64,000 nucleotides of DNA from Ulota crispa (lineage: Eukaryota; Streptophyta; Bryopsida; Orthotrichales; Orthotrichaceae): contig OY987242.1 of NCBI GenBank assembly GCA_963920765.1, forward strand, positions 2,258,789 through 2,322,788, read 5' to 3'. Of the stretch, positions 1-64,000 are shown in pieces. The position numbers and the translations under genes are program-made. How positions within the stretch are numbered: the first letter of the stretch is position 1; each line of letters begins with the position of its first letter. The notes beneath the pieces are model-generated. The model was not told the DNA's origin. It saw only the letters and a program-made list of their open reading frames with translations, and did not search any database.

Positions 1-1005
1 AACTTTTTGGGTTTAAGGTGGAGTACAAAATGGGACCCTTGTTTTTCCCAATTTAACCCCTAAAGGACCATTGTCCCTTCAGGGGACAGGTTGGACTTTG
101 GGCATGTACCGATGGCTAGACTACTTTGTGTGATTTTTTGAAACTTTTATTGAAGATGGGGAATTCAAAAATCTATGTGGGCATCTAAATTTTCCTTCAA
201 CCAACATTTGACAAAGAAGTTATGCATGAATTTATGAAAATTTGGGGAGGACTGCCCATTCAAGGAGCCCAAAATCTTCTTTAAAATTTACTTTTTTTTA
301 CAACAAAAATTTGAAATTGGTTCTTTAGATTTTTTTCTTCACAAGAAGTTTTGAATCATTCAATTTCAATCAATGACATGAAAGTTACAAGGAGTTTTTG
401 TTTGCGGGCAGTTATGGAATCTCTACTCTAAAATAAACTTTGAAGTTTTTCATTTTACTCAATTTTCAATATTTTGGAAGAAAAATTAACCAAATGAAGT
501 AGATTGTTCATCACAACATTATTATAGTTGGGATTAGCATTTTTCATTTCCATAATTAACTTTTGAAAAGTTTAGTATTTTGACTCATTCTCTACTTCTT
601 TGTACTTACTATTTTTTCCCGTGTGTTGTATAGTTCCAATTGATTTGAAAATTCTCTCACACATACCTAACTTGATATCCTACATGGCAAAAATAAAGTG
701 CAACTTTGGGTAGAGCAATTTTTTTGTTATGATAGTGGTCAAAGGCTTTTGAAATTTTTGGGTAGCATGGAAAAAACTTTTTTTTCACTTTAAATGTAAA
801 TATCTCACTCCTCTCCATTTGGAATGAGCTGAATTTTTTCCCACAAGTACCTCTTCCAGTTTGGGGCAAGATCCTATGATTGAATTTCCCAAAATCAAAA
901 CATAAAATCCCTTTTTTCTAAACCTCCAAGAAGTAGCAGTTTTTAGTAATTTTGGTCAAAACAAAAAAAGGGCTTGGTCCTTTAGGGGTTAACTACAAAG
1001 GTGTT
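1..1005. repeat. 257-bp-family MITE (family T), cut by the window edge and split by a TTAA-type element
   Basis: Bases 1-56 match the right half of the family seen whole at 16955-17211, 18773-19028 and 45359-45615: a GGTGGAGTACAAAATGG stretch, then CCCAATTTAA. The TTAA in its terminal repeat is where the element at 57-988 sits. After that element the sequence resumes TTAAC and runs to GTGTT at 1005, which fits the family's expected AAC...GTT end. The left part lies before the window. Confidence 0.6.
57..988. mobile_element. Non-autonomous TTAA-flanked element (piggyBac-like), copy 1
   Basis: The element starts CCCCTAAAGGACCA and ends TGGTCCTTTAGGGG, a 14 bp terminal inverted repeat, with TTAA directly outside each end (53-56 and 989-992). 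It is 932 bp and has no transposase frame. Its interior resembles the element at 33525-34242. A TTAA target duplication and ends beginning CCC are hallmarks of the piggyBac superfamily; the assignment is by structure only. Kolobok elements also use TTAA and are the main alternative. Confidence 0.75.
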
Positions 1006-1250
1006 TTTTTTTTCCAACTTGTACGGGTTCGATTGCACTAGGAGATCAGTGTAGAGCTCACTGGAATGAGAGATCACTTCAATATCTCCTGATTTCTGTT
1101 TCAACTTGAAATGCAACTGTAGTCAGTGATTCGGGAGTGCCATTGGGATTAGACTGAGCTAGGCCAGTCTGTCGGTGATGAAGTGTGTCAGATTCGGAGT
1201 GCAGTTGTAGTGGCGATCTGAAATGGGGATTGATGAGAACTGTGGTGCAG

Positions 1251-2897
1251 AACTGCGAGCTGAATGTGATGCAAACATCGTGGGGGGCAGTGACAGCGCA
1301 GAAGAGGCAGAACGCCACCGACAACACCGGCTTTTCCTTTCAAAACTGCCGAATTACTGGCGCCGGGCAGGTGTACTTGGGGCGGGCCTGGGGACCGTTT
1401 TCCAGGGTAGTGTATTCGTATACGTGGATGAGTGACGTCATTTATGCGCCGGGTTGGTTCGACTGGGGCCTGGCTGATCGACAATTGTACGTTGCTTTGC
1501 CCTGGTTCGCCTCAAATCTCTTTGGAACCCATTGAATACATCTTCACACTTGGTGTTAAGAGTGGTAATAGCAAAGGAAAATTAGATGCATTTGGACACA
1601 CCTTTACACTCATTCATATTGCTAATATCCCTCTTAACACCAAGTGTGAGCATACCCTTAGCATTGTTCTAAAGAATATTTGCACTTTGTGTTACAGCAT
1701 TTGCACGATAACTAGCCAAATTTGATGCATTAAAAATGCACATCTTATTTTTAATTTCAAGAACTCTCAAAATTCTTCTCCCCCGTCCTTGTTCACAACG
1801 TGTGATTCACAAATAGTCAATTGATTAATCATCAAGTGGAACACAGATTTAAGCTCACTAAGCTTAAAATTAAACAATGATTCCAAGGATTATTGCTTGA
1901 CATGCTAGAATTGTATGTCATGAGAATCTATAAAAGGGTCCAAAGTATTTCTTATATATCTAAGTTTGGCAAGTGTCAAACCATCTTGCGAATGCTCTTA
2001 TCAAGGGTTTCAAAAGCATAGATTTCATACTAAATCCCCGAGTTCCACTAGATTCTTAAAACCTAATTGGTTGAGAGGGTGATAGTTGAGACTTATAGCT
2101 TCACACCTTGTTCTTGGTCTAAGCTTCTCTAGAAATGCTTATATGGCACCCTACATGCTCTTGCCTGAAAATGTATGCCTGGTGAATACAAGTGCGTGGG
2201 GTTGACTTTGAATATGCCCATACTTCCCACTTTGAATTTCACAATTTATTCAGACAATGTTCAGAAAAATATATTCTATGAAAATCTGATATCTCATTCA
2301 ATTGCCATTGAGACTCGAGAACATGAAGGGAACTTGGATATCAAAATTAGTACATACTGAGCTCTATCAATAACTAGATCTTGCATTCCACTTACAAGGA
2401 ATACTAGGATGATCCCATGCTCTGCTTAGTCAATGGCAGAAAATAAAGAGTGTTACCATGAAATTGTGAACTGAGTAATTGAATGAAAGGTCGAAAGAAT
2501 GAACTCAAGAGTTCGATTGAGGATTATCAGCTTCTTGGATTTGGAAGTTTTTGCAAGAAAAACCACAATTAAGTCCTTCAACGACTAAAGGGGGCCTACT
2601 GAAGTTCAGAGCTTACATTGAAGTGTTCTAAACATTATTTAATTGATACAGGGGTCTTGAATACAGGTGACGGTGAAATGTTGTGTGTGCTTTATAATTT
2701 GCAGGTCAGTGTATTATGGCCAATACAGATGCTCTGGCCCTGGATCAAACGAGGCTGGGAGGGTGGCTTGGTCGCGTGACCTGACTGACTGGGAGGCAGC
2801 ACCATTTCTGTCGCTCAGCTTTGTGGACGGCGATGCTTGGATTCCACAAAGCATTAGACCAACAGGAGGAATACAGTGTAATGGGGTCCCTTGTTAG
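1251..2897 (+). CDS. Pectin methylesterase (pectinesterase), 3' exons only
   Basis: This is the C-terminal part of a cell-wall pectinesterase (carbohydrate esterase family 8), which removes methyl esters from homogalacturonan. Exon 1251-1486 carries the family blocks [30 protein letters not shown] and GWFDWG. The D/R signature of the right-handed beta-helix active site is partly visible as LGRAWG. Exon 2705-2897 carries [37 protein letters not shown] and ends at TAG. The 1218 bp intron has a GT donor at 1487 and a TTTGCAG acceptor. The start of the first exon is uncertain: a GTGCAG acceptor precedes 1251, but the frame is open further upstream. The N-terminal half, with signal peptide and first catalytic Asp, is not in the window; 5' of here are two repeats. 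It converges on the GNAT-BRCT gene. Within the family it looks closest to the PME31/QRT1-like type, from memory only. Confidence 0.88.
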
Positions 2898-3344
2898 GCT
2901 TTTACTTAAATTACTCATAACTGAGGGTTAGGACCGGTCAGTTGACGGAATTTCACATATAGTAGTTTCAGCCACAATTGGTACAGCACTATAACAAGGA
3001 AGTCAAGATGTTTTAAATTTATAAATAAAGAATGTTCACATTACCGAAACTTCACTTTGTTCTAAGGACTCCTTTTGGAAAATCAGATATCTGTTATAAA
3101 GAAATTTGCAAGTTGCCCAAATTTCTAAATAAGTAGGCGGAACGGCACTTTCGTGTTATACAAAATCGAATTTATAACAAAAATTTCTGTACAATGAACT
3201 GCAATTTCTGGCAACTCGTTTTTAACCTAGTAGAAACGAATTTCAAAAACATAAGCTCAGCAAGTCTAGAAGTAGTTGAAAAGATCTTTTGAATCACTTC
3301 ATCGATATGGTGGGAAAAAATACCACTTCAATGATCGTTCGTGA
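2898..3344. other. Intergenic region between convergent 3' ends
   Basis: This holds the 3' untranslated sequence of the pectinesterase gene (+) and of the GNAT-BRCT gene (-), which end 447 bp apart. It is AT-rich, with no further reading frame or repeat that I can support. Confidence 0.5.
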
Positions 3345-6300
3345 TTATGTATCAAAATCCAATCTTTGCTTGACCATGGCTTGCATCAGCCACTCCCCTG
3401 GAAAAGTCCGCAATCCTACTTTAGTTGCAGCGTCAACTTGCTCTTTGTCTTCATCGCCAATTAGAACAACAGTGTGTGAAGTGTCACTTCGTTGCAAAGC
3501 TTCATCCAAGCTTGAAAGAATCTGCACACAGACGTAGTTAAAGATTAGATACACATCCCCAACATTGGCAGGTTTCAGTAAAAGGTGTTTCAAATCAAAG
3601 CCAACATCAAGACGATAACAGACTCTGAAAAACATCCTACCTTTCCTCCTGCCACCTTGGTTAACTTGATAATAATCTCCAAAGGAGGCTGCACATGTGG
3701 TGTAGGATAAACAAAAAACCCAGCAAACAAGGAACGAGGTTTTCGTTGTGCTGCTTGGATCGAAGTGGCCAAACTGATTTTATACTTCGATTCAAACTGC
3801 TTATCTCTAAGAACATACGGTTCTTCCTCTGAAATAATTACAAGTCCACAGGTGAGTGCGTGGGTACGTTGGAGACCCACCAGCAAACTTCATTAATGAA
3901 CATAATAAAAGAACAAACGAGCAAGCATTTAGGAAATAAGTAGTGAAGGGACGCTCACCAACAAAAGATTTACGCCTGCTGCTTGCTTTCAGCCAGTCTG
4001 GCGTAACTATCCATGCCCTACAAATTATACAGGAGCACGTGAGACTCTAGATTATATCAAGAAATGAGATTATTAAAACGTAAGTATCATTATGTTATGA
4101 TCATAAAAGAAGCAAGTTAAAACCTTATTCCAAGTATGAAAAAACAGGTTGCAGCCACTTCAAGATGACATTATCTCTCAACGTCATTCGACCTCAACAA
4201 TATGTTTCAAGCACTCAAATGCTGGTGGAGATGCACGTGAATCTTACCCCTTGCAAAGAGCTGAGCAAAAATTCAGCGTTCGTCTCACTTCGCTTGTAAC
4301 GACATGTGTGCATTCACCTCCATCACCAGTTACTTTCCCTCCCAGCTTCTCCACCAGCTGTCCAAACTAACAAGAGAACCAGACGTTAGAAATTGAACAC
4401 CAAGAAATAACAGTAGCATTTATTAAAGACCACAACTAGTAACTAGATCAGTACATCTTGCATCGTGAGAAGAGCACAAGCAATAGTTTCAGTTTTTCAA
4501 TTCGAAAATGTAGCTGAATCTATAAGTAGAAATTGCAGCACATTTCAAGAGACCAACCTGAGCAGATACTCTTTTCTTTGAATCATTATGCAAATTCATG
4601 AAGAAGACGACTGGCGTATCGACCTTCGCAAAATCCTTAGGATAACCTGAAACCAGTGGTGATTCCTCTCCAACCACAGGTACTTGAACAAGCCGCGATG
4701 ACGATCTCTTTCGAATTGTAGAACCCTTCCTTTGCTCCTGCAACTTCAAATTCAAGTGCTCTTCACCTGATCTTGAAGGTGAAGATGATCCATCCGCCTC
4801 TGACTGCTTGCAGTCCATCGCCAAGACACCTCGAGCGGTCGAGTCAGTCTGACTATTAGGAACTGGCATATGATTAGCAGTTCCAACCTTTTCGGTGGTT
4901 GGTAACCAATCAGAAAATGAACCAAGTGATGATACTTGTAATTCAGGTGTTTGAGGCGCAGCGTCAGCAACTCCAACCTCTTGAGAAGTTGAAACACATT
5001 TAGAAACCGAAAGAGGCTCAGACACTCGGAGTTCAGGCGCTTGAAATACTGGATTGGCAGAATCAACTTTTTGAGCAGTTGGAAGCTGTTCAGAGATCGA
5101 AGCATGCTCAGGCAATTGTGGATCCGGTGTTTGTAGAACAGGATTGACGATAGACGAGTTGTCACCTGTTCGCCTCCTCACTGACCTCCTCCGCGGTGCT
5201 GTCACTGGAAGTGCTTGTGCTCGAGGGCGTTTCAGAGGGGACTTTAAACAAGGAACGGTTCCTTCACGCTCCGTTCCAAAATTTTCGTTCCTGGCCGGGT
5301 CCTCGTTTTCTTTGCCGTGGACACGTCCTGGACGAACATGTACAAGATCAGGATAGTCCATAAGTTGAAATAAGTTATTTTCTCTTTGAAAATAATTCAA
5401 ATTGAAGATACCACGGCTCCCTATACTACAATACATTGACATATATCTTCACAGTAGGCCATCAGACATAATGCGAACAGAGGTTGTACCTATATCAGTG
5501 AGTTGAGGTCCATCAACCGCAGCTACTACTTTGGAATTGTCAGAAAGTGCTCTCTCACACAGCCGCTTCTTCATAGGGACCACAACATCTTGTCCACGAA
5601 CGTTTTGCACATCTCCCAGGGGCTCCCTCGATTCAACGTCAGTAATTGACAGGTTATCAATTGAGGATATTGCAGAAACATTCTGTTCACGAACCCTCTT
5701 TGCACATGATTTGCCAACTGCTCCTGAGTTACCACATGCTGCCATCGTAGCCAACTCGCCAAGTAAAACTGAGGGTGCAATTTCTGAAATTCCTCTCTCG
5801 GTTGCAGCAACACTATCGGATTCTGCAAGTCTGACATTGAGGTTAGACTTTGCTGGAGAGGAAATAGAGCCTGATACCGGGTTCGTCATAGTAGGCACTG
5901 TACTGCTAGATCCTCTCACCCATGTTTTCACTTTCGATCTTGCAATGTCGCTGTTACGATTGGAAGTTGAGGGTACTGCTAGTGAGGACTTTCCAAATGA
6001 AAGAAGTGTAGCCTCGGGAGTATCATTTCCAAAAGAATACGGATCTACGACATCGCAACTAGTGCTTAGAGACTGCTCGGTCTCTGCATGGGTTGTCTTA
6101 GACCTTATCTTCGCCTCTTTTTCAGGTGTGAGGGTAACAGTTTCTGCTCTAGGAGACTGGGGAGAATTTCCACCAACTCTCGTGGACGGAGTGCTCATAT
6201 GAGGTAAGTTACAGACCATGAGCGCTGAGTTTCCGGGAAGAGACATCGCTTTTCGAATTTCATTTTTCAGTCGGAGCTTATGCGGCTTACCCTGGGCATC

Positions 6301-9296
6301 AACTCCCGCAATTTTTAAAAAGCCCTACAGCACAATAAAGAGCCTCATATATAAGGACGGTATAACATACAATATCTTCTCCATACACAAGATTGCATGT
6401 ACAAAACATCAGCGCATGCTGAAACGTAGCCTACCTGTTTGTTCCAAAATTGTTCAGATTCTTGATCGCCCCAGCAGAACAATGTCAGCACACCAACATC
6501 CGCCAACCTCTTTGCTAGCTCTCCGACTAGGAGCTTTCCTAAGCCCTGCATAAGGGAGATACTAGTCTAAGAGATGTGAAAATTGCAATCAGAGGATAGA
6601 TCCTTAAAGGATTTCGTAATAGTACGATTTTTGTTAACACAGTCAATTCCCTTGGCTTATCTCTTGATTTAAAGTTTTATACAGATGCATTATAATTGAC
6701 TTAGAGGAGTACTTTGGTACTAGATACTAAACAGGAGTTGTAGATTTTGACTACTAAGTCACAATTGTAAGCTCTATCGAGTAATCCTGTCAACAGTATT
6801 AGTTAAAAAATATTCAAACCAGAAGCTGGAAATCTTATATCTGATTATATACATCGTAAATATTGACAAAACAATAAATTTTGAGTAAAATTAGTTGCAA
6901 CAGCTTTGTAACTATAAAGCACTAAATGTGTTTTATTTATTTATTAATCTTGAAGTAACAATTTGTTAAGCTGATTTTACAAGGCAATGTTTCAAACTAC
7001 AAATTACATACTTTTTGACTAAGTATATTCCAATCTTCAGTTTACAGAATATTAGGAAATCAGCACCATTCAGGAATTCTTCAACTAGCACAAGTACCAA
7101 GATACACTTCGATCGGTGAAAATTGAATTGTAATGCACAATCTAAAAATCGTCCAGAAAATGGACTAACGGGGCACTTCGAAGATACTAAAGTCACTGAA
7201 ATTCTATATAAGTACACAACTGTAGGCAAGTGTTCACCTGACGTTGGCAAGATTGATCAACTGCAGCCAGCGGGATTTCGGCATATTGAGTACTCGTGGG
7301 CAAAATCTGATACGTAATGGCTCCTACTATAAGCTGCAGCAAATCCGAATTCAACGTTAAGAATTATAAGAATCGCGCGAAAACCCCCACAGTCCAACAT
7401 CTATCAAGTGCAGATAAATTTCACAATATCGATTATCCCAATAACAAGGCTTAAAGATGAAGCGCACCTCAGGATCGGCAGGAGAGCTACCAGGCTTCTT
7501 CAGAAGCAAAGAACAATATTTCCTGCGTACAGATGACAACTCCAATTGGTTGAACTTGAAGTACAAGTCTCTGACACAAGACGTGGATTACATGCTGACA
7601 ACCCAAGAAAGCAGTTTACACGAAGAGGCTGAGAAATTCCAATTACCCGCTCATCGTGCAATTTCTAAGAAAATCAGATTCTTTGCCAGTATCAGCTGCA
7701 AAATTCATGGCTGGTAGCTCCTGCTTGTATAGCTGAGTGGTACTCTGAAATGGGCATAAGGTACGATGAAACTTTGTTTTCTCACCCCCAACAAAACGCT
7801 TATTGTTCGCGAACATTGAAATTTCAGGTACAGGCTTCTCTTGAAATTTAGAAAATTGATGAAAGCATGAATGACTTCAGTAGTATAAACTACAAAACTA
7901 GTAGAGAAACATATATTCCAGGGAGCGCGAAAAAACTGGAAATACCTCAAGAAGCTCTTGATTGATCTTGTCTAAGCTTTTGGGGTTGATTAATTGGAAG
8001 GAAATGCCCGAAGGCAGAGCATCACCTGCGATATGGCAGTAGACACGTTATCAGCAAAGTATAACTTATCAAATAGAATCCACATGCACTCTCCAAGAAC
8101 ATAATTCATTGTAATTGTACCTCAACAATGACTACTACACATCCTCCAGCGAGACTGCTCTGAAGACTGTCATCTTTGTCACCATATTACAACAAATTCA
8201 AAGAGACAGAAAGAAATGAAGATCCTTACCAAGAACACAAGGGCTCGTCGTCTCAGAAACAAGAATTTTCTCAGAGGCATGAGCCTTCTCAGAGACTTGA
8301 GTTTTCTCAGAGACATGAGCCTTCTCAAAGACTTGAGTCTTCACAGGGACATGAGTCTTCGACTTATGAACTGCATGGCCCAAACAAAAGATGGTAAAAA
8401 TCTCAACAAATAATTGTAAAGAGGATACTTTTCCGGTCCTCCCAATATCTATAAGATCTTCGAAGAGGACAACACTGACGATTATTATGCGCTGAGATCT
8501 CGCAAATTATACGTTTGAAGCTTAAAAATTAATCACACGACAAGCCACAGTTGCAACAAAAAAGATCTCGCATGAGTCTAATCAGAAGAATGACACCGGA
8601 GCACAGACCGATACATGAGCAGTATTGAATGGCAAAGTCATTACAGAATTTACTAATTGGTAAAGGTCGATGATTAAAAACGCGTTCATTTCCTCACACA
8701 GTGTTAACCTAGAGAAAAGGCTAGAGATAAAAACGAACCATGTATTTTAATCGACGCGAACTGATTGACTTGCAGAGTCAGCCTGTCGTTGGTAAACTCC
8801 TGATCAGCGTCACTGGGAAACTCTACAATACAGTCACCTGTACAGCCACGGAGTCAACAACAACTTAGTTCTCGTGTAACCAAGAATAAAAAGAGTAACA
8901 AAACATTCTTCTGAAGGGTATAATTCAGCGATTATTCATTTTCTTAATTCAGATTTATGAAGAACATGAAAAATAATCAGAGAGTTGCTTCAATTCGGAG
9001 CGCTCTGTATCAACAGCCAAGCCAGATCTGAATCCTCACGACCTACTGCTACGAGTTCAGCAGGCACAACAAAACAACATTTTAATGAATCGGCCTAATA
9101 CACGCCGCATTGCTCAGTTCGCATGCCATGTGAACATCAGAAAATCTGTCGAGTTACTACAGGTAATTCTCATATAATGGTTGCAACACGAAAATAAAAC
9201 ACACTACTTGAGAATGAGCAGATATTACTTACCTATGGAGAACGTCTCAGTGGTGGGCCGAGACTGAGCCATCTTCCTCTTCCTAGGAGGCAACAT
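3345..9296 (-). CDS. GNAT acetyltransferase-like / tandem BRCT nuclear protein (plant BRCT DNA-repair family)
   Basis: Thirteen exons join without a frame break into 1008 residues: 9233-9296, 8230-8370, 7946-8025, 7647-7837, 7468-7570, 7238-7333, 6435-6545, 5490-6324, 4558-5420, 4248-4366, 3959-4017, 3641-3828 and 3345-3521. All have GT-AG borders. Residues about 195-280 form a GNAT fold: GAITYQILPT, YAEIPLAAV, then the acetyl-CoA loop RQGLGKLLVGEL and LFCWGDQESEQFWNKQGF. A long Ser/Pro/Thr-rich, probably disordered region follows, with basic patches (PLKRPRAQ, PRRRSVRRR) that could be nuclear signals. The C-terminus holds two BRCT domains: about 810-887 (KLGGKVTGDGGECTHVVTSE, then AWIVTPDWL) and about 895-1005 (HTVVLIGDEDKE, GEWLMQAM). 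Tandem BRCTs usually bind phosphopeptides in DNA-damage signalling. The architecture matches the Arabidopsis At3g21480/At4g03130 type, recalled from memory. The start codon gives MLPPRKRKM; a second Met is at residue 9. Exons 2-5 are less conserved, so their borders rest on frame and splice sites alone. Confidence 0.88.
4876..5145 (-). repeat. Three 30-residue internal repeats in the disordered region of the GNAT-BRCT protein
   Basis: Protein residues 633-722 fall into three imperfect 30-residue repeats. Each contains a (Q)(T/A)P(D/E)(P/L) motif near the start and ends in (K/E)V(D/G)(S/V/T)A. The TP sites are possible phosphorylation sites; that role is inferred. Confidence 0.6.
8255..8362 (-). 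repeat. 18-bp coding tandem repeat in exon 2 of the GNAT-BRCT gene
   Basis: About six 18 bp units encode a six-residue repeat (EKTQVS / EKAHVS). It is a coding minisatellite in the poorly conserved N-terminal region, so its length is expected to vary between individuals. Confidence 0.75.
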
Positions 9297-10550
9297 CTTA
9301 ACCTGCCCTGAAATAGATCTTGCAACTGCTGAATTCCGTCGCCTGAAGGACAAAGATTGGAAGGCTAAAGAGCGTTCTCACGTGTAACTCAGCATAAAAT
9401 GGCGTAAGCAACTTGGCAGCACAAGCCAACACTCCAGAAAGAGCACGAACCCTAGACTCCGAACCTCAATCCCCAGATACACTACCACTCCACCGTAGTG
9501 ATCTCGAAACACAACAAAGAGCGCGGCAAGAGCATCCACAAAAGATGAAACACTAACACTCGCGAGCCTCAAATGCGTCAAAAGAAGCGCACGAACAAAA
9601 AATCGAGAGAAGATGATAAGGAAGTCCTTGAATCAACTCCGCAAATGAAGCGCATTACTTATAAACAGAAGAAAACCGACATGAACTAAGCCTAATTGCA
9701 ACTTTTAGTGCCACAGATTTCATCTACAGCTTGAACAAAGAACACAAATGGACAGAGCACTCCACATTCATAATCGGCAAACAGGGCTCGAAGAAAACGA
9801 TAAGAGGGGTCGGCGCCCTAATCAGAAGCAAACTAAGCGGTGAAATCTTCACAAGCAAGTTACAGAGGCAGCAACGACATAAATTCCGTCGTAAACTAAA
9901 TTCTGCACCAATTGCCAGGAAGATTAGATCATGGACACTGCAGAATGGCAAGCAATGGCACTCTCGCAGTAAAAAAATAGAAGGTATTGTTCGTGGAATT
10001 GCGTGCAGATAATTATGAGAAATTTGATATTCCTGCGGTGGCGGAGGCTTCGTGGTGAAGGCAGCGGGGGTGGCGCCATCTTTGTTCAAATGGGGTGGTT
10101 CCCAGAATCCCAGGCTGCCGCATCAGCGTTGTTGGCGCCAAATTTGAATTCGAAAGTGGGATCCCGAGACCGCCAACCCATCTGGAACCGCCTCAGCCGT
10201 GGCACATACGTCGCAGTGACACGTGGTCGCGGTTTGGTTTGATTTGATAGTTGGGCGCCAGTTTCAAAGCGTGGTTCTGTTTTACCAAATTTTCAGTTCA
10301 TTTCAATGCATTTCCGTAGGTCTAAACGATGTTGCTGTATTGTATACGTTCTCATGTGTTGTATAAGAATAGGGTATATGAGGAGCGTGAATCTCATCAG
10401 AGATGTAAATTTTAAGCTAAGTCACAAACATATTACTAGTCAACTAGGATTTTTTGGGGAATTTTTGGCATTTGTCATGAAACCACTTTTTCAAATACTA
10501 AATAGTTCTCATATGAATATAGCTAACACTTTTGGTAGGTAACATCCTTT
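9297..10550. promoter_or_regulatory. 5' flank of the GNAT-BRCT gene
   Basis: This is upstream of the minus-strand start codon, in DNA less AT-rich than the surrounding repeats. No TATA box or other site can be placed with confidence. Small open frames occur on both strands but resemble nothing I know. At 10546-10555 a lone CCTTTAGGGG looks like the right end of a TTAA-type element whose other end I could not find. Confidence 0.35.
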
Positions 10551-10558
10551 AGGGGTTC

Positions 10559-10788
10559 TAAAGGACAAGGCAGCCCTTTGCTACTAGTACAATATGGTGT
10601 ATTTTTCTTGTATTTGGAGTGCATCCACACCTTTATTACATTTGCAATCAACAAAGAAGTTAGAATATAGATCAATGTTGTTCTAGTGAGGTAGTCAAGA
10701 TCCCAAATTAAAACTTTTTGTTGGTAGCAAATGTCAGTTACACAACAACATACATAGTTTGTATTATAATAGCCTTGTCCTTTAAGGG
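10559..10788. mobile_element. Short TTAA-type element, inverted relative to its neighbour
   Basis: The right end is CCTTTAAGGG followed by TTAA (10789-10792). Read in reverse complement it matches the 226 bp elements at 10793-11018 and 47926-48151 (shared GACATTTGCTACCAA-like and AACTTCTTTGTTGAT stretches). The left end is degenerate (TTCTAAAGGACAAGG), so the start is approximate. Confidence 0.65.
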
Positions 10789-10792
10789 TTAA

Positions 10793-11018
10793 CCCTTAAA
10801 TGACTATAGGGCATAGTATATACGCTGCCGTATAATTGGCATTTGTTATTAATAAGAAGTTCTAAATTGGGATCTCAAATAGTTCACTAGAACCGCTTTG
10901 ATCTATTCTCCAACTTCTTTGTTAATCTCAAATGTATTAAAGGTGTGAATCTTTTCCAAATACAACAAAAACACCTTATATTGTACTGGTCGCAACAGCA
11001 CACTGAGACGTTTGAGGG
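10793..11018. mobile_element. Short TTAA-type element, 226 bp
   Basis: It starts CCCTTAAATGAC directly after TTAA and ends TTTGAGGG before TTAG. It has the same length and clear sequence similarity to 47926-48151. It shares the single TTAA at 10789-10792 with the element on its left. There is no coding capacity. Confidence 0.75.
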
Positions 11019-11022
11019 TTAG

Positions 11023-11771
11023 TAGGAAGTTTGACCAAATATAATTCAAAAACGGTAGTTGAAATGATTGGGAAATTGGTTTTCAAAATCAGAAATATTT
11101 GCATTTTCAAACAGAATCTCTAGAAGAACCCCAAAAGATAAACTCAATATTTTGAAAATGATAATTATTTGTTTTTGATGTGATGCACTCGTTGTTTGCA
11201 TACTTGCACCAATTTGAAATGACTTGTGTATTGATTTACTATACTTAGTCAAATAGAAATAATTTATGTCTATTTTTACTAGTGTGTGACACAAAATATG
11301 ATAAACAATAAGATTTCAAATACAATACTAAAAACATTGTTATTAGGTCATCAAATCTCAAAATGTCAATTAGTTCCTTATTTACATAAGAATGACAGAT
11401 GCATTCACATAGGAGATTTTCATTATTATGTTGGTTTACTTGCAATCATAGCCAAGTGACAAAATTTGTAATCAACAAGATTTTTTGGCATAACAACCAA
11501 AAATTTAGGTCAACAAATGTTTATTGTCTCTAAAATCGATTGTTATACATTATTACTACTTATATAATTGGGTAACTAAACATTAAATAAAAAAATAAGA
11601 TCTAATATTAGTTTATTCAAAAACTAAGATGCCATTTCCTACTCTAAGTTCATCTAAGATGTTAAACGCATAGATAGTTGTTTTGACTTGACTTCAAGGT
11701 AATGCATTATTATGGCAAAAAAGTCATTTTTGTGAATTTTGATTGAAGTTAGTGGTTGTTTTTAGAACATA
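11023..11771. other. AT-rich intergenic DNA
   Basis: No gene, RNA or bounded repeat is recognisable. The reading frames here are short and of AT-rich composition. Confidence 0.4.
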
Positions 11772-12353
11772 CTCCCTCTGTCCAATTATAAAGCTCCAAA
11801 ATAAATCTCCATGAGGGATTAATTGAAATTTTAGTCATTATGCTAGTGACAAATGCATTCTAAAATCAATATACCACCTACCAAACATCTATAAAATTTC
11901 AAGTTCTCATGTTGCCGTTTAGACACCCAAATTCCATGCAAAAAGTACCATATTTGTGCATAGTTTGTGAAGGCTGCTGCCTCCTCATTATTTTACTCTT
12001 TATACTAATGACACATGCATTCTAGAATCAATGTACCGTCTACCAATAGTGTGCAAAATCTCCAGTTTTGATGTTACCATTTGGGCACCCAAATTGCATG
12101 CAAAAAGTACCATATTTGTACATGTTGCTAGCTCCTCATTATTGATGATTTAAAAATTAATAGTAACAATGGTACCTCATATAGGCAAGGCCAAGCTTGT
12201 TAGGAGAGGAATGCTCTCTAATTGCTTGACTTGCCCCCATGAGATCATTGGACATGACAAATGCTTTCTCTGCAATTGAAATTAACAAAAGGGAACTTTT
12301 TAGTGGGACAAGAACTATGCCTAATTTGAAGCTTTAAATTGGGACAGAGGGAG
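11772..12353. mobile_element. Stowaway/mariner-like MITE (family S), copy 1
   Basis: It begins CTCCCTCTGTCC and ends GGGACAGAGGGAG, with TA on both sides (11770-11771 and 12354-12355). It is 582 bp and non-coding. CTCCCTC-type ends with a TA target are typical of Stowaway elements of the Tc1/mariner group. Related copies lie at 16860-17539, 46103-46693 and 60586-61126. Confidence 0.8.
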
Positions 12354-13357
12354 TATTATTTATGTACACCATGTAGTTCTTGCGCTCATTTGTTGTTGAA
12401 CTTGTTTTATCTTTTAATAATTACATAACACATCTCCAATCAACTTTTTATTTATGTTAAGTCAGTTAGGTCATTATTTTGTACTCCTCCAAAAATTGAA
12501 TCAAGACACATATTATTCAAATATTGTGATGTCCTCAGTAATCCAATCGTTATTTGTAAGTTGAGAACCATATATTTAGAACTCTTTCAAAGCATTACTG
12601 TACATAAGTAAAATATCAATACCAAACCAAATTCTAAGCTAATAACGCTTCTAATTTCAAAAAGAGATGATGCACCTCACTGATTTTGTTTATAAATTGC
12701 AAGTTTAGAATTGAGAGTCCTGTACTACATCAAAACTTCCAAGTAAATAAAACACTTTTCTTGCCAATTGTAAAGATTAAAAATCATGGATATGTTCAAA
12801 AACAGAGTTTTCGAGAAAGAAATAATCAACATTCCTCTAAATCCACAAGAATAAAAAAACCATACACAAAGTCGATAATCCTACAAAACACTAATACATT
12901 CATGCAATATTAGCATGCAAGCACAAAGAATTAAAGGAAGACTCTTGATTTCATACAACGAAGGGCTGAGGTTCCCCTTCCACTAAAAATCTCTCAAACT
13001 ACTCTCTTCACTGCCATCTTAAAATTACATTATTTGAAGCTCAACCGAAGATCCAAAAAATGAAATACAAAGAACTTCAGGAGCTAGAGCTTCTACAAAG
13101 GGCCTAGAGCCAAGACCTTTCTCACAAGTGCATCACGTGTGGAGATGACTTCTCCCTCACCAAATGCAATTTTTGGAACCAAAGACTCTGAATTGATCCA
13201 TTGGTTGGATGAACAAGCGGCATGGAGAAATGGATACCTCTTAAATTTTCTTGGCATGCTTGCAATCCAAGGTGGTTGATACGGAGAAACCCATGATTTG
13301 GCCATTTTTCGCAAAGATGGTTGCAATCTGTACACTAGAGACCATTGTCTACAAGGG
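12354..13357. other. Intergenic DNA and probable 3' UTR of the receptor-like kinase gene
   Basis: The first 600 bases are AT-rich with no feature. The last 270 or so have gene-like composition and lie just past the kinase stop codon, so they are probably its 3' untranslated region. The open frame there is not conserved with anything I know. Confidence 0.4.
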
Positions 13358-16300
13358 TTACCTTGGAGCACCAAAGGTTTGTGAGGCCATTGTTGAATTT
13401 GCTTCAGAGATAATTTGGATGTCAGAAAAGTCTATGGCTGATTGCGTGGTGAGATCCAAGATGCGAGCAAACTGTGTGTTGAGAGCAAATTGCATGGGTA
13501 ATGGCGGCGGGAGTGGAATTAGGATAACTCCCTCCAGCATTTGCACCACCATGGGCATCGACGGCCTTGCTAGCGGGTCCTCCTGCAACCACACCAAAAT
13601 CATGTACCGTGTAAGATTACGCCCAAACCTGACACTTGAGAGGAGGTACTTACATAACCAGGCAGTTGCACCAAGAGGTCCAAGTGAATTAGTGGACATA
13701 ACTCTCTCTTTCAAAAATCAGACTTTGATCAAGACACCAACGACTTTTAAACTTTCCTTGTTTTTAGAAAAAGATTACTCGTAACATTAGGAAAAGATTG
13801 AGCCCTCCAAGAGCCCCCAATATTTGACAAAGCAAGGTATTATTTGGGGGCTAGGTATGCTAGTGTGAGTACATGAAAAATCACTCATGTCTATTGTTAT
13901 CTTGTATGAAAGACCTTAGCCACATGCACAATCCAAAACAATACAAAAAACATTGCACTCATAAAATATGTAAAATTACTCATTAGTCATTATCCAAGTA
14001 CTTCGCTCATTTATTCAAATAGACTAAAATAGAATTTATGGTTCAATTGTACATTTGTACCCATAGCTTTGTCCAATTGGGAAGACATAATAATATATCT
14101 TTCATGATCACATTGAACTTAAAGGATGGGCAGAAATAGGGGACTAATGGATTGTTTGTTGCAATAAGTACATATCTTGGGATACTTTCTGAGACTTTGG
14201 AGGGGGCTCTTGCAGGGCTCAAAATTTTCCTAATGAAAACCTAAAAAAATTAGCCTACAAAACCATCACCAGGATATGAAGTTTGGTTAGATAGACTTGC
14301 AATAGTGTCGTTACATTTACATGTAAAATGGGTACACTGAGAACTCTAGGAAGTACCTGAGTATCTAAGGCTGCTTTTTCTACCAGCAAAAATTGGCGGT
14401 TTTAGGTATCCCTACTGACGTAGCAAGCTGGAGGTGTTGGAAGATTGTGAGAGAGATTGTGGGTTAAGAGGAGTGGAAGACCTGAATGCAGACCATGGCG
14501 ACACGGAGCACCCGGTCGGCTTGCTGCAAATCGTACTCGCGGAACGGGCCGAGGCGCGGATCCACGATCTCCGCCACGCCGCTGCCTTCGGCGAGCTTGC
14601 GGCAGGCCCACTTGGGGAAGTACTGCTTCTCCACGTCGCTCTCTTCGGGGTTGACGTTCCTGCGCCCGCTCAGAATCTCCAGCAGCACCATGCCGAAGCT
14701 GTACACGTCGCTCTTGTCCGTCACCGCCGAGAAGATGAGCCACTCCGGCGCCAGGTAGCCTGGCGTCCCTCTCATTTGTGTCACCACCTGCACATCCCCC
14801 CATGTATCACCCGTGTCAGCCCATTCATCATCCTCCTATGCGCAGCTGGCAGATTACCCTAAATCAAGCACATTCACAGCACAGAATACTTCAATTCCCC
14901 TTGACTACTTTCTGGAACTCGTTTGTTTGTATTGAAAACTATAATAAAGTTTCATTTCAGTACAAAAAACTAGATGTTGGAATGACGGATGATATTTGCA
15001 TTCGGTGATATGACCTTAGGGGATAACGAAAGCTAGGAAGATTTTTGGCTCTAAAAAGACCGAGAAGCCCAGTAAAGGGGAAGCGCCCATAGCCAAACGC
15101 CCCCATACCCAATTAATAGGGGGCGGTATTTTGAACATCAACAAGGATAGGTGTTTTGGAATGCATTCTTTTATCACGACTTTTCAACGTTGGGATCACT
15201 TAAATTGTGCCACATGTCTCAAAGTGAAGTAAGAAGTAATGGGCAAAAAGTAGACTGACTCTATATTATCAGAATTGCATGAGTCTAGAGGATATCAATG
15301 GATTCAAAGCACTTTTTGACTCCCAAAAATTACAGTAATTTCAGTTATAAATTTATGAAAAATTCGCAAACCTAGTGTTTTTTATCTTCCTACACGGAAA
15401 ACGGAAAAAATATTGGTTGCCTCAAAGTCTTTGTAGTTTCTTGCAGAATCGCTTAGTTCCACCTTAGTCACGCAGGAACTTGCTTAATCTAAACTACAGT
15501 TTCCACATTTGCTCTGTTGACTGATTCTGATGATGTAGAACTTGAGCCCATCTAAGTGGTCGATTTTTCACATTTCGATCAATTGAATTAGTCTTTCTTA
15601 AACCATGAACTAGTCATTAGTTACCGTACCTGGCTAGTATCCAACCGGCTCATGAGCTTGGCGAGGCCGAAATCTGACACCTTAGCGTTAAAGAGGTCAT
15701 CCAGCAAAATGTTCTGAGGCTTAATGTCCAGGTGTACAATCCTCTCTTGACAGTCGTGGTGGAGGTACGCTAGTCCTTTCGCTGTTCCCATGGCAATGTT
15801 GAATCGAATAGGCCAGTCCAGGAATTTTCTACACCCGGGGTCGTCCATGAACAGCCACTGATCAAGTGAACCATTCACCTGCATTCCATTGAAGATGTTA
15901 CAACATTGACAGAACTTCACGTAAACAATACCTAAAACCTAATCCCTTTTCTACACTACCCTCCGTTTCCAACAGCATGCAATTCAATTCCACCTTTTTC
16001 ATTACACTTGAATGGCCGTCAATTAGCAAGTCATGTAAGCATGACTTAGCTACTGTCTACAACCCCGCCACTTTGGATATTTTGCATCAGAAATCGTACA
16101 TTGCTTGAGAAAGCCTCACTCTCAAGAATCTAGCTCTAATAGTGGCCAAAAGCGAAACTATCGTCAGGTCTAGATCGATAAACTAATGAAAACACGTACT
16201 AGTTAAAATGCTGTTATTGTATCCTCTACTTTGACAGCTATTGGGAAAAATGAAGGGACGATTTTGTACTCCATCTTAATCTCACATCCATAAATGTAGG

Positions 16301-17911
16301 CATAGCTATTGCTCAAAAGTTATAATTATTGAAGTTCTTGGAGACGATCACTGAGACTTCAGTATTGTACATTTGAGAAAATACACGCTCATTTTTTATG
16401 ATATGCTAATATATACATAATGACAGAAATAGTGAAAAATCTCAAATGTACTGTTTTTCTTAATTTACCTAATATGGGTAGTCTACCCTATCGGTGCTAT
16501 GGAGGTGAAATTGGGGAACGTACCATGTACTCATACACGAGAAGTCGGTAAGATCCTTCTAGACAGAACCCTCGCAACCGAACGAGATTGATGTGATGAA
16601 TGTTGCCAATAGTGGCGACTTCGGTACGGAACTCTTTGTCTCCTTGACTGGCGCTCTGCAGGGCTTTTACCGCCACTTTGTTCCCGCCAGGTACTACTCC
16701 GAGGTACACTTGGCCTGACGCTCCTTCTCCCAGTATTGTTTTAAAACCCTCGGTCGCTGTCTGTAAATCCCGATACGTGTACCTGTTGAAAACGTATATT
16801 GTCTGAACTTAGGGTCTATTGCAAACTCAAAGTTTGTTCGGACATTCTGATACAGACTACTCCCTCAGTCCCTCTAAAAAGCTCCAAATCAGACACATTT
16901 CTTGTTCCACTAAAAAGTTCCCTTTTGCTGATTTCAAACGCTGAGAAAGCGTTTAACGAGATATTCATTAATTTGGGACAAAACGTTCATTTTGGGACTT
17001 TTGAAAATTTGGGAAGATTGGGGTGATCACTCCAAACCAAGCCCCTTTGGTACACTTGTCCTCAACTGAGAGGAGGAATTTGTGAGGGAAAAAATCTTAG
17101 TGGCTCAAATTGAACTTGATACTTTTTAATATAGTTTGAGGAGACTATTTTGGATTGAGGTGGAGTACAAAATGGGACCCATGTTATTCCCAAATTAATG
17201 AATATCCTGTTATTTACCATGTTCGATGATCTCATGGTGGGCAAGTTAAACGATTAGAGAACGTTCCTCTTGTAGAGAGCTTGGCTTTGCCCATATGAGG
17301 TACCATTGTTGCTACTAATCTTTAATTTGTCAAAAATGAGGAGCTAGGCAACATGCACAACTATGATACATTTGGGTGTCCAAACAACGACATCAAAGCT
17401 GAAGATTTTGCATACATTTTGGTAGATGGTATATTGATTTCTAGAACGCTAGTTTTGTAGCACTAGAATAGAGACTAAAAACACAGTTAATCCTTTGCAA
17501 GCAAGCTTTTTGGAAGGTTTTTTAGAGGGACAGAGGGAGTAGAATTTATTGTTCTTTTACAGACTTCAAGACAATCGAATACCTTGGTGCAAGGCAAAGA
17601 GGGGCATTGGGTTACCTGGGAGGGAGTCCGGGCAAGGCATCGAGGAAGGCATTCTCAGCGGCAATCCGAGCTTTCTGTTCCGGAGGGTCAACGCGGACGG
17701 TTTCAAGGCGCGTGAGAGAGAACCCCGGTGGCACAGCGTATGTGGGTTTTTTGGTCGTAGGCTTCTTGGTGAGCTTACAGCACCAACAGACTCCCAAGCA
17801 CGTCAGCACACAGAGTGCGAGCAATCCTAGTACCGCGAGTGCGGCCAGGACTATCATCACATACGCATACGCGGGGAGTTCCATTGTGATGTTGCTAGCT
17901 AGCTTATTCAC
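13358..17911 (-). CDS. Receptor-like Ser/Thr kinase without ectodomain (SD2-5/lectin-RLK-like kinase domain)
   Basis: Five exons join into 444 residues: 17616-17911, 16524-16782, 15630-15878, 14482-14787 and 13358-13582. All splice sites are GT-AG and phases close. Residues about 17-46 form one membrane segment ([15 protein letters not shown]...) followed by a Cys-rich and basic juxtamembrane stretch. Only about 16 residues precede it, so there is no lectin, LRR or other ectodomain. The kinase domain starts near residue 100: ATP loop [12 protein letters not shown] (116-127), VAVK lysine, catalytic loop HLDIKPQN with Asp about 236, DFGLAKL about 254, activation segment [12 protein letters not shown], and the C-terminal [15 protein letters not shown]. 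The residue before the catalytic Asp is Leu, not Arg, so this is a non-RD kinase, a class often linked to innate immunity. Sequence similarity is to the S-domain-2-5 group. Intron 1 carries a nested transposon. The second Met (residue 10) is an alternative start. Confidence 0.9.
16860..17539. mobile_element. Stowaway/mariner-like MITE (family S), copy 2, in intron 1 of the kinase gene
   Basis: It begins CTCCCTCAGTCCCTC and ends GAGGGACAGAGGGAG, flanked by TA at 16858-16859 and 17540-17541. It is 680 bp, made longer than its relatives by the family T element inside it. Confidence 0.8.
16955..17211. mobile_element. Family T MITE nested in a Stowaway-like element
   Basis: The ends are AACGAGATATTC and its near complement GGATATTC read inward from the right, with TTAATTTGGGA inside both terminal repeats. 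The other family S copies (46103 and 11772) have this insertion point uninterrupted: GAAAGC(G/A)TTTGTCAT is continuous there. The likely target duplication is about 4 bp (GTTT/ATTT). Confidence 0.75.
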
Positions 17912-18772
17912 CCTCCCAAGAAACTACAAAAACATGTCCCCAAGCAACCCTTTCGTCACGGAATTCTAACTAGATTCCAGACTAACTAGATTCCAGAGAC
18001 AGCGTTTCTGTCGTAACAGTGGTGTTACAAAACTCTCCAACACATCTTTTCCAAATTAAATAAATCGTGCAAGTCAACAAAACCCGGGACAAAACCCTCT
18101 TCAATTAACAACGATTTTCTTAAGAGCACTAGCCTTTCTAGCCAGCAGCATCTGGATGCTATAGATTCTGACCTCGGGCTGACCTCGGCCAGGGCTCAAC
18201 AGAAACCTACTTGGGAAAAACTCTAAAGTTCAAACATCAAAGGGAAATCTACTCTCTATCTCTCTCTGATGGTGGACGTGCGCTCGCAAATCCCGCAGCA
18301 CGAAAAAAATTGGCGCGAGCGAGCGAGCGAGGTTTCTTCGTCAGCGGAGGAGCGAGTGACCAGGAAGCGAGCAAGGGAAAACGATGCTGGATAGGTGAAA
18401 GCCGTGCCACGTGGCAGAAACGTTTCATGCAGACCTTCCCTCGGAATTCGCAAAGCATCCGGAAAGCATCCCTGCTGCCATGAGATGCTGGTGGGGTTCT
18501 GGGCTGCTTGTTCAGAGTCCAGCCATCTGGTGCCTGCAAGCCTGGAAACCTTTGAGTACATTTCATAATGCGGCAGGTAAGTTTCTAATTCATGACTCAT
18601 CATTTGGCGACTTGGAGGCACATGCAATTCTCTAAACTTTGGATTTTTACATGATTTACAATGCAAATATAGCTAACTTATTTTTCTGCAACATCATTGT
18701 TATTGTCATGTCCTTTAAAAAAATTATTGTAGTAATTACTAATGAAAATTATTGTAACAACAATAAATATTT
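17912..18772. promoter_or_regulatory. 5' flank and probable 5' UTR of the kinase gene
   Basis: This lies upstream of the minus-strand kinase start. It contains a CT/AG-rich tract at about 18250-18268 and a GCGAGCGAGCGAG tract at about 18315-18330; both kinds of tract are common near plant transcription starts. No TATA box is assigned. Confidence 0.35.
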
Positions 18773-19028
18773 AACACCATATTTGTTAATTTGGGAAAAA
18801 CAAAGGTATCATTTTGCACTTCATCTCAAACTCAAAAAGTTATTTTAAACCAGATTTGAATGTATTAGATTTAGTCTGAGCCACTAAGATTTTTTCCTCG
18901 CAAATCCCTCCTCTCAGGTGAGAGCACGTGTACAAAAAAAAAAGCTAAGCTGAGTTTGAGGTGATCACCTCAAACTTTGTGAAAGTCTCAAAATGTACCA
19001 TTTTTCCCAAATTAACGAATATGGTGTT
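18773..19028. mobile_element. Family T MITE, copy 2
   Basis: It starts AACACCATATTTGTTAATTT and ends with the complement (AAATTAACGAATATGGTGTT). ATTT stands outside each end (18769-18772 and 19029-19032), a probable 4 bp target duplication. It is 256 bp and non-coding. Confidence 0.75.
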
Positions 19029-19032
19029 ATTT

Positions 19033-19585
19033 ACATAGTGAAGAATGTCGAAAAATTAGTGTGGGACAACCTGAACGCAAAAAGGTACATATATCCTGCG
19101 GCTCCTGCCTACCCACCCTACATCCTAGTCGGGCTTTGCATAAGTAGCACTTGTGGCTGAAAAGTGAAAACGCCAAGTGTGTCTAAATTAGCATTGGAGG
19201 GTTGTCCACGGAATTGAACTCTTTGAGAGTTTGAGTGCTTATTGAGTCTTTGTTGGGAACTGGAAAAAAAATCCGGAGTTCTTTTCTTTCATGAACATGA
19301 AAAGTATTTCTGTAATCTTCAAAAAGTTGATTCATTAGAAGAAATCTTGTCCTAAACAACCGGTTCACAATGACTGCAAATGTCTTAAATGATTGTAATT
19401 GAGTCATTGTATAGTCGTTTAGGACATTTGAGTTGTCGTAAACCAATCATTTTGGACAATTTTTTCTTTTGGTGATTGTAAATGTACTTCATATTGACCC
19501 TATGCTTCAACTGTCCAAAAGTGCATAATCTAGAAATGATTCTATAAAGGCCAGCATTTGCAGTTGGAAACGCAATTAGGTGTGA
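19033..19585. other. Intergenic DNA without recognised features
   Basis: A short minus-strand frame (19183-19446) shows no motif that I recognise. Nothing else is supported. Confidence 0.4.
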
Positions 19586-19589
19586 TTAA

Positions 19590-20282
19590 CCCCTAAAATT
19601 CTTTTGTGTTTAGAGGCCCAAAACTGCTTCAAAATACTAATCCCCAAACCAGGGTCAAAATCTTCATTGAAACTTATCTTTTAACAAATCCAACCATAGG
19701 ATCCTTTGGTTGACTTGCACAAGTACATTGTCCCAAAATTTCAGAATGAACATCCCCACCAATTGCAAGATCCATGTGCCTAAACTTCAAAATGTAGGTT
19801 TTTCTAATCCTTCCAAAAGGTGAAGTTTTGATTTTCAAACTTTTTAGAGAAAAACCCGTATGTTGTATTTCTTGTGCAATTTTGGCAATATGTTGGAAAA
19901 TGGGTTGAAAGCATATATAAAAAAATTTAACCTCTTCCTACCTTCATTGCCCGCAAAAGAAAACTCCTTGTAACTCTTACCTCATTATTTGGAATTGAGT
20001 GATTCAATTTTTTTTGAGTAGGTATCAATCTATACAATTCTATGAGAAAAAAAAAAATTTAAAATAGAATATATATTTTGCTACCTGGTTTGGCATTGAA
20101 ATTGAAAAAACCTTCTAACTTTTGCAATACTTATCCAAATGACATGAAATAAAACTTCACATGTAGATTATGATGAGTTACATCCATCCTAAAATTTCCA
20201 TGAAAATTTCCAAATTATGAAGTCAATAGAACCTGCCCGAGTTCTCATAAAGCCCAAAGTGGGTTCCTCGGGCCTTTAGGGG
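19590..20282. mobile_element. TTAA-type element (long subfamily)
   Basis: It starts CCCCTAAAATTCTTTTG and ends CCTTTAGGGG, with TTAA at 19586-19589 and 20283-20286. It is the same family as 49027-49938 in the opposite orientation (both contain AACATCCCCACCAATTGCAAG or its complement). It is shorter, probably by internal deletion. It is non-coding. Confidence 0.8.
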
Positions 20283-20417
20283 TTAAGAGAAGTTGATATG
20301 TATCCATGCAAATTTCCTCATCATTAAATGGATTTATTTTATTGATAAACTAATACCTTCATTGGTATACAGAGAGAAGGCAAAATATTTTGTTAAAAAA
20401 CTTTCTTTGTAACTTAA

Positions 20418-21310
20418 CTCCTAAACGCGCCCCAGCACAGTTTTTCTCAAAAAAAAAAACACTCAAAACTGCATTTTCAGACATTTGAGCCCAAGGACAA
20501 TATTTTTCTTTTTTCTGCAAAATCTAACCATGAGATCTTGCATTAGACTTGTACAAGGAGACACGATGAACGTTTCATGAGTTTTGACCGTATAAATTGA
20601 CAGATGTGATCATTTGAAGTTAGTATAGAAATATTTTTTGACCATTACCCAAAATTTCAGGTTTTTTTGACCACATGTGGTAGACATTTTTGCACTACTG
20701 ATGCACAAGAGATTTGTGTAACATGCTTTAAATCATGTTAGGCATATTTCCAAAAGCTTTTAAGGTCAACAAAGACTTGGAATATTACTACATTGACTTG
20801 CATTGCAAACATGTGCTACTAATTTACAATACACTAAGGTTTTTAGCAAACCAATTTTTTGAGGGTTTCTTTTTTTAAACTAAAAGTCTTAACGGTGGAT
20901 TGATAGTCTTTACCTCTATTGCCAAACACACAATTTTTTTTGAAAATAAACCAAATTTCTAGCAACTATTGCATTTCAAAAGCTGCTATATTTACCTAAT
21001 ACATTAATAAGCTTATCTCCTATAGTTTTATTTTGGATTTACTACAACAAAGGGTCATGCCTTCATTGGTTGCCTAGAGAGAAGTCAACAAAAAATGGCA
21101 TGCCTAACTTACCCCTTGAGAAAAAAAAAACACCATAAAACACTATTACATCTAGAATTGTAAATTTGATTTCAACAAAAATTATATCCCCCCTAGCCCT
21201 CATGGAATTGTTTCAAAACAAAAAAATCAAAAAATTGATCAAAAATCCCAATAGAGAAAGTTTGCCTAAAATCCAATTTGTTCCTTATAGGGACAATGGG
21301 CTTTTAGGAT
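20418..21310. mobile_element. Probable TTAA-type element, decayed ends
   Basis: TTAA then CTCCTAAACGCGCCCC at the left, and GGGCTTTTAGGAT then GTAA at the right. The ends are related to the family's but less well conserved, so this is a tentative older copy. Confidence 0.45.
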
Positions 21311-22192
21311 GTAAGTGCAATTTGCAAATGACATTATAAAATTATACAAGTAGTTTACCCTATTATCACTCTGCTCCTATTATCACTTTTCTATCTTCAA
21401 AAATTCATATCTTTTAGAGTTAAGTTTCAAATCCAAATTTACAAGTATCACAAGAAAGGCCTTAGAGTCCTTTACTAATCGTGAAATTTTTTTTCCATTT
21501 GACCAAAATTAGCAAAAGATATAGCATATTTGCTATGAAGACCTTAGTTAGATATACAATTTATTGCCCCGGCGCCTTAGCTAAAGCAATGTCAATTGCA
21601 AAACATCAAAAATAAATGAAAAATTGTCAACTAAGTTAGCACTTATGGATGACCATAGAGGTCAAGGAAAGGAAGAAGAAGTTCAAAGATGAAAATGACA
21701 AAATATTATCATGTATGACAATGAAAATCTCTACGGAAGTGGTAAGAAAGTGATAATAGGGCAATTTCAAATTTGAGTTGAACCTTGACCTTACCTCATT
21801 GTAACCTTGATAACTATTTCATATCCTACTCATTTAGAAATTTGGAACTTGATACAAAACCTTGACTTGATTATCTTTCAGATGAGACAATAACCATGTC
21901 ATTTGATATATTATAACTATTTTTTTATTGATTATTTGTCTAAGGCCCAATGATAATAGGTAAACTAAATGTATAGAAAAATTACAAAGACTTCAAGTTT
22001 GATTGATATATAAAAAAACTGAATTTGTACCCTAATCTCACTATCCTAGAGATGGACATTATGCAACAAGAGTTAATTCCCTTTGACGGTTCTCCAAAAA
22101 GACACACTTTTCTCATGCATGTGCTTTTGAATTTTTTGGACTTGCTTTTAGTAGTACATTTACTTTTTGATTTACTTTTTGATTATCCAACA
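21311..22192. other. AT-rich intergenic DNA
   Basis: No gene or bounded repeat is recognisable. Confidence 0.4.
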
Positions 22193-22612
22193 GTCCCTTG
22201 ACTTTGGCCTGGGGTGAACTAACCCCCTCATTGCCTCCTGCCCGGATGAACAGGGCTTTGCAGCTCTGTCCACTGCACATCCATGATTTCCTCTCATGGT
22301 GGGCAATTCTCAGGCATGGGAAAAGGTAATAATTTGTTCCCTGTTTTTGTAGTGCTCAATGATATCCTCCTCCCAGGTTGTAGACAAAATCAGAGTCCCT
22401 AAATACAAATATGAAATCCAAAGTTCCAAATTCAAACTGCTAATTGTAAAATTCCTGAACCCTCAGAATTTTTGAGACGCGAAAAAATCTGCTTTTAAAC
22501 CCTAGTCCCAACAAGCTCATAAAACATTTGACTGAGCGACTGGCACCATTCATCCAACAAAAAGGCAATAAGGGGGTCATTTCACACTGACTTTGACTTT
22601 GGACCGTAAGGT
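22193..22612. mobile_element. Inverted-repeat MITE, unclassified
   Basis: Imperfect terminal inverted repeats of about 40 bp: CTAACCCCCTCATTGCC near the left faces GGCAATAAGGGGGTCA near the right, followed inward by GGATGAA on both sides. CTTGACTTTGG and GACTTTGGACC lie near the outer limits. The exact ends and target duplication are unclear. Confidence 0.5.
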
Positions 22613-23447
22613 AGAAACCTTTGCATTAAAAAAAATTACCTTGAGAAAGTTTGAGCAGATACAATACCTTAGTTGAAAAGCAAGTCAATACTACATGAAG
22701 AGAGCCCTCTACTATCATAGGTGCTTGTTTTGTTTTATCTTACCAGCAACATTATAAATGAACACTCTGAAAAGCTCAATTGGAAAGAGACTCACGCAAC
22801 CCAAGAATGGCATGTGGATACTCGCAGCTAAGCTACCGGCAAGTCCCTCAATTGCTCAAAGGCAAGGTGCTTCTGAAAGGATTATTTAAACTGCTGAAAC
22901 TGATTATTCGCTGGGGTCTACAGCGTGCCACGGATAACGCTTTCCCAGCCACGTGTCAGTCGGATAGCATAGTGCTGTTTACAATGGTCACTGTTGTAGC
23001 CTGGTTCCGTGGTCACCATGTTTCAGTTTCCTGTAAGGTAGACACAGTGACACACCCATATCCGACCGTTTAAGGGTTTGGGTATCTGAAGATCTCAGAA
23101 AATTTAAGAAAAAATCAGTTGGGTTAGCCTTTCAACAAGCTGTCGTGGAATGTGATTTTTGTGGAAAGAAGTATAGTAAATCATTTTATATTAAAGGGCA
23201 AAATTGCAATTTATAGAGTCCTTATTAGCAACTTTAGGCTACCCTTGAAACTATTTGGATATGTGCCTATAATGGCACTTGAGGGTCCCAATCCCAACCA
23301 TCTCAAAGTAGCTTAGCACCTGACATGTGGCAAAATTTGCTTATGCAAAAGGCATTCACTGCTCCACTTTGGGTTCAACAGTGGGTGAAAAAGCCCTCAA
23401 AAATAGGGTGTAGAATTGGGGAGGGGTCGGAGAATGGTGTGTCTACC
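22613..23447. other. Intergenic DNA
   Basis: A stretch near 22780-23070 is more GC-rich and open on the plus strand (97 codons), but the translation shows no domain and no splice partners. I do not call a gene. Confidence 0.35.
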
Positions 23448-23451
23448 TTAA

Positions 23452-24369
23452 CCCCTAAATCCTTGGGGCCTTTATTTTGTCAAAAGACACTCAAAACTAC
23501 CACTTCTATTGCAAAGAGTAAAAAAGTTTGGAAATTGATCTTTTTGCATATCTAACCATAGGATCTTGTACTAGACTAGTATAAGAATGTGGAAAAAAAA
23601 TCAAAAACTTTGACGGCATAGATTGCAAGATATTTGCGTTTAAAGTGTCAAAAACAAACTTTTTTGCACCTTGAATGACTAGATTATTTGACTTTGACCT
23701 TTTTTAACTTCAAATTTTTGCACCATAGAGTTTTGGGGTTTATTTTTCAATGGTGAAAAATTGAGTTGAGAATCTTTGTAAAAAAATCCAAATAAAAAAC
23801 ACTTAATTTTCATTCTTAAAAAAAACATTAGATAGAAGAAGGTATGAGACTTAACAAAAACTTAAATTGTTAATAACCTTGCAATGGAATTGAAATGCAA
23901 TAATCCCAATGGTGAGATTGTTCTAGAAAGCAAACTTCACCTTTTCCAACAATTTTTTTTGAAAAAATGTTAAAATTTCATTCAAAAACAAGGTTTATAA
24001 GTTATTTTTTCAAGAAGATGCTTGAGGTGCCCGAAAAACAAGATTGTCCATAACTTTCTATAACTTGTCCAAATGGAATGAATCAAAGCTTCAGATGTAG
24101 GAAAAATTATAACCTATGAGAAGAAGGAAAAAAACAAACAAACAAAGGTTTTAATAAAAAAAAATCTACCCGATCTCCATAAATTTTTGCTTATTGAGGC
24201 ATAACTTTTGCTTTTGGTCATAGATTGGAATAAAATTTATATTCTCCAAAAGCTAATGCGTTTTTCTATCTAAAAAGAAAGTTTCAAAAAATTAAGACAA
24301 AAATTGAAGTCATAAGTACTTACTCAAAATCCCATTTGTCCTTTGAGGGGACACTCAGGGATTTAGGGG
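23452..24369. mobile_element. TTAA-type element (long subfamily), 918 bp
   Basis: It starts CCCCTAAATCCTTGGGG and ends CAGGGATTTAGGGG, with TTAA on both sides (23448-23451 and 24370-24373). It is non-coding. Confidence 0.8.
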
Positions 24370-24541
24370 TTAAATCTCTTGGCCCTTTCAATTGGAAGGG
24401 GTGAATGGAAAATGCTTGAGGAGAAATTTTGAATTCATTGGCTAGAATCCCGCATTCCCCATATTTAATCGTTTTTTTACTGGATAGCAACATAAGGTTT
24501 CTATATTTATAATATAATTTATAAAAAAGGAGTTGTTAAAG

Positions 24542-24766
24542 TGTTACGATACAAGATCAAGAGTCGACATTTCTTTTCTATTTTGAGATCATAACCTAAT
24601 GTAGAAACAAACACTAAGAGACGCAAATGTGACATTGAAAGCATTCCATTTGTATTAAACAAAATGTCAAGTGAGGAACAAACCTCCTCACTTGGTTTAA
24701 GAAAGAAAGAGGAAGGGTAACCAACCTCTAACCAACGTAACCATCATTACAAACTAGTTCGTAACA
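24542..24766 (-). repeat. 3' LTR of the Ty3/gypsy element
   Basis: Direct repeat of 30357-30580. It is the 3' LTR because the element is read on the minus strand. Confidence 0.93.
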
Positions 24767-27700
24767 TTACCCCCTTCTTAGGTAGAGTATTCTTACGGTT
24801 TGATGCCGGCGCCTCAGGGTGCTTCTTATGAAACTTTGCCATCGCTAGTGGTACATTCTCTAAATTTGCCGCCGGCTCCCAAGAATTCTTTTTTGGTCCG
24901 TAGCCCTCCCAAGAGACTAGATATTGCAATCTTCTTTCCTGACCAAAAATCTGTGAATTAAGAACTTTGTAGACTTCCCATTCAACATCTCCATCAGGAG
25001 TGGTAATCGGTAGGGGTGGTAATTGGCGTCGTCTCGGAATGGAATCATGACGATATCTTTCAAGCAAGGAGACATGGAACACATCATGAATTTGCAATGT
25101 TTTTGTTAATTGTAAGCGATAAATAACATCGGAGAGTTTAGCAATTACTGTAAATGGTTCCAAAAACTTTGGGGTCAGTTTTTAAGATGGCTCCGTTGTT
25201 GTTATATTATTGTGCCAAAAAAGAACCTTGTCGCCTATTTGAAATGTTGATTGTAATTGTATTCCGCGATCATAATTGCATTTGGCGTCCTCCCCTGCAA
25301 TTTTTATTATGACCTTAAGTTCTTTGTAGACTTGTTGTAGGTGTTGCACTCGGTCCTCCTCCGCAGGCACTGTAAATGTGGTTAGTGTAGAAACCGAAAA
25401 TGCCGGATGATAATCATAAGTGGCATAGAAAAGAGAGAACCCTGTTGCAGAATGATTTGCGTTGTTATACGCAAATTCCGCTATTAGGAGGAGATCGGCC
25501 CAATCATCTTGCCAGGTTGTAGTGAAAGTTCGAAGAAATTGCTCAAGCACTTGATTTACCCTTTTGGTTTGCCTGTTCGCCTGAGGATGAAAAGCCGTGG
25601 TTGAAGATGGCCAAATCCTAAGAAGTTCGCAAAGTCTTCTCATGAACTTAGAGACAAAAACTGGCCTACAATCTGAAATTACCTCCTCCGGTATGCCATG
25701 AAGCTTCCAAATATTATGTAAATATAATGAAGCGGTCTCGTTGGAGGTAACCGTTTCCTTTGTAGGAATAAAGTGGCCTAGTTTTGTGTTTTTATCGACC
25801 ACCACCATGATAGAATTATGTCCACTGCTATTTGGTAATTTTATTATGAAATCGGTAGAAATTCTTTTCCACGGTACATGATCGGTCGGAATGGGTTGCA
25901 CTAGTCTATATCTAGGATGGTGAGTTGATTTCGACTGTTAACACAAGTCACATCCTTCAACGTACCGGTGAACATAGCGACGTAATGTGGACCAATAAAA
26001 AATTCGGCTAACCAAATCCAAAGTTTTAGTTCTCCCTTGGTGTCCCGCGGCTGGTGCATCATGCCGAGATCGCAAAATTTGCCGCTTGAGTTCCTTATCG
26101 TCTGGTACATATATCAAATCCTTAAAGCTAAGAATTCCATCATTCAATGTATATTCTTGAAGTCGTCGGCGTATATCTCGAGAAGGTTGCTTGAAATTGT
26201 CTATGAAAAATGACAATAGTGGTTGTAGTATGGCATCCTCTTGCAACGCTGTCTTAAGTTGTTCTATAATCTGTACATCTGCCTATATCGATTCATGAGA
26301 CTCAAGCGCAACCAATTGCTGTAAGGATTGATTCTCTTTATTTTGTTCCTCGGTGACATCCACTCGTCTAGAAAGAGTGTCTGCCCTTCCATTTAGCGAT
26401 CCCGCTCGATGGTGAATTTCAAAGTTAAAAGTAGATAGGAATTCAGACTATCGAGCTTGGTGTCAGTTTAACTGTTTTGTAGTAAGAAAATACTCCAAAT
26501 TTTTGTGGTCCGAGAATACCTGGGTTTGATGCAGTGATCCTTCCAAATATACACGCCAGTCTTGAAACGCCAAAATTATACTTAAGAGCTCCTTATCATA
26601 GATATCATAGTTTTGTTTTGCTGGAGACATCTTTGAACTACGAAACGCACGAGGGTGGAGATGCCCATCATCCCCATGCTGCAAAGAATAGCTCTTGTTG
26701 CCACATCGGATAAGTCCGCTTCTACAATGAAGGGTCGTTCAAAATTAGGGTAGAACAATACTGGTACTTAGAGAAATTTTAATCAAAGTTCCATGAAAGC
26801 CCGGTCCACTTCTATGGTCCATTCAAATTTTTTATCCTTTTTTGTCAGCATAATAAGGGGAACGGCAATCCTAGAATAATCACATATAAAACGCCAATAA
26901 AAATTGGCAAAGCCAAAGAATGCTTGCATTTCCTTCACGGTTTTTGGTGTAGGCCAATCCTTAATGGTTTGAACCTTGTCCTGGCACATTTCCAACCCTT
27001 TAGGAGACACCACCATTCCTAAAAAATTCAATGAATTGACAATGAAACTGACACTTTGATTCCTTGGCATAAAATCCATGATTCTTCAATTGTTGAAGAA
27101 CTTCCTACACAACTCGTATATGTTCTTCTAGATCTTTTGAAAAAATGAGGATGTCGTCCAAATATATTACTACGGAAATGTCCAATAGATTTCCATAGAT
27201 CTCTTGCATGTAAGATTGAAATTGGGCAGACGCATTGGTTAATCTAAAAGGCATCACTAAATACTCGAACAACCCACACCATGTTTTGAATGCCGTTTTG
27301 AACTCATGTCCCAATGCCATCCGCATTTGGTGGTATGCGTGTCTTATATCCAGCTTAGTAAAAATCTTTGCTCCCACCGACCGATTTGTAAGCTCCGGAA
27401 TAAGGGGTAACATGTAGCAATTTCAGACTATGACTTTATTCAAATTTCAATAATCTACGCAAACTCTGAGGGAACTATCTTTCTTCTTGGCAAATACAAT
27501 TGGTGCCGATATCGGGGATTTGGAATGTTGAATCTATCATTTTCCCAAATTTTTCTCTAAATACTTGCGAAGCTTTTCTAATTCCGCCGGTTACATAGGT
27601 TGGAGACCAGTATTTCGTGGCTCTTAGCCCTGCTTAAATTCAATCCTCGTGTCCGCCATGCCGTGTTTTGGCAACTCATTTGATGCTTGCTCACTAAAAG

Positions 27701-27860
27701 CTCCACTCAAGTCGTGATATTTCTCTGGAATTGAAAAATTCTTTGTACTAAAAAAACTCACCTTGGAAATATCAAATGCATAAATCTCTGCATCTTTCAC
27801 CAAAAAACGAAAAATAGCCGCTGACACAAAGGAGTGCGTTGGGACAATTAAATTTCTTGT

Positions 27861-28205
27861 AACGGGCCGATACCTTTCATTGGCTTACCGGGTTTTGTAT
27901 CCCTAAGCCCCTTATCGGCCCCTGCACCTAATATCCCTATGCCGGGTGCCGGGAAGGGTATCGGGGCGGGGGTGCCCTTAGCCGCCAGTTGGCATCGGGT
28001 TGCCGTTTGGCAGGGCGAGGCTCGTTGCCTGGGCCCGCCCGACAGGTCCCGGCAGTCTCGGCAGGACCGCAGCGCCAGCGCTCGGGTTGTCTACAGGCTC
28101 CGACAGGCCCGCAACGCCGACGCGCAGGCTGTCTGCAAGCCTTGACAAGCTCGCAGCGCCTGCAAAACCTGCGGTGCCTCCTCCTTCGCTAATTTTTTTT
28201 CGATT
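27861..28205. repeat. GC-rich insertion with 42-bp tandem repeat inside the LTR element
   Basis: About 340 bp of strikingly GC-rich sequence lies between the protease and reverse transcriptase regions, in an element that is otherwise AT-rich. It includes two imperfect 42 bp units (28066-28107 and 28108-28149) and part of a third, each containing CTGTCT(A/G)CA-like and CGACAGG/TGACAAG motifs. Origin unknown; the borders are approximate. Confidence 0.55.
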
Positions 28206-28414
28206 TTTCCTTCGTGAACTTTGTTTTGTGAATGCAGTGCACTTGCGGTAATCTCACCATCTGTTGACTATCGCCAAGCATCATTCTCAACTCTGGAATG
28301 GAGGTTCATTATTTTAGGCATTGTACAATTTGCTCCACAATATGCTGAGTTGAACATTACACTCTTTTGTGACCAACAAATAGTTGGGTCGTGATGAATC
28401 AACCAATGGATGCC

Positions 28415-28614
28415 NNNNNNNNNNNNNNNNNNNNNNNNNNNNNNNNNNNNNNNNNNNNNNNNNNNNNNNNNNNNNNNNNNNNNNNNNNNNNNNNNNNNNN
28501 NNNNNNNNNNNNNNNNNNNNNNNNNNNNNNNNNNNNNNNNNNNNNNNNNNNNNNNNNNNNNNNNNNNNNNNNNNNNNNNNNNNNNNNNNNNNNNNNNNNN
28601 NNNNNNNNNNNNNN
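28415..28614. other. Assembly gap of 200 N
   Basis: Exactly 200 undetermined bases, a conventional placeholder length, so the true gap size is unknown. It lies within the LTR element. Confidence 0.99.
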
Positions 28615-30356
28615 AATGGAGTCACTACATTTCCCGGATCCTCGTGGATCACTAGAGGTTCCTTCCATTGTAAACCTTGCTCATGATCAAGCTCATCATC
28701 CCCCCGTTTTGTGCTCGTGCTTTGCTTCGGGATTGTAACCGCCGCCGTCTGGACAATGCCCGGGTACTGAATCCTCCCACTCAGTTCCGAGCTTCCTCTT
28801 TTCCCGAGGCTGTTTTTTCCATCTTCATGGTAACCAAAATTGAAAGTGGTCTAGAGGGATTTGTGGGGCACTTAGCTTTGATATGTCCTCGTTTGCTGCA
28901 ACCCCGACATCGCCCCTAGCGTTGATACTCTAGCCGTTCCGCTGTCGTTTTTGCCAAAGCTTGCGTGGATCGAGTCGCGCCAAGCTCTATAGGCACTGGG
29001 CCCAAATTTGCTTGAGACCTCGCACTTGAATCATGGAAAGGAGCAGTTAGAACTCTAACATTTTGGGAATCAGATTGTACCTGCTGATTTTGCCGTTGGC
29101 CCTATAGCCTCTCATCAATTCGGGACAGCATTGCCATCCAATCTTGAAGTCTTTGTGATTAAGTCTCTGCGGTGGCTATGGAATCCAAGATCTCATCTTT
29201 GAGTCTTCCTCAAAACCGAGCCATCAAGCTAGCTTCATTTCATTTGACTTGAGCGGCATATTCATTAAACGTACAAATATATGATGCCGCCGAACCGGTT
29301 TGCCTAAGTCAACTTAAACGATCTTCTGCGTTACCTTGTCTATCCAAATCATCATAAACCCCAATAATGGATTTTCAAAAAATATTATAGTCCGTCAACA
29401 GCTCATGATCACGTCCTTCATCAAAGGTTTGCAAAAGTGGCATCGCCTAATTTTGTGCAACCCCTATCATATATGAAAGAGCATAAGCGACTTTATCGGC
29501 ATCAGAATTATAAGTGCGTGGCTTACCTCGGAATACCAAACGCAATTCTGCAAGCCACCGGTACACCTCGTTACCCTTCTTTTCAGAAAACTTATCTGGT
29601 TCTGCTACTTTTGATTCTTTAATATGAAATCCATTACCTCGAGACTCTTCCATTCTTCTTGGTGCTCGCCCTTCTTCCCTGGATGTAAATGACGCTACCA
29701 GTCTTGGCCTCAACGTCGCACACTCTGAAAGTTCTTGCACCAAGTGGAGGATCGCCGCTTGAAACACATTTTGAATTTGTTGTTGTATGAATGAGGCCAA
29801 TTCTGACCCCACCCCTTCCGGCATTGTAAGCCCTCGCGGATCTCTGGCTACGTGCTCACAATCCATGGTAGCTCAACCTAACTTTGTAACATAACTTCTC
29901 CAACCTTCTTCACCCACCACAATCTTGCCATTGTAGACAAGCATTGTTGAAACTTGCAACATGATTTACTTAATGCAAGTATTTCCTAACCCTAACCTTA
30001 TTTCATTTATGCCTCTACTCTTCTTTCCTTCCTAATCACTACCAATTAATTGGCCGTTATCCTACCTACCAACCATGGTGAATGCATCAAAACCTAAAAT
30101 CACCTCCTCGATAGAACCAACAAACAACCCCAAGAACGCATTGAAATGTTGAGTAAAACATGCCAAAATTTTGGAAAAAGAAAACTGCACAAATTGTTTA
30201 CTACTCTTACCACCATAGAAAATTTGCAAGAACTCTTGAGCCTATTTACTTCATAATAATTTCCCGAAAGGCAACATCCCACATTTGTCAAAATCAAATA
30301 CATCCCTACCCGGTTGCCTCCTCATCCGAATGTGGACTCTCAAGGACTTGACATTA

Positions 30357-30580
30357 TATTACAATACAAGATCAAGAGTTGACATTTTTTTCCTATTTTG
30401 AGATCATAACCTAATGTAGAAACAAACACTAAGAGACGCAAATGTGACATTGAAAGTATTCCATTGTATTAAGCAAAATGTCAAGTGAGGAACAAACCTC
30501 CTCACTTGGTTTAAGAAGGAAAGAGGAAGGGTAACCAACCTCTAACCAACGTAACCGTCATTACAAATTAGTTCGTAACA
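30357..30580 (-). repeat. 5' LTR of the Ty3/gypsy element
   Basis: Direct repeat of 24542-24766, about 5% diverged, followed by the target duplication TAAAG. Confidence 0.92.
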
Positions 30581-30585
30581 TAAAG

Positions 30586-31067
30586 CCACACCCAAAATTC
30601 TTCACGCTGCACCCCAAAGTGTGCTTTGAACATGAATTATGAGAATTTAATGTTGATTTTTAAATTTGGGTCAAAAGATTTATTTCACCTTTATCATTCT
30701 AATGCTATATTCAAAAAAATTGGAGGTGCTTGAATTAAAACTAGAAATATAGGACTTTTGAAATATTTACAACAAAAATACATCAAAAAATAGCAATGGT
30801 GCAATAAAAGTTTAACAAAAATTTGTATTTGTTTTTCTTTTTTTCAATAAGGTGGTAATGTCTTGATTGAATGAATGATGGACCACTTGAATAAAAAATA
30901 GCATTAAATTTGCAAAATACATGCTTATAGGGGTGTGGTGTTAGCAATTTTGGGTGCAGCTTTAGCAATTCCCTATAATAATTAGATTTCTTTTGTAGAA
31001 GTTGACCAGTTTTTAGGAAGTAATTTCCAATTCAATTGGTTCTTTTGCATTTTGAACCAATTGACAA
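30586..31067. other. AT-rich intergenic DNA
   Basis: Nothing recognisable. Confidence 0.4.
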
Positions 31068-31866
31068 TAGGGAAAATTTCAGAACTGCCCCTCAATTCTT
31101 CAAAATATCAAATATATCCCTATACTACTTGAACTATCAAAAATATCCTTGGTTTTGTGTAAGAACATCAATTGTACCCCTACTTATCTTTGAAAACATC
31201 TAATACCCTTAGTTTTCTTGTGCCTCTTTATTGAAATTTTTGGAAATCACATTTGCACCAAAGATGTTGGCAAAAAATGCGTGTAATTTTGTTAATGCAA
31301 TGAATGCGATATTTGTTATTTTGAGAAAATCACTGTCCCAAAATAGATTCTGCTATACTAAATTTTGCATTTTTGAAAATATTTTGGTGATTTAAATTGA
31401 GTTTTTTTTTATAAATAATTTCTTCAAAAGATTTCATCTTTGATATAAGGTCTTCAAGAAATCATCATAAAATTCACTTTAATTCACTTTAAAATTCTTA
31501 AAAATTGAGAAGTTAGAAGTCTCAAAATTGGGATTTTTACCCAAATTAACAAATATTGCGTTAATGGCTTTAGCCACAATAAACTTAAATGCAAAAATCC
31601 TACATAATGCTTGAAGAGCTTGCCTCCAAGGAATGACTTACATTCAATTTACATCTAATTTTTGTGATTTTCATTGTCATCCCAATATTTAAAAAAACTT
31701 GCACTAAGGAGGTACAAAAAAACCAAGGATATTAGATGTTTTCAAAGATAACTAAGAATACAATTGGTATTCTTACACAAAACCAAGGATGTTTTTTATA
31801 TTTCAAACAACATAGGAATATGTTTGATATTTGAAAGAACAAGGGGCATTTTTGATATTTTCCCTA
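31068..31866. mobile_element. Long-inverted-repeat MITE (about 800 bp)
   Basis: The left end TAGGGAAAATTTCAGAACTG faces its complement at the right (TTTTTGATATTTTCCCTA). The similarity runs inward more than 100 bp; both arms contain TCCTTGGTTTTGTGTAAGAA or its complement. There is no reading frame. Long terminal inverted repeats suggest a Mutator-like non-autonomous element, but I could not find a 9 bp target duplication. Confidence 0.6.
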
Positions 31867-33520
31867 GATAATACACTAAACAATAATTCTCTCTAGACAT
31901 TGGGTGAGTTACTTGCCTAGACGAATGGAGACTCAATGCTCTATCTTTTGCACATCCATGTTTTTGTGCCAAGATAAAAAAAAGCTCACTTTTTTTCTTA
32001 TAGATAAGAGTGCAAGTAAAGGCATGCCTTTGTTTCAGAGTTGATCAATTATGTTCTCTTCTAGGGTTGCCAAACTAAATTAGGCTCCTTCATCCCAAAT
32101 CTAAATTCAAAATTTCCAAATTTAATTTTCTAATACTACATTTCTAAACTCCTACATTTTTAGAAATGTGAAGGTATAGAGCTTTTCACCTTGACCTCAC
32201 TAATTCACAAAGTAATAGACCAAAGCACTTGACCTCATTCATCTAAGTTGGGGGTAATGAGGGGATAAGGTAGAAGCACCCATAATCATAATTTTAAGGA
32301 CTTTGGAGTATGAAAATCAATTGATGAACTTTGAAAAAAACATTGTTAAGCAAACAAGGGGAAATCAAAATATTGGCGTTAATTAAAAAGTTCCAATTGC
32401 AAGCATTTATTCACACAAATTTTTCAAAGTCCAAAATCACTAAAAATGTATAGTTGTGTGTAGGAGGTGCTAAAAAATGCTAAGTCTTCATTGTGCTCAT
32501 ATGCTCATAACACTAACTTGAATTGTTACTTAAATAGTAAGACGGGGCACTCAAGCCATCATGAAAGGTGACAAAATACCATGCTTAGGGTACATGAATG
32601 GTGACTTCACCTTCTTGACTTATTCACTCTTGGTATTGCAAAACTATTTAACACCATCAATTGTACTTATTTCCAAACATATTGCACTTGTCACCCATAA
32701 CCATAACCATTATTGTTTTGTAGTCGTTAATCATAAGACCAAAAAACATAGATATGGGTGCCAATGTAGGTCACGCCCATGTAGACACTCGCGTGTATGC
32801 GTGCTGCTAACTTAGTTCACCTTGGCTGTTTTGGTCGTTTTGATTGATTTAAAATACTGCACATCCGTTTTTGCGGGGTCATGGTGGAAAAACTCAGGTT
32901 TTCACCCTTCAAAAAATGTAAGAGCTTCGAAATTTAACACCAAAATTTTGAATCTGGATTTATGAATCCAAGTATAGATTCTGAGACCCTGATTTTGTGA
33001 AGAATTCCGGGAGGAGATGGTATTGACCAACAACAAGATAAAGGGGCAGATTCTTCGTTCTGTCCGTTTTGTAAAGAAAGCTGAGCTTTTCCATACAGAC
33101 CCCACAAACACGATTGTAAGGAATCCCAAGCCCTTCCGAAGTTCCAAACCTTGTTACTGTAGGTACCAGGTGGCATTGAGAGAGGAACCGAAATGTACTC
33201 ACCCAATAGACAGTTAACCGTACAAATCAATTAATTTGACCGTTGGAGTGAAATAAAATATACTAAATTGAAACATTTTCAAACTCCATAACATTGTTAA
33301 CCTTCATTGGGGTCCTTCTTGCTCCCCAAATATGAGGATCTCCCAGTGAATACCATTCGTCATATCTAAACCAAGGCCCAATCGACTTTCAAATTTTTTA
33401 ACTAAACCCTCCCCCAGGCATATAGGGAGAGATATTCCTCAAGGGCCGGGGGAGGAATAAACTCTGGTCAACAATGTTATGTCCCAGGGCACACTCAGTT
33501 GAGCTTAGCAATGTTCTTGT
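31867..33520. other. Intergenic DNA
   Basis: AT-rich. A short patch at 32900-33230 is open on both strands with more balanced composition and may be an old gene fragment, but no domain is recognisable. Confidence 0.35.
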
Positions 33521-33524
33521 TTAG

Positions 33525-34242
33525 CCCCTAAAGGACCACTTGTCCCTACGGGGGACAAATGGGATTTCAGGCATGTACTTATGGCTGAACTACTTTGTGT
33601 GATTTTTTGAAACTTTTATGGAAGATGAGGAATTCAAAGATCTATATGGGCATCTAATTTTTACCTCATTCCAATATTTATTGAAGAAGTTAAAAATGAA
33701 TTTATGAGAATTTTAGTTCAATGGGCAGCCCAAAAGCTTCTTCAAAAATTGCATCTTTTTAAATAAAAATTTGTGGTTGGTTCTTTAGACTTATGTATAT
33801 GTAAGAAGCTTTGAATCATTCAATTCTAATTGATGAGATAAAAGTTATGACAAGTTTTAGTTTGCGTGTAGGCATAGTTTTGAGATTTTCCACACCTACC
33901 CGCAAACTAAAACTTGTCATAACTTTTATCTCATCAATTAGAATTGAATGATTCAAAGCTTCTTACATATACATAAGTCTAAAGAACCAACAACAAATTT
34001 TTATTTAAAAAGATGCAATTTTTGAAGAAGCTTTTGGGCTGCCCATTGAACTAAAATTCTCATAAATTCATTTTTAACTTCTTCAATAAATATCGGAATA
34101 AGGTAAAAATTAGATGCCCATATAGATCTTTGAATTCCTCATTTTCCATAAAAGTTTCAAAAAATTACACAAAGTAGTTTAGCCATAAGTACAAGCCCAA
34201 AATCCCATTTATCCCTCATAGGGACAAGTGGTCCTTTAGGGG
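33525..34242. mobile_element. TTAA-type element that is a near-perfect palindrome
   Basis: It starts CCCCTAAAGGACCACTTGTC and ends with the complement GACAAGTGGTCCTTTAGGGG. The two arms of about 347 bp are near-identical inverted copies around a centre of about 22 bp near 33885. The flanks are TTAG on both sides (33521-33524 and 34243-34246), a direct 4 bp duplication. The arms resemble the element at 57-988. A transcript would fold into one long hairpin. Confidence 0.85.
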
Positions 34243-34246
34243 TTAG

Positions 34247-36149
34247 GTAGGGTTGTTATATATGAATTAAAAGTCAGTTCAGTGCATCACTTACTAGAGC
34301 ATCATTCGTAACCCCTAAAGTTCTTCAACTATGCTTCACCAAAAAAACATTTAGAATGAGTTGTTTTGATAGCGAAGGCAAACAAATAAGGGGCGTTTCT
34401 TCTATTGTGCATGGGGGTGCTATGCCATGAGAGGAGATCCTTGAGCCGTGAGCAACCTTTAAAATCTTGGCAAATTTTTGCCAAAATCTTACCTTGAATT
34501 CCAATTGGCTACCATTACATTAGAATAATCAAGTTAAAAAATGGATGAAATTGCCAAATCCGTCCCCAAGCTAACATGAAGTTTGCCACAATTTGGATGA
34601 AATATACTAGTATTAGTAGGTTTTGTGGATGAACGTTTAGACTTCATTGATTCTATCCATTTTTGTCCAAATTTTTCTTACCTACTCACGCTAATGGGTG
34701 CTTGTCTACTTGTTGCACGACCATCAAAAAACCTGATTTTAAAGGTTGGCCTTAAGCCATGAGCCTAGATTTTTGTCAAAATACTCAATTTCACCTATAA
34801 CCGTGTACATAGGACCCTATAATTATGCATTTTGAACTTTTATCTTTTGAAAAACTTGCCTTTTTCTAATTTTTCATTGATTTTGAGCTCAAAATATGTT
34901 CTTGCTCACCAAGTCTTGGCTAATCGCTCACAAACTCACCATTTTATGCTCACGTAATGTCGTCCGTTGCTAAGGAAGCAGCTTGCACAACAAAAAAATG
35001 CTTGAAAATTATGGTCCAATGGTCTTTGTGCAATTTCTGAAAAACCAAGGGTATCTATATGACAAACTTCAAGGGTATCCTTAAAATTTTCCCAAAAAAT
35101 AGTAATGTCAAATGAAATCTTGGTGCGATTTGCTGAAGGATGTGGTAGTAAACTACTCCATCATGCTATAGTAAAAAAGTGAAAGACATTTGCCACACAA
35201 ATTGTGAGATTGTATGGTTTGATGTGAAAAATGGTTTGTTTTGGGTGCATTCAAATATTGAGCAGCTCTAATTTGGGGAGGTTTTTGCACCAATTACTTT
35301 CACTTTTCTGCTTAAACTCTCTTAGGTTGATCTTGTAATATAGCTAGCTATGTGTCTAAAATGTTTCATAAAATTTTGAATTGGGGGACACATACAAAAA
35401 ATTAGAATAAAAACTAGCTTCAAGAGATTTCTCATACAGAGCTATTTTTTCAGCAATTTTAGCTTCCACATCCAATAATCTTTTCAAAATGTGAACTATA
35501 GAGTTTTAGATTTTAGCTAGCTTTAGAGGAAGGAAGAAAAAAGAGAAGGAATTAGGTCTAAAATTGTGACTTGGACAAGCTTGATTAACATAGGGGCACA
35601 TCCACCTAAGGTGAAGTAAAGGCCACTAAGCAAAGATAGTTGCTTTCATGGAATGAAGTTGGGTCAAGATCTGCAAGGAAATAGCTTTGCCCCTCAACCT
35701 TTGAGCTAGATTCCAAAATTTCAGCTAATGTAAATAATTGTGCTCATCCTACCCTTTGAGCAAAAATAACTACATGTTCCATCATAAAATTTCTTCTTTA
35801 AATTGAAATGGTTTGAAAATTGTTGCATTAGAAAAATATTCCTTGGGAAAATGTACTTTAAATGTTTTGTAGAGATGTATTCATTATTCTATAAATACTA
35901 GCTTGCCCAAAATTGCTATGTTGCCTAAACATGTTGTTTGGTCCTTTAGGGGTCAACTCAAGAGGGTGGATGAGAGTGTAACTTCATTTTTCAATTGGTG
36001 GGGGCTAGTTGAGTGGGTGTTGGAGGAGTTTTCAGGGTTTCAATGGAATTACAATATTGCAAAACTAGCAAAGGTCCCATCAAAATAATTTGCCCTTTCC
36101 GCAAATTTGCTCATTTCCTAGTGACCTTATTTTCCCCTATAGATTGTGC
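34247..36149. other. Intergenic DNA with two isolated TTAA-type element ends
   Basis: GTAA then CCCCTAAAGTTC stands at 34308-34319, and TTTGGTCCTTTAGGGG then TCAA at 35937-35956. They could be the two ends of one 1.6 kb element (34312-35952) or remnants of two. Only the outer nine bases of the ends match each other. Near 35040-35100, GGGTATCC and TTTTCCC stretches echo the element at 31068. No gene is seen. Confidence 0.4.
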
Positions 36150-36153
36150 TCAA

Positions 36154-36796
36154 CCCCTCAAGGCCCATGCTCTTTCGTGAGTATCTCAGAATCTGTTCTT
36201 GGATGAACAAAATGTCAAAATTTTGATAAGTTGCATCAAATTTTGAAAAATTGTAACTGTACAAATTCAAACTAAGTATGTTAAAGATCACATAGCAAAA
36301 AAAAACTTAACAATATCTCTTATGGATTGAAAGATTATAACATTTGATCAAGAGGGTGTTAAAACTGCGAAAGTGATATGAAGTCTTTCAATCCTCTTTT
36401 CACATCTCAAATTTAAAATTGAGGATACCAAAAAAGTATGAGTATGTAGAGTACATGTGTAACCCTAATTAGTTTATGGCTTCTTAAAATATACCCTACA
36501 ACTTTTTAAAGTAAGTTTCTAATGTGATTAATTCTCCAAGTTCTAGTGTACTTTAGGCTCATTTCCAAGAGCTCTCAACACTAGAAAGTGAAGAATTTGC
36601 AATAGATACCCTTGCACAAAATCTTAAATAGAAAAATCATAATTAGTCATTTTCAAAATCAGATTTTTAATACTAAAACAAGACTTCAACAAGAACTTTA
36701 AAAATAATGATCATTGTAATTAATCATGAAAAAAATTTAGGCATCCCAAATTACAAACAAGGAAGGACAATTTTGGTCCTCTTGGGCCTTGAGGGG
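36154..36796. mobile_element. TTAA-type element, 643 bp
   Basis: It starts CCCCTCAAGGCCCATG and ends GGGCCTTGAGGGG, a 13 bp inverted repeat. It is flanked by TCAA on the left and TTAA on the right. It is non-coding. Confidence 0.7.
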
Positions 36797-36800
36797 TTAA

Positions 36801-38126
36801 ACACGAGACTAGTTTCTCCGCAACAACTTGCAGCTTCTCCTTAGCAACTCCTAGCCCTCTTGCCCTAGATAGAGTTTTCAACAAGGGCCATTGTAGCACA
36901 TATGCACTCAAACGGCAAGTTTATAATGCCTAAAACTATGACAAGAGTGGGCAATATCAGCTTGTTATTTGGAACTAGAAAACATTTGGACGGAAAGGCA
37001 TAGGAATGACATGCTTGCAGTCTCAATCACCATCTCCAGGTTGATGGTGCACTTAGGAAGATTGTAACTTTGTAATGGTGCCCTTAGGAAGATTGTAACT
37101 TTGTAATTTTTCTACTCTTGACAAGCATTTAGACAAGACATGTTTATCTTTTAAGAACCTTGGTATGTGTTAAATCCTCTCATGATTATGGCAACAACAA
37201 TGTTCTTTTTCATTTTGGTTGTACCACGGTAGTAAAACGCACTGCTTTTTCTCATCTTATTGTTCCATGGCGGAATAAAAATAAAGGTGCAAGAGTGCTT
37301 TAGGGTTTGTTTTACGTTTACACTTTGGATTGCCGAGGCTAGCAAACAAGCCAAAAATTTAATAATTTAGTGATTTTTTAACACAAGATTTTTTAATATT
37401 TTAATCAGATGTTGATTGAAAGTGCCCTAAGCATGAATATACTGCTCTCAAAATTATGCCTTTCTTATTTGTTCATTGTTTTCCTGGTTCTTATGTTTGT
37501 TGAATAGTATTTGAACATTTATGGACGTTCAAAACTGCTATAGCCAAATAACAAGTTTGTTTCAAATATGTTTCAAAACATCAATGTTGAAATAATTAGG
37601 GGATTGTTTAACAAAGATGATTTATCAAGGAAAGCAAAGGATTTGAGGGGTATCTGAAGTAACAAGTTATATTTTTTGAAAAAATATGAATGACCTTACA
37701 AGTATAAAAAACATGTTGTTTGGCTAAGATACTTTTTGCAAATATTGTGTACATTGCGAATTGTAAGGAAGTCATGACAAACAACTTAAAATTGACAAAA
37801 CATCAACAAAGTAAATCTCAGGCTCTTGTTAAACACACTAACTTGTAATAAAAAATGAAAATCGAATAAATCAACTCATAAGAGTTCTTTCAAAACCCTA
37901 ACTACTCCACATCCTTCCTGAGCATTAATCAACATTAAGAGCTCATCTAAGGATGCTAGGAACTAGAAAAGCTAACCACACATTTCTGACCGTTCTGTTT
38001 GAGAATCAAATTTGTAAGGGACTCCCGGCGAGATATACGTAACATCTGGAAAAATGACATTGTCGTTGTTATCAGAAGAACGGTCAAGTGCAAGCAGCCA
38101 AGAACTAAAGGGCAACAGCTGAATCA
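36801..38126. other. Intergenic DNA and 3' flank of the LPD gene
   Basis: A direct repeat GGTGCCCTTAGGAAGATTGTAACTTTGTAAT-like unit occurs twice near 37045-37110. Nothing else is recognised. The last 100-200 bases are probably the 3' UTR of the dehydrogenase gene. Confidence 0.4.
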
Positions 38127-41100
38127 TCAGGCGACCACTGCTTCCAATGCTTGCTTTGCTTCCGTTGATTCCACTGCTGCATGGTTTTCGTCAAGCTGCA
38201 AACGTCCCAAAATCAACAACGAAGGAATTTTAGTGCCAGATCTGAACATTTCACTTAAAAAGAACTAACTATAGGAGAGAGAATACAAGTTCAAAATGTC
38301 AAGACTCTAAAGCCTAAATAAACAAGGATTCCAATGAAGTGTGACGATGCCACTACAATGTTAAAGCAATTACCTTCGCTGATTTAAAGAGCTCATCTAA
38401 CACTTCAGATAAAGTGGGGTGGGCGTGCACAGCATACTTGATATCCTGTAGAATTAAGAGAAGCCGATTCGTTAGAAAATATAACATTTGTTTGTACAAG
38501 ACAACACCGTCGTTTTTTCTTCCTCAATGTGCAAAACCGGAGCACAGAAACAGATGCTCCTTACCTGACTTATGCTAAACAAAGATGTAATATACAAATG
38601 GAAGAAGGAGAATGATTTGCATTTATAAGGGACTTCAACAGGAAACAAGACTTTGCAGCAATAAATTAAAAACACCCATACACTTACTTTAATGGAGTTG
38701 CCCATGGCTATGGCATTTGAAGCTTCGTGAATGAGATCAGCGGCATGGAGGCCAAGAATGTGAACACCCAGAATTTCACCATTATCTGGCCGATAGATCA
38801 ACTGTTTGCAACCAAGGAATTCCGAGCATTAACACAAAACTCAGGAATTAAATACAATTACTAAATACAAAGGTTAGATGATTCGCACAGTGATAAGGAG
38901 AACAACAACAGAATCCCCATGTTGATCTGGACATATTGGAACAAAATTTAACTGCGCGCTTGATGAAGGTAAAGCCACACACGGAAAGCTACGATTCAGC
39001 AAGAGGTGTAACGGAAGAGTACCTTAGCGATTCCGTCACCTTCATTCTCGGCAAGAGCCTTGGTATTGGCTTTAAAGCTAGTCTTCGCAATACTAACTTT
39101 GAAACCCTCCTTCTCAGCTAGAGCTCTCGCTTGCGGCTGCCAGGTAACACAAACAAAATTTGTCATTATCACGTCATCACCACTCTACATTGGTTATTGA
39201 ATCTCAGAAACCAAGACGACCAAGACACGTTCTAGCATGAGAAAAGCCAGGAAAGATAGCTAGAAGTCCTACGTAAACTTTAATTCATATTAGAACAGTT
39301 GAATGGGATATCATTGCAATAGTAGCTACTCAAGCAGATTGACAACCGTACCTCAGTCAAACCGACCATGCTGATCTCAGGATGCGTGAAACAAGCCGCT
39401 GGTATACTGTTGTGGTTCAACACGTTGTCTCGGCCAGAAACCTGCTCAATCACTGTTTAAGAAAAAGCCAAGAAATACATTAGAACGAGAAACGAAATTC
39501 TATATAACTGGAATAGTCGTCTTTCTTATAGAACCATTCAAACCCTTATAAATCGACGTTGAGAAAGATAGCAGAATGGCTCACCAGAAATGCCTTGCGC
39601 ACTTGCTGCATGAGCAAGCATCAGTTTGCCATTTGCATCACCAATGCAATACAGATGCGGCACCTGTCGTAGCATCACCAATAGTCAGATAATCAAAGTA
39701 AACGTGTGGATCTTTTCACACCACATATACATGAGGAGAACCAAGCTGCACAAGTAGCGTTCTTGAAAGTAGAGTGAGCACTCACCGGCTTGCCTTCTGA
39801 ATCCAGTACTTGCATTCGCTCATCCACAGGTACAAATCCTCTCTGAGTAATTACGTTAATCTGCACAAGCGCAAAGGATACCCCAACGTTTGTGAAACAG
39901 GGCACAATGCTGATAACACTAGCAAAGATTCATCAAAATTTCAAAACAATGTAGAGGCTAGAGTTTTGTTGCGTCTCTCACCCTTTCAAGACCCAGGCCT
40001 TTGGTGAATGGAGAACGCCCTGTGGCAATAAGGGCTGCATCAACCTGTAGTACACGTCAATGTTAGCCACTCAAGAAAAGAGAACGACCATCCGATTGAA
40101 CCAATAACTACCACTAAATGCAATACATACACTAGAGATAACTAAAGGGATCGTGAATGGGTGCTGGAACTCATACCTCCAAAACGTCTTTTATCTCCTT
40201 CGTTTTGGTATCAACAAGTTCAATTTGAACGGGCTTTCCATTTTTAGCTGGTGTTATCTGTACACCGTAGCACACATACCACATGCATTGTGAGAATAGG
40301 CGCATATTGAGGTACAACAACTAGATTATTTTGAAGCTAGAGGTTTCTAAATCAGTCAGAAATATTAATCTTTTGGAGTTGCGCTTCTAATGAAATGCAG
40401 CAGACGTCAAGCCTTAGAGGTAAAAAGTAAAGAACAATACTCACCTTTTTGGCCAGTACTCCAACATGATAATCAATCTTACGAGGATTAATCAAAATCC
40501 TCTGTGCAAGCTTGCCAATCTCAGGATCGAACCCCGGCATCAAACCATCAAGTGCCTCGACAAATGTAACCTGCCAGTGTACAACAAGAGCAGAATGAGC
40601 TTTCAAGGCTTGGCAGATGACAAAAGACACTACACAACCACTCCAAAGAAAAAATAAAATAAAAAACAAGTATACCTCACTTCCAAGAGCTGTATAAACA
40701 TCACTAAACTCGAGCCCAATGTAACCACTCCCAACGATCGCTATCCAGTCTGGGATCCACTCCAGCTTCAACGCATGGTCGCTAGTGAACACCGTCTTTC
40801 CTGCACAGCCATAAACTTATTCAGGGCTTGTCAAGTGACATAAACTTTGAAAGAATAAAAAGATCATCAATGACATGAACGGCAAGTAGCGCATCCACAC
40901 CTCTCATTTAGTCAGTAAACCCCAAAAAGACCAGGATTTATGGACATAAAACAACGAGTGCACTTGAACGTAATGTGAAAAACACAACTCAAGCAAGGTC
41001 AAGTTTATAATCATCAGAATCAGTGAATAGCAACGCACACATTCCAGAATGTATAAGCGAATTGGACAAAATAACCATAAGATCCAATTTGAACTTCTTC

Positions 41101-43148
41101 GATCTCCAGCGAATTATCCATCATGCTTACCGTCGACTTCAATGCCTGGGGGAACAAACGGCACAGAACCGGTTGCAATAATAATGTTTCTTGCGGTAAC
41201 GGTTTTGTCAGAGAATCCAATTCTTCCATACTTCACCACTTGAGGAGCCTGTGAGAGATACCAACAAAATGCACTGGTCAGATTGATGTATTTCACCAGC
41301 CATCTTCGCTGAAGCTGTTGTAAAGGTTTTAGGCTCAGGGTTTAAGAAAATTTCATCACTTCCGAAGCATTACATGCTATCCTTGTATTGGATCACAAAA
41401 TCATGTTTTTTCCATAGAGAAACATAAAAGCTAATTACTTAGAAACAACACAAAAGTACACAAAAAAAGCTTGCCATCTACAGGCGATTCTAAGAATGCC
41501 TGGCTACTTCTGCATGACAACTCATAATCTGAAATTCTCCTGCTAAGAACACTTAGAGTTCTAATCTAATATAAGCAGAAATCAATACCCAGATGAATAT
41601 CCCTGTTTCAAACAGCATAGTGTAGTTAAAAAACAAAGTAAAAAGTAGAAAGGGTCCTCTAATCATATATCGCAAGATGGCCAGTGATTCGTGGAACTAC
41701 CCGTATCAACAATATCATTCACTGTAAAACTCCACGAGTACGTACCACAACGGAGCCAAAACCAGTCAAAATATCAACGCCAATAGCCTTCATGGAGTTG
41801 GTCAGATTGCCCCGGATCTTGGTGGCCAGGTTGTTAGCGTGGTCTGCCACAGCTTGCCTATCATAACTGGCTGCAGCCACCTGACCCAAGCACAAAATAC
41901 AAAAAGCTTAAGGAAGAAGCCCCATTTCCACTCGGTACCTTAAACCACAGATCCATAGTTCAGCTCAAAAACCAACCTTAAATCGATGAAAACTGCCACT
42001 CGAAGATTCCATTCATAGAAAAGGCATTGGATTTGACCTTCTCAAGCTTTATAGAATTAGAAAGGTAAGTATAAGAATAGTCAAGCACATGATTTTGGGA
42101 AAGACTTTGAACTATTTGATACAAAAGCTGCAAACGGTATATAACAACTCATGCTGAGTTGCATTTCTCTTTACAATAACCAAACAGATTCGAAATTAGT
42201 CTTCATCTTGTGCACAAAGGTCAGATCCTCATTCAGGGGGAATTACCTCCGGATCCAGGAGAAAGAGCTGCAAGAGCAATGATAACCAGAGGAGCATGAC
42301 TAACAGTGAAGGAGGCTAAGTACCTGGATTCCAAGGGCCTTGAGATGGTGCTCATCTCGAAGCTCCCGCATGCGTCCACTCACAGCCAAGAGCGCTTTGG
42401 AAGGCACACACCCGCGATTCACACAAGTGCCGCCCACCACGTCGCCCTCGATGATTGCCGTCTTCAACCCCTGCATCACCATCCAGGCAGAGGAATACCT
42501 CATTGAGACACGAAGCTTAACCTAAATGCGACTCTCAAAACTCTTGCACTATGCCTGCATCTTTGATTGTGTGAATGCAAATCATCAGAGCTCAAGTTAG
42601 TTTTAGGTCATCTCCTATAATAACTTTAAATACTTGTGAATTTTACATACAGTAGACAAATAACGCATTCTCGAGGAATCCTCTTTGATTTGCTAACAAG
42701 AATGCATAATAATTTGACCAGCAGCTATGGTTAGTGTTGTGTTCAGGTATGGTTACATTGGCGCGCATTGAAATCACCAATGTTGATATGAGCAACTAAG
42801 AGTTGAACGCACCTTCTCAACGGCGTGCAGTGCGGCACCGTGACCTCCCACGCCCGCGCCAATGATCACGACATCGTAATCGAACTGCTGAGGCGCTGCG
42901 CCATTGCTGCCACTCTCGGCGCGCACGCTAAAATCTCCGTTGCGCGTCACAGAAGCTCGGCTCTGGGGAGACGACGAGACGCGCAGCTCGTTCTTCAGCT
43001 CGAAGGAGGTCAATCCGGTTCGCCATAGACCGTTGAAAGAGGCGAAGGGAGTGCGATTGGCAGAATACGAGGTGGCACGGGTCTGGTTCTCGGTGCAGCC
43101 GCCCAAGGTAGCGGTCAAATTCTTGCAGGCCAGCATTGATGCCGCCAT
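38127..43148 (-). CDS. LPD: Plastid dihydrolipoamide dehydrogenase (E3 of plastid pyruvate dehydrogenase)
   Basis: This flavoenzyme reoxidises the dihydrolipoyl group of E2 with NAD+ in the chloroplast pyruvate dehydrogenase complex, supplying acetyl-CoA for fatty acid synthesis. Fifteen exons close in frame to 584 residues: 42813-43148, 42324-42470, 41746-41880, 41131-41248, 40676-40800, 40445-40570, 40177-40257, 39982-40044, 39786-39860, 39585-39663, 39352-39452, 39023-39136, 38688-38801, 38374-38445 and 38127-38195. Residues 1 to about 85 are Ser/Thr/Arg-rich, as in a chloroplast transit peptide. Next come the FAD-binding GAGVGGHG (97-104), the redox disulfide CVNRGC (C128, C133), NAD-binding GSGYIGLEF, the second FAD motif YCIGDANGK, and the dimer-domain catalytic pair in HAHPTLSE (H547, E552). 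All key residues are present. The plastid rather than mitochondrial type is inferred from the N-terminus and overall sequence. Introns are mostly 80-450 bp and AT-rich. No neighbouring gene is functionally linked. Confidence 0.96.
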
Positions 43149-43330
43149 GGCTTGAGTGGAGTGGAGTGTGAAGATCAGTTCCTGGTGGCAAACACACGAG
43201 TGTAGAATGGAATGGAATAAGTTATGTGCGCAACACTAGAGTAGTTGGAGCGAGAAGAGCCCCTGGGCGGAGTGCCCAGAGTATCCTGTGGTGAGAACAG
43301 CCTCGGTTTCTTCTTCATCGGAACGTGAAC

Positions 43331-43431
43331 GAACGAAGACGTTCGTACCTTTGGACAGAAGTAAGAACGAAAACGTTCGTACTTTTAAACGGAAGTGCGA
43401 ACGAAAACGTTCGGATTATTGGACGAAGAAC
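43331..43431. repeat. Three 34-bp tandem repeats with palindromic ACGT core, upstream of LPD
   Basis: Units start at 43331, 43365 and 43399. Each carries GAACGAA(A/G)ACGTTCG, an inverted repeat around an ACGT core of the sort bound by plant bZIP factors, then a more variable half. The array begins about 180 bp upstream of the LPD start codon. A further degraded unit may follow up to 43460. Any regulatory role is inference. Confidence 0.6.
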
Positions 43432-43499
43432 GACCGAACGAAAGTTCATAACGAACGGAAAACTCTGCTGGTGTTCACTTTCATTCTTCTGGACATTAA

Positions 43500-44269
43500 C
43501 CCCTACAGGACCAAAGAGCCCAATATGGCCAAATGGGGTTCTTGGAGGTGTAAAAGTAGACAAAAAAAGGCATTGCATGCTCAAGTTTTGGTCTGTCACT
43601 CAAGTTCAAGTGGAGCTATGAGTCCAACAAAACTTTTGGATGTGCTTGTTGTTCCTTGAAGCCTTTAGATTTTGCACCCAAACATTTGAATTTACTATTT
43701 TTAATATTAAAACTATTAGTGGGAGTGTACATAGGCATTGTACATAGCATTGCAGATGGAGGAATTTTGGATGGGATGGGTTGGAAGCCCACACTCCCAT
43801 GTATAGAGTGGAAGGTTGGTGATGTGTCACTTTTTTTTTCTCGATTGGGCAAGGTTTTTGTAGCTCTAAAGTAGTGAGCCAGCTACATCCACTTACTTTG
43901 AATGACCGTAAGTTTTGGAGTTTTTTTCCCATTTGAGGAGTTTTTTCTCTATCAAATATAGCTAGACACGGTCTCATGGGATCAACCATTAGGTAAAAAA
44001 CAAATTTGGGAAAAAATCACATCAAAGTCCAAAATCCATATTGTAAACTGCTACCCAAATTAACAAATTTGAGATTTTGAACGGTGGGAATTTTGCAGAT
44101 TTACTTGGATTTGAAATCAAATTAGCCTTAAACTTTTGATTTACAGTTGGGTATAGAATGACCAGTTTAGATTGTGTGAATACTTGTTCAACTTTCTAAC
44201 AATTGAGGGAATATGTTGAAGGTTCCATATTAAAGGTATGCTAAATTTTCTTAGCAAGACGCTGAGGGA
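43500..44269. mobile_element. TTAA-type element, abutting the next copy
   Basis: It starts CCCCTACAGGACCAAAGAGCC after TTAA (43496-43499). The probable right end is GCTGAGGGA at 44269, before the TTAA shared with the next element. The right end is diverged, so the boundary is less certain than the left. Confidence 0.55.
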
Positions 44270-44273
44270 TTAA

Positions 44274-45042
44274 CCCCTAAAGGCCCAATTCTAGAAGAAA
44301 AATAGGTATAAATAACTACCACAAATTGCCATGACTAGGTCACAATAATTGCCTTACAATTGCACAAACAACTGTATAACATTTGCACAACTACAATCTA
44401 GTCGTGTAATTGTTGTGCAATTATTATGCAGTTGTTTATGCACTTGTAAGGCAGTTATTGTGACCTAGTCGTGGCAATTTGTGGCAGTTGTTTATGGCAT
44501 GTTTTTCTTCCCTTGCAAGGGGGTGAGGACAAAACATAGATGTGTTATAAAATGGTACTTCCGTAACTTTGATGAAGTTTGCTTCAAAAGAGAAAATAAG
44601 AAGCAGAATGTTTAGTAATAATCCATATGGTCAAACACTCAAAAAAATGTTTTGGATTTTTATGTAATGAATTTAGAAGCATTTATCATTTAATATTCAC
44701 AAGAATTACAAATTTTACTCATAGATTTCAAATTTTGGTATGATTGGTTAAAAATAAACATTTTATCCTAAACTTCAAAAATGCAATCTTTTGATAGGAG
44801 AGAACATCATTAGTTTCCCAAAATAGTAAATTTTACAACACTAGCAAATATTGAAGTATTTGCCTTTGAAAATTTCTCCTTGGTGGAGTCTAACTTGGAT
44901 TGACATGATTCAAGTTAAGTTGGAAAGTAGACTTGAGCTTTTATTACAAAAAAAAAGGTTTTATTGAAAAAAGTTTTTTTCATCTTGGTCAGTTTGAGAA
45001 AACAGGCAGCGACCAAAAAATGGTCAATTGGGCCCTTAGGGG
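44274..45042. mobile_element. TTAA-type element, 769 bp
   Basis: It starts CCCCTAAAGGCCCAATT and ends CAATTGGGCCCTTAGGGG. The inverted repeats are about 17 bp with small differences. TTAA is on the left (44270-44273) and TTGG on the right. Confidence 0.75.
44309..44495. repeat. Nested foldback sequence
   Basis: An inverted repeat of about 60 bp per arm: ACCACAAATTGCCATGACTA at the left and its near complement at the right, with a spacer of about 60 bp. It lies inside the TTAA-type element and is probably a later insertion. Confidence 0.6.
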
Positions 45043-45340
45043 TTGGCTCATGAATGGATCATCCAATGGCTGAAACTGAATTTTGAGGAGGTGAAACTTC
45101 TTGAAATAATTTTCAGTAAATTTTTCTTGAGAGACAAGAGGAATGTGCATCTACCCAAGTTGTTTTATATTTTTTAGAGTATTTTGGAATTAGTTAGGAA
45201 ACTTTGAAATTGAAATGGCATAGGGCTCTAAATGGTGCACCTCCTCAAATGTACATTGCTTGTACATTGTTGAAGGACTATGAAAAAAAAAATGTACAAA
45301 CAAAGTATATTTGAGGAGGTGCACCATTTTAGAGCCTACG
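45043..45340. mobile_element. Family R MITE, truncated copy
   Basis: The body matches 50426-50736 and 51264-51601 (GCTGAAACTGAATTTTG..., CAGTAAATTTT(T/C)CTTGA, GGCATAGGGCTCTAAA). The right terminal repeat is missing, and the left end runs into the preceding element. Confidence 0.6.
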
Positions 45341-45358
45341 CGCGTTTTTAGAACCTTG

Positions 45359-45615
45359 AACCCGTTATTCGTTAAATTGGGACAAGGCTTACATTTTGGG
45401 ACTTTTGAAGGTTTCAAGAGTCTTCATGAAATTGAGCTCAACATTTTTTTGGTACACGTGTCCTCACTTGAGAGGAGGAATTTGTGAGGGATAAAATCTT
45501 TATGGCTCAAACCACAAATTTGATACTTTTGAATCTAGTTTAAGGTGACTTTTTGGGTTTAAGGTGGAGTACATAATGGTACCTCCGTTTGTCCCAATTT
45601 AACGAATAACGCGTT
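45359..45615. mobile_element. Family T MITE, copy 3
   Basis: It starts AACCCGTTATTCGTTAAATT and ends AATTTAACGAATAACGCGTT. CTTG stands on both sides (45355-45358 and 45616-45619) as a probable 4 bp target duplication. It is 257 bp. Confidence 0.75.
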
Positions 45616-45619
45616 CTTG

Positions 45620-46100
45620 ATCCTACCTTAATGCACCCCACTCTAGTAAAGCTAACATTCAATAAATAGGTGAATTTGCTATGCGCACTAATAAAGAAGA
45701 TTGGTAAATTCAATATAATATGAGTTACACTATTTAAATGTTCTTTCAAATAGTTTGACTTAAGTGGGCAAAATTTCAAGGAGATTTTGCAAACACTTAT
45801 CTCAAGAAGATAGGATGTGAAGGGTGCCACATTGTGGAGTATTGGCCATCAAGTTGTTACTTGAGGGACAGTATAGGTCATTGTCAAACCCCTAAAGTAC
45901 TTGAAGAGTAAGGGTAGGAGGCATGCTACATTTTCATACTAATTAGGTAAATTCACCCAAATTAGTGTAAAGGGGTCTTGCAAAGGCTTGCACTAATTGA
46001 AATAACTTGTAGACAATGTTGCTTGAAATGAATGGCTTTTGTGTATTTCAATTGGTGGTTTTGTTTGGTGCATCTTTCATGTATAATAATCATTAGTACT
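45620..46100. other. Intergenic DNA
   Basis: Nothing recognisable. Confidence 0.4.
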
Positions 46101-46102
46101 TA

Positions 46103-46693
46103 CTCCCTCTGTCTCAATATAAAGCTCCAATTCAGGCATAGTTCTTGTCCCACTAAAAAGCTCTCTTTTGTTGATTTCAATTGCTAAGAAAGCGTTTGTC
46201 ATATCCAATGATCTCATGGGGGCAAGTTGAGCAATTAAAGAGCATTCCTCTCTTAACAAGCTTGGCCTTGCCCATATGAGGTACCATTGTTGCTACTAAT
46301 CTTTAAATCATTAATAATGAGAAGCTAGCAACATGTACAAATATGGTACTTTTTGCATGAAATTTGGGTGCCCAAAGCATAATATCAAAGCTAGAGATTT
46401 TGCACACATTTGGTAGATGGTATATTGATTCTAGAACGCATGTGTCATTAGTACAAAGACTAAAATAGTGAGGAGACGGCAGCCTTCACAAACTATGCAC
46501 AAAAATGATACTTTTTGCATGAAATTTGGATGTCTAAACAACAGCATAAAAACTTGAGATTTTACAAATATTTGATAAGTGGTACAATATACAGTATTAA
46601 TTCTAGAATGCATATGTCACTAGCATAATAATTCTAAATACAGTTAATCCCTCATGGAGAAGTTTTTTGGAGCTTTATGATGGGACAGAGGGG
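46103..46693. mobile_element. Stowaway/mariner-like MITE (family S), copy 3
   Basis: It starts CTCCCTCTGTCTC and ends GGGACAGAGGGGG between TA dinucleotides. It is 591 bp. Its interior is collinear with 11772-12353 and lacks the nested insertion seen in the kinase-intron copy. Confidence 0.8.
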
Positions 46694-46695
46694 GT

Positions 46696-47921
46696 AGTTT
46701 GTATTGGCTTTTTGAAATCACAATTGACGCTTAGATCCAATCAAATAGAATATTCAAACAAAAGTGCCAAATCCAAAATAACTAGGTCTAGCTACAACAT
46801 AAAGATGGCATCATATTCTTGTAGAGTTGGGTAATAAATTTGCCTTTCATATTCATCTTGATTTTGATGTTGTGTTTGCTCTTACATCTCTTAAAAGTGA
46901 GTGAACGTACTAATCAATGGGGAAAATTCTACCTATTCAAATTGATTAGATCCACATGAATTCCATTTTATAATCAGTTCACAAATTGGAGGTATAGAAA
47001 TCATTAACCCATTAAGGACTGGTCGACCAGTTTCAGGTCGGTTTTGACTCTTTTGAGTTTGTAGAGAGAGCATGACAAGGAATTTGATGAATGAAGTGGC
47101 AAAGGGGATGAGTTTGGGGAATTGGAAAGTGAAGAGTTTAGGACAATAATCATGCCAGTCTAAGGTGGCATGTGGTTAGAGGGTTGAAAAAACTAAAAGA
47201 GTACCAGTTGAAAATACATCAATAAATGCAAAATGATGGCCATAATAGCTAAAAAGTGAGCATAATTCATGATGCATAACACTAAACGTTGCAAGATACT
47301 TCCATGTGTACAATTAGATCTTTGATAGACATCTATATTCAATAACCCTAAAATGTCCCCCAAATGGAAATGCAAAGGATTGCTCACCCCAGAATCGATC
47401 ACAATTGTTAAAGGATTAAGAGATACTAAGAGTTTGGAAGTTGATAGGAATTTTGTTCAACTCTTACAATTTTTTTGGAAACAAACAGAAATACATCTCA
47501 TTTGATTAAGTGCAACTTTTAAATCCAAATGAGCACTCAATTTTGGACCTCTCAAAATGTTTTAGAGAATTTCCAAGTAGCCTTTTGCCAAGAAATTGAA
47601 AAATGGATAAATTAGAGAATGAAGGTCCATTTTATTTTGTTTGATTCAAGTTTTGAGTTTAGTTTCTTGTTTCATTCCACCTTCTTTTGAAGATTCAAGA
47701 TGAATTAGGCATGCTAGCATCTTTTTGAGATTTTGAAATTACACGTAATTTGGATTAGCAAGTTTACAGCTAGTCATATGGAACTTGTTTTATTTTGCTT
47801 TTGTTTTTACTTGTGCCTCCTACATAATGCTCAAAGTGGTCACAATGTTGCACAAATTGAAAAACATTTTTGGTTCATTGAGGCTACTTCTAAAAATTGA
47901 CTCTATGAACTACTGAGTTTC
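46696..47921. other. Intergenic DNA
   Basis: Nothing recognisable; short AT-rich open frames only. Confidence 0.4.
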
Positions 47922-47925
47922 TTAA

Positions 47926-48151
47926 CCTTTAAATGACCATAGGCCATAATGTATATGTTGCCATATAATTGGCATTTGCTACCAATAAGAAGTTTTAATT
48001 TGAGATCTCAAGTAGCTTAGTAGAACCGCTTTAATCTATTCTCCAACTTCTTTGTTGATGTGAAATGTAGTAAAGTTGTGAATCTATTCCAAATACAAGC
48101 TAAACACCTTGTATTCTACTGATTGCAGCGACACACTTAGATATTTAGAGG
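47926..48151. mobile_element. Short TTAA-type element, 226 bp
   Basis: It starts CCTTTAAATGACCATAGG and ends TATTTAGAGG, with TTAA at 47922-47925 and 48152-48155. It has the same length and order as 10793-11018. Confidence 0.78.
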
Positions 48152-48155
48152 TTAA

Positions 48156-49022
48156 AGAGAGGTTTATACATATCATGCATTTTCTTAAAAACCTATAAAC
48201 ACTAATTAGGAAAATGAGATCTTGGCGCTTAATAAAGCTCAGCAAAACTCTACTAGTTTTTTTTTCTACCTATTGTAAATGAATGATGTATTCATTTTCA
48301 ACAACATGATGTGAATATATTTCATGATATATAAGTTTGATGTTTTTTTGTAAAAGTATGTGTAGCTTGTTATGTATAAATTTTCATTGTGATATGTTTT
48401 ATAAATGCTAAACTCGTAAGTGTTAATATTATCTTTTTGATACTTTATATCTTTTAGAGTGTTGTTAGTGTGTTATAAAAAATGTTACTCCATATGGATA
48501 ACTTATAAAGAAGGTTAAATCTACCAAAGCGAGCAAGTTTTGACACCGTCAATTGAAGTGGAGCAAAATTATAATTTTCTTTTAAAGCATCTCTAGCATT
48601 GCATTTCAAATTTGACACTACAAAAGATTACATCTAATTTCAAAAGGTCGATCCCAAACATTAAACAACTATGTTTGAAGTGTGACAAACCCTGTGAGGG
48701 CAATGCTGAAGATGCTCTTACATGACAAGCGTAAGATAGAAGTACCTAAAATAGACACTTTTGTGAAATCAATTCAGGAGGAAGGAGCATTGAGATTTTG
48801 ATATCAACCTTTGGTTAGCAAATGGGCATAGATGGGCAAAAAACTGTCCTCATATTATTTTGCAGTTTTATGAAGAGAATATGAATTTTGATGACAAGGT
48901 TGTAGATACACATATTGTGGTCCCTAAACATGTTGTAAATCAGTCATTGAACCTTGGGAAAACAAACAAGGAGAAGATCAAATGGGTGAGCATGAGAGTT
49001 TAAGAAAAAATCACTTTAATGC
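48156..49022. other. AT-rich intergenic DNA
   Basis: Nothing recognisable. Confidence 0.4.
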
Positions 49023-49026
49023 TTAA

Positions 49027-49938
49027 CCCCTAAAGGACCAAGGAGCCCACTTTTGGGCTTTATGAGAACTTGGGCAGGCTCTCTTGACTTCATAATTTGG
49101 AAAATTTTCATGAAATTTTTAGGATAGATGCTACTCATCACAATCTACATGTGATGCTTTATTTCATGTCATTTTGATAAGCAATGCAAAAGTTAGAGGG
49201 TTTTTTCAATTTCAATGTCAAACTGGGCAGCAAAATACATATTCCAATTTTTTTTAAATTTTTTATAGAACTATATAGATTGGTACCTACTCAAAAAAAA
49301 TTGAATCACTCAATTCCAAATAATGAGGTAAGAGTTAAAAGGAGTTTTATTTTGCGGGCAATGAAGGTAGAAAGAGGGTAGAAAAAACATATAAAGTTAT
49401 CTTTTACTCTCAAGTTTGAAAATTTTCAAATGAAAATGAAAAATAAAGTTACTAATTGTTGGTTAGAGCATTCTCACCATTGGGATTAACAATTTTCAAA
49501 TTCTTCCAAAACTTATTAGCATATTAGTTATATCTTTCATTCATCAATACCTTTCACTTTACAATTTTTGTAAAAATGAATCCAAAGTTTTTTTTGGTTA
49601 AATTTTTTTATCTATGCTTTCAACCCATTTTCCAACATATTGCAAAAATTGCACAGGATATACAACATATAGGTTTTTCTCTAAAAAGTTTGAAAAACAA
49701 AACTTCACCTTCTGGAAGGACTAGAAAAGCCTACAATTTGAAATTTAGGCACATTGATCTTGCAATTGGTGGGGATGTTTGTTTTGAAATTTTGGGAGAA
49801 TGTACTTGTGCAAGTCAACCAAAGTATCCTAAGGTTGAATTTGTTAAAAAGTAAATTTCAATGAGGATTTAGATCTTGCTTTGGGGACTAGTATTTTGAA
49901 GCAGTTTTGAGCCTTTAAACACAAAAGAATTTTAGGAG
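49027..49938. mobile_element. TTAA-type element (long subfamily), 912 bp
   Basis: It starts CCCCTAAAGGACCAAGGAGCC and ends AAAAGAATTTTAGGAG, with TTAA on both sides (49023-49026 and 49939-49942). It is the inverted relative of 19590-20282 and keeps internal sequence that copy has lost. A 92-codon open frame inside is not conserved in the other copy as protein. Confidence 0.82.
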
Positions 49939-50117
49939 TTAAAATGGTCAGTGCGACTTGAACATGGAACAACACTTGTCACATTTACATGCAATAAAGG
50001 TTTGATTTGCATACAATTAGGGTTTGCTTTGGGGGAATTCTAGGTGTCCATATGAGGTGCTTCTACCTTACTTGGGTACGAACGAAGCCTCGGGGTTTTT
50101 TACATTCTGTCCTAGGT

Positions 50118-50290
50118 TTGATAACAACCTGGTATGGTTTGTGGCCAGCTCTCCATTTGCGCTCTTTCAAGTGTACAATCTGGGAGGAAGTCTGGCGCTT
50201 ATCTCTGAGCTAGCCTGCACCCAACACCGCCAGATGTGGCAGCCTGCACCATACGTAATGTATCTGACCTTGTATTCCAATCGAAACTAA
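50118..50290 (+). CDS. Possible isolated 3' exon of an unrecognised gene
   Basis: A strong polypyrimidine acceptor (TTCTGTCCTAG) precedes an open stretch of about 57 codons with balanced composition, ending at TAA. The translation contains FDNNLVWFVASSPFALF, VYNLGGSLALISE and ends YLTLYSNRN. I do not recognise the family. No upstream exon is visible; a TTAA-type element ends 180 bp before it. It may be a gene remnant, or the last exon of a gene whose other parts were displaced. The more GC-rich DNA that follows (50291-50423 and 50740-51187) could be its 3' UTR. Confidence 0.3.
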
Positions 50291-50425
50291 ACGAGTGAAA
50301 GGTCGAGTGTGTTATCTCGTTTGATAACGGAGCCAAGTACTGTCTTTCAAATGGAGAGCTTTAACGTGACGTGTACATCGAGTCTGTAGCTTTTTAACTC
50401 AAGCGTCGTGCTTACTTCTCTGATA

Positions 50426-50736
50426 AGGTAGTCTGCTTATAAACCGTCCATCTAAGGGCTGAAGGTGAAACTTTTTGAACTATTTTTCAGTAAATTTTCC
50501 TTGAAAGACAAGAAGAGTTGGCATCTAACCCAAGTTATTTCATAATTTTTGAAATTTTGTGGAATTCAGTACAAAATTTTGAAGTGGAAAGGTCATAGGT
50601 CTCTAAAACCGCCCACCTCCTCAAATATACACTCCTTATACATATTAAAAACTTATAAAAAAAAGCATGTACAGCAAGGGAACATTTGAGAAAGTGGGCA
50701 ATTTTAATGCATGGACGGTTTATGAGCAGACTACCT
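50426..50736. mobile_element. Family R MITE, 311 bp, intact ends
   Basis: The terminal inverted repeats are AGGTAGTCTGCT(T/C)ATAAACC..., about 26 bp with one mismatch. TA stands on both sides (50424-50425 and 50737-50738). The TA target suggests a Tc1/mariner-type element. It is non-coding. Confidence 0.78.
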
Positions 50737-50738
50737 TA

Positions 50739-51187
50739 AGTGTTCTGATGTCGGTGTCGAAGGGTTGAGCTGCAGCTGTGCCACTGAGGGTGGAGAATCT
50801 TCGGTTCTCCTGTGCACAATGAAACACAGCTCGGAGAATAGCATTGCTACATTATAACTGAGTACAGATTTCCAGGTGCACCCAACCTTAGGGATAGCGG
50901 TTTAAGGTTTACTATTGGATGGGCTTCACAAGTTCATGCGTTGCTACGCCAAGCTCCAGAGTCTCAGGTGAAGGCTCAGTCTCTCGTATCTTGCTGGACC
51001 AGGATCGTAGTGGTTATCTGCTCAAGCGAAGTTCTTATAATTTTGCACTAGCTCGGTGGATTTCAAAAGACCTGTAAGTCTTACTTCGCTCACAGCAAGA
51101 GTTGTTGCTTCTCTTCGAATACTAACTGAGGGGTATCCCTTGGTTTATAAGGTGAATTTCAAAATCTCGTATTTGTCGATCCAGCAA
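50739..51187. other. Unassigned DNA upstream of the tRNA gene
   Basis: More GC-rich than the repeats around it, but interrupted by stops in all frames. It may be the 3' UTR of the gene piece at 50118-50290, or the 5' flank of the tRNA. Confidence 0.35.
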
Positions 51188-51261
51188 GCTGGATTAGCTC
51201 AGTTGGTTAGAGCGTGCGGCTGTTAACCGCAAGGTCGGAGGTTCGACCCCTCCATCTAGCG
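51188..51261 (+). tRNA. tRNA-Asn (anticodon GTT)
   Basis: 74 bases fold as a cloverleaf. The acceptor arms GCTGGAT and ATCTAGC pair with one G-U. The D arm is in GCTCAGTTGGTTAGAGC, the anticodon loop is CTGTTAA with GTT in the centre, and the T arm is GGAGGTTCGACCCCTCC. The A box (TAGCTCAGTTGG) and B box (GGTTCGACCCC) of the internal pol III promoter are intact. No intron. The usual T-run terminator does not follow directly: the TA target of a family R element starts one base after the gene. Confidence 0.96.
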
Positions 51262-51263
51262 TA

Positions 51264-51601
51264 TGGTAAGATGCTTATGAACCGAGCATCTAAGAGCTGA
51301 AACTGAATTTTGGGGAGGAATTTTGGGGAGGTGGAACATCTTGATATATTTTCTAGTAAAATTTCCTTAAAAGATAAGAGGAATTGGCATCTAACTCAAG
51401 TTATTTTGTATTTGTAGAGCAATGTGGAATTAGTTATGAAATTTTGAAGTGGAAAGGTCATAGGGCTCTAAAATGGATCACTTTCTCAAATGTATGTCTA
51501 GTGTACATTTTTAAAAGGCTATGCATAAGGCATGTACATGTGGAGTTGATTTGAGGAGGTGAGCGGTATTACTACCCTAACGGAGTTCAAGCCTCTTACC
51601 T
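51264..51601. mobile_element. Family R MITE abutting the tRNA gene, 338 bp
   Basis: It starts TGGTAAGATGCTTATGAACC and ends GAGTTCAAGCCTCTTACCT, with TA on both sides (51262-51263 and 51602-51603). The body matches 50426-50736 in the same orientation. Confidence 0.72.
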
Positions 51602-51603
51602 TA

Positions 51604-52737
51604 TGTGCTTCGCAATCGCAGTGGGGGATGGATTTCACAGGGCTCTTTGGGGGACTAGATTTTTATTTTTTTTATTTTGCACTAAACTACAATTAACAAG
51701 GTATTCAAGTGGTCCTTGCAAGTGAAGTAATGGTAAGTCAAGTCAAGTGTTGTACAAGTAATTAGGGAGTCATGATTGTATGGAACACCATACGCGTTGA
51801 GGTGGCAAGGAGCATCTTACATGCTGCAATTGGTCAACATCCCTTGCAAACTTCCTTGCAATGTATTTTGTGGTAGCAAGGAATTCACTAGCAAGGTTTC
51901 AAACATGTTCTCAACCCTTTTCAAGGAAATTCTCACCAACTCTGCTGGACATTGTTTTTTGTGCCATTGCGGATATGAAGCCCTCAAACTTAGCATTCTA
52001 ATTAAGAAGTACAATCTTTAATAATTTGCAAGTGTGTGCATTCACATCTAATCTTGCTACCCACAAAATTGGAGATGAATCAAGGGCTTATAGAATTTTG
52101 TAAAAATCAGTAAATAGCAATTACATGCCAAAAAATGAGATTTTGCCAACATATGTTGTTTGATCAAATGTTATCATCTCCCATCTCCCACTATCAATTG
52201 TTCCCAAAATTTGCAAGCCCTTTTCTAAGTAGGTGTTCCATTGTTTTCAATGGTCACTTTTTGTGGATCATCCAATTGACTGAGATATGATGTATAAAAG
52301 TTGTAGGCCTCTGGAAACCCTCATTTTGGTGAAAAAACTCTGGGCGCTCAAGGGTTGACCCCTACACGCCCATAAGGATGTTTTTTGACCTTGGGCCTTG
52401 AAAAAACACTATGTACAACCAAAAAAAAGTTGTTTTTCATCTTCTTCTTTTTTCCAAAGTGACCATAAACACATGATCCATCATAGAAGGCAAATAACAA
52501 TCTTCTCAAATATACTCATATTTTTAGGTAACCCAAATTGTGAGAAAACTCAAAATCATGATGTTAGGTCCCAAGTTGCCCTTATTGCAATTTTCATGAG
52601 GTTGGTATGCAATATTGACTTTTGAAACTTTTAGAAGCAATACTATTGGTGCCCATCAATCAAAACACTATTGTAGCTAGAGTATAAACACTCTTGAAGC
52701 TATAGTATGGGCAAGCCACAGCCACCCACTAGAGGTT
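51604..52737. other. Intergenic DNA with diverged TTAA-type element ends
   Basis: At 52355-52358 a TTGA stands between GGGCGCTCAAGGG and CCCCTACACGCCC, the pattern of two abutting TTAA-type elements, but their outer ends are not clear. A 52359-52737 element between TTGA sites is possible. No gene is seen. Confidence 0.35.
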
Positions 52738-52741
52738 TGAC

Positions 52742-53410
52742 CCTTAAAATTTTCAGCAACCCAAAATGGGTTGATCATTTTTTAAGACGGTCATTTCTGA
52801 ACTTAGGAATGTAAAGAGTCACTTAAACTTTGGCTCATTTGAAAGAGAAATAAGTTAGCTATGTAGTGGTGTTTTCAAATTTAGAAGAAGAGTTGCTATA
52901 TTGAATTTACAGAATTTTCAAGCCATGGGTGGTCTTGGAGTTGTAGTGTTAAATTTTGGCCTTAGATTTGTGAAAGTCTTCTATTTTACTCATACTTTTT
53001 GAAATTTAAGGGTGAATTAGTCACTATTGCAAGACCATTTTCTCACTCATTTTTTACCCTAAAAATACAAGACTTGTTTCTATGCATGTGGAACTTGGTT
53101 ACCTTAAGAATGAGCATAAGATGCCAACTTTAAAAAATATAATGTGTCCAAAAGAGCCAATCAAAGCACAATTTCAAGTACTCGACAATACTGATTTCCT
53201 TGTAGTACCCTTCTACATTTTTGTTATAATCTTCTAATCTAATCCTTGAATTGAAACCAAACTTTGTAGAGATGATAAGGACTTGACTTTCTACAAAATC
53301 TTACGGTTACTTTGGCCTAAAAATGACTTATCATACTTCAGGCTTTACCCTTTCATAACTTATAAAATCCATATCCAAAACACCTTCAAAATGGTTGAAA
53401 ATTTTAAGGG
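52742..53410. mobile_element. TTAA-type element, 669 bp
   Basis: It starts CCCTTAAAATTTTCAGC and ends TGAAAATTTTAAGGG, a 15 bp inverted repeat, with TTGA on the left (52738-52741) and TTAA on the right (53411-53414). It is non-coding. Confidence 0.72.
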
Positions 53411-53480
53411 TTAAGGGTTAACATCAATTGTGAAAAGTCTACCGCTACAAGTAAATCTACTGTTTTTAGTGGATCGCGAT

Positions 53481-54236
53481 GCTTTTTTCGAGGATCCGGT
53501 TGCTTTTTTCGAGGATCCGGTTGCTTTTTTCGAGGATCCGGTTGCTTTTTTCGAGGATCCGGTTGCTTTTTTCGAGGATCCCGTTTCCTTTTTTTGAGGG
53601 TCCTGTTACTTTCTTTGAGGACCCGGTTGCTTTTTTTTGAGGTCCTAGTTGCTTTTTTTGAGGTCCCAGTTGCTTTTTTCGAGGTCCCAGTTGCTTTTCT
53701 TGAGGTCCCAGTTGCTTTTTTCGAGGTCCCAGTTGCTTTTTTCGAGGTCCCAGTTGCTTTTTTTGAGGTCCCAGTTGCTTTTTTCGAGGTCCCAGTTGCT
53801 TTTTTCGAGGTCCCAGTTGCTTTTTTCGAGTATCGCGTCGTTATTTTCAAATATCTCGATGCTTTTTCCTATTGTCTCCTTGCTTTTTGCGAGTGTGGCA
53901 TTGCTTTTTGCGAGTGTGGCATTGCTTTTTGCGAGTGTGGCATTGCTTTTTGCGAGTGTGGCATTGCTTTTTGCGAGTGTGGCATTGCTTTTTGCGAGTG
54001 TGGCATTGCTTTTTGCGAGTGTGGCATTGCTTTTTGCGAGTGTGGCATTGCTTTTTGCAAGTGTGGCATTGCTTTTTGCGAGTGTGGCATTGCTTTTTGC
54101 GAGTATGGCATTGCTATTTGCGAGTGTCTTATTGCTATTTGCGAGTGTCTTATTGCTATTTGCGAGTGTCTTATTGCTATTTGCAAGTGTCATGTTGTTT
54201 TCTGCGAGTGCCATGTTGTTTTTTTGCGAGTATCTC
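53481..54236. repeat. 21-bp minisatellite, about 36 units in homogenised blocks
   Basis: The units are GC(T/A)TTTTT(C/G)CGAG... of almost always 21 bp. They fall into successive blocks of distinct subtypes: GAGGATCCGGTT (about 53481-53600), GAGGTCCCAGTT (about 53641-53830), GCGAGTGTGGCATT (about 53880-54115) and GCTATTTGCGAGTGTCTTATT (about 54113-54185), with degenerate units between. As 21 is a multiple of three, long open frames run through it in at least five of six frames, all heptad repeats (for example NATLAKS, NWDLEKS, LLFASVA). I regard these frames as a by-product, not genes. Confidence 0.9.
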
Positions 54237-54736
54237 GTTCACATCATCTAAAATCTTCATTGAAGAGCGTTAGGAATAGAAAATACAACAAAACTACGGC
54301 TCGATTTACTGCACATACGTGGATCTGGGCCCCGCATGTGTCAAGTCCAAAAATGAAAAATGTCTCTGGCTGCCCTTCACTACTAGCTGCCTAGGCCCCA
54401 CACAGTCTTGGAAAATTTTCATCGACCTCCAAGGGCTTGGTGTACTCTCATCCACACGATTGGGACAGCAGTTGGGACCTCATCTGAAATCTGCAGGTTC
54501 AAATTCAGGACCTCAGAGCTGCGGGCATCAAAATAGAGTGGAGCTGTCAGGCAAGGGTGTTCCCTTTTTTTCAATCAGAAGCTGTCTTCATTCTTCTCAT
54601 GCAGCTAATCTCTCATATTTCAAAACTTTTATACTTTTTGCACATTAGCATGGTGTCAGCTCTTGCACATCAGCTTGGAGTCCAGCGTGGAGTAAAAGTT
54701 CTTTTTGTTGTTCTACCTTGCTACTTGTCCTTTTTT

Positions 54737-54895
54737 TTAATTTTAAATCTCTCTTTGTTATTCTGTCTTGTAGTTCTTCTATCTTATTGAATCTTAAACC
54801 TCTCTTTTTGTTTTTTAGGGTTCTAGTCGTTCTTTCTTTTTGTATCTTAAACCTCTCTTTGTTATTATCCCCATATTTGTTGTGTTGTTGTCTAC
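54737..54895. repeat. T-rich tandem repeat of about 55 bp, three imperfect units
   Basis: Each unit contains (A/T)CTTAAACCTCTCTTTGTTATT or a close variant, followed by a TAG(G/T)TTCT segment. It lies directly upstream of the MULE-like gene and might form its 5' leader. Confidence 0.5.
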
Positions 54896-54945
54896 TTTAG
54901 TTTTCAGAAATAATTGTTTTAAATTTTAGGGTTTTAAACTCAAAT

Positions 54946-57900
54946 ATGTCAAGTGTTGATTGTCCATTTGTGGTCCAAGTTGTCACTGGACGTTTGTGTT
55001 AAGAAGCTTTGAAATTTGAAAAAGAGATGCATAAAGTTGTAGGTATGTTAGAGTTGAAGGAAGTTTTAGTGGCTTACATTCCATCATCTTCAACCAATGA
55101 TTTTATTAAAGGAGAGTGTGAAAATCCTGTAGCACCAACAACCTTTAAAGTTCAAGTTGTCAAGAAAAAAGAGCTTGGAGAATTGAAGAGGCCACAAGCT
55201 ACAAGCTTCCTTCGACAGACTTGGTATGTTTCTTTCCTATGTGTCGTACATTTCTTATAAAGAATAATAAAATCAACAATTGAGAGCACTCTAATACTAA
55301 CAAACAAGCCACATAATCCCTGCGCTGCCAGCATTATAATTGCATTGTCCCACACTCTGTACCTTTCACGCTTTGGTCTTTCAAATTGAGAGCATGTCAC
55401 GTTTTCATTAGTAAGTGATAAGAGAATAAGGTGTCCATACTTATAATAGACTTGGATTGTATTATTTCTGTCGGTTAAGTTGGTAGTATAATAAAAAAAC
55501 GCCTTCACTAAGCCTACAAGTGTAATTAGCATCTTTGGCCTTCACTAAGCCAAAAAGCTAATTTGATTTAAAGAGCCAAAAAGCTAATCTAATTTAAAAA
55601 GCCAAAAAGTATTAGGTTGGGATTTAGCCGTGATATAATTTAAAGGCCTTCATTGAGCAAAGTATAATTAAAAAAAGAGATTGCAAATTTGCTAATGCCA
55701 CAGTTTGCATTACCAACAAAGAAAATTGCCAACAAAGCAAACTTCTTACCAAAGTCTTCATGGATCTCCTAAAAAAACTGCTAAAAAACCATGAGATTTT
55801 TCAGTCGTCATGTGAAGGTGTATTGATTATAGTTTGCTGTATGATTAGGCCTTGCATGCCTTTGGGTTTTAATAAAAGTTTGAAAATAAATAAGTAACTT
55901 ACATGTTGAGCTTGGCTTATTTTCCAAATTGTATTTCCCAAACTATGTCCATAGAACACATGGGTCATACTAGTTGGTTTATGATTGGCATTTATACTTT
56001 ATCTCAAGCTTGAAGACATACTATACTATTTTGTGGGAGTTTATGCAAAGTTTTATTTAATGCATAAAACTTCTATTATGTGTTTATAACTATTTCTTTT
56101 TTCTTCTATAGGTATGAATGTTCATATGGTCCCGAAGACTTTCAAACTTCACTAATGCCATTGATTGATAAAACATTCAATCCAAAACTGGGTCTGGTAG
56201 TAGGTTGTATAGTGCTGAAGGGGGCCCTTCCATAAAAAGAGGATGTTTATGTTATTTTTCAGTGAAGCAATTATATTTGTGGCCAACCATATCACAAATC
56301 ATATATTATCATGTAGGACACATTGATAAAGAAGGTGTCCCTTGTCATGGTTATTTGGATCCAAGTGCAGAGAAACAAAAGGCTATACACAAACCTTATC
56401 TTTTTCAGGAAATGAGAGCATGGATAGAAGAAAAGTTATCTCAAAAGTGTACAGCATCTCAAATTATTGCTGAGCATATACAATTATTGCAAGCAAAGAT
56501 TGATGTTCATGGACATGAAGAAGATATGTCAAGAGACAATTACCTATTGATGATGGATATTATAAATCTCTCTAGAAAATGGACCAAGAAAAATATCAAA
56601 AACATGAAGATGATTGTACTAGTGTTCATATGTGGATGAGAGAGCATCCAAATTTGGTTTTTTTTTCAACAAGACCAGATTTCAAGCTCAAGGGAATCTC
56701 AAGCCTACATACTAGGTTTACAATCACCTTGGCAAGCTAACAAATGTTAAAGTTTGGCCAGAAAAGCATCATAGCTTGTGATGCCACATTTGGAACAAAT
56801 AAGTATAAGGTTTCTATCTTTTCTTTTCATTATTTGTTGTTATTATGTAAGAAGTGACATTGTCATAAATTAAAAAATCATTTTTTAAAAGTAAAAATGC
56901 ACTTTGCTATGTATTATATTTAAATATTGAGAAATTTGATATGCAAAATTGTGTTGTTTTCATCAACTAATCTAATAACATGTCACTTAAGTATATTTAT
57001 AATATCACATAATTTATAAGAATGTCTTTATTTTGCACTATATGAATACTTACTAATACTACAATATTTTTTATCAATGATTATTGCAATGATTATTTTA
57101 ATAACAATAAAAAATTTGCAACAACAACAAGCAACGTTGAAAAACAACCAACTAGCAACATGAACGCCGTAAATCATGTGAAATCCTATAGTTTAGAGAA
57201 GAGCATGCATGTACAAATGGCAAATCAATTAATTGTCAAGTAAATTTTGAGGGTAAAGCAACCTAAATGTTAAGGCAACATAAATACACTATTTAGCATA
57301 GATCCAGGGGTATCTCCACATGGAGATCCAAGTCTACATTCTTGAAACTACCAAAATTGATTTAAATCATAAATTTGATTGATTACATGAGTAGACTATA
57401 ATTTTAGAGAGGGCCACATTCACATCACCAGAATCAATGATGTTAGTCACAAATTTAAACAAACTACACAAAAGAAAGACCCTAAACGACCTATTCAAAA
57501 TTGCTAAAAAAAATCATTAAGCTTAGTCCTAATTTGGGTCTTCAAATGCTTAACTTTTCTTTCTTTGTTTGACATCCTCAATGACTCTGCCATCTTCATA
57601 GTTGTCTTTTGTCAAATCAATGATTTGCTTAGTGACACATGTGGTACTAGAAGCAGAGTCAAGTTTGATTCCAATGAAGACTAGGATTACATGAAGCTTG
57701 AAACGGGCAATACACAAGCATTATTAGCTGTTAGAAAATGTTCAACACTCAGAGATTTCAAATAAGACATTGACAGCTAATCTTAGAATAAGTTATAACA
57801 TGTTCATAAAAATTTATGTACAATTCACTCTATAATTGGATTTGTTTTGAATTGTATAAAATATTTATACTATTATTTACATATCTTACTAATGCAATGT

Positions 57901-60068
57901 TTGGACATTTGCAGTATCAATTGTTTACACTTATGGTATTTGATATTTATTGCAATGGCATCCCGGTAGCATGGATAATCACTGACAGCGCTAAAGGTGA
58001 TGACATATCATTGTGGATGTCAAAAATCAATGAGAAGATGAAAACAATGAATTCTGATTGGAAACCAAATGCCTTCATGGTGGATAATGCGGATGCAAAA
58101 ATCAACACTATCAAGTAAATTACCAAAATGTAGCAACAATCTAAACCTTTGTTTCTTCTTGTGACTTTTTAAAGATATCATTTTGGGGTTTCTTTTTTAA
58201 TATAGGGTTTTGCTATTTTTGCTACCTTAAGTTTTCAATTATTTGAAGATAAGGGTTTTTTTGCAAAATTATGTTTGTTTTGTTCTTGGCTTTCTAGTTT
58301 GTGCTAGGAATAAACCTGTGGTTGGTAGTTGTCCTTGTCAATAGAATCTAGTAGACAGTGACTACGATACATCTCTCAATTAGCAATTCCTTAATCATGG
58401 AGTTCTTGAATTTAATGGTGCATTAGTTAGTGGATAAAGAAGGCAACAATTCCTTTAACTGTATATGATTGTGATTGCATGTTGACAGTTAGTCATTTCT
58501 TTGTATTCACCACTTACAGAGGTTTAATGAGATTTTTAATCATATTTTTAGGTATTCAATTTCATGTGATCACTCCTATCCTAATTAAGTACTATTTTTT
58601 AAAAATGTTACAATGATTTGAATGATTTTTTGTCTTTTTAATGTATATTTATTTTAATGTTTTTTGGTTGTGAACACAGGCTTGTTTGGGGCAATTCAAT
58701 TGCAATTCTACTATGCCTATGGCATGTGCGACGTTGCTGGTTAAATCATTTGATTAAAAAGGTTTGCTCCCCTGAAGTAAGAATGGACATAATGAAAAAG
58801 CTTGGCATGGTGATGTACATGGTTTCTTATGACAAGACAGTAGTGGAATCACATGAAGCCGTTTGTGTATTGTTGGACCAAATATTTAAACAATATTCAA
58901 GTGAAATTGCCTTTATCACATATTTCAAACAAACTTGGCTATCTAAGATAGGTATGTCATTCTCTTTTTTTATTGCAAACTAACCAATTTCAAATTTTAT
59001 TTTTAATTTAGTAAATTATATGTTGTTGTTGAAGTTGTTGATTTATGTATAAGTTGCTTTGTTTAAGTTTCACTTTATTTACACAAAACCAACTCATTGT
59101 ATTGTTTTTTGTTTTGAAATGTTTTAGATATGTGGATTAAAGCAACAAGGCAATTTCCTCATGCTGGGCAAGATACAAATGCTCCTATTGAAGCTTATCA
59201 CAATGTTCTAAAACAACGACAAGCTCTAAGTAAGAAAACTCTAAGACCTAAACGACTTTATTGGTTGGTATGGTTCCTAACTTCCAATCTTATACACCAT
59301 TATTGGTACTTGAACTTTCTTAAATGCCATGGTTTTGTGAAAAATAAACACAAAATTGAAATTATATGCAACATGGTATTGAAAGCATCACAAATTAAAA
59401 AAGAAGATGTTATCTTCCCATCCAATTCATATGGTTCTATACTAGTTTGGGATGGTAGCCAGAAAACCAAGGTGGATTATTATGTTTCAAATCCATCATC
59501 AGAATGGGTAGATTGTAGTTGTGCTAAAGTTGGACAAGCAAATATATGCAAACATGTCTTGAGAGTATTCCAAATGCTTTTTGGAGCAACTAACCAACAA
59601 TTGATTGGAGTATGTGAGAGGTACTTTGACTCAGAGGTTGGTGGAAAGTGGACAATTCCAGAAAACCTTCAAGATTGTGATATGTCACAAATGACTACTT
59701 ATTCTTCTTTAGAAGAACCTCCATCTTGCTCTGTTTTTTATGAGAAGAGTTTCATAGAGCCATGTCCTATTGTAATACCTCCAAGGCAAGAAATACCTAT
59801 AGACCTAAACCAAAAAATTTGAAGGCAATTTTCAACTTTAGAGCAAATGGTTGAAGGAGAACCTCGGTTGCAACAGCATCTACTATCAAGAATTGATGCA
59901 TTACAAAGTAGCATTATGGAGTTAAAAGGTAGATCACATGAGAGGGTACACAATCCAATAGATATTCTTGTTCCAATAGAAGGTACAAGTGATTCTCTAA
60001 AGCATATGAAACCACTTTGTGAAATAGTATTGAGAAACTCATCCAAGAAGAAGAAATGTTCCAATTAG
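54946..60068 (+). pseudogene. MULE-type transposase / SWIM zinc-finger gene, multi-exon, degraded
   Basis: The exons inferred from GT-AG borders are 54946-55223, 56112-56809, 57915-58114, 58680-58951 and 59128-60068. The protein belongs to a plant family of MULE-DDE proteins with a C-terminal SWIM finger, related in layout to FAR1/FHY3. Recognisable parts are YECSYGPEDF, a zinc-finger-like GCLCYFSVKQLYLWP...CHG block, the first catalytic Asp in ACDATFGTNKYK, the second in FMVDNAD, the MULE signature LCLWHVRRCW, NAPIEAYHNVLKQR, the SWIM finger CSCAKVGQANICKH (about 59514-59555), and a terminal coiled-coil-like helix with SSKKKK. Disabling changes: TAA at 55000-55002, frame changes near 56170 and between 56570 and 56760, and TGA at 59820-59822 after which the same frame stays open to 60068. 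No terminal inverted repeats were found. It may be a decayed autonomous element or a decayed domesticated copy. The introns, up to 1.1 kb, hold AT-rich filler. Confidence 0.8.
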
Positions 60069-60583
60069 TGATATTGTGAGTTGCATCTAACCTGACCACT
60101 TCTTTCCTCTCCACATATTCAAGTTTATTACTTATCATAAATGTCTTTAACTTAGTCTTGGAATTTCTAGAACACATTTACTCTATCTAAGGATGTTATG
60201 AATGATTTCTTTTATCTATTGGTATACTTTTCTAAATTCTTTGAATCCTCCATACTAAAACATTTTAGTTTTGAAATAAAAGTGACCACATTTGATTATT
60301 CCCGCATTGAAGCATTCATCTGGACATGCCTTGGGATATTATTTATAAAAGTGATCAAATCCTTGCATATCTTACTACTTTTTATTCAAATTTTTCTTAG
60401 TACTTTTTCTTTGAGAAGGCAATAAAGCTGCTTTTAATTGGTTTTTTTGGTTCACATTCAAGGAATTTGAAGCTCCCACGGAGAATAAGAAGAGCAAGCA
60501 GTCGCAACCTCGTCAATGTGGCCGCTCAGATGGGTTTAGGTACTAAAAACATTTTCCAATGAATTTGTTATACGTTGAGGTAT
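60069..60583. other. Intergenic DNA
   Basis: AT-rich. A short stretch at 60460-60540 has gene-like composition but no domain that I recognise. Confidence 0.35.
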
Positions 60584-60585
60584 TA

Positions 60586-61126
60586 CTCCCTCTATTTCAC
60601 TAAAACACCCATGTTTTGATTTATTCTTTGTTTCAAAAAAAATCATGTCTGTAAATTCACTTGTTTTTTGTCCCAATAAAAACCTATGCTTATCTCTAAA
60701 ATAAAATGATTTGCTTGCAATGCTTGTTGGTATGTACTAGGCATTTCATGCTCATTTATTGCTAAAGCTAGCAATTAATATTTGATTTAGTGGTTTTTGT
60801 TTGCAAACTCTGCCTATCATAAAGCCAAAATCATCAATATATAGTATCAACACTAAGATTTGGTTTTTTGATAGATGGGACAGCTTGGGCATGTAGGCTA
60901 ACTTGTTCTTTATTTACAATTGCATTGACACATTTCATATCAATCAATTTTTTAATTATAGGCAACAGTAACCTTTTTTAGAAAACTTCAATTACAAAGA
61001 AAACAAAAATTGACTTAATAATGGTTTAAACCTAATACCCAACAACTTCCAATTACAATGTCTTGGTAATATTTCTTAATCTATCACAAATTCTCAAACA
61101 AAGGTTTTTTAGTGAAACAGAGGGAT
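60586..61126. mobile_element. Stowaway/mariner-like MITE (family S), diverged copy
   Basis: It starts CTCCCTCTATTTCACTAAAA and ends TTTTAGTGAAACAGAGGGAT between TA dinucleotides. It is 541 bp. The inner sequence differs from the other three copies, so it is probably a sister family with the same ends. Confidence 0.72.
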
Positions 61127-61128
61127 TA

Positions 61129-61694
61129 TTGTTTATATAGTACTTGCACCACTATATTGCAATCTTGAACATCCTTCTGGTGAAGGAAAAACAGTTTTTT
61201 TGGTCTTCTAAGTTCTTCAGCCACTGAGAGCACTCCAAACCATAGGCATTTGTGCCTATTTCTTGTTGTCTGATTATGTTTGTTAGGATTGGAATTTTAT
61301 AGTTAACCTTTCTATAGTTTGGGACTGTAACCTTGTTAGGATCTACTTGCTTGGTGAACTAGATAGAATAAATTGACAAAACTTTCTCTTATGCCGTATT
61401 TTTGGGTTTATTGCAGATATATCTTGGAGAACAAGGATCTAGAATTCTACCAGAGGGAAATTCAAAAGGAGAATAACAAAGGTACTCTTGCCTAGGCTTG
61501 GAACTTCTCATCATTGGTTGGTAAGATTACAATGGATTGTCAATTGTTGGCACAATTTTGTTGTCTAGGCTTATTTGAGCTCTTGTGACTCCGGTCTTTC
61601 TGTAATGAAATGTTACAATCAGCCACAATGTCTTTTTTTTTTTGGTTCCATTGGCAATGACATCCTTGCTTTTTTGAGGTCATATGAGAGATTT
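61129..61694. other. Intergenic DNA
   Basis: Two short plant-like coding stretches around 61420-61490 (including LENKDLEFYQREIQKENN) could be an exon of an unseen gene, but I cannot link them to others. Confidence 0.3.
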
Positions 61695-61824
61695 CACTAC
61701 AAGGAAATCATGGTTGAATCTACAAAAAGTTGACAAAAATTGTAACCTAACCTATAATATATTGTAGGTTTGGTCACAATTTTTGTCAACTTTTTGTAAA
61801 TTCAACCATAATATCCTTGTAGTA
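61695..61824. mobile_element. 130-bp foldback MITE with CACTA-like ends
   Basis: It starts CACTACAAGGAAATCATGG. The right arm is the near complement and ends CTTGTAGTA. The arms are about 55 bp each with a short AT-rich loop, so a transcript would form one stable hairpin. CACTACAAG is the usual start of plant CACTA elements; a 3 bp target duplication was not clear. Confidence 0.7.
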
Positions 61825-62059
61825 AATTTTCCAGTGTCTGATTACAACAAATGTCATGAGAGTCTAAGTAGAGGAGTCTAACATTCACCTTTGTTGGTCA
61901 TGTGATTTTGCAGCTCAAGCATGCATTGAGTTGTAACTTATACATGGAGAATTATAATTTGCTCTTGATTCAAGCATGAACTGTAAACACGGTTTTGTTT
62001 GTTGAGTAAGTGAGTTTTAAAGTCAATAAGGATATGATCTCATTGACATTTTTTTGATG

Positions 62060-62471
62060 GGGAATTGATATGTGTACTACACCATTTCAATTACTGTACC
62101 ACACCCTAGAGTAAATTTAAGATTTCTACCATTAAAAAGCTGAATCTGAGAAATTGGAATTCACTTTTGGACTTAGAGACCATGATTTTGTTTGGAACCA
62201 CAAAAAAGTTTCAGTTCAACAACACCCAATGAGAAAGTTAGTTAGGGAGAATAATGTTCCTTTTACTTGTGTTTGTAAAAAAATATAAGCTTTTTCATTG
62301 GGTGTTGTTGAATTGCAACTTTTTTTGTGGTTCTAGACAAAATCATGGTCTCTAAGTCCAATATTTGAATTCCAAATTCTCAAATTCAGCTTTTTGATGG
62401 TAGAAATCTTAAATTTATTTTGGGGTGTGTTACAGTAATTGAAAGGGTGTGTGGTACACATATCAATTCCC
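62060..62471. mobile_element. Palindromic MITE, 412 bp
   Basis: GGGAATTGATATGTGTACTAC at the left faces its near complement at the right. The arms stay complementary for about 180 bp, through GACTTAGAGACCATGATTTTG, to a centre near 62265. The target duplication is not clear. It is non-coding. Confidence 0.75.
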
Positions 62472-63395
62472 TTTTTAATGATGTGATTACAGTTTTGTAA
62501 TGTCTTCTATACTTTAAATATGATGTTTTAGACTCAATCAATGGTGTTGGCGATTGGTGAAGTACGTCAATCCTAGGATTTGACAAACAACTAAAACTTA
62601 TAACTATGTCAAATTCTTCTTGAAAAGATAGGGAAACACCTGAAGTATGGCAATAACTATACAAGGAAGTGCTGAGAACGTGTACCATGAGAGGCAACAA
62701 TTTCAATTGACCTTGCAACACTGCCTAAATAATCTTCTTCAGGTCTGTTTCTCTTCTTTAAATTTCTTCTGTAGTGTGATAAGTTTTTTGAATTCCCGTC
62801 CATTATAAATGCTGAAAATAGCAATAAACCTCCAAAATCAAGTTTTTGCATTTCACCGGTTTTAAATAGACCTTCTTATTTTTTATATTTTCTGGTTCAC
62901 ATCCATGTTCCAAGCATATACCTTGCTAGAAGGCTAATATACTCCATATCATAAAACATACCACAAATGCTTTTGATAGCGTGTTTCTACCTTCAAAAAT
63001 AGTTTTGAAGTATATTAGTATCCATGTTTGGGAGAAAGGAGTAACATAGAGGACCTCCACCCTAGACCCAGAAATTTGTATGGTATGAAGGCAACAAAAC
63101 CGTATGCAAAATAGCATTTATACTCTTCAAAGGTCCATGAGCTCACTCCACACAAAATTCTTGCTATTGTAACTAGCCTAGTCATAAACCTTACTGGCTT
63201 CCCTCATGATTGCAGTTTATGAGAGTCTTGAAAAAACACCTTACACTAGTAGAAAACTCTTTCCAAAACAACAAAAAACCAACAGTTTCTTGTTGATTTG
63301 GGCACTTGCCCACGCTAATTGACTAATTTAACAAAATTCTGTAAAAAACTAAATACGTTCTATTGATTTGGACACCATTGTCTAAATCAACAAAA
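62472..63395. other. AT-rich intergenic DNA
   Basis: No supported gene or repeat. Confidence 0.4.
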
Positions 63396-63399
63396 AATT

Positions 63400-63860
63400 T
63401 GGAATCTTTTGAAGATCTTTTGGGAATTTTTTGTGAATCTTTAAGAATCTTCAAGAATCTTTTGGGAATCATTGAGAATTTTTGCATGATTTTTAAGAAT
63501 ATTTAAGAATCTTTTTGAGATTTTAGAATCTTTGAGAATCTTTTAGGAATCTTCATGAATCTTTGGAAATCTTTCAGAATCTTTTCAAGTTTTTTTGGAA
63601 TCTTTGAGAATGTTTGAGAACAATTGAGAATCTTTGGAAATCTTTGAGAATCTTTTAGTAATCTTTGAGAATCATTTGGAATCTTTGGAAATCTTTTCAA
63701 GTATTTTGGAATCTTTGAGAATGTTTGAGAACAATTGAGAATCTTTGAGGATCTTTGGAAATCTTTTGAGAATCTTTTTTGAAATTCAAAAAATCTTTGA
63801 AAATCTCTAAGAATTTTCAAGAACCTTTCTGGAATCTTTGAGAATCTTTTTAAAATCTTT
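63400..63860. repeat. Minisatellite of GAATCTTTGAGAATCTTT-type units
   Basis: Short units of about 9-12 bp based on GAATCTTT(T/G) repeat irregularly. A larger duplication covers about 100 bp (63590s and 63700s share TTTGAGAATGTTTGAGAAC). The minus-strand open frame over it (105 codons) is repeat-derived. Confidence 0.75.
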
Positions 63861-64000
63861 ATGAAATTTGTTAAAGTACTTCAAAATACTTATAGAAATA
63901 GAATATCTTAGACTAAATTAGAGTCCTTTAGGAATCTTTTTGTAAATCATCAAAATACTTTAAAATATTTTTAACAAAAAAACTATTACAGTAGTTTAGG

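Follow-up and report, generated by a model that had tools for sequence, protein, structure and literature searches.

Short TTAA-flanked elements in the genome of the moss Ulota crispa and longer piggyBac-type elements with the same ends

The 64,000-nucleotide stretch of the Ulota crispa genome analysed here (the window) carries many short elements with C-rich inverted ends next to TTAA, and raises the question of what kind of transposon they are and which transposase moved them. A sequence-only reading had listed thirteen of them as piggyBac-like, and had proposed that one transposase mobilised diverse passengers and that an autonomous partner lies elsewhere in the genome. Our analysis makes it very probable that they belong to the piggyBac superfamily, as non-autonomous DNA transposons of the cut-and-paste type residing in a plant, and that they were moved by the transposase of longer elements with the same ends.

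Ends, flanks and copy number

The elements terminate in C-rich inverted repeats of about 10-14 bp that start with CCCCT, one base off the CC[C/T]T tip of published piggyBac ends, which have inverted repeats of 12-19 bp (PMC2872659, excerpt). Within the window, 36 sites lie at most three mismatches from TTAACCCCTAAAGG; reversing the window leaves 4, and five mononucleotide shuffles give 3-7 each. The check proposed beforehand, a genome search with the terminal sequence and TTAA, gave 15,411 exact TTAACCCCTAAAGG sites (7,719 + 7,692) in 274.8 Mb, against 1 in the reversed control, and TTAA directly before 7,555 of 8,876 (85%) CCCCTAAAGGACCA ends. The reversed and shuffled controls rule out a chance origin of these counts. 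A sample of 167,028 bp taken away from the picked sites held 71 ends, 20 of them exact, against 16 in the reversed control (at most two mismatches in the end and one in the flank). Scaling 15,411 by (71-16)/20 gives, by rough arithmetic, some 42,000 ends genome-wide, equivalent to some 20,000 elements; this rests on the first megabase of one contig and is an estimate, not a measurement.

The four flanking bases are identical in 19 of 24 end pairs, 18 of these being TTAA/TTAA, where most loci outside the window had been chosen by a left TTAACCCCTAAAGG and hence have biased left flanks. Five identical bases occur in none of the 24, which rules out a longer target duplication. Relatives free of the insertion align over the insertion sites, gapless at the junction, and give a duplication of 4 bp. 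The proposed 4-bp TTAA duplication is thus upheld, and the different duplication that would have spoken against it did not appear. Some of the uninterrupted sites now differ from TTAA.

All thirteen listed stretches were read; together they span 8,600 bp, or 13.4% of the window (Table 1). They are real elements, and the short copies proved to be non-coding as claimed, although the inventory needed amendment. The start of the last element moves from 52742 to 52741, where TTGA precedes CCCTTAAAATTTTC, identical to the right end; the left end of 10559-10788 is eroded to GGGGTTCTAAAGG, with the full end present in a relative (L036:2528-2761); and one relative had been missed just upstream of 10559, making 10322-11018 a run of three elements. 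The flanks depart from TTAA at 10793, 20418, 33525, 36154 and 44274. Interiors define one family from 19590 and 49027 and another from 10559, 10793 and 47926, while 57 and 33525 have about 350 bp in common. The element at 43500-44269 has a relative (L029:305-1067) that is 90% identical over all 770 bp. The least supported element is 52741-53410, since the other loci searched yielded no long relative.

Table 1. Elements and shared TTAA sites in the window, with flanking bases and relatives.
Feature	Position	Strand	Flanks and relationships
932-bp element	57-988	+	TTAA both sides; derivative of long element A
Decayed member of the 235-bp family, earlier unlisted	~10322-10557 (borders approximate)		BLAST matches to L015, L036
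Element of the 226-230-bp family	10559-10788		Outermost left bases gone
Single TTAA common to adjoining elements 10559-10788 and 10793-11018	10789-10792		
Element of the 226-bp family	10793-11018		TTAA/TTAG
693-bp member of the 912-bp family (as 49027)	19590-20282		TTAA/TTAA
893-bp derivative	20418-21310	-	TTAA/GTAA; both ends in common with C (72%, 80%)
918-bp element	23452-24369		TTAA/TTAA; relatives in L018, L028 at 82-84%
718-bp palindrome	33525-34242		TTAG both sides; both ends match the left end of A
643-bp element	36154-36796		TCAA/TTAA; 77-78% relatives in L017, L018, L037
770-bp element	43500-44269		Poor right end
Single TTAA common to adjoining elements 43500-44269 and 44274-45042	44270-44273		
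769-bp element	44274-45042		TTAA/TTGG
Element of the 226-bp family	47926-48151		TTAA/TTAA
912-bp element	49027-49938		TTAA/TTAA; ~90% relatives in L017, L022, L023
670-bp element, end differing (CCCTTAAAATTTTC)	52741-53410		TTGA/TTAA

Transposases and long elements

A profile search of the genome with PF13843, the piggyBac DDE domain, returned 120 matches (best E 1.3e-73), and the same profile matched none of 14 control genomes. PF13843 candidates number 527. We found three long elements of 7.2 kb (A), 5.7 kb (B) and 8.0 kb (C), each with CCCCT-type ends, TTAA on both sides and a DDE_Tnp_1_7 transposase encoded in pieces between the ends. The predicted partner with the same ends and a piggyBac transposase is therefore present in three forms, all of them broken, with stops or frameshifts as read; a partner encoding a different transposase, which would have told against the prediction, is not among them. 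The transposase of B matches those of solved structures from piggyBat (E 1.7e-16) and piggyBac (E 3e-13), and is 45% identical to that of C over 183 residues. By inspection, B and C retain VDE or IDE, DNFF and GVDVADQ, which we take to be the places of the three catalytic aspartates in piggyBac transposase motifs, and A has INE instead, plus a frameshift. Cysteine-rich C-terminal tails are seen, by inspection only, in B, C and A, that of A with a stop.

Window copies share both ends with two of these elements: 57-988 with A, over 202 bp on the left and 357 bp on the right, and 20418-21310 with C. A, B and C each have short derivatives of their own that match over 50-590 bp of subterminal sequence. 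A full-length source was not found for the window families of 226, 640, 770 and 912 bp or for 52741-53410. The element at 36154-36796 was considered as a derivative of B and dropped, the match being limited to 27 bp near the end. A 5.1-kb element (L016:305-5387) was likewise discarded as a partner, with no transposase match in the three ORFs scanned, as was the use of a lone nearby end as proof of a transposase's membership in the family, ends from neighbouring copies being too dense by chance (71 in 167 kb).

TTAA duplication is not unique to piggyBac, and Kolobok and Sola3 elements also produce it. It could be argued that one of these moved the elements and that the piggyBac genes are bystanders, the more so as four of the six transposase loci from the hit list (C1, C2, C3 and C4) show no such end pair within limited flanks, which for C2 reach only 1.8 kb on one side, so that absence there is not decisive. 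We consider this highly improbable: A, B and C all encode DDE_Tnp_1_7 between such ends, two of them sharing both ends with window copies, and two Pfam scans of 10 ORFs each found no other transposase domain. It is a less remote, if still unlikely, proposition that a single piggyBac transposase moved all of the families and that the interiors are mere passengers. The outer 10-14 bp and TTAA are common to the families, and a related transposase might act across families; A, B and C are nevertheless distinct, with diverged transposases in B and C and separate sets of derivatives. The observation of differing interiors between like ends stands, and the pairing of 57-988 and 20418-21310 with different long elements turns the "one transposase" of the sequence-only reading into several piggyBac lineages, with at least three elements that have their own derivatives. 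The piggyBac identity itself is borne out by the PF13843 matches, the long elements with the same ends and the 4-bp TTAA duplication. The proposed plant host also holds, as a moss.

For movement by piggyBac transposases we infer the chemistry, action in trans and timing, beside the directly observed ends, duplication, uninterrupted sites, transposase homology and ends shared by long and short copies. Transposase from longer elements would bind the same C-rich ends on the short copies, cut the element out and join it to TTAA, which would thereby be duplicated. Some window copies retain just the two ends of a long element, and one consists of a single end in palindromic form.

Palindromes of the left end

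The element at 33525-34242 is 94% identical to its own reverse complement, and belongs to a class of left-end/left-end palindromes, five of which occur at different sites (582-740 bp in family A). The copies have interior sequence in common that is missing from A. In four of the five, the arms within a copy are more alike than arms between copies, which suggests that the two arms of a copy are kept alike by homogenisation or are repeatedly formed anew. Our tentative reading is that piggyBac transposition here accepts two identical left ends, and that such elements multiplied with the ordinary 4-bp duplication; such elements would be the family A palindromes and probably also short units of about 64-71 bp, which contain hardly anything beyond a pair of B-type left ends.

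Inverted duplication at a break can also yield a palindromic structure, and the palindromes might be local inverted duplications of ordinary elements rather than products of transposition. Moreover, when a bat piggyBac carried two left ends it showed no movement in cells (PMC11707139, excerpt), which makes these palindromes the most unusual class of the set. Local duplication is nonetheless unlikely given the five separate places, the shared interior that A lacks, the matching 4-bp flanks at 33525 and in two further copies (TTAA both sides in L014 and L021), and the insertion-free relative of a fourth (L027:305-886), which has TGAA at the site and a gapless junction.

Comparison with known systems

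The moss elements resemble Trichoplusia ni piggyBac and Myotis piggyBat in TTAA duplication, C-rich ends, the DDE_Tnp_1_7 domain with, in B and C, its three D motifs and, by inspection, the cysteine-rich tail. They differ in their plant host, the length of the long elements (5.7-8.0 kb), the very many short copies and the two-left-end palindromes. Coral CMITEs are likewise short, non-coding and TTAA-flanked with C-rich ends, and their family III starts CCCCTCAG, also CCCCT; they measure about 100 bp and their interior is conserved, whereas the moss copies are mostly 226-950 bp, fall into several families and are accompanied by three long transposase-bearing elements (PMC2872659, excerpt).

The view that piggyBac has seldom been described in plants is fair, although the superfamily has already been listed for them (PMC10004981, PMC8086355, PMC6890710, excerpts). 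Repeat tables give 1,230 copies, 122 kb and 0.00% for C-fern (PMC6890710, excerpt) and one copy of 75 bp for Stipa (PMC8319324, excerpt). Where those are repeat-table counts, the moss offers transposase genes, uninterrupted sites and 15,411 exact ends. Among the literature matches listed, no paper concerned natural piggyBac elements in a moss; the matches in the Niphotrichum genome paper were to the word "piggybacking".

Animal piggyBac serves to excise markers in rice, and its use in Physcomitrella had been discussed and not tested as of 2017 (PMC5505980, excerpt), so that resident moss elements and transposases are of practical note. Beyond trace annotation, piggyBac is here a major repeat class with several transposase lineages in a plant, and its copies offer a large natural panel in which to ask what arrangements of ends a piggyBac transposase will accept.

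Ends and target sites

Direct reading confirmed the proposed ends in the 13 short elements that the sequence-only reading had listed, with corrections: the start given as 52742 is 52741, the outermost left bases of 10559-10788 are missing, and one further element was added to the list. The same reading had described the flanks as TTAA or a one-base variant; for several elements it is the variant that is found. At up to three mismatches TTAACCCCTAAAGG occurs at 36 sites in the window, compared with 4 when the sequence is reversed and 3-7 in each of five shuffled versions, and across the whole genome the exact motif occurs 15,411 times, against once in the control. The CCCCTAAAGGACCA end has 8,876 occurrences genome-wide (control 0), with TTAA directly before 7,555 of them (85%), and a second end type, TTAACCCCTAAATGCC, has 4,241 (control 0).

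Flanks were compared for 24 end pairs gathered by end motif alone. They read TTAA/TTAA in 18 pairs and TTAG/TTAG in one (33525); 19 pairs carry the same four flanking bases and none carries five, as expected from the 4-bp TTAA duplication suggested earlier. Since TTAG is not palindromic, the pair at 33525 reveals the duplication as direct. Loci outside the window were mostly picked by the left TTAACCCCTAAAGG, which makes the right flank the less biased guide; the successive positions of the right flank are T, T, A and A in 23, 24, 22 and 21 of the 24 pairs. Single TTAAs common to adjoining elements at 10789-10792 and 44270-44273 fit insertion into the TTAA flanking an earlier copy.

To look for uninterrupted sites, the two flanks of each of 106 candidate pairs were joined and compared with all loci fetched up to that point. 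The element L019:6040-6966 interrupts a member of the 226-bp family of short elements, and eight uninterrupted relatives of this site are gapless across the junction (six TTAA, one TTGA and one CTAA). Four relatives span the junction of L015:3584-4300 (two TTAA, one TCAA, one CTTA). The relative of L027:305-886 lies at L024:940-1098 (88% over 160 bp, site TGAA), with a single gap away from the junction. Junction-spanning relatives of L023:350-1301 and L028:305-1224 no longer carry TTAA at the site, and thus support the position only. The remaining matches were excluded as mispairs or related-end matches.

Transposase-bearing elements and their short relatives

The genome contains at least 120 matches to PF13843 (best E 1.3e-73), a lower bound because 116 of 527 candidates were scored; the matched stretch is free of stops in 10 of the 120 and has at least one stop in the others, and none of the 14 control genomes matched. 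Six transposase loci were drawn from these matches and read with their flanks, and two of them, elements B and C, sit between family ends with TTAA on both sides; the other four (C1 to C4) show no such end pair within limited flanks (for C2, 1.8 kb on one side). A seventh match, L039, with 3 kb fetched, stands outside this comparison. Together with element A, B and C are the long copies with the same ends and a piggyBac transposase for which the sequence-only reading had proposed a search, and all three carry stops: one in the matched stretch of B, two in that of C, and several together with one frameshift in A. The catalytic motifs VDE or IDE, DNFF and GVDVADQ are kept in B and C, A has INE, and cysteine-rich tails were seen in all three. 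The transposase of B matches the solved piggyBat and piggyBac transposases in sequence. A FastTree tree that took in 17 database relatives places A, B and C with eleven unnamed proteins (support 0.989) and C1 to C4 in a separate group (support 0.963).

Features of the element population and its surroundings (bare coordinates, window; L numbers, other loci of the same genome, G000; C numbers, its contigs)
Feature	Location	Observation
Element A	L022:2535-9705	7,171 bp; picked up through its ends in a sample of 20 loci
Element B	C5:10867270-10873007	5,738 bp; ends CCCCTAAATGCC
Element C	C7:11814408-11822432	8,025 bp; 918-bp element nested within
Additional short element	~10322-10557	
Left-end palindrome	33525-34242	arms 95% identical
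Left-end palindrome	L014:305-1044	arms 93%
Left-end palindrome	L021:305-948	arms 90%
Left-end palindrome	L027:305-886	arms 77%
Left-end palindrome	L034:934-1651	arms 96%; right end decayed
Off-list end pair	34312-35952	span 1,641 bp; CCCCTAAAGT preceded by GTAA, CCTTTAGGGG followed by a TCAA-type flank; possibly unrelated, decayed ends
5.1-kb element, same ends	L016:305-5387	TTAA both sides; inner inverted repeat (311-1191 against themselves, 89%); no transposase in three ORFs scanned
Second transposase group	L030:4728-6155; L031:4650-6338; L034:4783-6162; L038:1814-2980	no CCCCTAAA ends within the fetched DNA; open frames of 389-476 aa in some cases; third motif of L030 has N in place of expected D
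Equal-score transposase pair, opposite orientations	G000 C7:18203169-18204302 (-), 18223004-18224137 (+)	possible inverted duplication; spacing of both pairs ~15-20 kb
Equal-score transposase pair, opposite orientations	G000 C2:36765124-36766008 (+), 36779670-36780554 (-)	possible inverted duplication
TTAA-flanked short unit	L012:4080-4150	71 bp; resembles two copies of the left 26-31 bp of B
TTAA-flanked short units	G000 C1:241512-241590, 531562-531640, 3324724-3324795, 3362792-3362870	64-71 bp; from coordinates only
~600-bp repeat	46100-46696	inner repeats; shared by L025, L029 and L035 at 80-87%; no tie to CCCCTAAA families
Simple tandem array	53407-54391	directly after element 52741-53410; short repeated peptides in several frames
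Remnant	24750-25937 (-)	probably LTR retrotransposon; weak integrase-core match (E 1.3e-05, below curated cut-off)

The second group of piggyBac transposases may represent other families or host-adopted genes.

Comparison of 136 overlapping candidate short pairs with the ends of the long elements gave both-end matches to A for 10, to C for four and to B for one, counts that include a few mispairs (such as L027:305-1086) and two pairs counted for A and C alike. Such sharing is what internal deletion predicts. In the window, 57-988 agrees with A at 82% across the left 202 bp and at 74% across the right 357 bp, and 20418-21310 matches C at both ends (80% and 72%). The comparison weighs against the earlier proposal of one transposase for all families, in that a single transposase-bearing source for all of them is unlikely. 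No full-length source of the 226-, 640-, 770- and 912-bp families was found in the loci compared. Most window elements look old, as 11 of the 13 differ by ~10-29% from the best long match among the loci fetched, although with so few loci this divergence sets only a ceiling on age; the other two have no single match there covering more than 60% of their length.

By analogy with established piggyBac biology, the transposase would bind the ends, cut the element and join it to TTAA, and deletion derivatives would be mobilised in trans. What the sequences show directly are the ends, the 4-bp duplication, the uninterrupted sites, the same-end transposase genes and the shared subterminal regions. The initial identification as piggyBac was correct, and the large population in this plant, probably a moss, is real.

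As for the plant setting, ORFs in the window appear to include a plastid-type dihydrolipoamide dehydrogenase gene. Nine database proteins are related to a host ORF in L032 (PF10067, DUF2306), and just one of them is named: it comes from the moss Ceratodon purpureus and shares 73% identity. The host is therefore probably a moss. One review includes piggyBac among angiosperm MITE superfamilies (PMC10004981), and a statement elsewhere places piggyBac-like elements in plants (PMC8086355); the repeat tables of C-fern and Stipa give 1,230 copies over 122 kb (PMC6890710) and one copy (PMC8319324), respectively. None of the literature matches listed describes naturally occurring piggyBac elements from a moss, which is not proof of absence because coverage was incomplete and most subscription journals fell outside it.

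Palindromic elements with two left ends

The element at 33525-34242 and its reverse complement share 94% identity, and both ends of the element match the left end of A; four further left-end palindromes were found in other loci. In four of the five, arms within a copy agree better (90-96%) than arms taken from different copies (65-91%). L027 departs from this, with one arm nearer to L034 (89-90%) than to the other arm of the same copy.

In human cells, piggyBat donors carrying either a pair of left ends or a pair of right ends did not transpose (PMC11707139). The five palindromes, one uninterrupted site and flanking duplications suggest that symmetric left ends are usable, although a transposase of another lineage could have moved them. 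Of the features described here, the symmetric-end class is the most deserving of specialist attention.
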